DNA of 43,732 nt from Bacteroidales bacterium (lineage in GTDB: Bacteria > Bacteroidota > Bacteroidia > Bacteroidales > Bacteroidaceae). The notes under the pieces are model-generated. The model saw only the letters and a list, made by a program, of their open reading frames with translations, was not told where the DNA came from and did not search any database. Location: the NCBI GenBank assembly GCA_015060965.1, contig SUXN01000024.1, positions 1 through 43,732 on the forward strand, written 5' to 3'. This document shows, piece after piece, positions 1 to 43,732 of this stretch; the stretch's first letter is position 1; each line of letters begins with the position of its first letter. Made by a program: the position numbers and the translations under genes.

Positions 1-115
1 GGGGAAATATCCAAATTAATGAACATCTCCCCGATAATTTTGTCAGACCTCTATAAAGACTTTTTCAGTGCCCTCGCATTTTGCGGCAGTTTTTGTTTTG
101 TTCAAGGGTGTGTAA

Positions 116-1393
116 TCAATAACCCAATGACTTCTGCAAGTCCTCAAGTTCCTTCAGCTTGTCAGCCATCTTGAGGTTATAGTAGCAGTTGGTGAGGTTT
201 GTCAACCACAAATCGTGCTTGTCAGGAGCTACTGTGCGGAGCTTCTCAAGCAAAGGCAATGCCTTGTTGTAGTAACCCTCAAGAACCTTCTTGTCCTCAG
301 CAAGTTTCTTCTTGTCTGTTACCTTAACTGAAGACTGTGCAGCGCTGTACTCCTGAGCCTTGATAAGATAGCAACGGCCGAGGTTAGAAAGTGCGTTCTC
401 ATAGTTTGGATCAACCTGGAGAGTCTTCTCGTACCACTCGATAGCTGTATCAAAGTCCTCCTTCTGGTGTGCGATATAACCCTTGAGGTAAACGAAGAGA
501 GGATTTGAAGGATCGTTGGCCATCAACTCGTCAGCAAGCTTGCCGAGCTCCTCGCTCTGATTGCGGCTGTCATAATAGTGGATAAGTGACTGGCTGTAGT
601 AAAGATCTGACGGGAACTTTGTGATACCCTCCTTACACATGTTCAACCAAGTTGCTGTATCACCCTTCTCAAGGTAAGCAGCTGATTTGAAACGGTAAGC
701 GCTCTCGGCCATCTGTGGGTGATCCATAGCAAGGTCTACGTGTGTAAGAACCATGTCATAGTTCTCGAGCTGCATACCGCAAAGAGCCATGTTGTAAGCA
801 GCTACAGGCACGTTCACTGTATCCTTTGCCATTGCATTAGCCTTGTAGAGCTTATCAGATGCATCGATGAACATTTTGAAAAGGTAATATGCCTTCTCAT
901 ACTGCTCGTTGCCATAGTAGTAAGCACCTGCGTTATAGAACTGACCGAACTCCTGCATATATGTAGCAAGGATGAACTCACCGTATTTTGGCTTTACACG
1001 ACCCTTGGCATCGGGCATGTTGTCATACTTTTCACAGTTCTCGAGGTCGTTACCGAGCTCGTATGTATAAGAATACATCAAAGGCTCATCGAATGGAGCG
1101 CCCTCTGCACGCTTACGGTTCTCACCGTCAACAACAGCCTTCTTTGCGCTTGCGCTTACAAACCATACATATGCATCCTTATTGACGAGTTCGCTGTTTA
1201 CAGCAGTTTTGATAGCATTTGCAGCACCTACAGGGTTGGTTGAGATGTTTGATTCAGCATCCATAACCACCTTCATGAGGGCCTTTGTCTGCTTCTTCTG
1301 CTCCTTAATCTGTTCCTTTGTCAGTTCCTGACCGATAGCAAATGAACCTGCAAGGACCAATGCTAATGATAATACTAACTTTTTCATATTCAT
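116..1393 (-). CDS. Secreted tetratricopeptide-repeat protein
   Basis: A 425-residue protein starting with a signal peptide (lysines, then a hydrophobic stretch ending near AIGQ), so it is exported, probably to the periplasm. The rest is helical with TPR-like repeats; the clearest are in the C-terminal half, around residues 290-345 (alternating small and aromatic residues, as in YLKGYIAHQKEDFDTAIEWY). TPR proteins are scaffolds for protein contacts; the partner cannot be read from the sequence. It lies 19 bases downstream of gyrA on the same strand, so it is probably co-transcribed, although a job in DNA topology is unlikely. The start could be the first ATG or the second, two codons later (MKKL), which gives a more typical signal peptide. 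Bases 1-115 downstream hold no clear terminator. Confidence 0.85.
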   Translation of the reverse strand: MNMKKLVLSLALVLAGSFAIGQELTKEQIKEQKKQTKALMKVVMDAESNISTNPVGAANAIKTAVNSELVNKDAYVWFVSASAKKAVVDGENRKRAEGAPFDEPLMYSYTYELGNDLENCEKYDNMPDAKGRVKPKYGEFILATYMQEFGQFYNAGAYYYGNEQYEKAYYLFKMFIDASDKLYKANAMAKDTVNVPVAAYNMALCGMQLENYDMVLTHVDLAMDHPQMAESAYRFKSAAYLEKGDTATWLNMCKEGITKFPSDLYYSQSLIHYYDSRNQSEELGKLADELMANDPSNPLFVYLKGYIAHQKEDFDTAIEWYEKTLQVDPNYENALSNLGRCYLIKAQEYSAAQSSVKVTDKKKLAEDKKVLEGYYNKALPLLEKLRTVAPDKHDLWLTNLTNCYYNLKMADKLKELEDLQKSLGY

Positions 1394-1412
1394 TTGTGTT
1401 TAAGTTGGTTAA

Positions 1413-3932
1413 TTATTCGTTATTGTTCTCTGTTGTTTCTATTGTCTGTGCATCCTCGGGCTGAACCTCTACGGCTTCTTCGACTTCGCGTGTAACCTTG
1501 CATACAGAACCGATGCAATCGTTCTTCTTGCCGAGGTTGATGACACGTACACCCTGTGTCGCACGACCCTGTACAGGAATCTGGTCAACCGATGTACGGA
1601 TAGTGATACCCGACTTGTTGATTATCATGAGGTCGTTGTCGTTGTTCACATCCATGATTGCCACAAGGTTACCGGTCTTCTCTGTTACCTGGAGAGTCTT
1701 TACTCCCTTACAGCCACGGCTTACAGTGGGATAATCCTCGGTTGCCGAACGCTTACCGTAGCCCTGCTCAGAGAGTACAAGCAGGCTGTGCTCGGCCTCG
1801 TCGTTCTTTGGCAACACAACCATGCCTACGACCTCGTCATCCTCGGCAATGTCCATACCCTTGACACCGGTTGCCGTACGGCCCATTGCACGTACTGTAC
1901 TCTCGTTGAAGCGGACAGCCTTACCGCCACGGTTTGCAAGGATGATGTCACTGTCACCGTCGGTGAGTGCCACTGAAATCACGCGGTCATCCTCACGGAT
2001 AGTGATTGCTATGATACCGTTGGTACGTGGACGTGAATACTGCTCAAGACTGGTCTTCTTTATTATACCGTTCTTTGTACAGAATACGATGTTGTGGCTC
2101 TCTATGAAGTTCTTGTCGGCAAGAGTCTTCACGCGCACGAATGCATTGACTGCATCATCGGCATCGATATTGAGCATGTTCTGTATTGCACGGCCCTTGG
2201 AGTTCTTGTTGCCCTCGGGAATCTCATATACCTTGAGCCAATAGCACTTACCGCGCTGTGTAAAGAAGAGCATAGTGTTGTGCATTGTGGCTGTGTATAT
2301 ATACTCGATGAAGTCGCTGTCGCGTGTGTCGCTGCCCTTTGAGCCCACGCCGCCACGGTTCTGGCTGCGATACTCGGTGAGCGGTGTGCGCTTGATGTAA
2401 CCCATGTGCGAGATTGTGATAACCATCTCGTCGTCGGCATAGAAGTCCTCGGGGTTGAAGTCGCTCGATGCGCTGTAGTCAATCTTACAACGGCGCTCGT
2501 CACCGTACTTCTCCTTGATTTCAAAGAGCTCGTCCTTGATGACCTGCTTGCAGAGCTCCTCATCAGTGAGTATAGCGTTGTAGTACTCGATCTTGCGCAT
2601 GAGTTCCTCGTACTCGGCGTGCAGCTTGTCCTGCTGTATACCGGTGAGCTGTGCAAGACGCATCTCAACGATTGCTGCTGCCTGGACCTCGGTGAGGTTG
2701 AAGCGCTCCATGAGGGCTGTTCTTGCATCAGCAGGAGACTTGGCAGCCTTGATAAGGCGTACAACCTCGTCGATGTTGTCCGATGCGATGATAAGACCCT
2801 CTACAATGTGGGCGCGCTCCTCGGCCTTGCGGAGCTCGTACTTTGTACGGCGGATGACAACCTCGTGACGATGCTCGACAAAGCAACCGATGCACTCCTT
2901 CAAAGAGAGCAGCTTTGGACGGCCACCTACAAGAGCAATGCAGTTCACACTGAACGAGGTCTGCAAAGAGCTCATCTTATAGAGTTTGTTCAGGATGACA
3001 TTGGCGTTGGCATCGCGCTTCACGTCAATTACGATACGCATACCCGACTGGTCAGACTCGTCGTTGATATTTGAAATACCGTCGATCTTCTTCTCGTTGA
3101 CCATTGAGGCGATATCCTTGATAAGCTCCTCCTTGTTTACGTTGTATGGGATTGCCGTTACGACAATCTTGTCGTGCTGTGCACCCGACTCAATCTCGGC
3201 AACCGCACGCATAATGACACGGCCACGGCCGGTCTCATATGCCTCACGTACACCGTTGAGTCCGAAAATATCGCAACCTGTAGGGAAATCAGGAGCCTTC
3301 ACGTGCTCCATCAGGCCGTCAGTGTCGATATCGGGGTTATCGATATAAGCCACACAGGCATCAAGAACCTCGCTGAGGTTGTGTGTCGGGATATTTGTAG
3401 CCATACCTACGGCAATACCCGATGAACCGTTTACAAGAAGGTTCGGGATACGTGTAGGCATAACGGTTGGCTCTACAAATTCGTCGTTGTAGTTAGGCTG
3501 GAAGTCAACGGTCTCCTTGTAGAGGTCCTGTGACAACTCCTCACCGATCTTGTGCAGACGGGCCTCGGTGTAACGCATCGCCGCTGGCGAGTCGCCGTCG
3601 ATTGAACCGAAGTTACCCTGTCCGTCAATCAGAGGGTAACGCATTACCCAATCCTGGGCCATACGTACAAGAGCACCGTAAACCGATGAGTCACCGTGCG
3701 GGTGATACTTACCGAGTACGTCTCCGACCGTACGGGCCGATTTCTTGTATGGTTTATCCGAAGTATTTCCCAGCTCCATCATACCGTAGATGATACGGCG
3801 ATGAACGGGCTTCAGACCATCTCGAACATCGGGCAATGCACGTGCTACAATTACCGACATTGAGTAGTCAATGTAAGATGATCTCATCTCTTCTTCTACA
3901 TTGACCTTAATAATTCTGTCGTTCTCAATCAT
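1413..3932 (-). CDS. gyrA: DNA gyrase subunit A
   Basis: Full-length (839 residues) GyrA, the DNA-cleaving subunit of the type II topoisomerase that introduces negative supercoils, working as A2B2 with GyrB (not in this window). The winged-helix region is intact and the catalytic tyrosine is Tyr121 in RYTEARL. The quinolone-determining region reads [10 protein letters not shown]: Ser82 matches E. coli Ser83, but Gly86 stands where E. coli has Asp87. The C-terminal beta-pinwheel carries the GyrA box as QNRGGVG (residues 524-530), a relaxed version of QRRGGKG. The tail is acidic ([22 protein letters not shown] region). No good promoter match was found in the AT-rich upstream stretch. A TPR gene follows 19 bases downstream. 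Confidence 0.98.
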
Positions 3933-4072
3933 CTAAAATAAATATTATTAATTAAAATTTCGTTTGCTATCTCGCTTTATATATACCTTATTAATATAAA
4001 ACATCGCTAAATTAATCAAATTTGCCGAATGGGGCAAAAAAATTAAGTATTATTAAGCTCTACAAGCGCATT

Positions 4073-4111
4073 AAACCGCCTTTTAAAGCAAAAAGCTCTA
4101 AAAAGCGGTTT
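4073..4111 (-). terminator. Possible terminator of the P5-like gene
   Basis: An inverted repeat, AAACCGC at 4073-4079 and GCGGTTT at 4105-4111, with further A/T pairing inside, lies 20-60 bases after the stop of the minus-strand gene at 4133. There is no clean T tract, so termination efficiency is uncertain. Confidence 0.4.
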
Positions 4112-4132
4112 AAATGGCCTTTAAAAGCGTGT

Positions 4133-4540
4133 TTACCCGAACGCCAATTGCCAACCTTTTTTAACATCTTGCGCCTTTGCCGGCACTCCGTTCTCCATCC
4201 AAGACATTGCCGATACAATCCTTTGCATAAGCGATGCGTCAGTAATGCATAGTTCAGCATCGGCATCCACTGCACTTTTCCCGGCTACAAACCGCACATA
4301 ATTCTCAGTGTCGTTCTCCACCGGCGGTGCCCAACGGTTTATCCAACCGCGCAGGGTCTTCAGCGAATGACGCAGAAAATAGTTCCTCAAGGTTATGAAC
4401 GCAGCCCTGTAACCCCAACTTGCATCAATGAAAGAAAAAAACTCCTTGTCACTCTGTATTTCCGACAATCCTTTCCACTTTGTCCCGTTCCGCCGTATGT
4501 TCAGCGGATTGTTGTTTCTTAAACCTCGCGAGATTTTCAT
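4133..4540 (-). CDS. Phage structural protein P5-like small protein
   Basis: A 135-residue basic protein. It opens with MKISRGLRNNNPLNIRR, followed by W-K-G-L and later WGYRAAFITLRNYF. This pattern (RG-RNNNPLNIR, then a Gly-Tyr-Arg-Ala turn) is typical of small proteins annotated in Bacteroidales as 'structural protein P5', related to phage virion or wall-degrading proteins. Such genes occur alone in chromosomes without other phage genes, as here between gyrA and trmD, so it may be domesticated. An upstream in-frame TTG at 4552 would add four residues, but it overlaps the -7 promoter element, so the ATG at 4540 is preferred. Function unknown; a peptidoglycan-related role is only a guess. Confidence 0.7.
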   Translation of the reverse strand: MKISRGLRNNNPLNIRRNGTKWKGLSEIQSDKEFFSFIDASWGYRAAFITLRNYFLRHSLKTLRGWINRWAPPVENDTENYVRFVAGKSAVDADAELCITDASLMQRIVSAMSWMENGVPAKAQDVKKGWQLAFG

Positions 4541-4549
4541 TTTTTGATG

Positions 4550-4557
4550 CAAATGTA
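4550..4557 (-). promoter_or_regulatory. -7 element TACATTTG for the P5-like gene
   Basis: The minus strand reads TACATTTG, a match to the Bacteroidota -7 consensus TAnnTTTG, ending ten bases before the ATG at 4540. Transcription would start only a few bases before the start codon, implying a nearly leaderless mRNA. No good -33 element is visible. Confidence 0.5.
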
Positions 4558-4617
4558 CAATCGGTGGAAAAAATCGAAATGCTGTCTTACTAATTTAAGT
4601 TTGTACGCCAAGATACC

Positions 4618-4646
4618 TTTGCTCTCAAATAAAAATCTTATCTTCG
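4618..4646 (+). promoter_or_regulatory. Promoter of trmD
   Basis: TTTG at 4618-4621 and TATCTTCG at 4639-4646, 17 bases apart, resemble the Bacteroidota -33/-7 promoter with one mismatch in the -7 element (TTCG for TTTG). The leader to the trmD ATG at 4704 would be about 50 bases. Confidence 0.5.
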
Positions 4647-4703
4647 CAAAGAAATATAAAATATGTTTCTATCAGAAAAACAATTTACAAAAATATATTC
4701 AAG

Positions 4704-5378
4704 ATGCGAGTTGACATAATTACCACCTTTCCCGAGATGATGGAGAGCTTCTTCAATTCATCAATTATGGGACGTGCACAACGTAACGGATACGCAGAAA
4801 TTTGTTTACATAATTTACGTGATTATACAACTGACAAGCACCGCAAGACCGACGATTACCCTTTTGGAGGCTGTGCAGGACTTGTTATGAAAATAGAGCC
4901 TATTGACAACTGTATAAAGCAGCTGAAGGCACAAAGAGAGTACGATGAGGTTATTTATACAAGCCCAGACGGCGAAGTTTTTGACCAGCCGATGGCAAAT
5001 TCACTCTCAATGAAGCAAAATCTCATCTTTTTGTGCGGACATTACAAGGGAATTGACCACAGAATTCGTGAACACTTGATTACTAAAGAGATAAGCATTG
5101 GCGACTACGTTTTAACGGGTGGCGAATTAGCAGTTGAGGTAATATGCGACGCAGTTATTCGCCTAATTCCGGGCGTAATTTCGGACGAAACTTCGGCATT
5201 GAGCGACTCTTTCCAGGATAATTTGCTTGCTCCTCCGGTATATACACGCCCTGCAGAGTACAACGGATGGAAAGTCCCAGAAATTCTATTGTCAGGCCAC
5301 GAGGCAAAGATACGCCAATGGGAGTTCGAGCAGTCACTTGAACGCACAAAGCGCTTACGCCCTGACCTCTTGAAGTAA
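4704..5378 (+). CDS. trmD: tRNA (guanine-N1-)-methyltransferase
   Basis: 224 residues, normal length for TrmD, the SPOUT-fold dimeric enzyme that transfers a methyl group from S-adenosylmethionine to N1 of G37 in tRNAs with G36, preventing +1 frameshifting. Family motifs are all present: the N-terminal TTFPEMM, the deep-knot cofactor loops LCGHYKGID (110-118) and [14 protein letters not shown] (131-144), and PPVYTRP with the [10 protein letters not shown] segment (177-200). The gene stands alone here, flanked by minus-strand genes, with its own promoter upstream and a perfect palindromic terminator downstream. It is not in the rpsP-rimM-rplS operon known from Proteobacteria, which is usual for Bacteroidota. 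Confidence 0.97.
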
Positions 5379-5442
5379 AATGAAATTTATTTATATATTA
5401 CATTTGTATATACAAAAGTAACATAGTGTTTCAAATGTATAT

Positions 5443-5488
5443 TCATATAAAAAAGATAGCAACCGCGGTTGCTATCTTTTTTATATGA
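5443..5488. terminator. Bidirectional terminator between trmD and pyrD
   Basis: A perfect 46-base palindrome centred between 5465 and 5466. The GC core GATAGCAACCGCGGTTGCTATC is flanked by six A on one side and six T on the other, so it forms a strong hairpin followed by a T tract on either strand. It sits between the convergent trmD (ends 5378) and pyrD (ends 5524). Confidence 0.93.
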
Positions 5489-5523
5489 CAATCTCCCGAA
5501 AAGGAAGAAACATTGAATTACAA

Positions 5524-6435
5524 TCAGACCTCAAGCGCACCGATAAGCTCGCTTACAGAGTTCATCTTGTGACGTACAAGATAATCCTCAATGTAATCGA
5601 CAATCTCACCTGTAACTGCCGGATTCATGAAGTTTGCAGTACCAACCTCTATGGCACTTGCTCCGGCAAGCAGGAACTCAATGGCATCAGCACCGGTTGT
5701 AATACCTCCGATACCCACTACAGGAATCTTCACAGCCTTGGCAACCTGCCATACCATACGCAATGCTATCGGCTTCACAGCGGGGCCACTCATACCACCG
5801 GTGATGGTAGAGAGAACAGGACGGCGTTTCTCCGAGTCAATTGCCATACCGAGCAAAGTGTTGATGAGCGACACACTGTCGGCACCGGCACCCTCAACGG
5901 CACGCGCAATCTCTGTAATGTCGGTCACATTGGGCGAGAGCTTAACGATCAGGGGCTTGGGATAAGCCTTGCGCACAGCAGAAACGACCTCAGCAGCCGA
6001 AGCAGCCTGCACACCGAACGCCATACCTCCCTGCTTAACGTTAGGACAAGAAATATTGAGCTCGATTGCAGGAATCTTGTCAAGCGCAGCAACCTTCTCG
6101 GCACAAGCCACATAATCCTCGATGCAGGCACCCGATACATTCACGATAACATTTGTATCCAGGTCCTTGAGCTGCGGATATATGTTCCGGGCAAAATAAT
6201 CCACGCCCTTGTTCTGCAAGCCCACAGCATTGAGCATGCCCAGAGGAGTCTCTGCGCTACGTGGATAAGGATTACCTTCGCGGTGGTTCAAGGTTGTACC
6301 TTTTACAATAAAACCACCCAACTTGTTCAAATCTACAAAATCGGCAAACTCAATACCGTAGCCGAATGTTCCCGATGCGGTCAGGACAGGATTCTTCAGT
6401 TCAAGACCGCCTATTTTTACATCTGTCTTTACCAT
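5524..6435 (-). CDS. pyrD: Dihydroorotate dehydrogenase B, catalytic subunit
   Basis: 303 residues. It oxidises dihydroorotate to orotate in pyrimidine synthesis using FMN; in the class 1B enzyme electrons pass through PyrK to NAD+. The FMN-binding TIM barrel is complete: [11 protein letters not shown] near residue 20, the substrate loop [12 protein letters not shown], the [13 protein letters not shown] segment with the class 1 active-site cysteine, and the phosphate-binding [26 protein letters not shown] near the C-terminus. The start overlaps the end of pyrK by seven bases, so the two are translationally coupled, matching the alpha2beta2 complex. Cytoplasmic. Confidence 0.97.
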
Positions 6436-7196
6436 TTCAGTTCATCTATTGAAAATACCGGACCATCTGTACACACACACTTGTGTCCCTCCTTTGTATC
6501 CTCTACGCAGCAGAGACACGCACCCAGGCCGCAAGCCATCTTGTTCTCGAGCGACACCTCGCAACCGATGCCTTTTTCACGGGCATACTTCGCTACAGAA
6601 AGCATCATCGGCTTTGGGCCACAAGTAAAGATATAATCGAACTTCTCGTTGAGTACGGAATGATTTGTAACATAACCCTTCTCGCCGAGAGTTGCATCCT
6701 CAGTAGTATATTCCACACGGCCAAGCGCCTCGTATGCCTCACGCAGATAGAGGTCTTTTGCCGAACGGGCACCGATGAGGATTGTGAAATCACAGCCGCG
6801 TGCCTTGAGCTCCTGGGCAAGATAATATAGAGGCGCAGAACCAACACCGCCACCTACAAGCAGATATCTTTTGCCTGCTGACTCGGGAAGCGTGAAACCG
6901 TTACCGAGCGGCATCAGAGTGTTGACCTTATCGCCAGCCTTGAGAGAACCCAACCATCGTGTACCATCACCCACCAGCTGCACAAGGAAGCCTACCTCAT
7001 TCTTCTCTGCATCGAAACTGTGCACCGAGATAGGACGACGCAGCATCACTGTAGGTGTGTTGTCTATACGCAGTTCCGCAAACTGTCCGGGAAAAGTTGC
7101 GGGCAGAGGCTGCTCGCAGCCCATTACCAACAACACGCAGTTGGCATTGACACGCTGCACCTCTTTTATTGTCAAATCGACAAGAACTTTTTTCAT
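6429..7196 (-). CDS. pyrK: Dihydroorotate dehydrogenase B, electron-transfer subunit
   Basis: 255 residues, the FAD and [2Fe-2S] subunit that takes electrons from PyrD to NAD+. Seen in order: an FAD-binding barrel with RRPISVHS (53-60), a nucleotide-binding Rossmann domain with GGGVGSAPL (115-123), the TCGPKPMM element (191-198), and a C-terminal cysteine cluster with Cys222, Cys227, Cys229, Cys230, Cys240 and Cys242, of which four bind the iron-sulphur cluster. It is the first gene of the pyrK-pyrD pair. A -7-like element is at 7236-7243. Confidence 0.96.
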
Positions 7197-7235
7197 AATC
7201 TGTATGTTCTTTTATGTTACATTATTCTATAAATG

Positions 7236-7243
7236 CGAAGATA
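7236..7243 (-). promoter_or_regulatory. -7-like element for pyrK-pyrD
   Basis: The minus strand reads TATCTTCG about 40 bases before the pyrK ATG. This is the same -7 variant (TTCG for TTTG) found before trmD and the CBM9-like gene. No convincing -33 TTTG was found. Confidence 0.4.
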
Positions 7244-7354
7244 GCACATTTTTGGATGCACTTCCCATTTTAAGAGAAAATATTTTATCTGCATGATTCA
7301 CAGATGCGGATAAACGGAACCTATAACCTCCCCACAAGCATCCGATATACAACA

Positions 7355-7378
7355 AAACCGGCATAAGCCGGCCTTGTA
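7355..7378 (-). terminator. Terminator of the XRE regulator gene
   Basis: A five-pair GC stem (CCGGC/GCCGG) with loop ATAA lies at 7358-7371. On the minus strand it is followed by TTTTGTT, giving an intrinsic terminator 40-60 bases after the regulator's stop and before the pyrK promoter. Confidence 0.75.
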
Positions 7379-7417
7379 TTATTTATCCTCCATGCTACAC
7401 CATTCGAACCGCAACAA

Positions 7418-7927
7418 TCATTTTTCAGGGAAAAGAGTCTCATACGTACCATCAGTGTAGAAAATACGTATCTCTTTTATACGTTTTTCATTTACAGGCT
7501 GCTGTTGAGCCTTGGTAACAGCAGTACGACGCGGTTGACGCTCCACAACAACCCTTTGTTGCTGTTGTTGACGCACAGGACGCTGTGAAGCCTGTTCCTG
7601 ACGTGATTGTACCACATTCAGCACCTGCTGCAACTCCGGCTGTTCATGCTCCGGTTGTGAAAAGAGACTGTTTTCAACAGACGGAACGGCAGATACAGCA
7701 CTTTTGGAAGCAGTTACAGGTTCTTCTCCGGCACCTGTCATAAGCCATTTGAGATCCAGTTCAGGGAAAGCATCATAAATCTTCAGCAGGACCTCAAGAC
7801 TGGGTTTATTTCTACCGCTGAGGATATGCGATACAGATGCGCGCTGAATCCCTGTTTTCTCTGCAAACTGTGAAGGTGACAGCTCATAGCACTTCATAAG
7901 CAATTCTATCCTTTCTCTCTCGTTCAT
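7418..7927 (-). CDS. XRE-family HTH transcriptional regulator
   Basis: 169 residues. Residues 1-65 form a lambda-repressor-like helix-turn-helix: SPSQFAEKTGIQRASVSHILSGRNKPSLEVLLKI, ending in the WLMTGAGEEP motif common in Bacteroidales XRE proteins. A long low-complexity Gln/Arg-rich linker follows (about 90-145, including QQQQQR), then a short conserved-looking tail, RIKEIRIFYTDGTYETLFPEK. A single-gene unit with its own terminator. An inverted repeat GTTTGC-AA-GCAAAC lies directly after its -7 element, which suggests self-repression. Targets other than itself cannot be inferred. Confidence 0.88.
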   Translation of the reverse strand: MNERERIELLMKCYELSPSQFAEKTGIQRASVSHILSGRNKPSLEVLLKIYDAFPELDLKWLMTGAGEEPVTASKSAVSAVPSVENSLFSQPEHEQPELQQVLNVVQSRQEQASQRPVRQQQQQRVVVERQPRRTAVTKAQQQPVNEKRIKEIRIFYTDGTYETLFPEK

Positions 7928-7958
7928 GTTTTATGCATTTTCAAAGTTGTATACATTT

Positions 7959-7986
7959 GTTTGCAAGCAAACTTTTTACAAAGATA
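7959..7986 (-). promoter_or_regulatory. Promoter and likely autorepression operator of the XRE gene
   Basis: The minus strand has TATCTTTG (7979-7986), an exact TAnnTTTG -7 element. Just downstream, over the expected transcription start, is the inverted repeat GTTTGC-AA-GCAAAC (7959-7972). An operator covering the start site fits repression by the HTH protein encoded 32 bases on. Confidence 0.6.
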
Positions 7987-9040
7987 AAAACATTTTTCCA
8001 AACAAACAACTATTAAGGCATCACCGCAATTACACAACAAAACAACATGACGATACATTTATAAACTCAATATCATTTATTACATTTTGACAAAACAACA
8101 TTACACTTCACCCATCTGGCACAACAAGAAATGCAGACAACATAACAAACAGAGAAACGCCAATAGATATAATTTACACTATATTATTTTCGTAATATCT
8201 TGATTTGTATTACATTATCACCGAAAAACATTCAATTTATACGGTTCTCATAGCATAATACCCGCAAAAAGCGCATTTTATTTATAGTAAAACATCATGA
8301 TGTAATAACTAAAATACTGATTTTAAACAAATTATCATAAATAAACATTCTATGTATATTTTTTGCATACAACTATAAACAGGGTTAGTAACAGGGTGTT
8401 GATAACAGAGCCTGAACAGCTGTTATTTTGCAAGTATGGTGACACGAATATGCATTTACCTTTGTAACATAGTCGAGAATTGACAAAAACAACCCCTACT
8501 CCACCTGTCAATATTATACAAATGTTTAAACAAAACCACGACAAATCAATACTAAAATTTACAATTGTTTTAGCAAAATCGTGAATAAATATAGATTTCA
8601 CCCCTTCTCAAACATATGTATTGATCGAAATTTAATATTGTTTCAATATTTGTGGGTGAATTATCAGGTAGTTGATTATTTTCAATTCTCAGAGAGTGAA
8701 AATTTGCATTATTAATTGATTTACAGATAATTACAAACAAAATACCACTACCCGAAGGACAACAAAATAGAAAATACGTGTTGATTGAACAAGAAAATGG
8801 CGTTTATCACCACATAATCAGGCCTACAACATGAAAAAGAAATAAAAATGCGTTTTATACCTAAAAACGGCAGTTATCGATACTACACCCGTATTACCTA
8901 TCACTCACCAATAAGAAAACCGATACACTCTATCCGTAAACACAAGAAAACACGTAGGAACAGAAAAAGCATATGGAACTCCGATGAAATAAAACAGTCA
9001 GGCAATGCCTTTACCAATACATACGTTCATTTTTGCATTT
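7987..9040. other. AT-rich stretch without a credible gene
   Basis: About 1.05 kb, very AT-rich. Frames of 83 codons (minus, 8350-8601) and 91 codons (plus, 8848-9123) exist but show no family resemblance and have poor composition. Seen here: a TACCTTTG -7 element on the plus strand at 8457-8464, a small inverted repeat ATAACAG/CTGTTAT near 8403-8430, and AATATTG-TTT-CAATATT near 8635-8652. A small RNA is possible; none was recognised. Confidence 0.4.
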
Positions 9041-9086
9041 ATACAACAAAACAAAAAAGCAGGCCGCACACAATGTGTGACCTGCT
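9041..9086 (-). terminator. Terminator of the M6 protease gene
   Basis: The outer stem AGCAGG (9058-9063) pairs with CCTGCT (9081-9086), with an inner stem CACAC/GTGTG. On the minus strand the hairpin is followed by TTTTTTGTTTTGTTG, a strong T tract. It lies about 50 bases after the protease stop codon. Confidence 0.88.
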
Positions 9087-9137
9087 CTACCATAGAATGG
9101 ACAGCACGGTACTGCCCAAATAAATTATATCATGCGG

Positions 9138-11645
9138 TTACTTTACAACCGCTTTGAAAGTCTTTGTGCCACTCTTAATGAGATAAACACCCTCTGCAAG
9201 CTCAATACTGTCCGGGCGGCCGCTATAGAGCTTTATACCACCTAAAGTATATACCTCAACAAAATCCGCATCTACTACAGTATCCTCTATTGAAAGAGGC
9301 AAAAGAGATACAGTCTCAAACGAAGAGAAATCGGAAACGCCATAGCCGTCAGCCCCCTGTACACGGTAAGAATATGTGCAACCGGCCTCAAGGTTATCAA
9401 AGAGACAGCTACAAGCCTCTACATCTTCAACAGACTCCACAAGCTCCATTACAACGTCACTTGATGTACTCACTGAAATATTGTCCAGATATACACGTTT
9501 CTCGTTTGCATCGGACTCTGTAGTAAACAACACATGGAACTCTCCTGCAACATCCGCAACGAGCGTGTATACAACCTCTGATGCAGTCGGGACAAATGTC
9601 TCGGAACACACGACTTCACCGTCAACAGCACTCACAACGCTCACTGTAAGTTGAGGCTCAATATCGCTTGAGCTGTATAAAGAAGAGGTAAAAGAGACTG
9701 TCACCTTGCCGTCGGCATTCAGTACAGGAGTCTTCAACGAGCCTGCGGCAACAGAACTGCCCACACGCAGCGCTCCGCCTTCGCTGTAAACAGCCTCGGC
9801 ACTCCAACCGTCTGAAATTGTATAATCATTGATGGTTGAAGAGATATCCGTATTGTTCTTGACGCATTCCATGAAATCCTCTTCCAGCAGAACCACGGCA
9901 TCACCTTCACCGGGAGCAGCATCAGTCACTCTGTAGAGCTCCACATTATAACCCGAAGCACCCTCGATAGCCTCCCAATTTGCGACGAACGACGATTCAT
10001 TGACATCGGTTGCAGGCAATACTTGTGGGGCCGATTCAAAAACACCGGCAAGGAAATCGAAGGATATGACTCCATCTACATATTTTATATTTGTTACAGG
10101 CTTGTTCATATAACCGCCGGCATATACCTTGGCTGCAGGGATTGAACTGTTGGTGAGTTCTGTATTACCTTTTGTTCCCGGCCATACATCCCCCCTGAGA
10201 CTCTCAACAAACTCCTGGGCAGTTACCTTGCCGTAAACCAAAAGTTCATTGTCTGCCGGGATAAGAGTGTAACGCGGATGCCCCGCAGTGCCGTTGATGG
10301 TATTGTTGTTCCACGCCGATTCAAGGTAGTCGACGTGTACTATGAGCATACCCTCACCGAAGAGATATGTATCCCACCCCTCGCGTTTGCGGTTCTCAAG
10401 GATGTAGTACTCGTTGCTGTTGGCATCGTTCACAATCTTGTAGGCCGAGCCGCCACGCGTGAGCGCCTCCATTGAATAATGACCTTTAGAATCAAGTTCT
10501 ATGAGTTTTCTCCACCCGCAGGCGTCTCGCTGGTAGGCACTGTACCCAACCGGCACATACCCCTCTGCCACATAGTTGCCCTGATCCATCACATCCCAAT
10601 AATCCATACCCCAATTGCCGGCACCCTTGGTATCATAGATATCGTGGAGGCCCAAACAATGGGAGAACTCATGACAGATAAGTCCTATTCCTGCAAGCAC
10701 TTTACCTATCTCCGCTTCATATTTCTGGTTAAGGACAAGCTCACCGCTACAAGCGTATGTGTCACATCGGACACCATTGACCGTGATTGAACCGGCCTGC
10801 GAGCTCAGTTTCCACTGATGTGGCCATATGGTATTTGCATCAGCACCTGATGACTCGGAATAGCCGGCATAAAGGCAATATACAAACTCAACCTCGCCGT
10901 CACCGTTGTTGTCGCACAGCGAGAAGTCATAGCCTGCATCGGCAGCCTTCTGGATACCGTGCTTTATGGCATAGCTGGGCCTTGTATCATCGCCATTGGT
11001 CTTGTTTGCCCCGTAATATGCCATATTGTTATCGAGAGTAACGATATCCGAAACAATGAAATTGGGCTTGAAGAGGCTGTCGGACTGCGCAATGAAATAG
11101 TCGCGTGCACTGCCCACACTGTTCACCAAGGGATTCTCGTATACATACCCCGAGGCATTCAGGATATTCTCGATATCCTCTTTCTTATATGTGAACTTAC
11201 AATCGGGGAACTCCACAAGCAGCACAGCCACATTCACCTCACCGGTCGTGGGAACAGAAGCAGCCTTCTGCATAGCCGACCTGTACTTTGCAGAGCGTTC
11301 AGCAGAAGCCTTTTCTATCTCGGCATTCATCGAAGGATAATCGATGGATGCTATAAGGTTTTTCTCGTAAAGAGTGCGGTAAGCGTTGTCGTGTGCCAGA
11401 CACTTTGTTGAGACGAAATTACCCTCTGTCGAGAATGTGGCATATGAAAAATCGCCGTTGGCCTCCTTTACAAGAGGTTTACCGTCGACAGTCATATAAT
11501 AGTGCAGCGCCTCGTCTCCGGTTAGTACCACAGTAAGCATAGTGCCGTCGGACTGTTTCGCCTTGAATGGTGCTCTACGTGCCGGTGCAGCAAAGGCCGC
11601 CACAACAACAAACAGCGCCATAAGAAAGAATGAAAATCTTTTCAT
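9138..11645 (-). CDS. Secreted M6-family metalloprotease with type IX sorting domain
   Basis: 835 residues. A signal peptide (1-20, ending AFAA) and a propeptide-like region precede a zinc protease domain. The motif HEFSHCLGLHD (325-335) gives ligands His325, His329 and Asp335, with Glu326 as base, the M6 (immune inhibitor A-like) arrangement; Met353 in WDVMDQG is the Met-turn. A calcium-loop-like DNNGDGEVEF is at 245-254. After the protease come a fibronectin-III-like stretch (about 545-580), a jelly-roll-like domain starting near EEDFMEC, and a second FnIII-like segment. The last 50 residues (VYTLGGIKLYSG, then LAEGVYLIKSGTKTFKAVVK) look like a type A type IX secretion sorting domain, so the enzyme is probably exported by PorSS and anchored on or released from the surface. 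Single gene with a strong terminator. Confidence 0.92.
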   Translation of the reverse strand: MKRFSFFLMALFVVVAAFAAPARRAPFKAKQSDGTMLTVVLTGDEALHYYMTVDGKPLVKEANGDFSYATFSTEGNFVSTKCLAHDNAYRTLYEKNLIASIDYPSMNAEIEKASAERSAKYRSAMQKAASVPTTGEVNVAVLLVEFPDCKFTYKKEDIENILNASGYVYENPLVNSVGSARDYFIAQSDSLFKPNFIVSDIVTLDNNMAYYGANKTNGDDTRPSYAIKHGIQKAADAGYDFSLCDNNGDGEVEFVYCLYAGYSESSGADANTIWPHQWKLSSQAGSITVNGVRCDTYACSGELVLNQKYEAEIGKVLAGIGLICHEFSHCLGLHDIYDTKGAGNWGMDYWDVMDQGNYVAEGYVPVGYSAYQRDACGWRKLIELDSKGHYSMEALTRGGSAYKIVNDANSNEYYILENRKREGWDTYLFGEGMLIVHVDYLESAWNNNTINGTAGHPRYTLIPADNELLVYGKVTAQEFVESLRGDVWPGTKGNTELTNSSIPAAKVYAGGYMNKPVTNIKYVDGVISFDFLAGVFESAPQVLPATDVNESSFVANWEAIEGASGYNVELYRVTDAAPGEGDAVVLLEEDFMECVKNNTDISSTINDYTISDGWSAEAVYSEGGALRVGSSVAAGSLKTPVLNADGKVTVSFTSSLYSSSDIEPQLTVSVVSAVDGEVVCSETFVPTASEVVYTLVADVAGEFHVLFTTESDANEKRVYLDNISVSTSSDVVMELVESVEDVEACSCLFDNLEAGCTYSYRVQGADGYGVSDFSSFETVSLLPLSIEDTVVDADFVEVYTLGGIKLYSGRPDSIELAEGVYLIKSGTKTFKAVVK

Positions 11646-11808
11646 TTATATATTTGTACGTGCATTCAACAATAATAGATTCGTGCGGCAGACATCATGC
11701 ACCCAAACTGACACATTGCCATACAACCGCATTACAAATGCAAAAATAACAAAATTCCCGATTACTTTTTAATAAATAATCATTTATTGATTGTACAAAT
11801 ATCGCTTT

Positions 11809-12717
11809 TTATCCATTTTTCACCTCTCGTGGTCCTTCAACGGTGCTTACAAGATAGATACTAACCCCTATCAGCAGCAAAGACAACAACACCACCGGTT
11901 CAAAGCGGTCCATTCCTGTGAGGAAAGAGACGAACGCAGCCACAATGAGAGTCACATATCCGTAAAGAGCAACAACCGTGCTTTTGAGATATTTCAATCC
12001 GATAGGAATGAGGAAATATGTAACCACCGTCGGGAATAACAGCACGAACAGCAGCACCAGGAATGGCTTCATGTGGAAACCGCCTGTAAAAAGCGGAGCG
12101 CTGAATCCAACGAAAAATGTAAATATCAACGACATAAAGGCAGCCGAGGAAAAAGTGTAACGCAGTATCGTGACACTGGAGAGATGCCCCACCATACGTG
12201 CAGAAAAAACGAGATATACCGCATATATGACCGACGCGGCGATAGCCAGCATGTTGCCGAGCATAGCGTTGCTTGCCACCTCCTTTGAAGGCTCGGAGAG
12301 GATACATAGCATTGCACCGGCAAAGCCCACAGCCAACCCCATCAGACGCCTTGCGTCCACACTTTCGCGGTAAACCGCAGCAGAGACAATCACCACCCAA
12401 AGAGGCTGCATGGCATTGAAGATTGCAAAATTCACAGGTGTGGTATAACTTATGCTGAGCGCATAGAGCGACATGTAACCGAAAATCCCGAAAGCACCGA
12501 GCATAACCAGTTTAAGCACATCCTTACGCTCCACATTCTCCGGTTTAATAAAGATGGAGACAATCCAGAACACCACAGCTCCGAAAGCCAGACGCAGCGA
12601 CACACAACTCAACGGAGCAATCCACAGCGGCAACAGATAGCCGAGAGCATTCACGTTCAATCCACTGAACACACGCGCCACGAACAACGCCACAGAACCT
12701 TTATTATAACCATTCAT
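11809..12717 (-). CDS. EamA/DMT-family transporter
   Basis: 302 residues with ten predicted hydrophobic helices in two repeated halves of five, the layout of the drug/metabolite transporter superfamily (EamA, RhaT, YdcZ relatives). The segment NFAIFNAMQPLWVVIVSA at the end of the first half is typical of EamA. Substrate unknown: members export amino acids, metabolites or drugs. It starts ten bases after the stop of the MFS gene, so the two transporters form one operon divergent from gadB-glsA. Confidence 0.9.
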   Translation of the reverse strand: MNGYNKGSVALFVARVFSGLNVNALGYLLPLWIAPLSCVSLRLAFGAVVFWIVSIFIKPENVERKDVLKLVMLGAFGIFGYMSLYALSISYTTPVNFAIFNAMQPLWVVIVSAAVYRESVDARRLMGLAVGFAGAMLCILSEPSKEVASNAMLGNMLAIAASVIYAVYLVFSARMVGHLSSVTILRYTFSSAAFMSLIFTFFVGFSAPLFTGGFHMKPFLVLLFVLLFPTVVTYFLIPIGLKYLKSTVVALYGYVTLIVAAFVSFLTGMDRFEPVVLLSLLLIGVSIYLVSTVEGPREVKNG

Positions 12718-12727
12718 AAGAGGAAAG

Positions 12728-13918
12728 TCAACGTTTCACAAACAGGCGATTCAACACCAAAGGTACTAAAAACACAAAGCCTGCAATAGAGTTCAACAGG
12801 AAAGAAGAGGCTTCACCTTTAACTCCAGACAAATCCTGCAAAAGCTCTATTACAAAAGGAGATATAACTATCGCAACATAGTTCATCGTCATCACAAGCG
12901 CAAGCGCTGTAGTGACTTTGTTTGCCGATGCCAACGATGCTGTCGCATCATAGATATAGGGCTGTGCCATTCCATATCCGAAGCCCGTCACAATACAACC
13001 GATAACAATAAACAGCAACGAGCTATTGAGGGATATATCAAGCAGACCCAGTGCTATGAACAACAAAGACACCCACAATATATTACCCTTTAGCAGTGCC
13101 AAAATTCGGTTTATGAAAAGCCCGGGAGTCATCATTGACAGGAAGAACACCGCTGTCACAAGCCCGGCTACAGCACTGTCGTGCCCGAGCTTTCCCAAAA
13201 GAAAAGGCAAGTCTATGCTAACCGCCATTACAAGATAGGTTATAAGCAGGTAGAAAAGCATGTATTTTGACAAAGAACGGTAGTTGATGCCATTACCTGT
13301 AGTTTCCGTTTCCTTAACAGGTTGTGCATCAGCCCCTGCTGAGGCCGCATTACGCTTTATGGCAGGCAACAGTATTATTGAGAACACCGGCAGCAGATAC
13401 ACCAGGAATGGCAGGCGCCACTGTATATCGGCAAGCCAACCGGTGACAGCTGTAGCCAATACCAAAGCAATATTGGTTATCGCCGATACATATCCATACT
13501 GACGCGTGCGCTCGGCACCCGTAAAGAACTTGGAGACAAGAGCAGTGGACAACGGGACAATGATTCCGGCGCCCACTCCTAAAAAGGCACTGACGGCAAT
13601 CAACTGCGTGATACTACCACATACAAAGTATAATGCGCCACTTAAAAGAAACAACCATAACCCAATGTTTAACAAGCGTATATACCCCACTCTTTCACTT
13701 ATAAAACCTGCCAACAATATAAAAGGGATTATAAGCAACGACGGCAATGTGGTGAGCATCTGGATATCGACTTCCGATGCCTTCGGAAAAATAACTGCCA
13801 ACTCTTCGGATATCGGAGATACCGCAAGGCCCGGGAGCGATGTAAGGGCCGACACCGACCATATACCCAACAGCGCCCATAGGGTAATATACCCTTTTCC
13901 TGTTTCAAATTTTCTCAT
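12728..13918 (-). CDS. MFS transporter
   Basis: 396 residues from the ATG at 13918 (MRKFETGKGYITL). An upstream in-frame start at 14044 would add 42 residues of non-hydrophobic, cysteine-rich sequence that runs through the intergenic region shared with gadB, so it is rejected. Twelve hydrophobic helices; GFISERVGYIRLL between helices 2 and 3 is the MFS motif A (G-x-L-x-D-R-x-G-R-R type), and a loop with low-complexity polar residues (about 190-210) separates the two halves. Substrate unknown. First gene of a two-gene unit with the EamA gene. Confidence 0.9.
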   Translation of the reverse strand: MRKFETGKGYITLWALLGIWSVSALTSLPGLAVSPISEELAVIFPKASEVDIQMLTTLPSLLIIPFILLAGFISERVGYIRLLNIGLWLFLLSGALYFVCGSITQLIAVSAFLGVGAGIIVPLSTALVSKFFTGAERTRQYGYVSAITNIALVLATAVTGWLADIQWRLPFLVYLLPVFSIILLPAIKRNAASAGADAQPVKETETTGNGINYRSLSKYMLFYLLITYLVMAVSIDLPFLLGKLGHDSAVAGLVTAVFFLSMMTPGLFINRILALLKGNILWVSLLFIALGLLDISLNSSLLFIVIGCIVTGFGYGMAQPYIYDATASLASANKVTTALALVMTMNYVAIVISPFVIELLQDLSGVKGEASSFLLNSIAGFVFLVPLVLNRLFVKR

Positions 13919-14071
13919 AGGTAAAACACTCTTTGTACAGAAGCCTAACAACCGCACCGCACAAAATGTTGCATCATCATAAAAAATATGAAACAGCGAA
14001 CCCAACGGAGTACAACAGCGTTTCATCTTCACATACGAAACCAATTTACTAACCTCTAAAAACTGTAGAAA
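13919..14071. promoter_or_regulatory. Divergent promoter region of MFS-EamA and gadB-glsA
   Basis: This 153-base spacer must hold both promoters. It contains a seven-base inverted repeat ATGAAAC (13988-13994) and GTTTCAT (14020-14026), a plausible operator. No clean TTTG/TAnnTTTG pair was found for either direction, so control by an alternative factor or an acid/glutamate-responsive regulator is possible but unproven. Confidence 0.35.
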
Positions 14072-15487
14072 ATGAAACAGGAAGATTGTATGACCACATC
14101 AGTGTTCGGTTCAGAGGAGATGCTCAAGAGCTCACCCGTAGATAAGATTCCGCAACACCCCACCACACCGGAGATTGCCTACCGCATGGTAAAGGACGAG
14201 ACATTCGCGCAGACACAGCCGCGACTGAATCTTGCGACTTTTGTAACGACATATATGGATCCGTACGCCACCAAGCTGATGAACGATGCCATAGCCGTGA
14301 ACTACATCGACGAGACGGAATACCCCCGTATTGCGGTAATGTGCGCAAAGTGCATCAACATCATCGCCAACCTATGGAACAGCCCCGAGCAGGCCAAATG
14401 GAAAGCCGGAGCATTGGGAATAGGTTCAAGCGAAGCCTGCATGCTTGGTGGCGTGGCAGCCTGGCAGCGCTGGAAGAAACGCCGTCTGGCAGAAGGCAAG
14501 CCTGTTGACAAGCCCAACTTCGTGATATCATCAGCCTATCAGGTTGTGTGGGAAAAGTTCGCGCAGCTGTGGCAGATTGAGATGCGCACCGTGCCCTTGA
14601 CAGCAGAGAAGCTCACACTCTGCCCCGAAGAGGCAATAGCGAAGTGCGACGAGAACACAATCTGTGTAGTTCCCATCATGGGCGTCACATGGACCGGACT
14701 CAACGACGATGTCAAGGCACTCAACGATGCCCTCGATGCCTACAACAAGAAGACCGGCTACGACATTCCTATCCACGTCGATGCTGCATCAGGCGGTTTC
14801 ATCCTGCCGTTCCTCAAACCTGAACTCGAGTGGGACTTCCGCCTCAAGTGGGTACTCTCGATAAGCACCAGCGGCCACAAGTACGGCCTCGTATATCCCG
14901 GCCTCGGCTGGATTGTGTGGAAAGACAAGAAGTTCCTCCCCGACAGTATGTCGTTCAGCGTCAACTATCTTGGAGCCGAGGTAACACAGGTAGGCCTTAA
15001 CTTCTCGCGCCCGGCAGCACAGATTCTGGGCCAGTACTACCAGTTCATCCGTCTGGGATATGAGGGCTACAAGGCCATCCAGCACAATTCAATGGAGATT
15101 GCCAAGTATCTGCACAGCGAGATAGGAAAGATGAAGCCATTCAAGAACTACAGCAGTGAGGTCACCAATCCACTCTTCATTTGGGAGATGAAAGGTGAGT
15201 ATGCAAAGCAGTGTAAATGGACACTTTACGATTTGCAGGACAAGCTCAGACAGAACGGTTGGATGGTACCGGCATACACCTTGCCGACAACATTGGAAAA
15301 GACCATTGTGATGCGTATTGTAGTGCGTCAGGGCTTCAGCCGCGACATGGCCGACCAGCTTTTGGGCGACATCAAGGCTGCTGTTGCCGAGCTCGACAAG
15401 CTGCAGTATCCCACACCGTCGCGCCAGAGCATCGACAGCAACATCAAAGTGAAAGGTACAGTATATACTCACACAGGTAAAGGATAA
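14072..15487 (+). CDS. gadB: Glutamate decarboxylase
   Basis: 471 residues, close to the 466 of E. coli GadB. A PLP enzyme that decarboxylates glutamate to GABA, consuming a cytoplasmic proton (acid resistance). Seen: GIGSSEACMLGG (116-127), the PLP-stacking and Asp-binding HVDAASGGF (235-243), and the Schiff-base lysine Lys270 in SISTSGHKYG. The C-terminal tail ends THTGKG, with a histidine near where E. coli GadB has the pH-sensing His465. Eleven bases upstream of glsA, which supplies glutamate from glutamine. In Bacteroides the gad operon usually also has the antiporter gadC; none is adjacent here. A second possible ATG is six codons in. Confidence 0.97.
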   Translation: MKQEDCMTTSVFGSEEMLKSSPVDKIPQHPTTPEIAYRMVKDETFAQTQPRLNLATFVTTYMDPYATKLMNDAIAVNYIDETEYPRIAVMCAKCINIIANLWNSPEQAKWKAGALGIGSSEACMLGGVAAWQRWKKRRLAEGKPVDKPNFVISSAYQVVWEKFAQLWQIEMRTVPLTAEKLTLCPEEAIAKCDENTICVVPIMGVTWTGLNDDVKALNDALDAYNKKTGYDIPIHVDAASGGFILPFLKPELEWDFRLKWVLSISTSGHKYGLVYPGLGWIVWKDKKFLPDSMSFSVNYLGAEVTQVGLNFSRPAAQILGQYYQFIRLGYEGYKAIQHNSMEIAKYLHSEIGKMKPFKNYSSEVTNPLFIWEMKGEYAKQCKWTLYDLQDKLRQNGWMVPAYTLPTTLEKTIVMRIVVRQGFSRDMADQLLGDIKAAVAELDKLQYPTPSRQSIDSNIKVKGTVYTHTGKG

Positions 15488-15498
15488 CTGATTATATT

Positions 15499-16488
15499 AT
15501 GAAAAGGGATAGAAGGATTACAAAGGATGAGCTCAAGATTGCCGTCCACGATGCCTACTTGAAGTTCAAGAATAAGAGTGATGGGCGCAATGCCGATTAC
15601 ATACCCTATCTTGCCAATATTGACAGCAAGCTCTTCGGTATTGCAGTGTGCCTGCCCGACGGCGATACAATAACCGTGGGAGATTGCGATTACCGTTTCG
15701 GCATAGAGTCAATATCAAAGGTTGCAACAGCAATCCTTGTACTCAAGGAGTATGGCTGTGAGACGCTGCTCGATATGATTGGTGCCGATGCCACAGGAAT
15801 GCCATTCAACTCGGTGCTTGCCATCCTGCTCGAGAACGAGCATCCTTCTACCCCGCTTGTAAACGCAGGAGCAATATCCGCCGTGAGCATGGTGAGCCCG
15901 GTGGGCAACAGCCGCGGGAAGTGGGAGGCGATAAAGGAGAATATCGAAAAACTGTGTGGCAGCGAGGTTACGCTCATCGACGAACTGTACAGGTCGGAAA
16001 GCGTCAGCAACCACAACAATCGCGCCATTGCTTGGCTACTGAAGAGTTACAACCGCATATACGACGAGCCCGAATTATCGCTCGACCTGTACACGCGCCA
16101 ATGCTCTTTGGGTGTCACCGCAACACAGCTCTCAACAATGGCTGCAACCATCGCTTGCGGCGGATATAACCCAAAGACAAAGGAGACGGTTTTTCCCGCC
16201 AACCTGACAAGCAGGATCACATCGCTGATGGCAACGGTGGGCTTCTATGAACGTACGGGTGACTGGATGTTCAGTTGTGGCCTGCCAGCCAAGAGTGGCG
16301 TGGGCGGCGGTATTATGGGCGTGCTTCCCGGCGCCTTCGGTATCGCCGCTTTTTCGCCGCCAATAGACAGCGCAGGAAACTCCGTACGTGCCCAGCTTGC
16401 GATAAGGCATATTATGGAAGAGCTCAAACTGCATATCTTCGGTTGTGAGAAGTTCGTGATGGTTGAGAAAGAGACCGTTATAGCATAA
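15499..16488 (+). CDS. glsA: Glutaminase A
   Basis: 329 residues, the serine-dependent beta-lactamase-like glutaminase that turns glutamine into glutamate and ammonia. The nucleophile pair is Ser71-x-x-Lys74 in ESISKVAT. NAGAIS (about 117-122) and the C-terminal GLPAKSGVGGGIMGVLPG loop are family hallmarks. It lies 11 bases behind gadB, so both are on one transcript; ammonia release and glutamate decarboxylation each consume protons, a known acid-resistance logic in gut bacteria. Followed by a strong hairpin terminator. Confidence 0.97.
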   Translation: MKRDRRITKDELKIAVHDAYLKFKNKSDGRNADYIPYLANIDSKLFGIAVCLPDGDTITVGDCDYRFGIESISKVATAILVLKEYGCETLLDMIGADATGMPFNSVLAILLENEHPSTPLVNAGAISAVSMVSPVGNSRGKWEAIKENIEKLCGSEVTLIDELYRSESVSNHNNRAIAWLLKSYNRIYDEPELSLDLYTRQCSLGVTATQLSTMAATIACGGYNPKTKETVFPANLTSRITSLMATVGFYERTGDWMFSCGLPAKSGVGGGIMGVLPGAFGIAAFSPPIDSAGNSVRAQLAIRHIMEELKLHIFGCEKFVMVEKETVIA

Positions 16489-16492
16489 ACAA

Positions 16493-16521
16493 ACTCTCTG
16501 TGCTACAACAGCACAGAGAGT
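16493..16521. terminator. Terminator of gadB-glsA (probably bidirectional)
   Basis: Twelve-pair perfect stem ACTCTCTGTGCT/AGCACAGAGAGT with loop ACAAC, five bases after the glsA stop. T-rich sequence follows on the plus strand (CTGTTTC) and on the minus strand (TTGTTTATG), so it can serve the convergent lipoprotein gene as well. Confidence 0.88.
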
Positions 16522-16527
16522 CTGTTT

Positions 16528-16574
16528 CATTGCAGTAGTTATTTGTATCAATGGACAACTACTATATTATTGCC
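16528..16574 (+). repeat. 47-base dispersed repeat, copy 1
   Basis: Matches the reverse complement of 43589-43635 at 44 of 47 positions; the shared core includes TATTTGTATCAATGGACAAC. Both copies lie in spacers just after the 3' ends of genes. Flanking sequence is unrelated, so the repeat is bounded at about 47 bases. Confidence 0.85.
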
Positions 16575-16575
16575 T

Positions 16576-17124
16576 TCAATTTTCCAATTCCTCCATCACC
16601 TCTTCCATCTCCTTCTCGAACTCTTCGGCAAAGCCCTCCATTCCTGCGCCGAACTTTATGGCAAACTCGCGGGCCGACTTGCCCAATTGCTTGCCGGCAT
16701 TGCGCCCAGCCTCACGCAACTCCTCGTCGGACAGGTCTCCTTCATCAATATCCAAATCAAGATTCTCTACACCGAAAGCTTCCATAAAGCCCTCAATGCC
16801 ACCTCCCAACTCTTGGAAAAGGTCACCCATAGATGAGCCCAAATTGTTCAAGGCTGCTTTTGTGAGGTATGCACTCATTCTGCCGTTCAAGCGACCGATC
16901 TCACGCAACTCCTCATCGGTATATTCATATTTCTCAAAATCCTTCTCAAGGACATCCAATTTGGCAAGCACCTTTTCCACATCCTCCTCGGTATATGAAT
17001 TATAATTCTTTTCAACTTCCCGAACAATCTTTTCCAACTCTTTTATGGGAGTCTGCGAATTGACACAGGCCGTAAAAGAGAACACCACAAACAATACAGA
17101 GAGAGCAAAAACAATTCTTTTCAT
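16576..17124 (-). CDS. Small acidic lipoprotein of unknown function
   Basis: 182 residues from the ATG at 17124 (MKRIVFALSV). Signal peptide with lipobox FTAC; the lipidated cysteine is Cys20. The mature part is highly charged and helical: an N-terminal coiled-coil-like stretch (KELEKIVREVEKNY onward), two copies of a D/E-E-E-L-R-E motif (YTDEELREIGR and LSDEELREAGR), a Gly-rich segment (ELGGGIEGFMEAFG) and a Glu-rich tail. An upstream in-frame start at 17175 lies before the promoter at 17146-17176 and can be discarded. Function not recognised. Confidence 0.8.
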   Translation of the reverse strand: MKRIVFALSVLFVVFSFTACVNSQTPIKELEKIVREVEKNYNSYTEEDVEKVLAKLDVLEKDFEKYEYTDEELREIGRLNGRMSAYLTKAALNNLGSSMGDLFQELGGGIEGFMEAFGVENLDLDIDEGDLSDEELREAGRNAGKQLGKSAREFAIKFGAGMEGFAEEFEKEMEEVMEELEN

Positions 17125-17145
17125 AGTGATTTCTTTTATTTTTTC

Positions 17146-17176
17146 CAAAAATAGACATTTTGCCATAAAATGCAAA
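17146..17176 (-). promoter_or_regulatory. Promoter of the small lipoprotein gene
   Basis: On the minus strand, TTTG (17173-17176), 19 bases, TATTTTTG (17146-17153): an exact -33/-7 match with consensus spacing. It places the transcript start near 17139, about 15 bases before the chosen ATG, and so decides the start codon. Confidence 0.8.
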
Positions 17177-17212
17177 ATCTGTCAAAGGTATCTTCCCGGC
17201 AGATTTAATGAA

Positions 17213-18178
17213 TTACATTCTGAAGGTACCTATTTTAAGTTGCTCCATAATTACCCTGCTGCTTTTGGCACCCACCAGAATCATGTTCTTGCCTATCGTC
17301 TTGCACTCCAGGCGTGCAGTACCGTCGAAAAGCCATATCCTGTTCTTCTTGTCAATGGTTATGAGGATTGCCTCCTTGCCGTCATAATCGGCAATTGAAA
17401 TATCGGTATAGGTAAAATCATAGTGCTTACCGCCGAGGGCCACCTGTATATTGCATTTGCTGTCGAGGCTTATGCGTGCAGTGTTGTCAGTTAGTTCATA
17501 ATTGTCCTTGCCTTTTACACGTGCGCTCTTTTCATAGTAGAAGCTGTAAGGATAGGTTGCCGAACGGTCGTATACAGCCTGTATCGCATAGCCGCCTGTC
17601 CAGTTTTTATTATCCTTATCTTTGATTACAATGTCGTCATCAGTTGTCTTTGGAATGTACACAATATTGTGTGTGCTTTCAAGAGTAAAATATCTATAGT
17701 CTTCAGCAGTCTGCTTGAACTCCGCCCATACACCGCTTTTGAGCCTTGGGCGGTACTCGCGCCAATTGAGGTTGTCGCGCACAAAATAGCCGTCATACTC
17801 GTAGTGTTTCATGCTGTGGTTCCTGTAAGTGTAGTACAGGGCATCACCTTCAGGACAAAGAAGGTGCACGTTCAAAGTGTTGTATACGACCTCCCAGTTG
17901 CCGTTTTTCTTGCGGTCGACAAAAATCTTGTCGTGCGATAATTTGGGAACGGAAACGTTGCATCGCTTACTCTCAAGGTAGAAGAACTTGTCATCCTCCT
18001 TGTACTGTTTGTATTCGTTCCAAGGCTCCACTTTGTCGGCCGGACGGTACTCTATCCACTCCTTACCGTTCTTCAAAAAGTAACCGCCGTTGTAGGTTAC
18101 AAGTGCTGTAGTCTGTGCCATGAGCGACACCATGCCTGCAACAGCAAGCACCAGTGTCAGTAAAATTTTCTTTTTCAT
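17213..18178 (-). CDS. Secreted protein with two internal repeats, unknown function
   Basis: 321 residues with a signal peptide (MKKKILLTLVLAVAGMVSLMAQ). Residues 32-95 and 130-193 are two copies of one module: G-Y-F, a W-x-EYRP, a W-x-E-[YF]-K-Q, ED-x-x-[YF]F-x-LES, then a [VI]-x-[VI]PK strand and a D-I-x-[VI]-K/R-x-K-x-x-NW end. A beta-rich C-terminal third follows. The family was not recognised; periplasmic or surface location is inferred from the signal peptide. Stands alone: the promoter is not clear and a REP-like repeat separates it from the next gene upstream. Confidence 0.75.
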   Translation of the reverse strand: MKKKILLTLVLAVAGMVSLMAQTTALVTYNGGYFLKNGKEWIEYRPADKVEPWNEYKQYKEDDKFFYLESKRCNVSVPKLSHDKIFVDRKKNGNWEVVYNTLNVHLLCPEGDALYYTYRNHSMKHYEYDGYFVRDNLNWREYRPRLKSGVWAEFKQTAEDYRYFTLESTHNIVYIPKTTDDDIVIKDKDNKNWTGGYAIQAVYDRSATYPYSFYYEKSARVKGKDNYELTDNTARISLDSKCNIQVALGGKHYDFTYTDISIADYDGKEAILITIDKKNRIWLFDGTARLECKTIGKNMILVGAKSSRVIMEQLKIGTFRM

Positions 18179-18212
18179 TGTTGTATGGTTTTTAGTTTGT
18201 TATTCAAAAGAA

Positions 18213-18400
18213 TGTCATCTCGACGAATGTTAATGAGAAGAGATTCCTCGTCGCTTCGCTCTGTCGGAATGACAGGTACGCGATTATTGCTCTCTGTTAT
18301 CTGTACTCTGTTATCTGTACTCTGTACTTGGCGTTCTTGAGATCCTTGACTTTAGCCCCTTCGGGCGTCGACCGTTGGTTCGCTGCGCTTTAGGATGACA
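18213..18400. repeat. REP-like repeats, two units
   Basis: Unit one, 18213-18274, begins TGTCAT and ends ATGACA; its right half is the inverted form of the sequence at 22048-22080 (GACAGAGCGAAGCGACGAGG). Unit two ends ATGACA at 18395-18400 and shares an identical 39-base block (18346-18384) with 22113-22151. Both units are followed by ATGACAGGTACGCGA, forming direct repeats 126 bases apart. Between them is a 14-base tandem duplication (18292-18319). Confidence 0.85.
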
Positions 18401-18414
18401 GGTACGCGAGTATT

Positions 18415-18449
18415 GTTCTCTGTTCTCTGTTCTCTGTTCTCTGTTCTCT
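18415..18449 (+). repeat. Heptanucleotide tandem repeat (GTTCTCT)5
   Basis: Five perfect copies of GTTCTCT followed by degenerate variants (ATCTGTACTCT, ATTCTCTGTACTCT) up to the stop codon of the neighbouring gene at 18476. A candidate length-variable locus, non-coding. Confidence 0.9.
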
Positions 18450-18475
18450 TTTATCTGTACTCTATTCTCTGTACT

Positions 18476-20041
18476 CTATTTCGAGAACATCCTTGCATAT
18501 CCGAAGTCAATATGCACGCCGTTCTTGTGCGACTTGCCCGCATAGAAATATTCATCCTCGGTAAAGTGTATTCCGTATGAATTGTCGCTGAGGTCACTGT
18601 TGATTATGATGTTGCACTTCTTCGCAAAATCCTTCTCGCCACCGAAGCAATATTCATTCACCGCCTGCTCAAAGCCGCTTACACCGCCAATTATTATGCT
18701 CATGTGGAAATGCTTATCGGCAGGAGAGTCGTAGAGGCACATAAGTATGCCGCCTTCGCCCCATAGCTGGACAAAGCGTTTGCCATTGTTCTCGCTGTTT
18801 TGTGTCACTTCGAGCCCCATTACCTTCTCGCCCGGCTTGCGGCGGAAAAAGTCACCGAAATCCCTCAACATCTCATTGTATCCATTCTCGTTCTGCGAGA
18901 AGCTGTAAAGCACAGCAGGCATGCTGCCCTGATACTCAACAGCTGCAAACTCCTTGTATTCAGGCGTGAAGCCGTCATCATACCATTTGTTTCGCGGATA
19001 GTGCCTGATGACATACTGCTTTGCAATATCCTGCGGCGTTATTATGCAAGAGATGATATCGGTGAGACCAAACTTATAACCGGCTGTAAAACTATGGTAA
19101 CTGTTTATCCAGTCGTATATGCCCTTTGCTGCGTATGGTTTCTGTTTCCCCTTCAAGTGAGCAGGAACCTGAGGTATTGCCACATAGTACTCATTACTGC
19201 CAGGTATTATCTCAATGAATGAAGGCACATCAAGTTCGGCAAGTTCCGTCTCAAGGTCATCGAGATTCTCTTTTGCTTCCTCCTTGAATGCTGCAATCTC
19301 CTCAGTCAGTTCTTCGCGTTCTTCTTCGCTTTCAGCCTTGGCAAGCCTGCTTTCAAGCAGTTCTGTATTATCCTTGAAAATTTTCCGGGCAAGTGCCATT
19401 ATCGACTCGCCGTCGGCACTCGGGCAATAAGGATTATCGGGGTGCCTGCTAAGTGCATCCATATTTGTATGTACCCCGAAGTCCATTCCTCCGAACATCT
19501 CGACATCAACAAAATCTTCAGTGGTCATCTCCATCACCGAGCGCATCGCATCCTGCACTCTCTCCATAATATTCATGGTGGCATAAAGAATCATGACATC
19601 ATCGCCGCTGTCTCTTACAAGCAACGTGTGACCTTTGCATACAAAAAGAGACTCTTGTTCTCCATCTTCGCGTTGGCATGCCATGAGCGGGATACCGAAT
19701 ATATCCTCCGACTCCTCATCATAATACTTTTCAAATACACCATTGATAAGGTTGTAACCGATATTGTCTTCGGACATTACTGATACGTAGCGGAATGTCG
19801 TATCGGAAGTCTCCAAGCCGGTTACAGACATATTCAGTCCATTCACCTCTAAAACAAGAAAGTCCGAAGGATATTCAAGATATGTATCAGAGCCGGAATT
19901 TTCATTCACACAAGTCACATGCTCACCATTGAGAGCTTTGAGTTCAACAATGAATTTCTGCAACTTATCCTGGTCTACAACCTGTGCATAGGCATTTGTG
20001 GCAAGCAAAAGTGCCATTATTATATATATCGTCTTTTTCAT
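18476..20041 (-). CDS. Secreted DUF4252-like protein, long form
   Basis: 521 residues with a signal peptide (ends NAYAQ). The N-terminal 170 residues resemble the DUF4252 protein encoded just upstream: both have a short M-A-x-x-REDG strand, then a LLVRDSGDDVMILYAT / LVINDEGDELTVVFIA strand pair. A charged coiled coil follows (about 220-270), then a 240-residue C-terminal part not recognised. Last gene of the sigma/anti-sigma operon, 22 bases after the DUF4252 gene. Such products are thought to be envelope proteins co-regulated with ECF sigma factors; their activity is unknown. Confidence 0.75.
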   Translation of the reverse strand: MKKTIYIIMALLLATNAYAQVVDQDKLQKFIVELKALNGEHVTCVNENSGSDTYLEYPSDFLVLEVNGLNMSVTGLETSDTTFRYVSVMSEDNIGYNLINGVFEKYYDEESEDIFGIPLMACQREDGEQESLFVCKGHTLLVRDSGDDVMILYATMNIMERVQDAMRSVMEMTTEDFVDVEMFGGMDFGVHTNMDALSRHPDNPYCPSADGESIMALARKIFKDNTELLESRLAKAESEEEREELTEEIAAFKEEAKENLDDLETELAELDVPSFIEIIPGSNEYYVAIPQVPAHLKGKQKPYAAKGIYDWINSYHSFTAGYKFGLTDIISCIITPQDIAKQYVIRHYPRNKWYDDGFTPEYKEFAAVEYQGSMPAVLYSFSQNENGYNEMLRDFGDFFRRKPGEKVMGLEVTQNSENNGKRFVQLWGEGGILMCLYDSPADKHFHMSIIIGGVSGFEQAVNEYCFGGEKDFAKKCNIIINSDLSDNSYGIHFTEDEYFYAGKSHKNGVHIDFGYARMFSK

Positions 20042-20063
20042 AATACCATTCTATATATATGTT

Positions 20064-20591
20064 TCAGAATCCGATTTCCATTCCGTTCTCACCAAGAGCC
20101 TTGAATGAATCGTAAGAAAGCCCGGCAATAAATACTACAGTCAATTCATCACCTTCATCATTTATCACAAGAGTACTCTTTGAATCGCCGTATATTGCGG
20201 TCATCGTTCCATCCTCCCTGTTCAGCGCCATTAGCTTCATACCCATTACAATCTCCTCTTCTTGCAGGAATATGTCCATGGCCTGTGAAAGCTGTTTGTA
20301 TCCCTCAGGACCTGTAGCCGTAAATTGTCGCATGCTTCTTATTGATGTCAACTGCAAGGGAACATCATTCAACTCCGACTGTACATCTGCCCCCAGCATA
20401 TTGAACATCTGTCTGAACATGCTCGACGAGATATATGCGTAATCAATTTCATCGGACTTTATTTTTGCCACTTTCTTTATATACATTTCGGCCTCAGTTT
20501 TTCCATCACTTTGCGGTATATGCCCTGTGGCAAAGGCAGGACCTACAAAAAGCACGAGTGCAAACAATGTTGTTAAAATATACCGTTTCAT
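20064..20591 (-). CDS. DUF4252 domain protein
   Basis: 175 residues with a signal peptide (MKRYILTTLFALVLFVGPAFA). The pattern Y-A-Y-I-S-x-x-M-F, then SIRSMRQF, then MALNREDG and LVINDEGDELTVVFIAG fits the DUF4252 family, which in Bacteroidales is usually encoded with an ECF sigma factor and its anti-sigma, as here. Exported; function unknown. It starts seven bases after the anti-sigma gene ends. Confidence 0.8.
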   Translation of the reverse strand: MKRYILTTLFALVLFVGPAFATGHIPQSDGKTEAEMYIKKVAKIKSDEIDYAYISSSMFRQMFNMLGADVQSELNDVPLQLTSIRSMRQFTATGPEGYKQLSQAMDIFLQEEEIVMGMKLMALNREDGTMTAIYGDSKSTLVINDEGDELTVVFIAGLSYDSFKALGENGMEIGF

Positions 20592-20598
20592 AATTCCA

Positions 20599-21186
20599 TT
20601 ATTGAATGTTTATTTTTATCATATTTTTATACGGAGCAACAGCCTTGTTCAAGTTGTTCTCCATTTTGCGTGAATTTTTGTGCGTTGCGTTTACTGCAAA
20701 CATTACATTACCAAGTGCGCCTTTGAAACACTCCATTGCATCCTCGGGGTTGTCAAAGGTATCCACTTCTTTTACTTCCACGATAACCGGCGCAGGTTGT
20801 CCATTATCCATCATCAGTGGCTGATTATCCTCATAAAAAGAGAATCCGATAACCAAAAGTGCTACCGCAGCAACGCCAGACCAAACATAACGCGGAATCT
20901 TGAGTAAGCGCCGTTTACCATTTTCCACAACCACCGTTCCGGGAACATGTTGTGTTTCACCTACATCAAGGGAGTCTATCACAGCTTCAAGGCGCGCCTC
21001 GGCACCCGAGGGCAGCTCCACATCAATATCATCACCACAAAGCGCAATTATCGCCTCCTTATCCTTTTGGAGACAGGCAGGAACATCGTTCTCGCGGAGA
21101 AAACGGCACAGCTCGCGCTCCTCTTCAACAGAGAGCTCCGCATTGAAGAACTGCTCTATCTTTTTCTTAAGGTCCTTTTCTTCCAT
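20599..21186 (-). CDS. Probable anti-sigma factor (single-pass membrane protein)
   Basis: 195 residues from the ATG at 21186 (MEEKDLKKK). A GTG at 21192 is also in frame, but AAGGAG lies five bases before the ATG and directly abuts the GTG, so the ATG is chosen; a Shine-Dalgarno this clear is unusual in this group. The first 95 residues are cytoplasmic and charged (FFNAELSVEEERELCRFLREND), a membrane helix is at about 100-120 (YVWSGVAAVALLVIGFSFY), and the rest is periplasmic. The layout and its place right after the sigma gene indicate an anti-sigma factor, but no zinc-binding HxxxCxxC motif is present. Confidence 0.75.
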   Translation of the reverse strand: MEEKDLKKKIEQFFNAELSVEEERELCRFLRENDVPACLQKDKEAIIALCGDDIDVELPSGAEARLEAVIDSLDVGETQHVPGTVVVENGKRRLLKIPRYVWSGVAAVALLVIGFSFYEDNQPLMMDNGQPAPVIVEVKEVDTFDNPEDAMECFKGALGNVMFAVNATHKNSRKMENNLNKAVAPYKNMIKINIQ

Positions 21187-21188
21187 AA

Positions 21189-21676
21189 TCACTCCTTATT
21201 AATATAATATTGTCTGAACTTTTTTCTTATTCTCGATATAATCACCCTTATATTCACTGACGAGAGCCCGGTGACGCTTTCAATCTCCTCGAAGCTGCAG
21301 CCGTTCATCCTCATCTGCATCACCCGGCAGTGCTGCTCCGGAAGGCCGGCCAGAAATTTCTCCAGGCACTCATCGGCCTCGCGCCGTTCAATATCAGGCG
21401 GGGAATCGACAACAATATTGTCAGTCGGCAATTCACTGACCTCGTCATGCATTCTCATTGCCTGCCAACGGTCGATGCATATGTTTCTCAGCAATTTGCG
21501 GCAATAAGCCTCGGTCGCAACAATATTTTAAGTTCCTCCTTTCTTTCCCACAGACGCAGATACAGGTTCTGCACGGCATCCTCTGCCTCAAAGCTGTCGC
21601 AAAGCATACGGTATGCTTCGCGATAGAGCATCTTTTGCAGCGGCAAGAACCGCCTTTTGAATTCTGCGTGTGTCAC
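21189..21676 (-). pseudogene. ECF sigma-70 factor, split by a frameshift
   Basis: Two frames together make one ECF sigma factor of about 160 residues. The first (GTG start at 21676) has region 2: LYREAYRMLCDSFEAEDAVQNLYLRLW, then EELK. The second, ending at 21189, has the rest of region 2 and region 4 (FLAGLPEQHCRVMQMRMNGCSFEEIE, then the HTH SVNIRVIISRIRKKF). The break is at the four-A run (T4 at 21526-21529 on the plus strand): one more A would give EELKNIVATEAYCRKLLRN, the expected continuous sequence. As read, the first frame ends after RLIAANC. Either a recent mutation, a sequencing indel, or recoding; four A is short for slippage. The rest of the operon is intact and an ECF-type promoter lies upstream. 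Confidence 0.88.
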
Positions 21677-21734
21677 TTTATCTCAATGTCTATGGTTCAG
21701 TGAGTGTATCTTTTTTATCACTCCTCATTCTAAA

Positions 21735-21760
21735 GACGGAAAAAATGCAAATTTGTTACA
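21735..21760 (-). promoter_or_regulatory. ECF-type promoter of the sigma operon
   Basis: On the minus strand, TGTAAC (21755-21760), 16 bases, CGTC (21735-21738), followed by TTTA. The same arrangement, including AA after TGTAAC and TC before CGTC, occurs before two thioredoxin units at 33748-33773 and 37367-37392. The AAC/CGTC pair is the usual form of ECF sigma promoters and suggests autoregulation. The leader to the GTG start is about 50 bases. Confidence 0.7.
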
Positions 21761-22047
21761 AGCAAAACTGAAAAAAAATAAAAAAAGAAGGAAATTGATG
21801 AAAAAACACAGCTTCTAACATCAACAGACAGGGATGAATAAAAAAAATGGTTGCCTTACCGCAAAGGTAGAGCAACCACATATGGATACATTAGTTCTGT
21901 TGCGTGAAGAACGCATCATAGGAGTAGACCAATTTAAATCAATACGAGTTCCGATGAAGGCAAGCAATTTATCACAAATATGAGGAGCACACAACCTTGC
22001 ATTTTAATTAACCAGAGTTCGATATAAACTCAACCAAATCGCGGAAC

Positions 22048-22161
22048 TGTCATCCCGACAGAGCGAAGCGACGAGGGATCTCAAAATATCGCGAAATAAG
22101 AGATCTCTCACATTGACTTTAGCCCCTTCGGGCGTCGACCGTTGGTTCGCTCGAGATGACA
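22048..22161. repeat. REP-like repeat unit
   Basis: Begins TGTCATCCCGAC and ends TCGAGATGACA, so the ends are inverted repeats. The left half (22048-22103) is nearly identical to 43637-43693; the block 22113-22151 is identical over 39 bases to 18346-18384. The remainder of the gap between the sigma gene and the Fic gene (21761-22244) holds no credible frame. Confidence 0.88.
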
Positions 22162-22244
22162 AATACGCTAAATTGCAGTACTAATTGTTATATCAAACTC
22201 ACGTTTATTACATCTTTCTTTATAAGTTTTCATATACATATACC

Positions 22245-23354
22245 CTATAATTCCTCTTTAAGCAGGTAATTAGTGCTTCTTCCACCTTCGTTGGCTACCA
22301 CCAATATACCTTTCTCTATAAGGTCAGAAATATCACGCAAAGCCGTCGCTTGCGAAGTCTTTGTTATCTTTGCCCATTTCGAAGTATTGAGTTTGCCATC
22401 AAAGCCATCCCAAAGCATATTAACCACTTTAACTTGGCGGTCATTCATGGATATTTCTCGGCTTCTCTGCCAGAATGATGACTTTGCAACCACTCTTTTA
22501 ACTGTTACTTCAGAACGCAATATTGCACTACGCAGGGTCTGCAAGAACCATTCAAGCCAAGGAGTTATATCCGTAGTGCCCGTTGTGGTCTTCTCCAATG
22601 CCTCATAATACCCCTTACGCTCTCGCAATATCTCGGCTGACATACTGTAAAAACGATGAGGCATACCATCAGCCTTAGCCAATAACATATCTGTTATGGT
22701 GCGAGTTATACGGCCGTTCCCATCATCAAACGGGTGGATAGCAACAAACCACAGATGAGCAACGGCAGCTTTCAAGATTGGGTCTATGCCTTGTTCCTTA
22801 TTTATCCAATCCAAAAACTTATCCATCATTGCGGGTACAGCCTCCGATGCGGGTGCCTCATAGTGGACTTTCTCACGACCCATTGCACCCGATACAACCT
22901 GCATAGGTTCAGAGCCCACACGATAAGCAGCAACAGTGATTGGATGCATACCACTACGACCTGTTGGGAAAAGAGCTGCATGCCAGTTGAACAATCTATC
23001 ATGTGTCAAAGTCTGATTGCTATTACGCACAGCATCAAGCATTACTTGAACTACTCCCTCCGTATAATGGTCGGGTTCAGGTAGCCCCTCGGTATTAAGA
23101 CCAAGATGGCGGGCAATAGATGAGCGTACTCTATCGGCATTAAGTAGTTCTCCCTCAATCTCTGATGAGCGCAATACATCCTCTACCATCACATCAAGTG
23201 AGGTGGCATTTTGCACATTGAAACCAACGCCATCCATCAATCCGATGATGCGACCTTCGAGATTACGCACATCCGAAAGGAGTGTTATCAACCTCTCATT
23301 ATCCCATTTGAACTCCGCCCATGTAGGCTGTTGCCATATATATACTGCTCTCAT
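22245..23354 (-). CDS. Fic-family protein with DUF4172 domain and C-terminal winged helix
   Basis: 369 residues. N-terminal DUF4172-type domain (WQQPTWAEFKWD), then an inhibitory helix motif SSEIEGE (63-69) of the (S/T)xxxE(G/N) type, then the Fic core with HPFDDGNGRITR (207-218). His207 and the GNGR loop match active AMP transferases, which move AMP from ATP to a hydroxyl on a target protein; Glu67 would block ATP binding until relieved, so this is a self-inhibited class II Fic. The C-terminal 70 residues form a winged helix (TSKWAKITKTSQATALRDISDL), suggesting DNA binding and self-control. Alone, between repeats and a mobile-element remnant. The target is unknown. Confidence 0.93.
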   Translation of the reverse strand: MRAVYIWQQPTWAEFKWDNERLITLLSDVRNLEGRIIGLMDGVGFNVQNATSLDVMVEDVLRSSEIEGELLNADRVRSSIARHLGLNTEGLPEPDHYTEGVVQVMLDAVRNSNQTLTHDRLFNWHAALFPTGRSGMHPITVAAYRVGSEPMQVVSGAMGREKVHYEAPASEAVPAMMDKFLDWINKEQGIDPILKAAVAHLWFVAIHPFDDGNGRITRTITDMLLAKADGMPHRFYSMSAEILRERKGYYEALEKTTTGTTDITPWLEWFLQTLRSAILRSEVTVKRVVAKSSFWQRSREISMNDRQVKVVNMLWDGFDGKLNTSKWAKITKTSQATALRDISDLIEKGILVVANEGGRSTNYLLKEEL

Positions 23355-23570
23355 AATTGCGTTATTTAGTGCAAAGATAATGCAATGATGTGAAAAAACA
23401 AGCTATTCGCATCAAAATATGACGAGAATAACCCTTGTAATCACTTCACCTTATACCCAATACTTCCTCTGTGTTTAGAGACTCACAAACTACCATGAAC
23501 AACTAAAACCAACCAAATCTAAACTACTGAAATACAGACACTTTTAGAATTTAACACTTCAAGAACTGTT

Positions 23571-23628
23571 TTTGGTTGCTTCGGAAATTCCCTATAAATT
23601 TGCAACGTATTTCTACCGCAGGGAATTT
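23571..23628 (+). promoter_or_regulatory. Promoter of the HTH gene, flanked by an inverted repeat
   Basis: TTTG (23571-23574), 20 bases, TAAATTTG (23595-23602) is a near-perfect housekeeping promoter. The -7 element and start site lie between the arms of an inverted repeat, AAATTCCCT (23585-23593) and AGGGAATTT (23620-23628), a likely operator. The leader to the ATG at 23826 would be about 215 bases. Confidence 0.7.
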
Positions 23629-23647
23629 ACGAGGCTCTAATTTTGTC

Positions 23648-23752
23648 ATATCGTGGACATAGTTGACAAGGGTTTACCACAGGATACAAGAGTTGACAGC
23701 TTTTTGCCCCGCTTTTGCGAAAGGCAATATCGTGGGCATAGTTGACAAAGGT
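23648..23752 (+). repeat. Two 26-base direct repeats in the HTH gene leader
   Basis: Copies at 23648-23673 and 23727-23752 agree at 24 of 26 positions; both contain ATATCGTGG and CATAGTTGACAA. A third GTTGACA occurs at 23692-23698 between them. They could be binding sites for the HTH protein or for a recombinase that is no longer present. Confidence 0.8.
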
Positions 23753-23825
23753 CATCAATAGTTTACTTGTGATTACTTGCGGATAGGTACAACAAAAGGA
23801 ATGTTGAACCCATAAATATGCAAGT

Positions 23826-24404
23826 ATGCCAAGGACCAGAAAATGCGCTTACCGTGGCAAGGTTTTCACCACTAACAGCGGAATGCAGAGGTATTGTAGT
23901 GAAGAATGTGCCGAGAAAGCCAAACAGCAGAAGAAGGCTCGCCAGTGCGACTTCCTCAAAGCCACCGCACCCATCATGGATATTCAGGGGCGCAGAATAT
24001 CTCTCTTTTTCAAAGGCACCATCCTCATGGGCTGTTCACGACAGTACATCTACAAACTTGTAGCAGAGAACAAACTGCCGGCATCACGCATCAGTTCGCG
24101 AATGTCCTTCATCCGCAGAGCTGATATAGAGGCGATGCTTGCTGGCAATCCCTATCATCGTGTCTTGATTGGAACACAACAAAAGGAGAACAGGAAATAT
24201 GTCTCTGTACAGACACAGAACTTCTCTTCTCCCTCTTGTTCAAAATACACTCCCCAAGACGAAGTCCTTGACTATATCTCGGGTGAGGATGCCATGCGCA
24301 TCTACAAAGTAAAGAAGTTATGGCTCTATGCTTCTGCCAAGAGAAACAACATACCCATGTGTAGGATTGCATTCTCAATAAAAATGTGTATCTTTGTTGA
24401 ATAA
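23826..24404 (+). CDS. Excisionase-like HTH protein, 3' end replaced
   Basis: 192 residues. N-terminal small zinc-ribbon-like stretch (KCAYRGKVF, then YCSEECAEKAK), then a MerR/excisionase-type helix-turn-helix (LFFKGTILMGCSRQYIYKLVAENKLPASRISSRMSFIRRADIEAML), then a second similar unit (YISGEDAMRIYKVKKLWLYASAKRNNIPMCRIA). Proteins of this kind accompany tyrosine integrases in Bacteroidales mobile elements. From memory, relatives continue after MCRIA with GKNYYS-type residues and a further C-terminal part; here the frame changes abruptly to SIKMCIFVE and stops, with sequence that acts as promoter for the next gene. It is therefore probably a truncated remnant. No integrase is nearby. Confidence 0.75.
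   Translation: MPRTRKCAYRGKVFTTNSGMQRYCSEECAEKAKQQKKARQCDFLKATAPIMDIQGRRISLFFKGTILMGCSRQYIYKLVAENKLPASRISSRMSFIRRADIEAMLAGNPYHRVLIGTQQKENRKYVSVQTQNFSSPSCSKYTPQDEVLDYISGEDAMRIYKVKKLWLYASAKRNNIPMCRIAFSIKMCIFVE
24366..24396 (+). promoter_or_regulatory. Promoter of the AlbA_2 gene, inside the 3' end of the HTH gene
   Basis: ATTG (24366-24369), 19 bases, TATCTTTG (24389-24396): a good -33/-7 pair. It starts exactly where the HTH protein departs from its expected sequence, suggesting that the incoming DNA brought its own promoter. The start near 24403 rules out the TTG start at 24394 for the next gene and favours the ATG at 24424. Confidence 0.7.
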
Positions 24405-24423
24405 AACGAGAATTTTTTATAAA

Positions 24424-25809
24424 ATGGAATTAGATACTTTGATAGCAGAATGTACCGCATACGATTTCAAGGTGATGCTTGAAGAGAAGAAACCTAAGAG
24501 TTGGTTGAAAAGCGTAAGCGCTTTTGCAAATGGCTTGGGCGGTTCCCTTTTCTTTGGCATTGATAATGATGGCATCGTCAAAGGACTTGAAGATGTGCAG
24601 CATGTTTGCGAAGCTATCAGTAGTAAGATTCGTGACTATATGGATCCCCTGCCAGAGGTGGAAATGATTCCACATGCTATAGATGGTTTGCATATCTTGC
24701 AACTCAAAGTCAATTCAGGGCATTACACTCCATATTACTATGTTGGAGATGGTCAGCGTATTGCCTTTGTTCGCATCGGTGATGAAAGCGTACCTGCCAC
24801 AGCAGAGCAGATGGTTCGCTTGGTACTGAAAGGTTCTAATAAAACCTATGATTCCCTTCACACGGATTATAAATCTGAAGACTATGCTTTCACGATATTA
24901 GCGAATACTTTCAAAGACCGCACCAAGCAAGAATGGGACAAGAAGTATCTATTATCGTTTGGGCTGGTAACAGTTGCAGGTACCCTTACGAATGCAGGAG
25001 CACTGTTTGCCGATGATTGTCCTTTATGGCAATCCCGTCTTTATTGTACCCGATGGGATGGAACGGAAAAGGGCGACGCCATCAATGATGCAGAGTTTAC
25101 AGGTAATGTCCTCATGCTGCTCCGTGAAGCAATGAACTTTGTGAAGTCAAACACCAAGAGAGGCTGGGAGAAACTGCCTGATGGACGAAAGAATAAACCA
25201 GAGTATGCGGAACGTGCAGTTCTTGAAACAATGGTAAACCATTTCATCCATCGTGACTACACAGTGATGGGCAGTGAAGTTCATCTCGACATTTACAACG
25301 ATCGCCTCACAGTCACATCTCCAGGAGGAATGTACAATGGTATGCTGATTCAAGATTTAGACATCAAAGATGTGTCTTCTGAGAGACGTAATCCCATACT
25401 TGCAAACGTGATGGCTCAACTTGACTATATGGAGAAACGAGGAAGCGGACTCACACGCATTTGCAATGAGACCAAAGCCTTGGAAGGTTATAGGGACGAG
25501 CTAAAACCCAAGTTCAAATCCACTCCGACCCAATTCCAAACCATCATCTTTGCCTCTTCCGACACCCCGAATGTCGGAGACTATGACGGAGACATGTCGG
25601 AGACGAAACTCACTGAGCGTCAGCAGAAAATACTTAATCTCATCAAAGAGTCTCCGACAATCACCGGCAAACAAATGTCGGAGACTTTGTCGGTGAGCCA
25701 GCGCACCATCGAACGCGACCTTTCTGCATTGAAAAAAATTGGTGTTTTGAAACGCGAAGGCAAGGATAATAGTGGTGTGTGGATAGTAATTATAATTGAT
25801 AAATGTTGA
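24424..25809 (+). CDS. AlbA_2 (Schlafen-type) ATP-binding regulator
   Basis: 461 residues from the ATG at 24424 (MELDTLIAEC). N-terminal AlbA_2/Schlafen domain with KSVSAFANGLGGSLFFGI and G-x-x-x-GL, then a middle domain, a histidine-kinase-type ATPase-like C-terminal region (FIHRDYTVMGSEVHLDIYNDRL, then SPGGMYNG and RRNPILANVMAQLDYMEKRGSGL), and a winged helix (LTERQQKILNLIKE, then SVSQRTIERDLSALKKIGVL). This is the COG2865 architecture, annotated as transcriptional regulators or RNA/DNA-binding ATPases; many lie in mobile or defence islands. The true substrate is unknown. Carries its own promoter; next gene 161 bases on. Confidence 0.88.
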   Translation: MELDTLIAECTAYDFKVMLEEKKPKSWLKSVSAFANGLGGSLFFGIDNDGIVKGLEDVQHVCEAISSKIRDYMDPLPEVEMIPHAIDGLHILQLKVNSGHYTPYYYVGDGQRIAFVRIGDESVPATAEQMVRLVLKGSNKTYDSLHTDYKSEDYAFTILANTFKDRTKQEWDKKYLLSFGLVTVAGTLTNAGALFADDCPLWQSRLYCTRWDGTEKGDAINDAEFTGNVLMLLREAMNFVKSNTKRGWEKLPDGRKNKPEYAERAVLETMVNHFIHRDYTVMGSEVHLDIYNDRLTVTSPGGMYNGMLIQDLDIKDVSSERRNPILANVMAQLDYMEKRGSGLTRICNETKALEGYRDELKPKFKSTPTQFQTIIFASSDTPNVGDYDGDMSETKLTERQQKILNLIKESPTITGKQMSETLSVSQRTIERDLSALKKIGVLKREGKDNSGVWIVIIIDKC

Positions 25810-25825
25810 TTTTCAGAAGACACAT

Positions 25826-25885
25826 AGCATATGGTTGCTTTCAGTAACATAATGCATTCATTAAATATACCATGCTCCATATGCT
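25826..25885 (+). other. Inverted repeat after the AlbA_2 gene
   Basis: AGCATATGG (25826-25834) and CCATATGCT (25877-25885) are perfect inverted repeats of nine bases with a 42-base loop, 17 bases after the stop. No T tract follows, so this may be an operator or element end rather than a terminator. Confidence 0.4.
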
Positions 25886-25970
25886 TCTTTGAAAGAACAA
25901 TGTAAATGACCTTCTCGCTTGCTTTTACAAGTGGGGAGCTATTGACCAACTAAATGTTATATTTTAAACT

Positions 25971-26426
25971 ATGGCATACGAATACAAGAAACATACGATG
26001 GTGGATGGCAAGAAATATGGTCCATCGCCAGGTTACAAATATTACCAACCTGCAGGATATCATAATCCTGTGAAAAAAGTACATAATAAAGGACGTAAGG
26101 CTAAAAAGGCTGAGCATGAGGATAAGACACATTGGATACTCAACAAGTCTCAACAATATGATGTCTTTCTTGAAGGTGAATCAAATGATTTTATTGATCA
26201 AAGTGGCATCTTCTCTCTTCTTGACAATTGCAATGAAATATTAGGTCAAGATGGAGAACGGTTGGCAATTTTTGAAACTCCAATGAATGTCAATGACGCA
26301 TGGCATGGTTATCCATTTTTTAGTAAGGATGAATACAAACTTACTGATGAAATGGTTGATAAGTTTAAGGAAAAAGAGAAGATAAGCATTGCTAACTATA
26401 CAAGATTATTATCTCGTAAGATATGA
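25971..26426 (+). CDS. Small protein of unknown function, first of a coupled pair
   Basis: 151 residues, not recognised. The first 50 residues are basic and rich in Lys, Tyr and Pro (KKYGPSPGYKYYQPAGYHNP, then KKVHNKGRKAKKAE), probably flexible and nucleic-acid- or partner-binding. The rest looks folded, with the motif DAWHGYPFFSKDE followed by two helices ending NYTRLLSRKI. No signal peptide or membrane helix. Its stop overlaps the next start (ATGA at 26423-26426), so the two proteins are made together and probably interact. Base composition is clearly more AT-rich than the flanking genes, a sign of transfer. Confidence 0.7.
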   Translation: MAYEYKKHTMVDGKKYGPSPGYKYYQPAGYHNPVKKVHNKGRKAKKAEHEDKTHWILNKSQQYDVFLEGESNDFIDQSGIFSLLDNCNEILGQDGERLAIFETPMNVNDAWHGYPFFSKDEYKLTDEMVDKFKEKEKISIANYTRLLSRKI

Positions 26427-27754
26427 AAACTATTCAACTAAAAATATCAGTCAAAGCTCTTGATTGCTATATTTATGGAGGGTATATTTTCTTTGTCATG
26501 CAAGATGGAAGAATTGTATATGGTTCCTATGAACGGTTTATAAATAGAGCCATAAAGAAGATAGAAGGTGCGACTGACTTGCTGAAAGTGGCATTCCTTA
26601 GAAATGAACACTACTATAGCAAACAAATAAAATCATTTCTGAAAATACCAGGGGTCAAGGAGGCTATATATAGTAATTGGAATCAGTTGACGAATGAAGA
26701 ACTCTGTCTTGAATGGGAAGAATTTGAAGACTTGATGACGACAGTCTGTGAATATGAATCATTCCCTATAGATTTTAGGATCTATGGTATGAGGATGTTT
26801 ATCGGATGCCGTAAAGGTTTATATGAAGTAAATCTAAGACCAGAAGGGCATAAACTTAATCCCGCAAAAATTGAAAAGTGTTTTGATACGTCCAAAATAA
26901 TATGTGTTAATCCTAAGTTCGGTGAACTTGTTGCATCTGCTGATAGTGATGGCTTGATAGCCAAATCTATCGACATGGATGGCAATAGCCCAACATTCAT
27001 TCATGATAGTGATGTTATTCAGCAAAGATCTTTACGTACAGGATGGTCAGAAGTTGATATTTTTAATTACTCTGATACGGCAGATTTTTCTTTCTATGCA
27101 AATGAGTACGAGACAGTAAAAAATGAAAACGGAAGATATTGGGAAAAAGCTGACGGCAAGAGAATAAGAAGCTTTGGCGTCAGACAGCATAGCATGGATA
27201 ATATGCTTGAAATGTCACGTATCAAAAAAGAGGATATACTATATTGCTTCAATGGTGCAACTAATGCTTTTGTACATTTGAAGAATGGAAAGCTAATAAC
27301 AGTAACACTGAAAGGTGATAGACAAGGCGAAGTTGGTGAATTTACATTATCCCAATATGCTAAGCAAGTTTCGAATGATAGTGCCATAAATGACTTTGGA
27401 CGAATATTATCAGGTTTCACCATTCCAAAAGGATGTGTAATAGAGTATTTTGACAAAGTCGTACTTTTGAGAGATAGACATGCTCAGGTGATAGAAGATG
27501 GTATTGCAATAAAAGTGCGCAATTTTATGAGCTCTAATAAGTATCAAGATGTTCTTTCGGTTACAAAAGATAATGAAGTCATACTTCATGCTATTGACAC
27601 ATTAGATCTTAATCGGGATTTGAATAAAGGGTATATACGAACCTCGTCAGCTGAACCCATAGATTTGTTTGCTGGTATGGATGCTATACCATATAAATTT
27701 ATTGGAAAAATAGAAGGTTCGGTAGATGAAACAGAAAATGATTTACCTTGGTAA
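26423..27754 (+). CDS. Large protein of unknown function, second of a coupled pair
   Basis: 443 residues, not recognised. No signal peptide or membrane helix, so cytoplasmic. It shows many short beta-strand-like stretches spaced by turns (LDCYIYGGYIFFVMQDGRIVYG; FRIYGMRMFIGCRKGLYEVNL; ILYCFNGATNAFVHLKNGKLITV; VVLLRDRHAQVI; VLSVTKDNEVILHAI), which together suggest a beta-propeller or similar all-beta scaffold. It ends in an acidic tail (DETENDLPW). Translationally coupled to the 151-residue gene. AT-rich like its partner. A role in defence or toxin/antidote function is only suggested by the island setting. Confidence 0.72.
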   Translation: MKTIQLKISVKALDCYIYGGYIFFVMQDGRIVYGSYERFINRAIKKIEGATDLLKVAFLRNEHYYSKQIKSFLKIPGVKEAIYSNWNQLTNEELCLEWEEFEDLMTTVCEYESFPIDFRIYGMRMFIGCRKGLYEVNLRPEGHKLNPAKIEKCFDTSKIICVNPKFGELVASADSDGLIAKSIDMDGNSPTFIHDSDVIQQRSLRTGWSEVDIFNYSDTADFSFYANEYETVKNENGRYWEKADGKRIRSFGVRQHSMDNMLEMSRIKKEDILYCFNGATNAFVHLKNGKLITVTLKGDRQGEVGEFTLSQYAKQVSNDSAINDFGRILSGFTIPKGCVIEYFDKVVLLRDRHAQVIEDGIAIKVRNFMSSNKYQDVLSVTKDNEVILHAIDTLDLNRDLNKGYIRTSSAEPIDLFAGMDAIPYKFIGKIEGSVDETENDLPW

Positions 27755-28015
27755 AGATTCTACAAATGGATGGGATAACAAACAACTGTGAAGATAGCCT
27801 TATGTTGTATACGTACTGCCGTTAATGAATACCCTTACAAACAGCATTTTTGCAATATTCGCGTTACTCTAATAAAAGTTAAAAACGTTAAACTTTCCCA
27901 TTTTCTGTTTTCTGTAGAATCTACGTCACCGCTTTTCTACCGTTTAAAATGTAAATATCTGATTGAAAGAGACTTGCAAATACTGATAATGTCATTTAAA
28001 GAAGCACAGTCAAAT

Positions 28016-28588
28016 TCAACCATAAAGAAAAGCATAGTACCACATCAGCATAAAATTGGCTACAATCAGCAGGCATAAAGCAAGAGCAGTGCCAATAGTC
28101 CAAGCTATCTTCTTTTTTCTACCCTCTTTTTCAAAAACTGCAAAATGAATCAAATAGCGGTCATTCTTCCAATATACCAATTCACCTACAATCCATGAAG
28201 GAACAATTCCCAAACCGACAACAAGGAGCAAGTGCCTTCCTACAATGTCATATGCTTGTGGCCCATAGCAAATCATCCAAATATTAATCACCAAATAAAA
28301 AGGTAAAGCAAACAACAGCAATGCAAGACCGGTCAGACAGTATAGTGTAAACCCCGATGCAGGGTGGTCTAAGGTCTTATACAACCCACTTCTCGTCCAA
28401 TCCTTGTATTCCTTGAATGAATTAATCCCGTATTGCTTTTTCAAATGTCTCTTCCAGAAGGGCAAACAATACAACGGTCGTTGCACCAATAATTCAACTG
28501 CTGCATATATAGGTAATCCGGAGAAATACATCAGATTGTACAACGAGTACAACAACCTGTTCAAGAATTTGTCTATATTGTCTCTCAT
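28016..28588 (-). CDS. Integral membrane protein, last gene of the thioredoxin operon
   Basis: 190 residues with about four hydrophobic helices (near 15-35, 78-105, 118-140 and 160-185) and a basic cytoplasmic loop (FWKRHLKKQYG). Family not recognised. It starts two bases after the stop of the 674-residue thioredoxin gene, so it is tightly coupled to it; a role in electron supply or transport for the thioredoxin-like proteins is possible, but no cysteine pair typical of CcdA/DsbD is present. The region 27755-28015 downstream holds only a short TTAAAAACGTTAA inverted repeat and no clear terminator. Confidence 0.7.
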   Translation of the reverse strand: MRDNIDKFLNRLLYSLYNLMYFSGLPIYAAVELLVQRPLYCLPFWKRHLKKQYGINSFKEYKDWTRSGLYKTLDHPASGFTLYCLTGLALLLFALPFYLVINIWMICYGPQAYDIVGRHLLLVVGLGIVPSWIVGELVYWKNDRYLIHFAVFEKEGRKKKIAWTIGTALALCLLIVANFMLMWYYAFLYG

Positions 28589-28590
28589 TT

Positions 28591-30615
28591 CTATTCTTTC
28601 TTCAACGCTTTTATGAGGTTTTCTAAAGCATCAAGGTTACGAGGGTCGGCATTGACATCGAGCAAATTTCCGTTGCGGTCGATGAGCCTGTATGTGGGGT
28701 AACTGTTTACTCTGAGGAAACGCTCCACAGCACTCTGCTGCTCGCCGGGCAGATTGTAGTGTACCACGTTGTCGCCTGTGACATTGTACTCCTTTATTAC
28801 ATTTTTCCAGCTATCCTCATCGCTGCGGTTGGCAAGGTAAAGGAACACCATATCATACGGCGCCATTCTCTCATACAGTTCCTTACTGTGCGAAAGAGCC
28901 CGTTTGCAGGGACTGCACCATGTTCCCCACACATCGACCAATACAAACTTGCCTTTGTATGGCTCGATGAGCTTGCGTAGAATCTTCTCACCGTCGCTCA
29001 TGTCCTTAACCTCGTCGTTGGTTTTCAGGCTTTCGCCACCTGATAGCGCACGATGTTGCAAAGCAAGATATCTGTTCTGCATCTCCAGCACTGTGTTTAT
29101 TGCAGCCGGTGTCGATATATTCTTCTCTGCCCACTCTATCACATCTGCCGGTAGGGGAATGCGGCGGTTGTTTATTTCGTTCCAGATGATTCCGGCCATA
29201 TAAATATCGTATATCTCCTTGTTGTTTGGCAGACTGCTTATCGCATGCTGCGGAATTTTGACAGCAAATTCCCTTATTATTGCATCGGCATTACTGTTCC
29301 ACACATCGTTTATAATATACACGATTTCACTATTATTGAATTCGCTTATAAGTTTTTCTCTCTCCGCGTCATCGTCAAGTGTTGCAAGTTGTGCCTTCAT
29401 CTTTTCAAGTTCACTGTCGTAACTATTCACAGCACAGGCCTGTTTCTCATCGAGCGAGATTGTTCCACATGCTGCAAGACGTTGCAATGTCTTTCCCACA
29501 GCGCCTTCCTGTTCTGGCATATTCTCTACTTTATAATTCATATAATCCGTCAAGAAACGGAGATAGTCGCGATAGAGGCTTTTTGGACTGCGCAACATTG
29601 AAAATCCATCGGTAGATAATGGTGCAATCATACTGTTCCAAAGAGAGTCGGCAAAAGCAATATATTCCGCCGGCAGTTTGTCGCCTTCAACACAGTACAT
29701 CCCCTGCATAAGGCTCTCGCCCATCCCTGCACAATAATAGCCTGTGAGATAGTCGATATATCGGCGCGACAACATGGGGTGCTCCTCTACTCTCTTTTGC
29801 AGTTCGGCATTATATCGACGTCCGCACTCCTTTACGTGCTGCAAGAACTCCATAGCCTGCTCCTGCGTGGCAGGGTCGTGCTCTATGCGCTCGTTCATAA
29901 ATGAAGCCGGATAGGCTGTCAACTCATTTTGCAGGCGCACATCATTGCCCATAAAGAGTTTCTGCCCAGTGCAGAAATCGTGGAGAAAGAAATATGTCTC
30001 CCCCGGCTCAAATACAGTACTTACCAATGACCTTTTCCAATCAACAAACACCTGCGAGGTGTTCTGTAACGGCATTTTTAGTGTGAAACGTCCCAAGGAA
30101 TCCATTTTTGCATACAATGACAAACCGCCGGGTTCGCGTGTAACAACATTATGTACCATTACCTCAAACTCTTTTCCGCCTCTTTGCAAGGCCTCGGCAG
30201 GCATATCCTTTAGCCAGCCGATTATTGTAACACTGTCGCCCATTCGGTAGCCGTTGTCCTTGAAGCCTACGCGATTGTCCTTAATAGGATAATCGGGCAA
30301 TGTGGCAGTGGTTATTGGGCTGCACTTTACCACCAATGAACCGCCTACTTTGATTGTGCGTGTGCCTTTCTTCATCTTGCCCACCTTGATGTCGAGCACC
30401 TCATTGCCGTTCCCAACGGTGAGTATATAACCGCCACGCTTCTCTGTCATTGACTTTATATCCCAAAAGCGTGAATCGTAGATAACCTGTTTTTCGGCAA
30501 AGCCTATCAGCCAATCGCCTGTGGCATTGTTACGCCAATAGGTGTTTGCTATTTCCTGTGCAAAGCCACATACGGTGGCAATGGCAACGATTAAGGTTAA
30601 AAATAGTTTTTTCAT
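28591..30615 (-). CDS. Secreted TlpA-like thioredoxin-domain protein (WCSPC)
   Basis: 674 residues from the ATG at 30615 (MKKLFLTLIVAIATVCGFAQ, signal peptide); an ATG three codons upstream is less likely. N-terminal module with YWRN-x-x-TGDWLIGF (about 25-110), a central module with TIIGWL, a LGRFTLKMPL strand and EPGETYFFLHD, a long helical region, and a C-terminal thioredoxin fold with WCSPC at 566-570, cis-Pro in SYPTYRLID. This is the TlpA/ResA disulphide-reductase family acting in the periplasm. The same modules occur in the 800-residue paralogue at 34101. Third of a four-gene operon, 25 bases after the 612-residue gene. Confidence 0.88.
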   Translation of the reverse strand: MKKLFLTLIVAIATVCGFAQEIANTYWRNNATGDWLIGFAEKQVIYDSRFWDIKSMTEKRGGYILTVGNGNEVLDIKVGKMKKGTRTIKVGGSLVVKCSPITTATLPDYPIKDNRVGFKDNGYRMGDSVTIIGWLKDMPAEALQRGGKEFEVMVHNVVTREPGGLSLYAKMDSLGRFTLKMPLQNTSQVFVDWKRSLVSTVFEPGETYFFLHDFCTGQKLFMGNDVRLQNELTAYPASFMNERIEHDPATQEQAMEFLQHVKECGRRYNAELQKRVEEHPMLSRRYIDYLTGYYCAGMGESLMQGMYCVEGDKLPAEYIAFADSLWNSMIAPLSTDGFSMLRSPKSLYRDYLRFLTDYMNYKVENMPEQEGAVGKTLQRLAACGTISLDEKQACAVNSYDSELEKMKAQLATLDDDAEREKLISEFNNSEIVYIINDVWNSNADAIIREFAVKIPQHAISSLPNNKEIYDIYMAGIIWNEINNRRIPLPADVIEWAEKNISTPAAINTVLEMQNRYLALQHRALSGGESLKTNDEVKDMSDGEKILRKLIEPYKGKFVLVDVWGTWCSPCKRALSHSKELYERMAPYDMVFLYLANRSDEDSWKNVIKEYNVTGDNVVHYNLPGEQQSAVERFLRVNSYPTYRLIDRNGNLLDVNADPRNLDALENLIKALKKE
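28604..28683 (-). repeat. 80-base near-identical block, copy 1
   Basis: Encodes the last residues of the 674-residue protein (DRNGNLLDVNADPRNLDALE region). It differs from 34105-34184 at a single base, while the adjoining coding sequence has diverged strongly. The sharp edge suggests gene conversion. Confidence 0.9.
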
Positions 30616-30640
30616 AGGTGTCACACAATATACATCATTC

Positions 30641-32479
30641 TTATTCCTTCTCCAGTTCCTCTTTAAGTACAGTTACCATCTTGTTGATGTCGCGAAGGTC
30701 GTTGCGCAGCGAGAAAGTACCATCCTTCTTTACAAGTACATACGAAGGAATGCCATCAATGTCAAACAATTTGCTTGTCAGATAGTCCCTTTGTGTTTCA
30801 TTGACACGATAATGTATGCCTTTGATGTTGGGAATCATCTCGGAATATGTTCCTATGGGCGATGTCTCACTTGCAATATATATCCACACGATATTATCGC
30901 TGGCAAGGGTACCGTTCTTATGTGGTTCAATCTCTTTAATTGCTTTACGGCAAGGTCCGCACCAAGTATTCCAGAAATCCACCAGTATGACCTTACCCTT
31001 GTGAGGGGCAATGATAGCCTGAAAGAGTGCTTCGGGAGCGATATCCTCTACATGCTCCAAGTCCTTGCTGCTATTTGCAATGGATTCCCTTGTACAGCGA
31101 AGAATTTCCTCGCACATATCGGCATAGAATGAGTTATTCCAAGAGCGCATTGTTTGCAGTTCGGCATCGGTGAGTTCGTTCTTATAGGCTTTCTCCACTG
31201 CACCACGGGCTTTACCCCAGCAAGCAAGCGTACTGTCTGTGCTGCCGGGCTGCATTTTCTGTGCCGCTTTTGCAACCTCCTCACTTCTGTCATTCATCAG
31301 CAGCCAAGGATTCTCGATGTCAACACATGCGAACATGCGTGCATAATGCTCAGGCAATATCGGGTCGTGCTTATAGTCGGCAGGAACACTGCTTTCACGT
31401 TCCGCCCAGCGCCTATAGTCTTGGTTGAGAAAAACAAGACAGACATTGAATGCATCGGCTTTGCACATCTCCTTTGCCCAAGAACCGGACTTCTGCGCAT
31501 CGGCATGCTCGCACACGGCACGGTAGAAATCTATTAGTGCGCCGGTAAATTCATCGGCAGTCATATCGTAGCGGATGAATTCATCTATCAGCAAAGAATC
31601 GGACAATGCTATCACATCTTCGGAGTCACGGTTGTTCAGCACATCATATACACTTCCTTTGGTCCAGCACCCCTTTACTGCAAGGTTCTTGTAGTTCTCA
31701 TAATTGTACTGCAATGTCTGGTTGATGTAGGCAAGGTTCACAAAAAGATCTACTGTTTCATTAGGCGCAATAAAGAACTGCCCATACCCGCAGCCATTGA
31801 CAACGGGAAAAGCACATCCTGTGCCATATTGCATGAATGTTACACTGCCTGTACCTGTTGCCGGGTCTATCTCAACATCAATGCTACGCTGCCCCTCAAA
31901 CATAGAGTTTACAGGAAATACCATGTCGGTGACGCATCCCTCTCGATAGCCCATCAGGTGGATATTTACCGTTGTCTCTCCAAATGTGTAGGCATACTCC
32001 GGTGTGTCACTTGCCTCTTTGGAGGTATGCTTCAGTTCACATGGCAGCCCCGTGGGGTTAGCCAAATTCCTTTTCCCTGTGAGGTCAATATCGTACACAC
32101 GCCAACCGTCTTTTGCACCGACATCAATAAAATCAAACTCACTGCATGTATTGGACAACGGCTCAAAGGTTAGAGTAAAGCATGAATCGCCATCCTCGGG
32201 CATAAACAACTCTTTGCCAAGTTCAACGCCATTACTGCCAATCAGTTCATATTCCTTATCTTGGGTTACAAGATGGATGTTCGGAGATACTTTAATCCAG
32301 TGTTCGGGAGCGAAACCACGTACCGTCAGCACAGTAGCAGTATCGGTCAGTTCCACCTTCTCAAAGACCAGTTTCGTTGTATTTGAGGCACCGACAAGTG
32401 GGAATTCGAGCACTTTGTTTTTGCTTGCGCAAGAGACCAGCAATAGCCCCAGCAGAAGGAACTTCAATGTCTTTTTCAT
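30641..32479 (-). CDS. TlpA-like thioredoxin-domain lipoprotein (WCGPC)
   Basis: 612 residues. Lipoprotein signal with lipobox LVSC (Cys17). An N-terminal module (about 30-135: FAPEHWIKVSPNIHLVTQDK, then GVELGKELFM and FEPLSN) matches the N-terminus of the 800-residue protein at 34101. A middle helical region and a C-terminal thioredoxin fold follow, with WCGPC at 506-510 and cis-Pro in GIPSYVLV. A periplasmic, membrane-anchored thiol reductase of TlpA type is inferred. Second gene of the operon, 32 bases after the 392-residue gene. Confidence 0.88.
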   Translation of the reverse strand: MKKTLKFLLLGLLLVSCASKNKVLEFPLVGASNTTKLVFEKVELTDTATVLTVRGFAPEHWIKVSPNIHLVTQDKEYELIGSNGVELGKELFMPEDGDSCFTLTFEPLSNTCSEFDFIDVGAKDGWRVYDIDLTGKRNLANPTGLPCELKHTSKEASDTPEYAYTFGETTVNIHLMGYREGCVTDMVFPVNSMFEGQRSIDVEIDPATGTGSVTFMQYGTGCAFPVVNGCGYGQFFIAPNETVDLFVNLAYINQTLQYNYENYKNLAVKGCWTKGSVYDVLNNRDSEDVIALSDSLLIDEFIRYDMTADEFTGALIDFYRAVCEHADAQKSGSWAKEMCKADAFNVCLVFLNQDYRRWAERESSVPADYKHDPILPEHYARMFACVDIENPWLLMNDRSEEVAKAAQKMQPGSTDSTLACWGKARGAVEKAYKNELTDAELQTMRSWNNSFYADMCEEILRCTRESIANSSKDLEHVEDIAPEALFQAIIAPHKGKVILVDFWNTWCGPCRKAIKEIEPHKNGTLASDNIVWIYIASETSPIGTYSEMIPNIKGIHYRVNETQRDYLTSKLFDIDGIPSYVLVKKDGTFSLRNDLRDINKMVTVLKEELEKE

Positions 32480-32511
32480 ATTGTATGCCAGATTTCAGGT
32501 TTTACTTACAA

Positions 32512-33690
32512 TTATTCCACAATGCCGCTCAGATGTTCCAGAATGACTCCTTCGCCATAGCCACACCATTGCTCTAAAATATATCCGTCGGGAGAGATAA
32601 GGACAAAAAGCGGTATACCGTCTCTGTCGCTACGGTAACGTGCATAGAGAGCACTGCCGCTATAGCCGTCATTCCAGTTGTACCAAGAAACGGGATGTTC
32701 TTTAAGCGCCTCGCGCCATACCTCTTCCGACTCAAGGTTTACACTCACTACACATAGCTTGTCCTTGTACATCCTGGCAACTACGGCAAGTTCCGGAAGT
32801 GCTTTCACGCAGGGGCCGCAGCCGTTGGCCCAAAAATCGAGCAGAATATATTTGCCTTTCAGTTCGGCAAGGGTATGCTTCTTCCCATCAAGGTCAATCA
32901 TCTCGCCATCAATGGCCTTCTTGCCGCTCTGTGCCTGCTCTTGAGGATAGAGATTAACATAGGCCTTTTTGGCAAGATAATGACTGCGTTGCTCAGTCGT
33001 CAGGCCTCCATACAGCTGTCTCAACTCATCGGTATACGTGAAATCCTTGATATTTTGCATGCAGAGTGTCGCAAAATAGAACCTATCCATCCATATGTCA
33101 TCAACAACGGTCTGTTTCATTATTGACAAATCATTTGCACATATACGCAGTTTCAAGGAGTCGAGTTCGCCATTAATCCGTTGTATACACTCAACCGCCC
33201 TCTCATCCGTATTCCCCTTTGCACTCAAGCTTCTCGCTTCGGCCGAGAGAGACTCATAACATTTCCACTCCTCAAATGATTTCTTGATGTATCTTCCCCA
33301 AACCGTATTCTCTGGTGCAGGGCCTGTAACTTTCCAGGTATACATCAGTTTGTCTTCACCCTCCACAAGGACACAATCACCGGCCGAAGCCCACAAAGGT
33401 GTCACCAGCATTGAAAAGCCCTCGTTAATAAAACCTCCTAAAGCCAGTTTTTCACAATCATCACTCTCGGCAACCAACTTGAAGTAGAACTCACCATTAG
33501 AGATTGTATCGTTGCCGACAACAACGCCATAGTCGGTATTGAATCTCATCAGACACAGCACCGTACCGTCGGGCACATTCTTTACTTTGCCCTTAATCTC
33601 ATAGAACCCAGGATTTACAAGGTCGCCATCCTGCGCAATGCCACACAGAGTGGCAAATGCAAATAAAATGGTAAATAATCTCTTTTTCAT
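32512..33690 (-). CDS. Secreted TlpA-like protein with DUF4369-type N-terminus (GCGPC)
   Basis: 392 residues with a signal peptide (MKKRLFTILFAFATLCGIAQ). Residues 28-130 form a DUF4369-like beta domain (G-x-V-K-N-V-P-D-G-T-V-L, then DTISNGEFYFKL). The C-terminal thioredoxin fold has FWANGCGPC: the CGPC pair (291-294) is intact but the usual tryptophan before it is Gly290. A cis-Pro is present in GIPLFVLIS. The tryptophan change should alter redox behaviour but leaves both cysteines. First gene of the operon, preceded by the ECF-type promoter and the palindromic operator. Confidence 0.88.
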   Translation of the reverse strand: MKKRLFTILFAFATLCGIAQDGDLVNPGFYEIKGKVKNVPDGTVLCLMRFNTDYGVVVGNDTISNGEFYFKLVAESDDCEKLALGGFINEGFSMLVTPLWASAGDCVLVEGEDKLMYTWKVTGPAPENTVWGRYIKKSFEEWKCYESLSAEARSLSAKGNTDERAVECIQRINGELDSLKLRICANDLSIMKQTVVDDIWMDRFYFATLCMQNIKDFTYTDELRQLYGGLTTEQRSHYLAKKAYVNLYPQEQAQSGKKAIDGEMIDLDGKKHTLAELKGKYILLDFWANGCGPCVKALPELAVVARMYKDKLCVVSVNLESEEVWREALKEHPVSWYNWNDGYSGSALYARYRSDRDGIPLFVLISPDGYILEQWCGYGEGVILEHLSGIVE

Positions 33691-33747
33691 ATTGTGTTTT
33701 GTTTTTCAGTTTAAATTTCAAATGCAATCATGTCATTTCAATTATAA

Positions 33748-33773
33748 GACGGACAAGCGCCCCAATTGTTACA
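33748..33773 (-). promoter_or_regulatory. ECF-type promoter of the four-gene thioredoxin operon
   Basis: On the minus strand, TGTAAC (33768-33773), 16 bases, CGTC (33748-33751), then TTATA. Together with the copies before the sigma operon and at 37367-37392 it shares TTGTAACAA and TCCGTCTTA. The expected start lies about 48 bases before the ATG at 33690. Confidence 0.7.
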
Positions 33774-33813
33774 GGCGAAATAAGGGAAAATTTCACCCCT
33801 CGCGAAAAAATAA

Positions 33814-33861
33814 ATCTAAAAACAGCTCTTTAGACGTCTAAAAATGATGTTTTAGATTTTT
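33814..33861. promoter_or_regulatory. Palindromic operator block, copy 1
   Basis: Contains TCTAAAAACAGCTC, then the perfect palindrome TTTAGACGTCTAAA (33829-33842), then TTTTAGATTTTTAAA: three or four TCTAAA/TTTAGA half-sites. The first 29 bases are identical to the block at 37479-37508. It lies about 55 bases upstream of the -35 part of the ECF promoter, where an activator would bind. Confidence 0.65.
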
Positions 33862-33965
33862 AAAGACCAGAAAGTTCTTAATAATGGAATTTGTCTCATA
33901 TTGGTAAATCTGTTAGTTATTATTTGTTGTTCTACCGCAAATTTATCCCGGGAAAAGTTTTCCAC

Positions 33966-34003
33966 GAAAAAAGCGAGCTACAAACTTCAATCTGTAACTC
34001 GCT
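33966..34003 (-). terminator. Terminator of the 800-residue thioredoxin gene
   Basis: Stem AGCGAG/CTCGCT extended past one mismatch by TACA/TGTA (33972-34003). On the minus strand it is followed by TTTTTTC. It lies about 100 bases after the stop at 34101. Confidence 0.8.
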
Positions 34004-34100
34004 GATTATGTGGGTAATAAACAAAAATTAGTTTTCCTTTGCAAAGAGGAGTATTCAAAAAGTTTACCCGTGCTCATTTTTGAGCAGCCTTTTCATGTAA

Positions 34101-36503
34101 TTACAACGCTTTTATAAGGTTTTCTAAAGCATCAAGGTTACGAGGGTCGGCATTGACATCGAGCAAATTTCCGTTGCGGTCGATAACCCTGTATGTGGGA
34201 AAACCTTTTACTTTAAGGTATGCCTCCACCGCCGACTGCTGCTTACCGGGCAGGTTGTAATGGTAGACATTCTCGCCGGTCACCCCATACTCCTTGATTA
34301 CACTCCTCCAACTCTCTTGGGAACTTCTGTTGGCAAGATACAGGTATGCTACGTTATACTTATTAAGCCGTTCATACTCCTCTTGTGAGCGAGCAAGTGC
34401 ATCTATACAAGGTCCACACCAGCTGCCCCATACATCAATGATTACTACCTTTCCCTTCAATGGCTCAAGCAGCTTGCGCAGAATATCCTCTCCCTCGGCA
34501 ATACCTGCCACATCATCATTGCTAAGCAGGCTCGAAGGAAAACGCATCTCGCTATCCAATATTGCAATACGCTTGTCGTTCTCATTTATAATGCTTGCCT
34601 TAAACGGCTCCATAGTTATATTCTCTTCAATATATTGCAAGGCAAGGGGTGAGAGAGATTCTTTGTTATGTTCAAGCTGCTTATGCAAACAATGTACTGC
34701 AAGAATCTCTTTCAGTACGCGGTTATATCCCAGCGATTCGGTTACATTCATCACAGCATACAGCTGCATCATAGACAATTCGGCACTGATGATATTCATG
34801 AAGCCATCCCTTTGAAGAATACTTTTTGCCTGCATTGACAATTCCGATTCATAGAACTCTTTTTCACGTCTGTTGCGTTCCTCGGTACCGGGAATGTTTT
34901 CCAATTCTCTGTAAAGAAGATGAGATGCCTCTGCCCACTCCTCTATGACAACAAGTTCCTCATCCGTAATCTCAATCTTGCCGGCATCACGGTAACGCTC
35001 CAATATATACGGGAATATCCTGTCGTATTTAATCATCCTATTTCCATTGTCATCAACCACGTAAGCGTATTCCTGGTTCTTCAGAAAACTTGCCACGTCC
35101 CATAACGCCGTGCCGTAGTCACGACAGAAAGTATATGCCGGTTCGGGGAGTGTCTCTTGCAATTGGTGCACGAAATCCATATACTCGTTTGTCACTCTCC
35201 GCTCCTTGAATGAATAACCTGCCTGTGTCATAGCCGCGGCAAACTGGCATCTTTGGTTGCCTCCTACGGTCCGGATGTATCTTTCCGAAAGTGTCGGATG
35301 CTCCTCAAGCAGTCTTGCAAAACGTGCTTCTGCCTCCTTCAGTTCCGGCAGGTACTTCTCCATTACTTCGGTAGCCGTTATTTTGCCGGCATCTTCGTAA
35401 CCAATATCGAATCCGCACCATGGTATCGGATGTGCAAGTATCTCGTTCTGCAGGCGTGCATTCTTGCCCATAAAAAGCTTATGGCCCTTTTCAAGGTCAT
35501 AAAGCAAGAAATATGTCTCGCCCGGTTCTATGATATTACGAATGAAAGAAATATTCCAGTCCATTAGGACCTCAGAGGTGTTCAGTAACGGAATCTTTAT
35601 GGTGAAACGCCCAAGCGAGTCCATTGCCGCAAAGAATATCTCCTCTTTACCCTTAAGGATGTTCTCTAAAATTACCCCGTACCGGCCGTTTACCCTTTCC
35701 ATTTTATATTTTGGAACGCCCCTGAGCCAACCTGTCAATGTTACAGTGTCAACCTGTTGGTAACCGTTGTCCTTCAGCTTGGATATGGTGTCCTTCTGAG
35801 CATAGTCGGGCAAAGTGATGGTGCTTATAATTTCATACTCGCACTTTCTTTTGCCTATGGTTATGTTTCGACGGCCGTGCCTGTTCTTGCCAACCTTCAC
35901 GGCAAGTTCCTCACCGTTACACTCCAACAGGAATTCATACTTGTCGCCTCTCTGCTTGCGTTCCTTGTAATTCCAGAAACGGCAATCGTATATTACATTT
36001 TCGTTGTAAAAAGCGATTTCCCAATCGCCGTTCTTTGTATTCCGCCACGCTGTGGGGAAAAGGTCTGTTGCCTTTGTCGCAGCACTCTCCACTCCCAAGA
36101 TACAGTAATCGCCTTCGGCATCACCCTCCTTGAAGTCGAACTTTCTTGTATTGAGTGGGAGCGGTTCAAAGTGAAATACCACATCGGCATTGCCGTTGTC
36201 GGTAAGAAATGTCTCCTTGTCAAGTTCAAGCCCGTCACAACTGCGTACTGCATATATCTTGCCATCGGCCTGCAGATACGTACCTTGCGAAAAACGCAAC
36301 CAACTATCGGGACGACGGGATAGGTGCATATATACACGTGTCTCATCCTTGGTGAATTCAACGCGTGTTATTTCGGCAAGCGTAGAGACAAATCCCTCTA
36401 TAAGGCAGTTCCTGTCAACAGCAGGATTCTCCCATACCTTCTCCTGTGCAAAGCCACATACGGTGGCAAATGCGACAATGAGGGTTAAAAATAGTCTTTT
36501 CAT
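34101..36503 (-). CDS. Secreted mosaic TlpA-like thioredoxin-domain protein (WCGPC)
   Basis: 800 residues with a signal peptide (MKRLFLTLIVAFATVCGFAQ). Built from parts of its neighbours: residues 30-150 match the N-terminal module of the 612-residue lipoprotein (DSWLRFSQGTYLQADGKIY, GLELDKETFL, FEPLPL). Residues about 153-380 match the two N-terminal modules of the 674-residue protein (AWRNTKNGDWEIAF, TLTGWL, LGRFTIKIPL, EPGETYFLLYD). The C-terminal thioredoxin fold has WCGPC at 695-699 and cis-Pro in GFPTYRVID. It follows the 241-residue gene by 98 bases. Periplasmic thiol chemistry is inferred from the family; substrate unknown. Confidence 0.88.
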   Translation of the reverse strand: MKRLFLTLIVAFATVCGFAQEKVWENPAVDRNCLIEGFVSTLAEITRVEFTKDETRVYMHLSRRPDSWLRFSQGTYLQADGKIYAVRSCDGLELDKETFLTDNGNADVVFHFEPLPLNTRKFDFKEGDAEGDYCILGVESAATKATDLFPTAWRNTKNGDWEIAFYNENVIYDCRFWNYKERKQRGDKYEFLLECNGEELAVKVGKNRHGRRNITIGKRKCEYEIISTITLPDYAQKDTISKLKDNGYQQVDTVTLTGWLRGVPKYKMERVNGRYGVILENILKGKEEIFFAAMDSLGRFTIKIPLLNTSEVLMDWNISFIRNIIEPGETYFLLYDLEKGHKLFMGKNARLQNEILAHPIPWCGFDIGYEDAGKITATEVMEKYLPELKEAEARFARLLEEHPTLSERYIRTVGGNQRCQFAAAMTQAGYSFKERRVTNEYMDFVHQLQETLPEPAYTFCRDYGTALWDVASFLKNQEYAYVVDDNGNRMIKYDRIFPYILERYRDAGKIEITDEELVVIEEWAEASHLLYRELENIPGTEERNRREKEFYESELSMQAKSILQRDGFMNIISAELSMMQLYAVMNVTESLGYNRVLKEILAVHCLHKQLEHNKESLSPLALQYIEENITMEPFKASIINENDKRIAILDSEMRFPSSLLSNDDVAGIAEGEDILRKLLEPLKGKVVIIDVWGSWCGPCIDALARSQEEYERLNKYNVAYLYLANRSSQESWRSVIKEYGVTGENVYHYNLPGKQQSAVEAYLKVKGFPTYRVIDRNGNLLDVNADPRNLDALENLIKAL
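34105..34184 (-). repeat. 80-base near-identical block, copy 2
   Basis: One mismatch to 28604-28683 over 80 bases, covering the 3' end of the thioredoxin coding sequence up to the last codons. The stop differs: here the frame ends after IKAL, whereas the other copy runs on for KKE. Confidence 0.9.
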
Positions 36504-36601
36504 AAGTATTTTATAATTACAATCTGCAACAAATGTAGAAATAAAGGATAAGAGCCTTACCCCCGTTAATATTTGTTAAAAAATGCATTTATTCGCATCG
36601 A

Positions 36602-37327
36602 TTATTCAAATTTTACTCCAATTACGAAATAGTGCGGCGAGTGTTTTAATATGTCACTACTCATATCCGCAGGTATTTTTGTCTCGCCACAGAGGCGGTA
36701 TGTTTCATATTTCTCATCCCACCAGGGAGCTGCATAGAGAACAAGCGGAATAAACTTCCCCTTTTCAAAACCATCAATTATGAAAGGTCTTGTACTATAA
36801 TCAAGTTTGCGATGTGATTTATCTACACGGCAGTCACGCAACATCAGTAGCCTGCGAGCACCTCCCATCAGCTCCTTTCCTGCAACCTCGAATTGTACCC
36901 TCTGTCCCATGTCCATATTTACAGGAGTAAAGCCTATCTTCAATCGTGTTGCAAGACGGAAGATATCATTCTCCTCGTCATCGGCAATTGCCGACGCCAT
37001 TATCACTTTTTGCTCATCCTCACTGAATTCGCTTAATCTACGGATTAATTCAAATACTGATGAACGTGAACGCGAATCACCTACTTCCACCAAATTACCG
37101 TTCACATATTCCTTTACACAGAATTCAACATACGTTGCCTTGTCTTTCAATGTCGAAATATCATAGACAAACATATTATATCCTGCCTGTTGCAACAGTG
37201 ACAGATAATCGTCAAACGTCGCAACCAATTGGTAGTCTTCAAACTTTGTGTCAGCACTCTTGATTTCCTGTGCAAAGCCACATACGGTGGCAAATGCGAC
37301 AATGAGGGTTAAAATTAGTCTTTTCAT
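36602..37327 (-). CDS. Secreted protein, possibly DUF5041-like
   Basis: 241 residues with a signal peptide (MKRLILTLIVAFATVCGFAQ) whose DNA is almost identical to that of the 800-residue gene. The mature part has LLQQAGYNMFVYDIS, YVEFCVKEYVNG, a FSEDEQKVIMASAIAD stretch and LKIGFTPVNMD. This resembles a small Bacteroidales family I recall as DUF5041, but I am not sure of that name. Function unknown. First gene of the two-gene unit behind the ECF-type promoter at 37367-37392. No thioredoxin motif. Confidence 0.7.
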   Translation of the reverse strand: MKRLILTLIVAFATVCGFAQEIKSADTKFEDYQLVATFDDYLSLLQQAGYNMFVYDISTLKDKATYVEFCVKEYVNGNLVEVGDSRSRSSVFELIRRLSEFSEDEQKVIMASAIADDEENDIFRLATRLKIGFTPVNMDMGQRVQFEVAGKELMGGARRLLMLRDCRVDKSHRKLDYSTRPFIIDGFEKGKFIPLVLYAAPWWDEKYETYRLCGETKIPADMSSDILKHSPHYFVIGVKFE

Positions 37328-37366
37328 ATAATCTAATTATGTTTTAACAATATACTTTTACTATAA

Positions 37367-37392
37367 GACGGACAAACCGCCTGTTTGTTACA
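37367..37392 (-). promoter_or_regulatory. ECF-type promoter of the two-gene unit
   Basis: On the minus strand, TGTAAC (37387-37392), 16 bases, CGTC (37367-37370), then TTATAG. Spacing and flanks agree with the copies at 21735-21760 and 33748-33773. The leader to the ATG at 37327 would be about 30 bases. Confidence 0.7.
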
Positions 37393-37478
37393 AGGGTACA
37401 TTGATTTCTCATTCTTTCATCTCGGAAGAAAACTTCAACTCAAATGAAAAGTAAATTTCACCCACAGCAAAATATTCT

Positions 37479-37530
37479 ATCTAAAAACAGCTCTTTAGAC
37501 GTCTAAAAAGTTGATTTTAGATGTCTAAAA
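37479..37530. promoter_or_regulatory. Palindromic operator block, copy 2
   Basis: Holds TCTAAAAACAGCTC, the perfect palindrome TTTAGACGTCTAAA (37494-37507), and a second imperfect palindrome TTTTAGATGTCTAAAA (37515-37530). It lies between the 241-residue gene and the divergent membrane regulator, close enough to control both. Its first 29 bases are identical to copy 1 near 33814. Confidence 0.7.
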
Positions 37531-37574
37531 ATGCGATTTTACTCTGTTTCTTGCCCGATAGTGCCTAAAAAGAG

Positions 37575-37582
37575 TATTTTTG
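37575..37582 (+). promoter_or_regulatory. -7 element of the membrane regulator gene
   Basis: TATTTTTG matches the -7 consensus exactly, with CTTG 21 bases upstream as a weak -33. It predicts a short leader to the ATG at 37603 and rules out the in-frame start at 37531, which lies upstream of the promoter. Confidence 0.65.
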
Positions 37583-37602
37583 CGGACATAAATTTTTCAG
37601 GA

Positions 37603-38670
37603 ATGAACAGATACATATACATCATTATCTCCGTTGCGCTGTTTGCGTTATCTTACCTTTTCAACTACAACGACCGTCGCGACGAACTGCACGGCACAAT
37701 AAACCGCGAGTTCAAGCAGGAAGCACGCACGTGGTGTGACAGTATAATGATTATAAAAAATGAATTCCATAGCGATAATGGTACTTGTTCCGATGATTTC
37801 CCTAAAAACAAGAACCTGTATCTTGAAATGGAAGAAGGAGAAGTTGTCATTTCCCCTAAATTCTATAACCCTGACAGTTATTTAAAATACGAGCACGATT
37901 TTACTGAAACCGCTTTCCTTGTGAGCAATAAACAGCAGTTTGACTACTACTTCTCCGTAACCGACTCGTTGTTCAAGAATATGGTAACAAGGTTAGGTAT
38001 AAAGGCCGATGTTGCAACAACAGTTTATGCCAAGAGCCTCTTCGATATGTTCATATCTGAGGACAGTATGAATGTGAATGCTCCCTATGTGCGTACATTC
38101 CAGGCAAGAGAGGTTGAGGGCTTTACAACGGACAGCGTATTATTAGGTATCTGCGGACAAGGCAAGATAATAGGTACTGTTGATATTCCTGCAAGTAAGA
38201 TTATAAAAGGAATGGAACCGTTGGCAAAATGGCAGTTCGTCGCCTTGGCACTCATCGTCCTGTTGTACCTGCCTGCAATATATGTACCCAAGAGACTGCG
38301 TTATATGCAGAATGTAAAGTTCATCGGCAACACCTGCATAGATTTCAATACAAACACTGTTTACTATTGGAACGGTGGCAAGCTGTCACTTACCGACAAG
38401 AGAGCCGAGGTGCTGAAGGTGTTTGTTGACTCAGCACCCGAATACAGACTGCTTAAAGAGGATATATGCCGCAGGATATGGAACCGCGACGGCAAGGATG
38501 CCCAGGCGTTGTATAATGTTGCAATGAGTGAACTGCGAAGCTATCTCATTGCCGAGGATGATTCCCTTGAACTGAAAACGCAACCCAATGAAGGTGTGGT
38601 GCTGGTTGTCGACAAGAAACGCATACGCAAATTCCCGTTACTGCATTTCATAGGCAGGATAAAGGGGTGA
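37603..38670 (+). CDS. Membrane-tethered winged-helix regulator
   Basis: 355 residues from the ATG at 37603 (MNRYIYIIIS). Membrane helix at about 3-20, a periplasmic domain of about 190 residues (FKQEARTWCDSIMI onward, largely charged), a second membrane helix (WQFVALALIVLLYLPAIYV, about 212-230), then a cytoplasmic winged helix (LSLTDKRAEVLKVFVDSAPEYRLLKEDICRRIW, then ALYNVAMSELRSYL), like an OmpR/ToxR-type DNA-binding domain. Such proteins in Bacteroidales sense something outside and regulate adjacent genes. It is divergent from the 241-residue and thioredoxin genes, with the palindromic operator between. It probably binds TTTAGACGTCTAAA; this is inferred. Confidence 0.82.
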   Translation: MNRYIYIIISVALFALSYLFNYNDRRDELHGTINREFKQEARTWCDSIMIIKNEFHSDNGTCSDDFPKNKNLYLEMEEGEVVISPKFYNPDSYLKYEHDFTETAFLVSNKQQFDYYFSVTDSLFKNMVTRLGIKADVATTVYAKSLFDMFISEDSMNVNAPYVRTFQAREVEGFTTDSVLLGICGQGKIIGTVDIPASKIIKGMEPLAKWQFVALALIVLLYLPAIYVPKRLRYMQNVKFIGNTCIDFNTNTVYYWNGGKLSLTDKRAEVLKVFVDSAPEYRLLKEDICRRIWNRDGKDAQALYNVAMSELRSYLIAEDDSLELKTQPNEGVVLVVDKKRIRKFPLLHFIGRIKG

Positions 38671-38711
38671 ATAAAAAAACTAAAAAACGATGTAATATCG
38701 CATTTTTAGTA

Positions 38712-38719
38712 TATCTTCG
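38712..38719 (+). promoter_or_regulatory. -7-like element of the CBM9-like gene
   Basis: TATCTTCG followed by CAAAG, the same variant found before trmD and pyrK. Transcription would begin near 38726, so the start codon at 38726 would be leaderless; the in-frame ATG at 38750 is the better start. Confidence 0.5.
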
Positions 38720-38749
38720 CAAAGAATGGAAACTTTTAAAACAACCGAT

Positions 38750-39385
38750 ATGAAGACAATCAATGTACCAAAGATTATTCCAGCCGGAGATTTAGAGAAT
38801 ATTTTCGCAACATTACCCGAGCATGCAATAGACTGCTGCAACTGGCCAAAAGAGTTCCCATACTCACCTAAAGCCACATTCAAACTTTTCCACGACGGAA
38901 AGAAGCTCTACATCAAGTTCTCTGTTACCGAGAACGACATCAAGGCTGCCGTTACCGAGGACCAAGGCCGCACATGGACCGACCCTTGCGTGGAGTTCTT
39001 TGTGTCACCCGAGGGCAACCTCGACTATTATAACTTCGAGTGTACCTGTACAGGCAAGCTCCTGCTTGCATGGCATCCTGCCGATGCCGAGAAGGAGTCG
39101 GCTGGCAAGGAGGTTCTTGACAGCGTCGAGCGTACACCGTCGTTGGGCACTGAGCCTTTTGAGTTGCGTGAGGGTGAGCACTCATGGAGCGTAATAGAGG
39201 TAATCCCCGTTACGGCACTCTTCCGTAGTGGCGTAGAGAGTTTCGACGGCAAGGAGATGGGCGCCAACTTCTACAAGTGCGGCGACGAGCTCCCCACCCC
39301 TCATTTCCTCTCATGGAGTCCTATCGAGTGGGCAGAACCCAGCTTCCACCGTCCCGAGCAGTTCGGCAAGCTCATTTTTGAGTAA
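38750..39385 (+). CDS. CBM9-like carbohydrate-binding protein
   Basis: 211 residues from the ATG at 38750 (MKTINVPKI); an upstream ATG at 38726 falls on the predicted transcription start. It has the beta-sandwich pattern of family 9 carbohydrate-binding modules: NWPKEFPYSPKATFKLFHDGKKLYIKF, then DPCVEFFVSP and YYNFECTCTGKLLLAW, and a FYKCGDELPTPHFLSWSPI segment ending PSFHRPEQFGKLIF. No signal peptide is visible, so it may be cytoplasmic. Stand-alone CBM9-like proteins are common in Bacteroidales and their ligands are mostly unknown. Followed by a good terminator. Confidence 0.85.
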   Translation: MKTINVPKIIPAGDLENIFATLPEHAIDCCNWPKEFPYSPKATFKLFHDGKKLYIKFSVTENDIKAAVTEDQGRTWTDPCVEFFVSPEGNLDYYNFECTCTGKLLLAWHPADAEKESAGKEVLDSVERTPSLGTEPFELREGEHSWSVIEVIPVTALFRSGVESFDGKEMGANFYKCGDELPTPHFLSWSPIEWAEPSFHRPEQFGKLIFE

Positions 39386-39434
39386 GACAGCAAATTAAAA
39401 TATTGTTATAGAGATTATATCTCCTTATCCTTTC

Positions 39435-39472
39435 AAAGTGCTCCTCTTGATTTCAAGCAAGGGGAGCACTTT
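39435..39472 (+). terminator. Terminator of the CBM9-like gene
   Basis: Ten-pair stem AAAGTGCTCC (39435-39444) / GGAGCACTTT (39463-39472), with an inner CTTGA/TCAAG stem, then GTTTTAAT. About 50 bases after the stop. Confidence 0.85.
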
Positions 39473-39826
39473 GTTTTAATAACTGCAACTGTGATAATGG
39501 GTCACATAGAAAGTCTGGGGGATGGGATGATTTTTCTTTCAATTAAGTGTGGGGAGCATTTCCACCAGCAGAGGTAATTCCCCCAAGAGCCGGCAGACTG
39601 TTTTTCCCGTGTGCCTAGACCTTTTGCTTACTTTTCAGTCATGAAAAGTAAGTGACAGAACGACAACAAAACGAATATACGACAACTGACTAAGGGTAAA
39701 ATAACCCAAGGAATAACAACTCTATTATACCAATGTTCATTGCCCAAATCCACACAAACACCACCTAATTGATTTTAATGAACATTAAAGTAGAAATTTT
39801 GAACATATTATTCTGAAAATTATTCA
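39473..39826. other. Gene-free spacer with an 11-pair hairpin
   Basis: About 350 bases without a credible frame. It contains the hairpin CTTACTTTTCA (39627-39637), loop GTCA, TGAAAAGTAAG (39642-39652). The stretch 39500-39660 looks like a decayed or conserved intergenic remnant; nothing was recognised with certainty. Confidence 0.4.
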
Positions 39827-39834
39827 TATTTTTG
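39827..39834 (+). promoter_or_regulatory. -7 element of the patatin-like gene
   Basis: TATTTTTG, an exact TAnnTTTG match, 29 bases before the ATG at 39864. The nearest TTTG upstream (39798-39801) is 25 bases away, more than the usual 19-21. Confidence 0.5.
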
Positions 39835-39863
39835 TCTTTTGATATTAATAAATACTCTAATTA

Positions 39864-42146
39864 ATGAAAAAACTGCTCATAACACTGCTTATAATGCTTA
39901 TGCTGCCTTCGCTACTCTGCGCACAGAAGGTGGGCCTTGTCATGAGCGGTGGCGGAGCAAAAGGACTCGCTCACATAGGTGTAATAAAGGCTCTCGAAGA
40001 GGAAAATATCCCCATTGACTATGCAACCGGCACATCTATGGGAGCTATCGTAGCTGCACTATACGCAATGGGCTACACCCCCGACGAAATGATTGCCTCA
40101 ATGAAGAGCGAGGACTTCCAACGCTGGTACACCGGTACTATGGACCGCAAATACATGTTCTACTTCAAACAGAACAGGGAAGTCCCCGATATGCTAAACA
40201 TACACTTTGACCTGAGGGATTCATTATATATTCTGAAACCATCGGTGAACCTTGTGAACCCCACTCCGATGAACATGGGATTCCTTGAAACTTTTGCCGG
40301 AGCGAATGCTGCATGCAAGAGCAATTTCGACAGTCTGATGATACCGTTCCGCTGTGTAGCATCGGACGTACACAAGAAAAAACAGGTGATTTTTTCCGAG
40401 GGTGACCTTGGTGACGCAGTGCGTGCATCAATGAGCTACCCATTCTTCTTCAAGCCTATAAAGAAAGACGGTGTATTGCTGTACGACGGCGGATTGTACA
40501 ACAACTTCCCTCACGATGTGATGCGTAATGACTTCAACCCCGATTATATGATTGGCGTTGTGGTAAGCGACAACCCTACCGAACCGGACGAAAGAGACAT
40601 AATGAGTCAGGTTGAGAACATGATAATAAACCGCAGCAACTACAGGCTAACATATGACGACGGTATACAGTTCGACCTTGACATCAAAGGGGTAAACCTG
40701 CTCGATTTCCACAAGATTGACCAGATTGTGGAAGCAGGATACTTGCATGCAAAAGAGCGCATCGACTCCATAAAGGGACGCGTCAGAAGACGTCAGGACA
40801 GCACCATACTCGCCGCAAACCGCAAGAGATTCAAGGAGCGTATTCCCGAGCTCAAATTCAAAGAGGTTGTAGTGAACGGTGTCACTGAAGACCAGGCAAG
40901 GTCCATAGCCAACGAATTCTACAAATTCGGTGACGAATTCACGCTCGAGGATTGCAAGAAGGGTTATTACAGCCTTATGTCGGGAAACAACATCGAATCC
41001 ATTATACCCCATGCGGTGTACAATGAAGCAGACAGCACATACACGCTGCACATTGACGCGACCATCAATCCGCCTTTCACTTTAAAGATGGGCGGTAGCG
41101 TTGCCACGAACATATCCAACCAGTTGTATTACGGACTGCACTACCGTAACCTTGACAACCACTCAAAGGAGTTCGTCCTTGACGGACAGTTCGGTAAAGT
41201 ATATAACAATGTACAGTTGTCGGGACGCATAGATTTCCTGAGCAAGCTTCCTATCTCCATGAAGTTTATCGGTTCTTATTCAACCATAGACTACTACAAC
41301 ATGAAATACCCGTTCTCAAAGGAGAACTCTGTGGCGCTTAACCATCAGCGAGAAATATTTGCAAAGGTCAAGTTCATGTTACCCTTCCTGAGCCATCACA
41401 GGGCTGTATTCAGCATCGGCGTTGCTGATATAAAGGACGAGTACATGCCATCGAACATACTTGACCTCAACACGCCGTCATTCGACCGCAATGACATGGT
41501 CCTCTACAGCGCAGGAATAAAATTCGAGGGCAACACCCTAAACGCAAAAGCATTCCCTACATCGGGAATGTATGAATCGATATCGGCCCTGTTTATAGGC
41601 GGACATGAAAAGTACCGTGGCATCACAGAGGTAATGAATCCAAAACTACACCAATCGTGGTTACAGATAAACTACATACGCCGCGACCATTTCAACATCG
41701 GAAGCAAGATGACACTGGGCACATACGCACAGATTTTCTACTCTACCCGCAGACTTTCGCACACATACCAGTCAACGATGATGCAGGCAGGTTCATTCAC
41801 CCCCACCATGAACAGTCTCTTCAACTATGACCCCAAGTTCCGTGCCAACCAGTTCGTTGCAGGAGGTGTTACTCCTATTATTAAACTGAACAGCTTCCTG
41901 CAGATACGTCCCAGTTTCTATGCATTTGTGCCCTACCGTAAAATAAAGGAGAACAGCGACGGGACTGCAAGCTACGGCCATAGACGGTTCAGCGACTTCC
42001 AGTACATCGGTGACTTGACTGTAGCTGCACACTTCTCGGGATTGTCGGTCAGCGCATTCGCGAACTATTACAGTTCACACAAAAACAGTGTCAGTTTTGG
42101 ACTCACATTAGGCTGGTTTATGTTCAACGAGAGGTTTATTGAGTAA
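39864..42146 (+). CDS. Patatin-like phospholipase with Omp85-type barrel (type Vd-like)
   Basis: 760 residues with a signal peptide (ending SLLCAQ). Patatin domain 22-310: oxyanion-hole SGGGAKGLAHIG (28-39), nucleophile Ser58 in GTSMG, and Asp208 in LLYDGG, the Ser-Asp dyad of patatin lipases. Then a POTRA-like part (about 335-400: FKEVVVNGVTEDQARSIANEFY) and a C-terminal beta-barrel rich in alternating aromatic strands (YGLHYRNLDNHSKEFVLDG; FGLTLGWFMFNERFIE at the end). This is the domain order of PlpD-type autotransporters (type Vd secretion): the barrel sits in the outer membrane and presents a lipase. Substrate is unknown; phospholipids are likely. Single-gene unit. Confidence 0.93.
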   Translation: MKKLLITLLIMLMLPSLLCAQKVGLVMSGGGAKGLAHIGVIKALEEENIPIDYATGTSMGAIVAALYAMGYTPDEMIASMKSEDFQRWYTGTMDRKYMFYFKQNREVPDMLNIHFDLRDSLYILKPSVNLVNPTPMNMGFLETFAGANAACKSNFDSLMIPFRCVASDVHKKKQVIFSEGDLGDAVRASMSYPFFFKPIKKDGVLLYDGGLYNNFPHDVMRNDFNPDYMIGVVVSDNPTEPDERDIMSQVENMIINRSNYRLTYDDGIQFDLDIKGVNLLDFHKIDQIVEAGYLHAKERIDSIKGRVRRRQDSTILAANRKRFKERIPELKFKEVVVNGVTEDQARSIANEFYKFGDEFTLEDCKKGYYSLMSGNNIESIIPHAVYNEADSTYTLHIDATINPPFTLKMGGSVATNISNQLYYGLHYRNLDNHSKEFVLDGQFGKVYNNVQLSGRIDFLSKLPISMKFIGSYSTIDYYNMKYPFSKENSVALNHQREIFAKVKFMLPFLSHHRAVFSIGVADIKDEYMPSNILDLNTPSFDRNDMVLYSAGIKFEGNTLNAKAFPTSGMYESISALFIGGHEKYRGITEVMNPKLHQSWLQINYIRRDHFNIGSKMTLGTYAQIFYSTRRLSHTYQSTMMQAGSFTPTMNSLFNYDPKFRANQFVAGGVTPIIKLNSFLQIRPSFYAFVPYRKIKENSDGTASYGHRRFSDFQYIGDLTVAAHFSGLSVSAFANYYSSHKNSVSFGLTLGWFMFNERFIE

Positions 42147-42193
42147 GAAAAACAAAGAATATTGCATTTTTTTGAAAAAAAGTTATCAAAAGT

Positions 42194-42224
42194 TTTGCAC
42201 GTTTCAAAAAAAGCAGTACCTTTG
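42194..42224 (+). promoter_or_regulatory. Promoter of tRNA-Arg
   Basis: TTTG (42194-42197), 19 bases, TACCTTTG (42217-42224): a consensus-quality Bacteroidota housekeeping promoter, about 28 bases before the tRNA 5' end. Confidence 0.85.
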
Positions 42225-42252
42225 CACACGTCAAACGACAACAACTACAAAC

Positions 42253-42326
42253 GGTCTCGTAGCTCAACTGAATAGAGCATCTGACTACGGATCAGAAGGT
42301 TACAGGTTTGAATCCTGTCGGGATCA
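42253..42326 (+). tRNA. tRNA-Arg (anticodon ACG)
   Basis: 74 bases that fold completely: acceptor GGTCTCG with CGGGATC (two wobble pairs), D stem GCTC/GAGC, anticodon stem TCTGA/TCAGA with loop CTACGGA and anticodon ACG, variable AGGTT, T stem ACAGG/CCTGT with loop TTTGAAT, discriminator A. The ACG anticodon, with A34 edited to inosine, reads CGU, CGC and CGA. The 3' CCA is not encoded. Confidence 0.96.
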
Positions 42327-42327
42327 C

Positions 42328-42355
42328 AAAAAGGAACTCAATTGAGTTCCTTTTT
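42328..42355 (+). terminator. Terminator of tRNA-Arg
   Basis: A perfect 28-base palindrome built on AAGGAACTCAATTGAGTTCC, starting two bases after the tRNA and followed by TTGTTTTT. Confidence 0.93.
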
Positions 42356-42458
42356 TGTTTTTACAAACCGGATATCAAGGCGGCTGCTCACGCCAAGTTA
42401 TTGCAAAAATGAACAAAAGGCACTATCTTTACAACCTAATCAAAAAAAAGAGAACATT

Positions 42459-43460
42459 ATGAGAGCAGCAATATACGGCGCCGGTTCTTTGGGAACAATT
42501 CTGGGCGCATACATCAGTAAGAACGGTGGAAAGATAGAACTCATCAACCGCAACAAGGCACACGTTGAGGCACTCCGCAAAAACGGGGCCAAAGTAACCG
42601 GAACAGTAAACTTCTCACATCCTGTGACTGCATATACCCCCGACGAGATGTCAGGGAAGTATGACATTCTGTTCCTGATGACAAAGCAACAGCAGAATGC
42701 CGAGGTTGTCAGTTACATCAAGGAGTTTCTTGCCGATGACGGTGTGATTGTGACCCTACAGAACGGAATACCGGAACTGCAGATTGGTGACATTGTGGGC
42801 GAGGAGCGCGTATTGGGCTGCACCGTTGCCTGGGGAGCGACGATGAAGGAGCCCGGCGTGTGTGAGCTGACAAGTGCACCGGATTCGCTGACATTCTCCC
42901 TTGGTTCGCTATTGCCCCAACCTAATGCCCACATAAATGAAGTAAAGTCACTGCTTGAGCTTATGGGACCTGTTGAGATTGACAAGAACTTCATCGGCTC
43001 ACGCTGGAGCAAGCTGCTTATAAACTCGGCTTTTTCGGGTATGAGCGCCGTGTTGGGATGTACATTCGGCGAAGCAGCCGGTGACAAGGCGTCGCGCAGG
43101 ATTGTCCAGGCACTGATAAAGGAGTGCATTGACGTATGCGCGGCAGGCAACATACGCATTGAACCTGTACAGGGCAAAGACATCGTGAAGCTGCTCGACT
43201 ATAAAGGACGCATCAAAAAGGCATTCTCTTTCTTTATAATACCAATTGCCATACGCAAGCATGCCAAACTGAAGGCAAGCATGTTGCAGGACCTTGAGAA
43301 AGGCAAGCTCACCGAGGTGGATGCCATAAACGGTGTAGTCAGCACATTCGGCCGCAAGGTTGGAGTGGCAACCCCCATGAACGACACTGTAGTGGAGGTT
43401 ATACACCGTATTGAAAAAGGTGAATTGAAACCGGAATTCAGTAATCTGAAGTTCTTTTAA
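42459..43460 (+). CDS. panE: 2-dehydropantoate 2-reductase family protein
   Basis: 333 residues from the ATG at 42459 (MRAAIYGAGSLG). The longer frame from 42342 runs through the tRNA terminator and is rejected. N-terminal NADP-binding Rossmann fold with GAGSLGTILGAYISK, then LFLMTKQQQN, LQNGIPE and VAWGATMKEPG. The C-terminal helical domain has SRWSKLLINSAFSGMSAVLG, containing the catalytic Lys, and ends in helices. This is the ApbA/PanE family; the true PanE reduces ketopantoate to pantoate in coenzyme A synthesis. Several paralogues with other 2-keto substrates exist, so the gene symbol is likely but not certain. TATCTTTA, an imperfect -7, lies at 42424-42431. Confidence 0.85.
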   Translation: MRAAIYGAGSLGTILGAYISKNGGKIELINRNKAHVEALRKNGAKVTGTVNFSHPVTAYTPDEMSGKYDILFLMTKQQQNAEVVSYIKEFLADDGVIVTLQNGIPELQIGDIVGEERVLGCTVAWGATMKEPGVCELTSAPDSLTFSLGSLLPQPNAHINEVKSLLELMGPVEIDKNFIGSRWSKLLINSAFSGMSAVLGCTFGEAAGDKASRRIVQALIKECIDVCAAGNIRIEPVQGKDIVKLLDYKGRIKKAFSFFIIPIAIRKHAKLKASMLQDLEKGKLTEVDAINGVVSTFGRKVGVATPMNDTVVEVIHRIEKGELKPEFSNLKFF

Positions 43461-43479
43461 ATAAAGTAACTATCAACGT

Positions 43480-43521
43480 GTGAGAAGACTCTTGGCTTAA
43501 TGAGGCCAGGAGTCTTTTCAC
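43480..43521 (+). terminator. Terminator of panE
   Basis: Stem GTGAGAAGACTC / GAGTCTTTTCAC with one wobble pair, inner TGGC/GCCA pairing, about 20 bases after the stop. The T tract is weak (GTATTTGC). Confidence 0.65.
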
Positions 43522-43588
43522 GTATTTGCAGCCAACCAGCAAACTATAGGAGGATATCTTTCTAATACCAGCAAAGTATAAAAAATAA

Positions 43589-43635
43589 GGCAATAATATA
43601 GGAGTTGTCCATTGATACAAATATCTACTGCGATG
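43589..43635 (-). repeat. 47-base dispersed repeat, copy 2 (inverted)
   Basis: The reverse complement matches 16528-16574 at 44 of 47 positions. It lies just before a REP-like unit, in the spacer after panE. Confidence 0.85.
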
Positions 43636-43636
43636 G

Positions 43637-43732
43637 TGTCATCCCGACAGAACGTAGCGACGAGGGATCTCAAAAATATCGCGAAATAAGAGATTCTTCA
43701 CATTCGTTCAGACGTGTTGTTGAGGGCTTTGC
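43637..43732. repeat. REP-like repeat, cut by the window end
   Basis: Begins TGTCATCCCGACAG and continues almost identically to 22048-22103 (GACGAGGGATCTCAAAA, then ATATCGCGAAATAAGAGAT). It diverges after that and runs to the end of the window, so its right end is not seen. Confidence 0.85.

What the first reader, a model, noticed from the sequence alone, without database searches (positions are those of the whole stretch)
21735..37392. One ECF-type promoter in three places links a sigma locus to two thioredoxin units
The sequence TGTAAC-N16-CGTC, with identical flanks (AA after the first box, TC before the second, TT after it), occurs at 21735-21760, 33748-33773 and 37367-37392, in each case 30-50 bases before a start codon and on the coding strand. 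It was not found elsewhere in a non-coding position of the window. The first copy precedes an ECF sigma operon, the others the two units of secreted TlpA-like proteins. This predicts a regulon for envelope thiol stress controlled by the local sigma factor or a paralogue.
Basis: partly seen in the sequence, partly recalled or inferred. Interest (0 to 1): 0.72.

Follow-up and report, generated by a model that had tools for sequence, protein, structure and literature searches.

The report
Sigma-factor regulon of secreted thioredoxin genes
In what appears to be an uncultured gut Bacteroidaceae bacterium, one stress-type promoter sits in front of a sigma-factor operon and of clusters of secreted thioredoxin-like proteins, and it seems to travel together with the start of the secreted protein as a swappable block.

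Summary
The extended motif TGTAACAA-N12-TCCGTCTT occurs 3 times in the window (0 in 100 shuffles) and 7 times in the 2.59-Mb genome, none at one mismatch; 2-3 mismatches is control level. The bare core is background (13 vs 16). One site heads the sigma/anti-sigma/DUF4252 operon, five head thioredoxin/DUF5041 genes, one a decayed copy. In the genus the motif (<=3 mismatches) precedes the sigma gene in 23 of 30 loci; a matrix from 22 foreign sigma promoters scores all six targets above 30 background sites. This is an autoregulated ECF regulon, broader than thiol stress: relatives carry the motif before OmpH, TonB-C and outer-membrane barrel genes. The window's sigma gene is frame-broken; relatives are intact. 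New: promoter, 5'UTR and signal peptide form a near-identical DNA block ending at +62 nt, and blocks and products reassort. A palindrome, in this genome only before five of the six target promoters, suggests a second regulator, the divergent ToxR/CadC-like gene 37603-38670.

The parts
21733..21760 (-). ECF-type promoter of the sigma operon (TGTAACAA-N12-TCCGTCTT)
21488..21676 (-). sigma gene, first piece: GTG start and region 2 (Pfam Sigma70_r2, 28.5 bits over cut-off 24); leaves the frame of the second piece near 21527
21189..21527 (-). sigma gene, second piece in another frame: region 4 (Sigma70_r4_2, 30.6 bits over cut-off 25.7); best NCBIfam match GFO_1088/PG0214 family ECF sigma
20599..21192 (-). 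anti-sigma factor, 197 aa, one membrane-spanning stretch by eye
20064..20591 (-). secreted DUF4252-like protein; 8 of 9 orthologues scanned match PF14060 at E<=0.002 (the window copy itself does not)
18476..20041 (-). 521-aa protein with a signal peptide by eye, downstream in the same orientation, no family found
33746..33773 (-). ECF-type promoter of thioredoxin unit 1
33629..33856 (-). promoter/5'UTR/signal-peptide block shared with C2, C19a and C19b (alignments of 474, 890 and 228 bp); all three end at +62 nt of the coding sequence
32512..33690 (-). TlpA-like protein, CxxC
30641..32479 (-). TlpA-like protein with a different (lipoprotein-like, by eye) leader, CxxC
28591..30624 (-). TlpA-like protein with the shared leader, CxxC
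28016..28588 (-). 190-aa membrane protein (by eye) at the end of unit 1, no Pfam family
37365..37392 (-). ECF-type promoter of unit 2
36602..37327 (-). DUF5041 protein with the shared leader
34101..36503 (-). TlpA-like protein with the shared leader, CxxC
33828..33843 (.). palindrome TTTAGACGTCTAAA, candidate operator, 70 bp upstream of the promoter motif
37493..37508 (.). palindrome TTTAGACGTCTAAA, candidate operator
37515..37530 (.). second palindrome TTTTAGATGTCTAAAA
37603..38670 (+). divergent membrane-anchored winged-helix regulator (OmpR/ToxR/CadC-type DNA-binding domain at the C end)

Best explanation
The motif is the promoter of an autoregulated ECF sigma factor of the PG0214/GFO_1088 type, encoded in a sigma/anti-sigma/DUF4252 operon. 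When envelope stress releases the sigma from its membrane anti-sigma, it transcribes its own operon and a small regulon. In this genome that regulon is six further promoters: five in front of secreted CxxC thioredoxin-fold and DUF5041 genes and one in front of a decayed copy. Across the genus the motif also stands before OmpH, TonB-C, outer-membrane barrel and small lipoprotein genes, so the output is envelope maintenance with an enlarged thiol-redox branch. The promoter is inherited as one DNA block with the 5'UTR and the signal-peptide codons, and blocks have recombined with different genes. Shown: motif, its specificity, conservation at the sigma locus, target genes, block boundaries. Inferred: sigma binding, release by stress, the stress itself.
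For: 7 exact genome matches and none at one mismatch. Motif (<=3 mismatches) before the sigma gene, 538-744 bp before the anti-sigma match, in 23 of 30 loci (30 of the 39 anti-sigma matches came with loci), against about 0.2 expected from the rate (my arithmetic). A matrix from the 22 sigma promoters of other genomes scores the six own targets 23.8-31.1, and the 30 two- and three-mismatch sites at most 18.0. None of 11 other scanned PF08281 loci of this genome has it. 11 of 23 Thioredoxin_8 matches lie in the three motif-headed clusters. In relatives 12 of 36 non-sigma sites have a thioredoxin-fold frame within 6 kb downstream on the same strand (profile from 20 of the 23 own matches), against about 3% from the density (my arithmetic, clustering ignored). 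Genomes with the sigma promoter more often have other sites: 15 of 23 vs 6 of 21, Fisher p 0.019.
Against: The sigma gene of this very genome is frame-broken. The co-occurrence falls to p 0.14 (12 of 23 vs 6 of 21) when the three TGCAAC sites of G039, G042 and G043 are dropped, and 6 of 21 genomes without a detected sigma promoter still have sites. 7 of 30 sigma loci lack the motif: five (G013, G028, G035, G031, the second G023 locus) look by eye like other sigma types, but G007 looks like the main type; G025 is cut by a contig end (no tree was built). Two targets (C2, window 33746; 23.8) score just under the lowest training site (24.1). Only 4 of 14 DUF5041 homologues in the genus, two of them in this genome, have the motif (<=3 mismatches) next to the gene; two of the other ten had under 500 bp of upstream DNA. 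No transcript data.
Confidence: 0.8

Rival explanations
1. A paralogous ECF sigma, not the local one, recognises the motif; the local sigma is a dying gene that keeps only its promoter.
For: The local sigma is split over two frames. The genome has other ECF loci, among them a related one on C59. The C27 sigma has a TGTAAC-N16-CGTC core before its own gene, with other flanks. Six genomes without a detected sigma promoter still have sites.
Against: No other scanned locus carries the extended motif (best 4 mismatches; one frame, L058, was doubtful); the C27 site scores 14.6 against 23.8-37.5 for the seven sites. In relatives with an intact gene the motif sits at this sigma. The first sigma piece shows 4 synonymous and 0 amino-acid changes in 49 codons against G006, so the break may be recent or an assembly error; the second piece (32 and 23 in 110 codons) does not speak clearly.
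Confidence: 0.13
2. The repeat is mostly duplicated DNA: copies of one gene start, kept similar by recent descent, with no regulatory meaning.
For: Four of the seven sites lie in one block, 96% identical over 474 bp, 93% over 228 bp and 84% over 890 bp to the window copy.
Against: The sigma, 37365 and C19:11189 sites have different spacers and different surroundings yet the same 16 fixed bases; the sigma promoters of 22 other genomes have the motif too.
Confidence: 0.05
3. The motif is the binding site of another transcription factor rather than a sigma promoter.
For: A second regulator is encoded divergently at two target units.
Against: That regulator has its own candidate operator, absent from the sigma promoter; the motif has fixed two-box spacing, stands 18-63 nt before the chosen start in 16 of 27 genes and precedes the sigma gene in 23 of 30 loci.
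Confidence: 0.03

Closest known systems
PG0214-PG0215-PG0216 locus of Porphyromonas gingivalis (SigCH, by recall); NCBIfam GFO_1088 / GFO_1090
   Same: ECF sigma, anti-sigma and DUF4252 gene in a row; PG0214-PG0218 rise together in a PG_0686 mutant (passages of PMC10101095).
   Different: SigCH is reported to regulate cdhR and hmuYR (title of a reference seen), not thioredoxin clusters; no promoter motif seen in the passages.
EcfO-Reo with the NigD regulon (Bacteroides fragilis, Phocaeicola vulgatus)
   Same: Small ECF regulon for envelope or oxidative stress in Bacteroidales (passages of PMC13114119).
   Different: Reo spans both membranes and targets are NigD lipoproteins; here the anti-sigma is a 197-aa protein with one membrane span by eye, and targets are thioredoxin-fold proteins. 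The EcfO promoter paper is not held.
CirY-CirZ with Spy (P. vulgatus)
   Same: ECF pair that raises its own transcription and is followed by a secreted protein (passages).
   Different: Gene 3 is Spy there and DUF4252-like here; the strongest targets there are the neighbouring genes.
SigH-1 of B. thetaiotaomicron
   Same: ECF sigma with putative thioredoxins among co-expressed genes (passages of PMC12596196).
   Different: Put in group ECF114 by that paper, with a -30/-10 box like the B. thetaiotaomicron non-canonical motif.
ToxR / CadC-type membrane-anchored activators
   Same: Predicted structure of 37603-38670 ends in an OmpR/ToxR/CadC winged helix.
   Different: Here the DNA-binding domain is at the C end after a second membrane span, with the extracytoplasmic domain before it (spans by eye).
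Bacteroides invertible promoters and shufflons (BT1927 S-layer, nutrient receptors)
   Same: Promoter regions that act on alternative surface proteins (passages of PMC12548429; leader swapping in shufflons is recalled, not seen).
   Different: Those use DNA inversion; here all 12 leader copies on C2, C5 and C19 point the same way on their contig.

Membership tests
ECF sigma, GFO_1088/PG0214 family | Sigma-70 regions 2 and 4 | tested here: met
   Each piece passes its Pfam cut-off on its own
ECF sigma, GFO_1088/PG0214 family | Score over the NCBIfam cut-off | tested here: inconclusive
   Best family for the region-4 piece, 65.8 bits against cut-off 130, but only 101 aa were given
ECF sigma, GFO_1088/PG0214 family | Intact reading frame | tested here: not met
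   Two frames in this assembly; intact in relatives
sigma/anti-sigma/DUF4252 operon | Anti-sigma next to the sigma | tested here: met
   29 of 44 genomes have an anti-sigma match; in 30 of 30 loci examined a sigma-like frame, in places partial, ends within about 90 bp of it
sigma/anti-sigma/DUF4252 operon | DUF4252 gene downstream | tested here: met
   8 of 9 orthologues at E<=0.002, two of them over the cut-off; the window copy alone gives no match
autoregulated ECF regulon | Same promoter at the sigma gene and targets | tested here: met
autoregulated ECF regulon | Transcription depends on the sigma | not testable with these tools
   No transcript or mutant data
EcfO-Reo | Anti-sigma spanning both membranes; NigD targets | tested here: not met
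   197 aa, one membrane span by eye, other targets
SigR/RsrA thiol-stress system | Zinc anti-sigma motif HxxxCxxC (recalled) | tested here: not met
   Not seen in 20 of the 30 anti-sigma loci, aligned; two cysteines about 23 residues apart, present in 16 and 19 of 20
ToxR/CadC-type regulator | OmpR-type winged helix with membrane span | tested here: met
   Foldseek probability 1.00 to PcoR, CadC, SaeR, ToxR and OmpR domains, E 1.8e-4 to 1.6e-3; Pfam Trans_reg_C 20.0 bits, below cut-off 26.2
invertible promoter/leader switch | Copies in inverted orientation | tested here: not met
   All 12 leader copies on C2, C5 and C19 lie on the - strand; a recombinase was not looked for

The most novel reading that the evidence does not exclude
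The ECF promoter, 5'UTR and signal-peptide codons form a recombining cassette that recruits different secreted proteins into one sigma regulon. The crossover point is a 30-bp stretch coding the end of the signal peptide, conserved as DNA across species, so a gene can change its promoter type and keep its product, or take on the regulon in one step. On the thioredoxin units a second, species-specific palindromic operator and a divergent membrane-anchored winged-helix regulator add a second input that the sigma operon itself lacks.
Probability: 0.45. Interest if true: 0.72.

Novelty: new variant of a known kind. Interest (0 to 1): 0.62.

Why it matters
It gives a concrete, testable promoter code for a DUF4252-type ECF sigma of Bacteroidaceae and ties it to secreted thioredoxin-fold proteins whose role is unknown. 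If the cassette reading holds, it shows how a regulon can grow by moving promoter and export signal together, rather than by point changes in each promoter.

Tried and rejected
Rejected: the bare core as evidence (background). Rejected: whole-gene duplication as the sole origin of the copies. Rejected: the lipoprotein at 16576-17175 as a window member; its likely homologues (by eye) carry the motif in G024, G031 and G037, but nothing better than 6 mismatches lies in the 400 bp upstream of it. Not supported: plasmid carriage of the block (no match in 72,556 plasmid records). Led nowhere: a first clustering of 5' regions that linked sites through the motif itself, replaced by 5'UTR identity. Weak: cysteine sensing by the anti-sigma. 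Dropped or not given before counts: 9 of the 39 anti-sigma matches had no locus, PF08281 matches L059 and L060 of 14, one sigma site and one duplicate of 38 rows, and 3 of 23 thioredoxin matches left out of the profile, 11 of the 42 non-sigma sites were not given, 6 of the 33 rows (two sigma sites, four without a usable start), 10 of the 30 anti-sigma loci.
Full report
What was checked. The bare core is not informative. The extended motif is: 7 exact matches in 2.59 Mb, none with one mismatch, then 3 with two and 27 with three; the total of 37 is no higher than the reversed control of 42. Over 44 genomes of the genus, 55 matches at <=1 mismatch stand against 5 control matches. The four copies outside the window are at C2:9699, C19:4210 (C19a), C19:6969 (C19b) and C19:11189 (C19c).

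What follows the sites. In the window: a sigma operon (21676 down to 18476), a thioredoxin unit (33690 down to 28016) and a DUF5041/thioredoxin unit (37327 down to 34101). On C2 and C19 the same kinds of genes follow, except that C19:11189 precedes a copy with stops. 11 of the genome's 23 Thioredoxin_8 matches (E<=0.001) lie in these three clusters, and all 11 proteins keep a CxxC. That each cluster is one transcript is inferred from the short gaps.

Which sigma. Region 4 of the window sigma is closest to the GFO_1088/PG0214 family, region 2 is recognised in the piece before it, and the order sigma, anti-sigma, DUF4252 is that of PG0214-PG0216 (passages of PMC10101095). Of 30 loci with a related anti-sigma, 23 have the motif at <=3 mismatches before the sigma gene. 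Of the other 7, five look by eye like other sigma types, one (G007) looks like the main type, and one is cut by a contig end (no tree was built). A matrix from the 22 foreign sigma promoters scores the own sigma promoter 37.5 and the six targets 23.8-31.1; its own training sites score 24.1-38.6 and the 30 two- and three-mismatch sites at most 18.0. Of 12 PF08281 loci scanned in the own genome only the window's carries it (one other frame was doubtful). The C27 sigma has the same core with other flanks, which helps explain why the core alone is not specific.

The broken frame. The sigma start and region 2 lie in one frame, region 4 in another. Against G006 the first piece has 4 synonymous and no amino-acid changes in 49 codons; the second has 32 and 23 in 110. 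The first piece suggests a recent break or an assembly error; the second is not telling. Intact copies exist in relatives.

How wide the regulon is. In relatives 36 non-sigma sites at <=1 mismatch were examined; 12 have a thioredoxin-fold frame within 6 kb (less DNA was held for many), and five more run off a contig after a leader or start shared with such genes (L171, L144, L152, L094, L179). Others precede OmpH (G036, G037), a TonB-C protein with the shared leader (G041), an outer-membrane barrel (G006), CotH (G024), a PGA_cap gene (the TGCAAC site of G039, probably chance) and small lipoproteins. The rest were not classified. The own-genome two-mismatch site C3:44787 precedes a CarboxypepD_reg protein like the start of the G006 barrel protein, so it may be an eighth member, but its matrix score, 17.1, is within the background. 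Genomes with the sigma promoter have other sites more often (15 of 23 vs 6 of 21, p 0.019; p 0.033 without the own genome; p 0.14 without the TGCAAC sites).

The cassette. Between the 33690 gene and its counterparts on C2, C19a and C19b, DNA identity runs through promoter, 5'UTR and signal-peptide codons and stops at +62 nt in all three comparisons, while the upstream ends differ (474, 890 and 228 bp). Beyond that point DNA identity falls to chance. Among 27 motif-headed genes of the genus, 27 pairs share a 5'UTR class (single linkage at 75%), and 25 of these show no blastp link over the first 200 residues after the leader; several of these proteins still share a C-terminal thioredoxin domain, so 'unlike' refers to that stretch, and only the DUF5041 partner is wholly different. 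20 pairs share a product family with different 5'UTR classes; ten of these are clear swaps (product identity 48% or more, 5'UTR identity 0.51 or less), for example 98% identical DUF5041 proteins on C2 and in G024, while some of the others reflect start choice or drift. The last 30 bases of the leader recur in 42 distinct contexts in the loci held (<=4 mismatches; 12 exact). In the own genome the leader is found 12 times on C2, C5 and C19 and, weakly, on C50 and C63. Cautions: repeats of this kind can mislead short-read assembly, and the 27 sites were selected for carrying the motif. The check not selected for the motif, with DUF5041, found it next to 4 of 14 homologues, so membership varies between copies of one product.

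A second input. TTTTAGACGTCTAAA (<=1 mismatch) occurs in the own genome at six places (12 matches on both strands, control 1), all 70-138 bp before the motif of five of the six target promoters, and not at the sigma promoter or the decayed copy. Four of these five are copies of one block, so the independent cases are that block, the 37365 promoter (two palindromes) and G016. Among 44 genomes it is found only here and once in G016, again 70 bp before a motif site; the reversed control has 19 matches over the 44 genomes against 14, so it is the place next to the motif, not the number, that counts. It lies between unit 2 and the divergent gene 37603-38670, and the same holds on C19. That gene has two membrane spans by eye and a C-terminal winged helix, closest in fold to PcoR, CadC, SaeR, ToxR and OmpR domains. 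Relatives of it stand divergent to a motif-headed unit in 4 of 17 loci looked at (own C5 and C19, G002, G029), without this palindrome in the last two. That the regulator binds the palindrome is inference.

Literature. Passages only were read of PMC12596196, PMC13114119, PMC9723704, PMC7366714, PMC13088901, PMC12548429 and PMC10101095; the EcfO promoter paper is not held. Searches showed, in the titles and abstracts they listed (20 of 37, 2 of 2, 5 of 5, 1 of 1 and 8 of 817 papers), no report that ties this motif or a DUF4252-type sigma to thioredoxin clusters; searches (10 of 36, 8 of 24, 8 of 28) none of a promoter/signal-peptide cassette of this kind. The two papers were not opened. F. psychrophilum has an ECF-type CGT-box motif linked to a sigma/anti-sigma pair (passages), so ECF promoters with this kind of -10 are known in the phylum.

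Verdict. Thiol stress is part of a wider envelope reading. The cassette and the second operator are the parts that would surprise a specialist.

Noticed in passing
window 21488-21676 and 21189-21527: The ECF sigma gene is split over two frames in this assembly while relatives have it intact.
   Followed up: partly
window 33828-33843, 37493-37530: Palindrome TTTAGACGTCTAAA, in this genome only upstream of the target promoters; candidate operator of a second regulator.
   Followed up: partly
window 37603-38670: Membrane-anchored winged-helix regulator with paralogues on C19 (82%) and C34 (43%).
   Followed up: partly
L171 and window 30641-32479: The first 75 residues of a thioredoxin-lipoprotein gene in G008, another species of the genus, are identical by eye to the window gene, and there it has its own motif promoter; possible recent transfer or binning error.
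   Followed up: no
L022 (G000:C3:44787-44814): Two-mismatch motif before a CarboxypepD_reg protein whose G006 counterpart has a one-mismatch site; possible eighth regulon member, though its matrix score is at background.
   Followed up: partly
L011/L012 (G000:C27:100716-100793): Two facing TGTAAC-N16-CGTC cores with other flanks before a second ECF sigma; probably that sigma's own promoter type.
   Followed up: no
window 16576-17175: Small lipoprotein whose likely homologues in G024, G031 and G037 carry the motif although this copy does not.
   Followed up: partly
window 22245-23354: Fic/DUF4172 protein upstream of the sigma locus.
   Followed up: no
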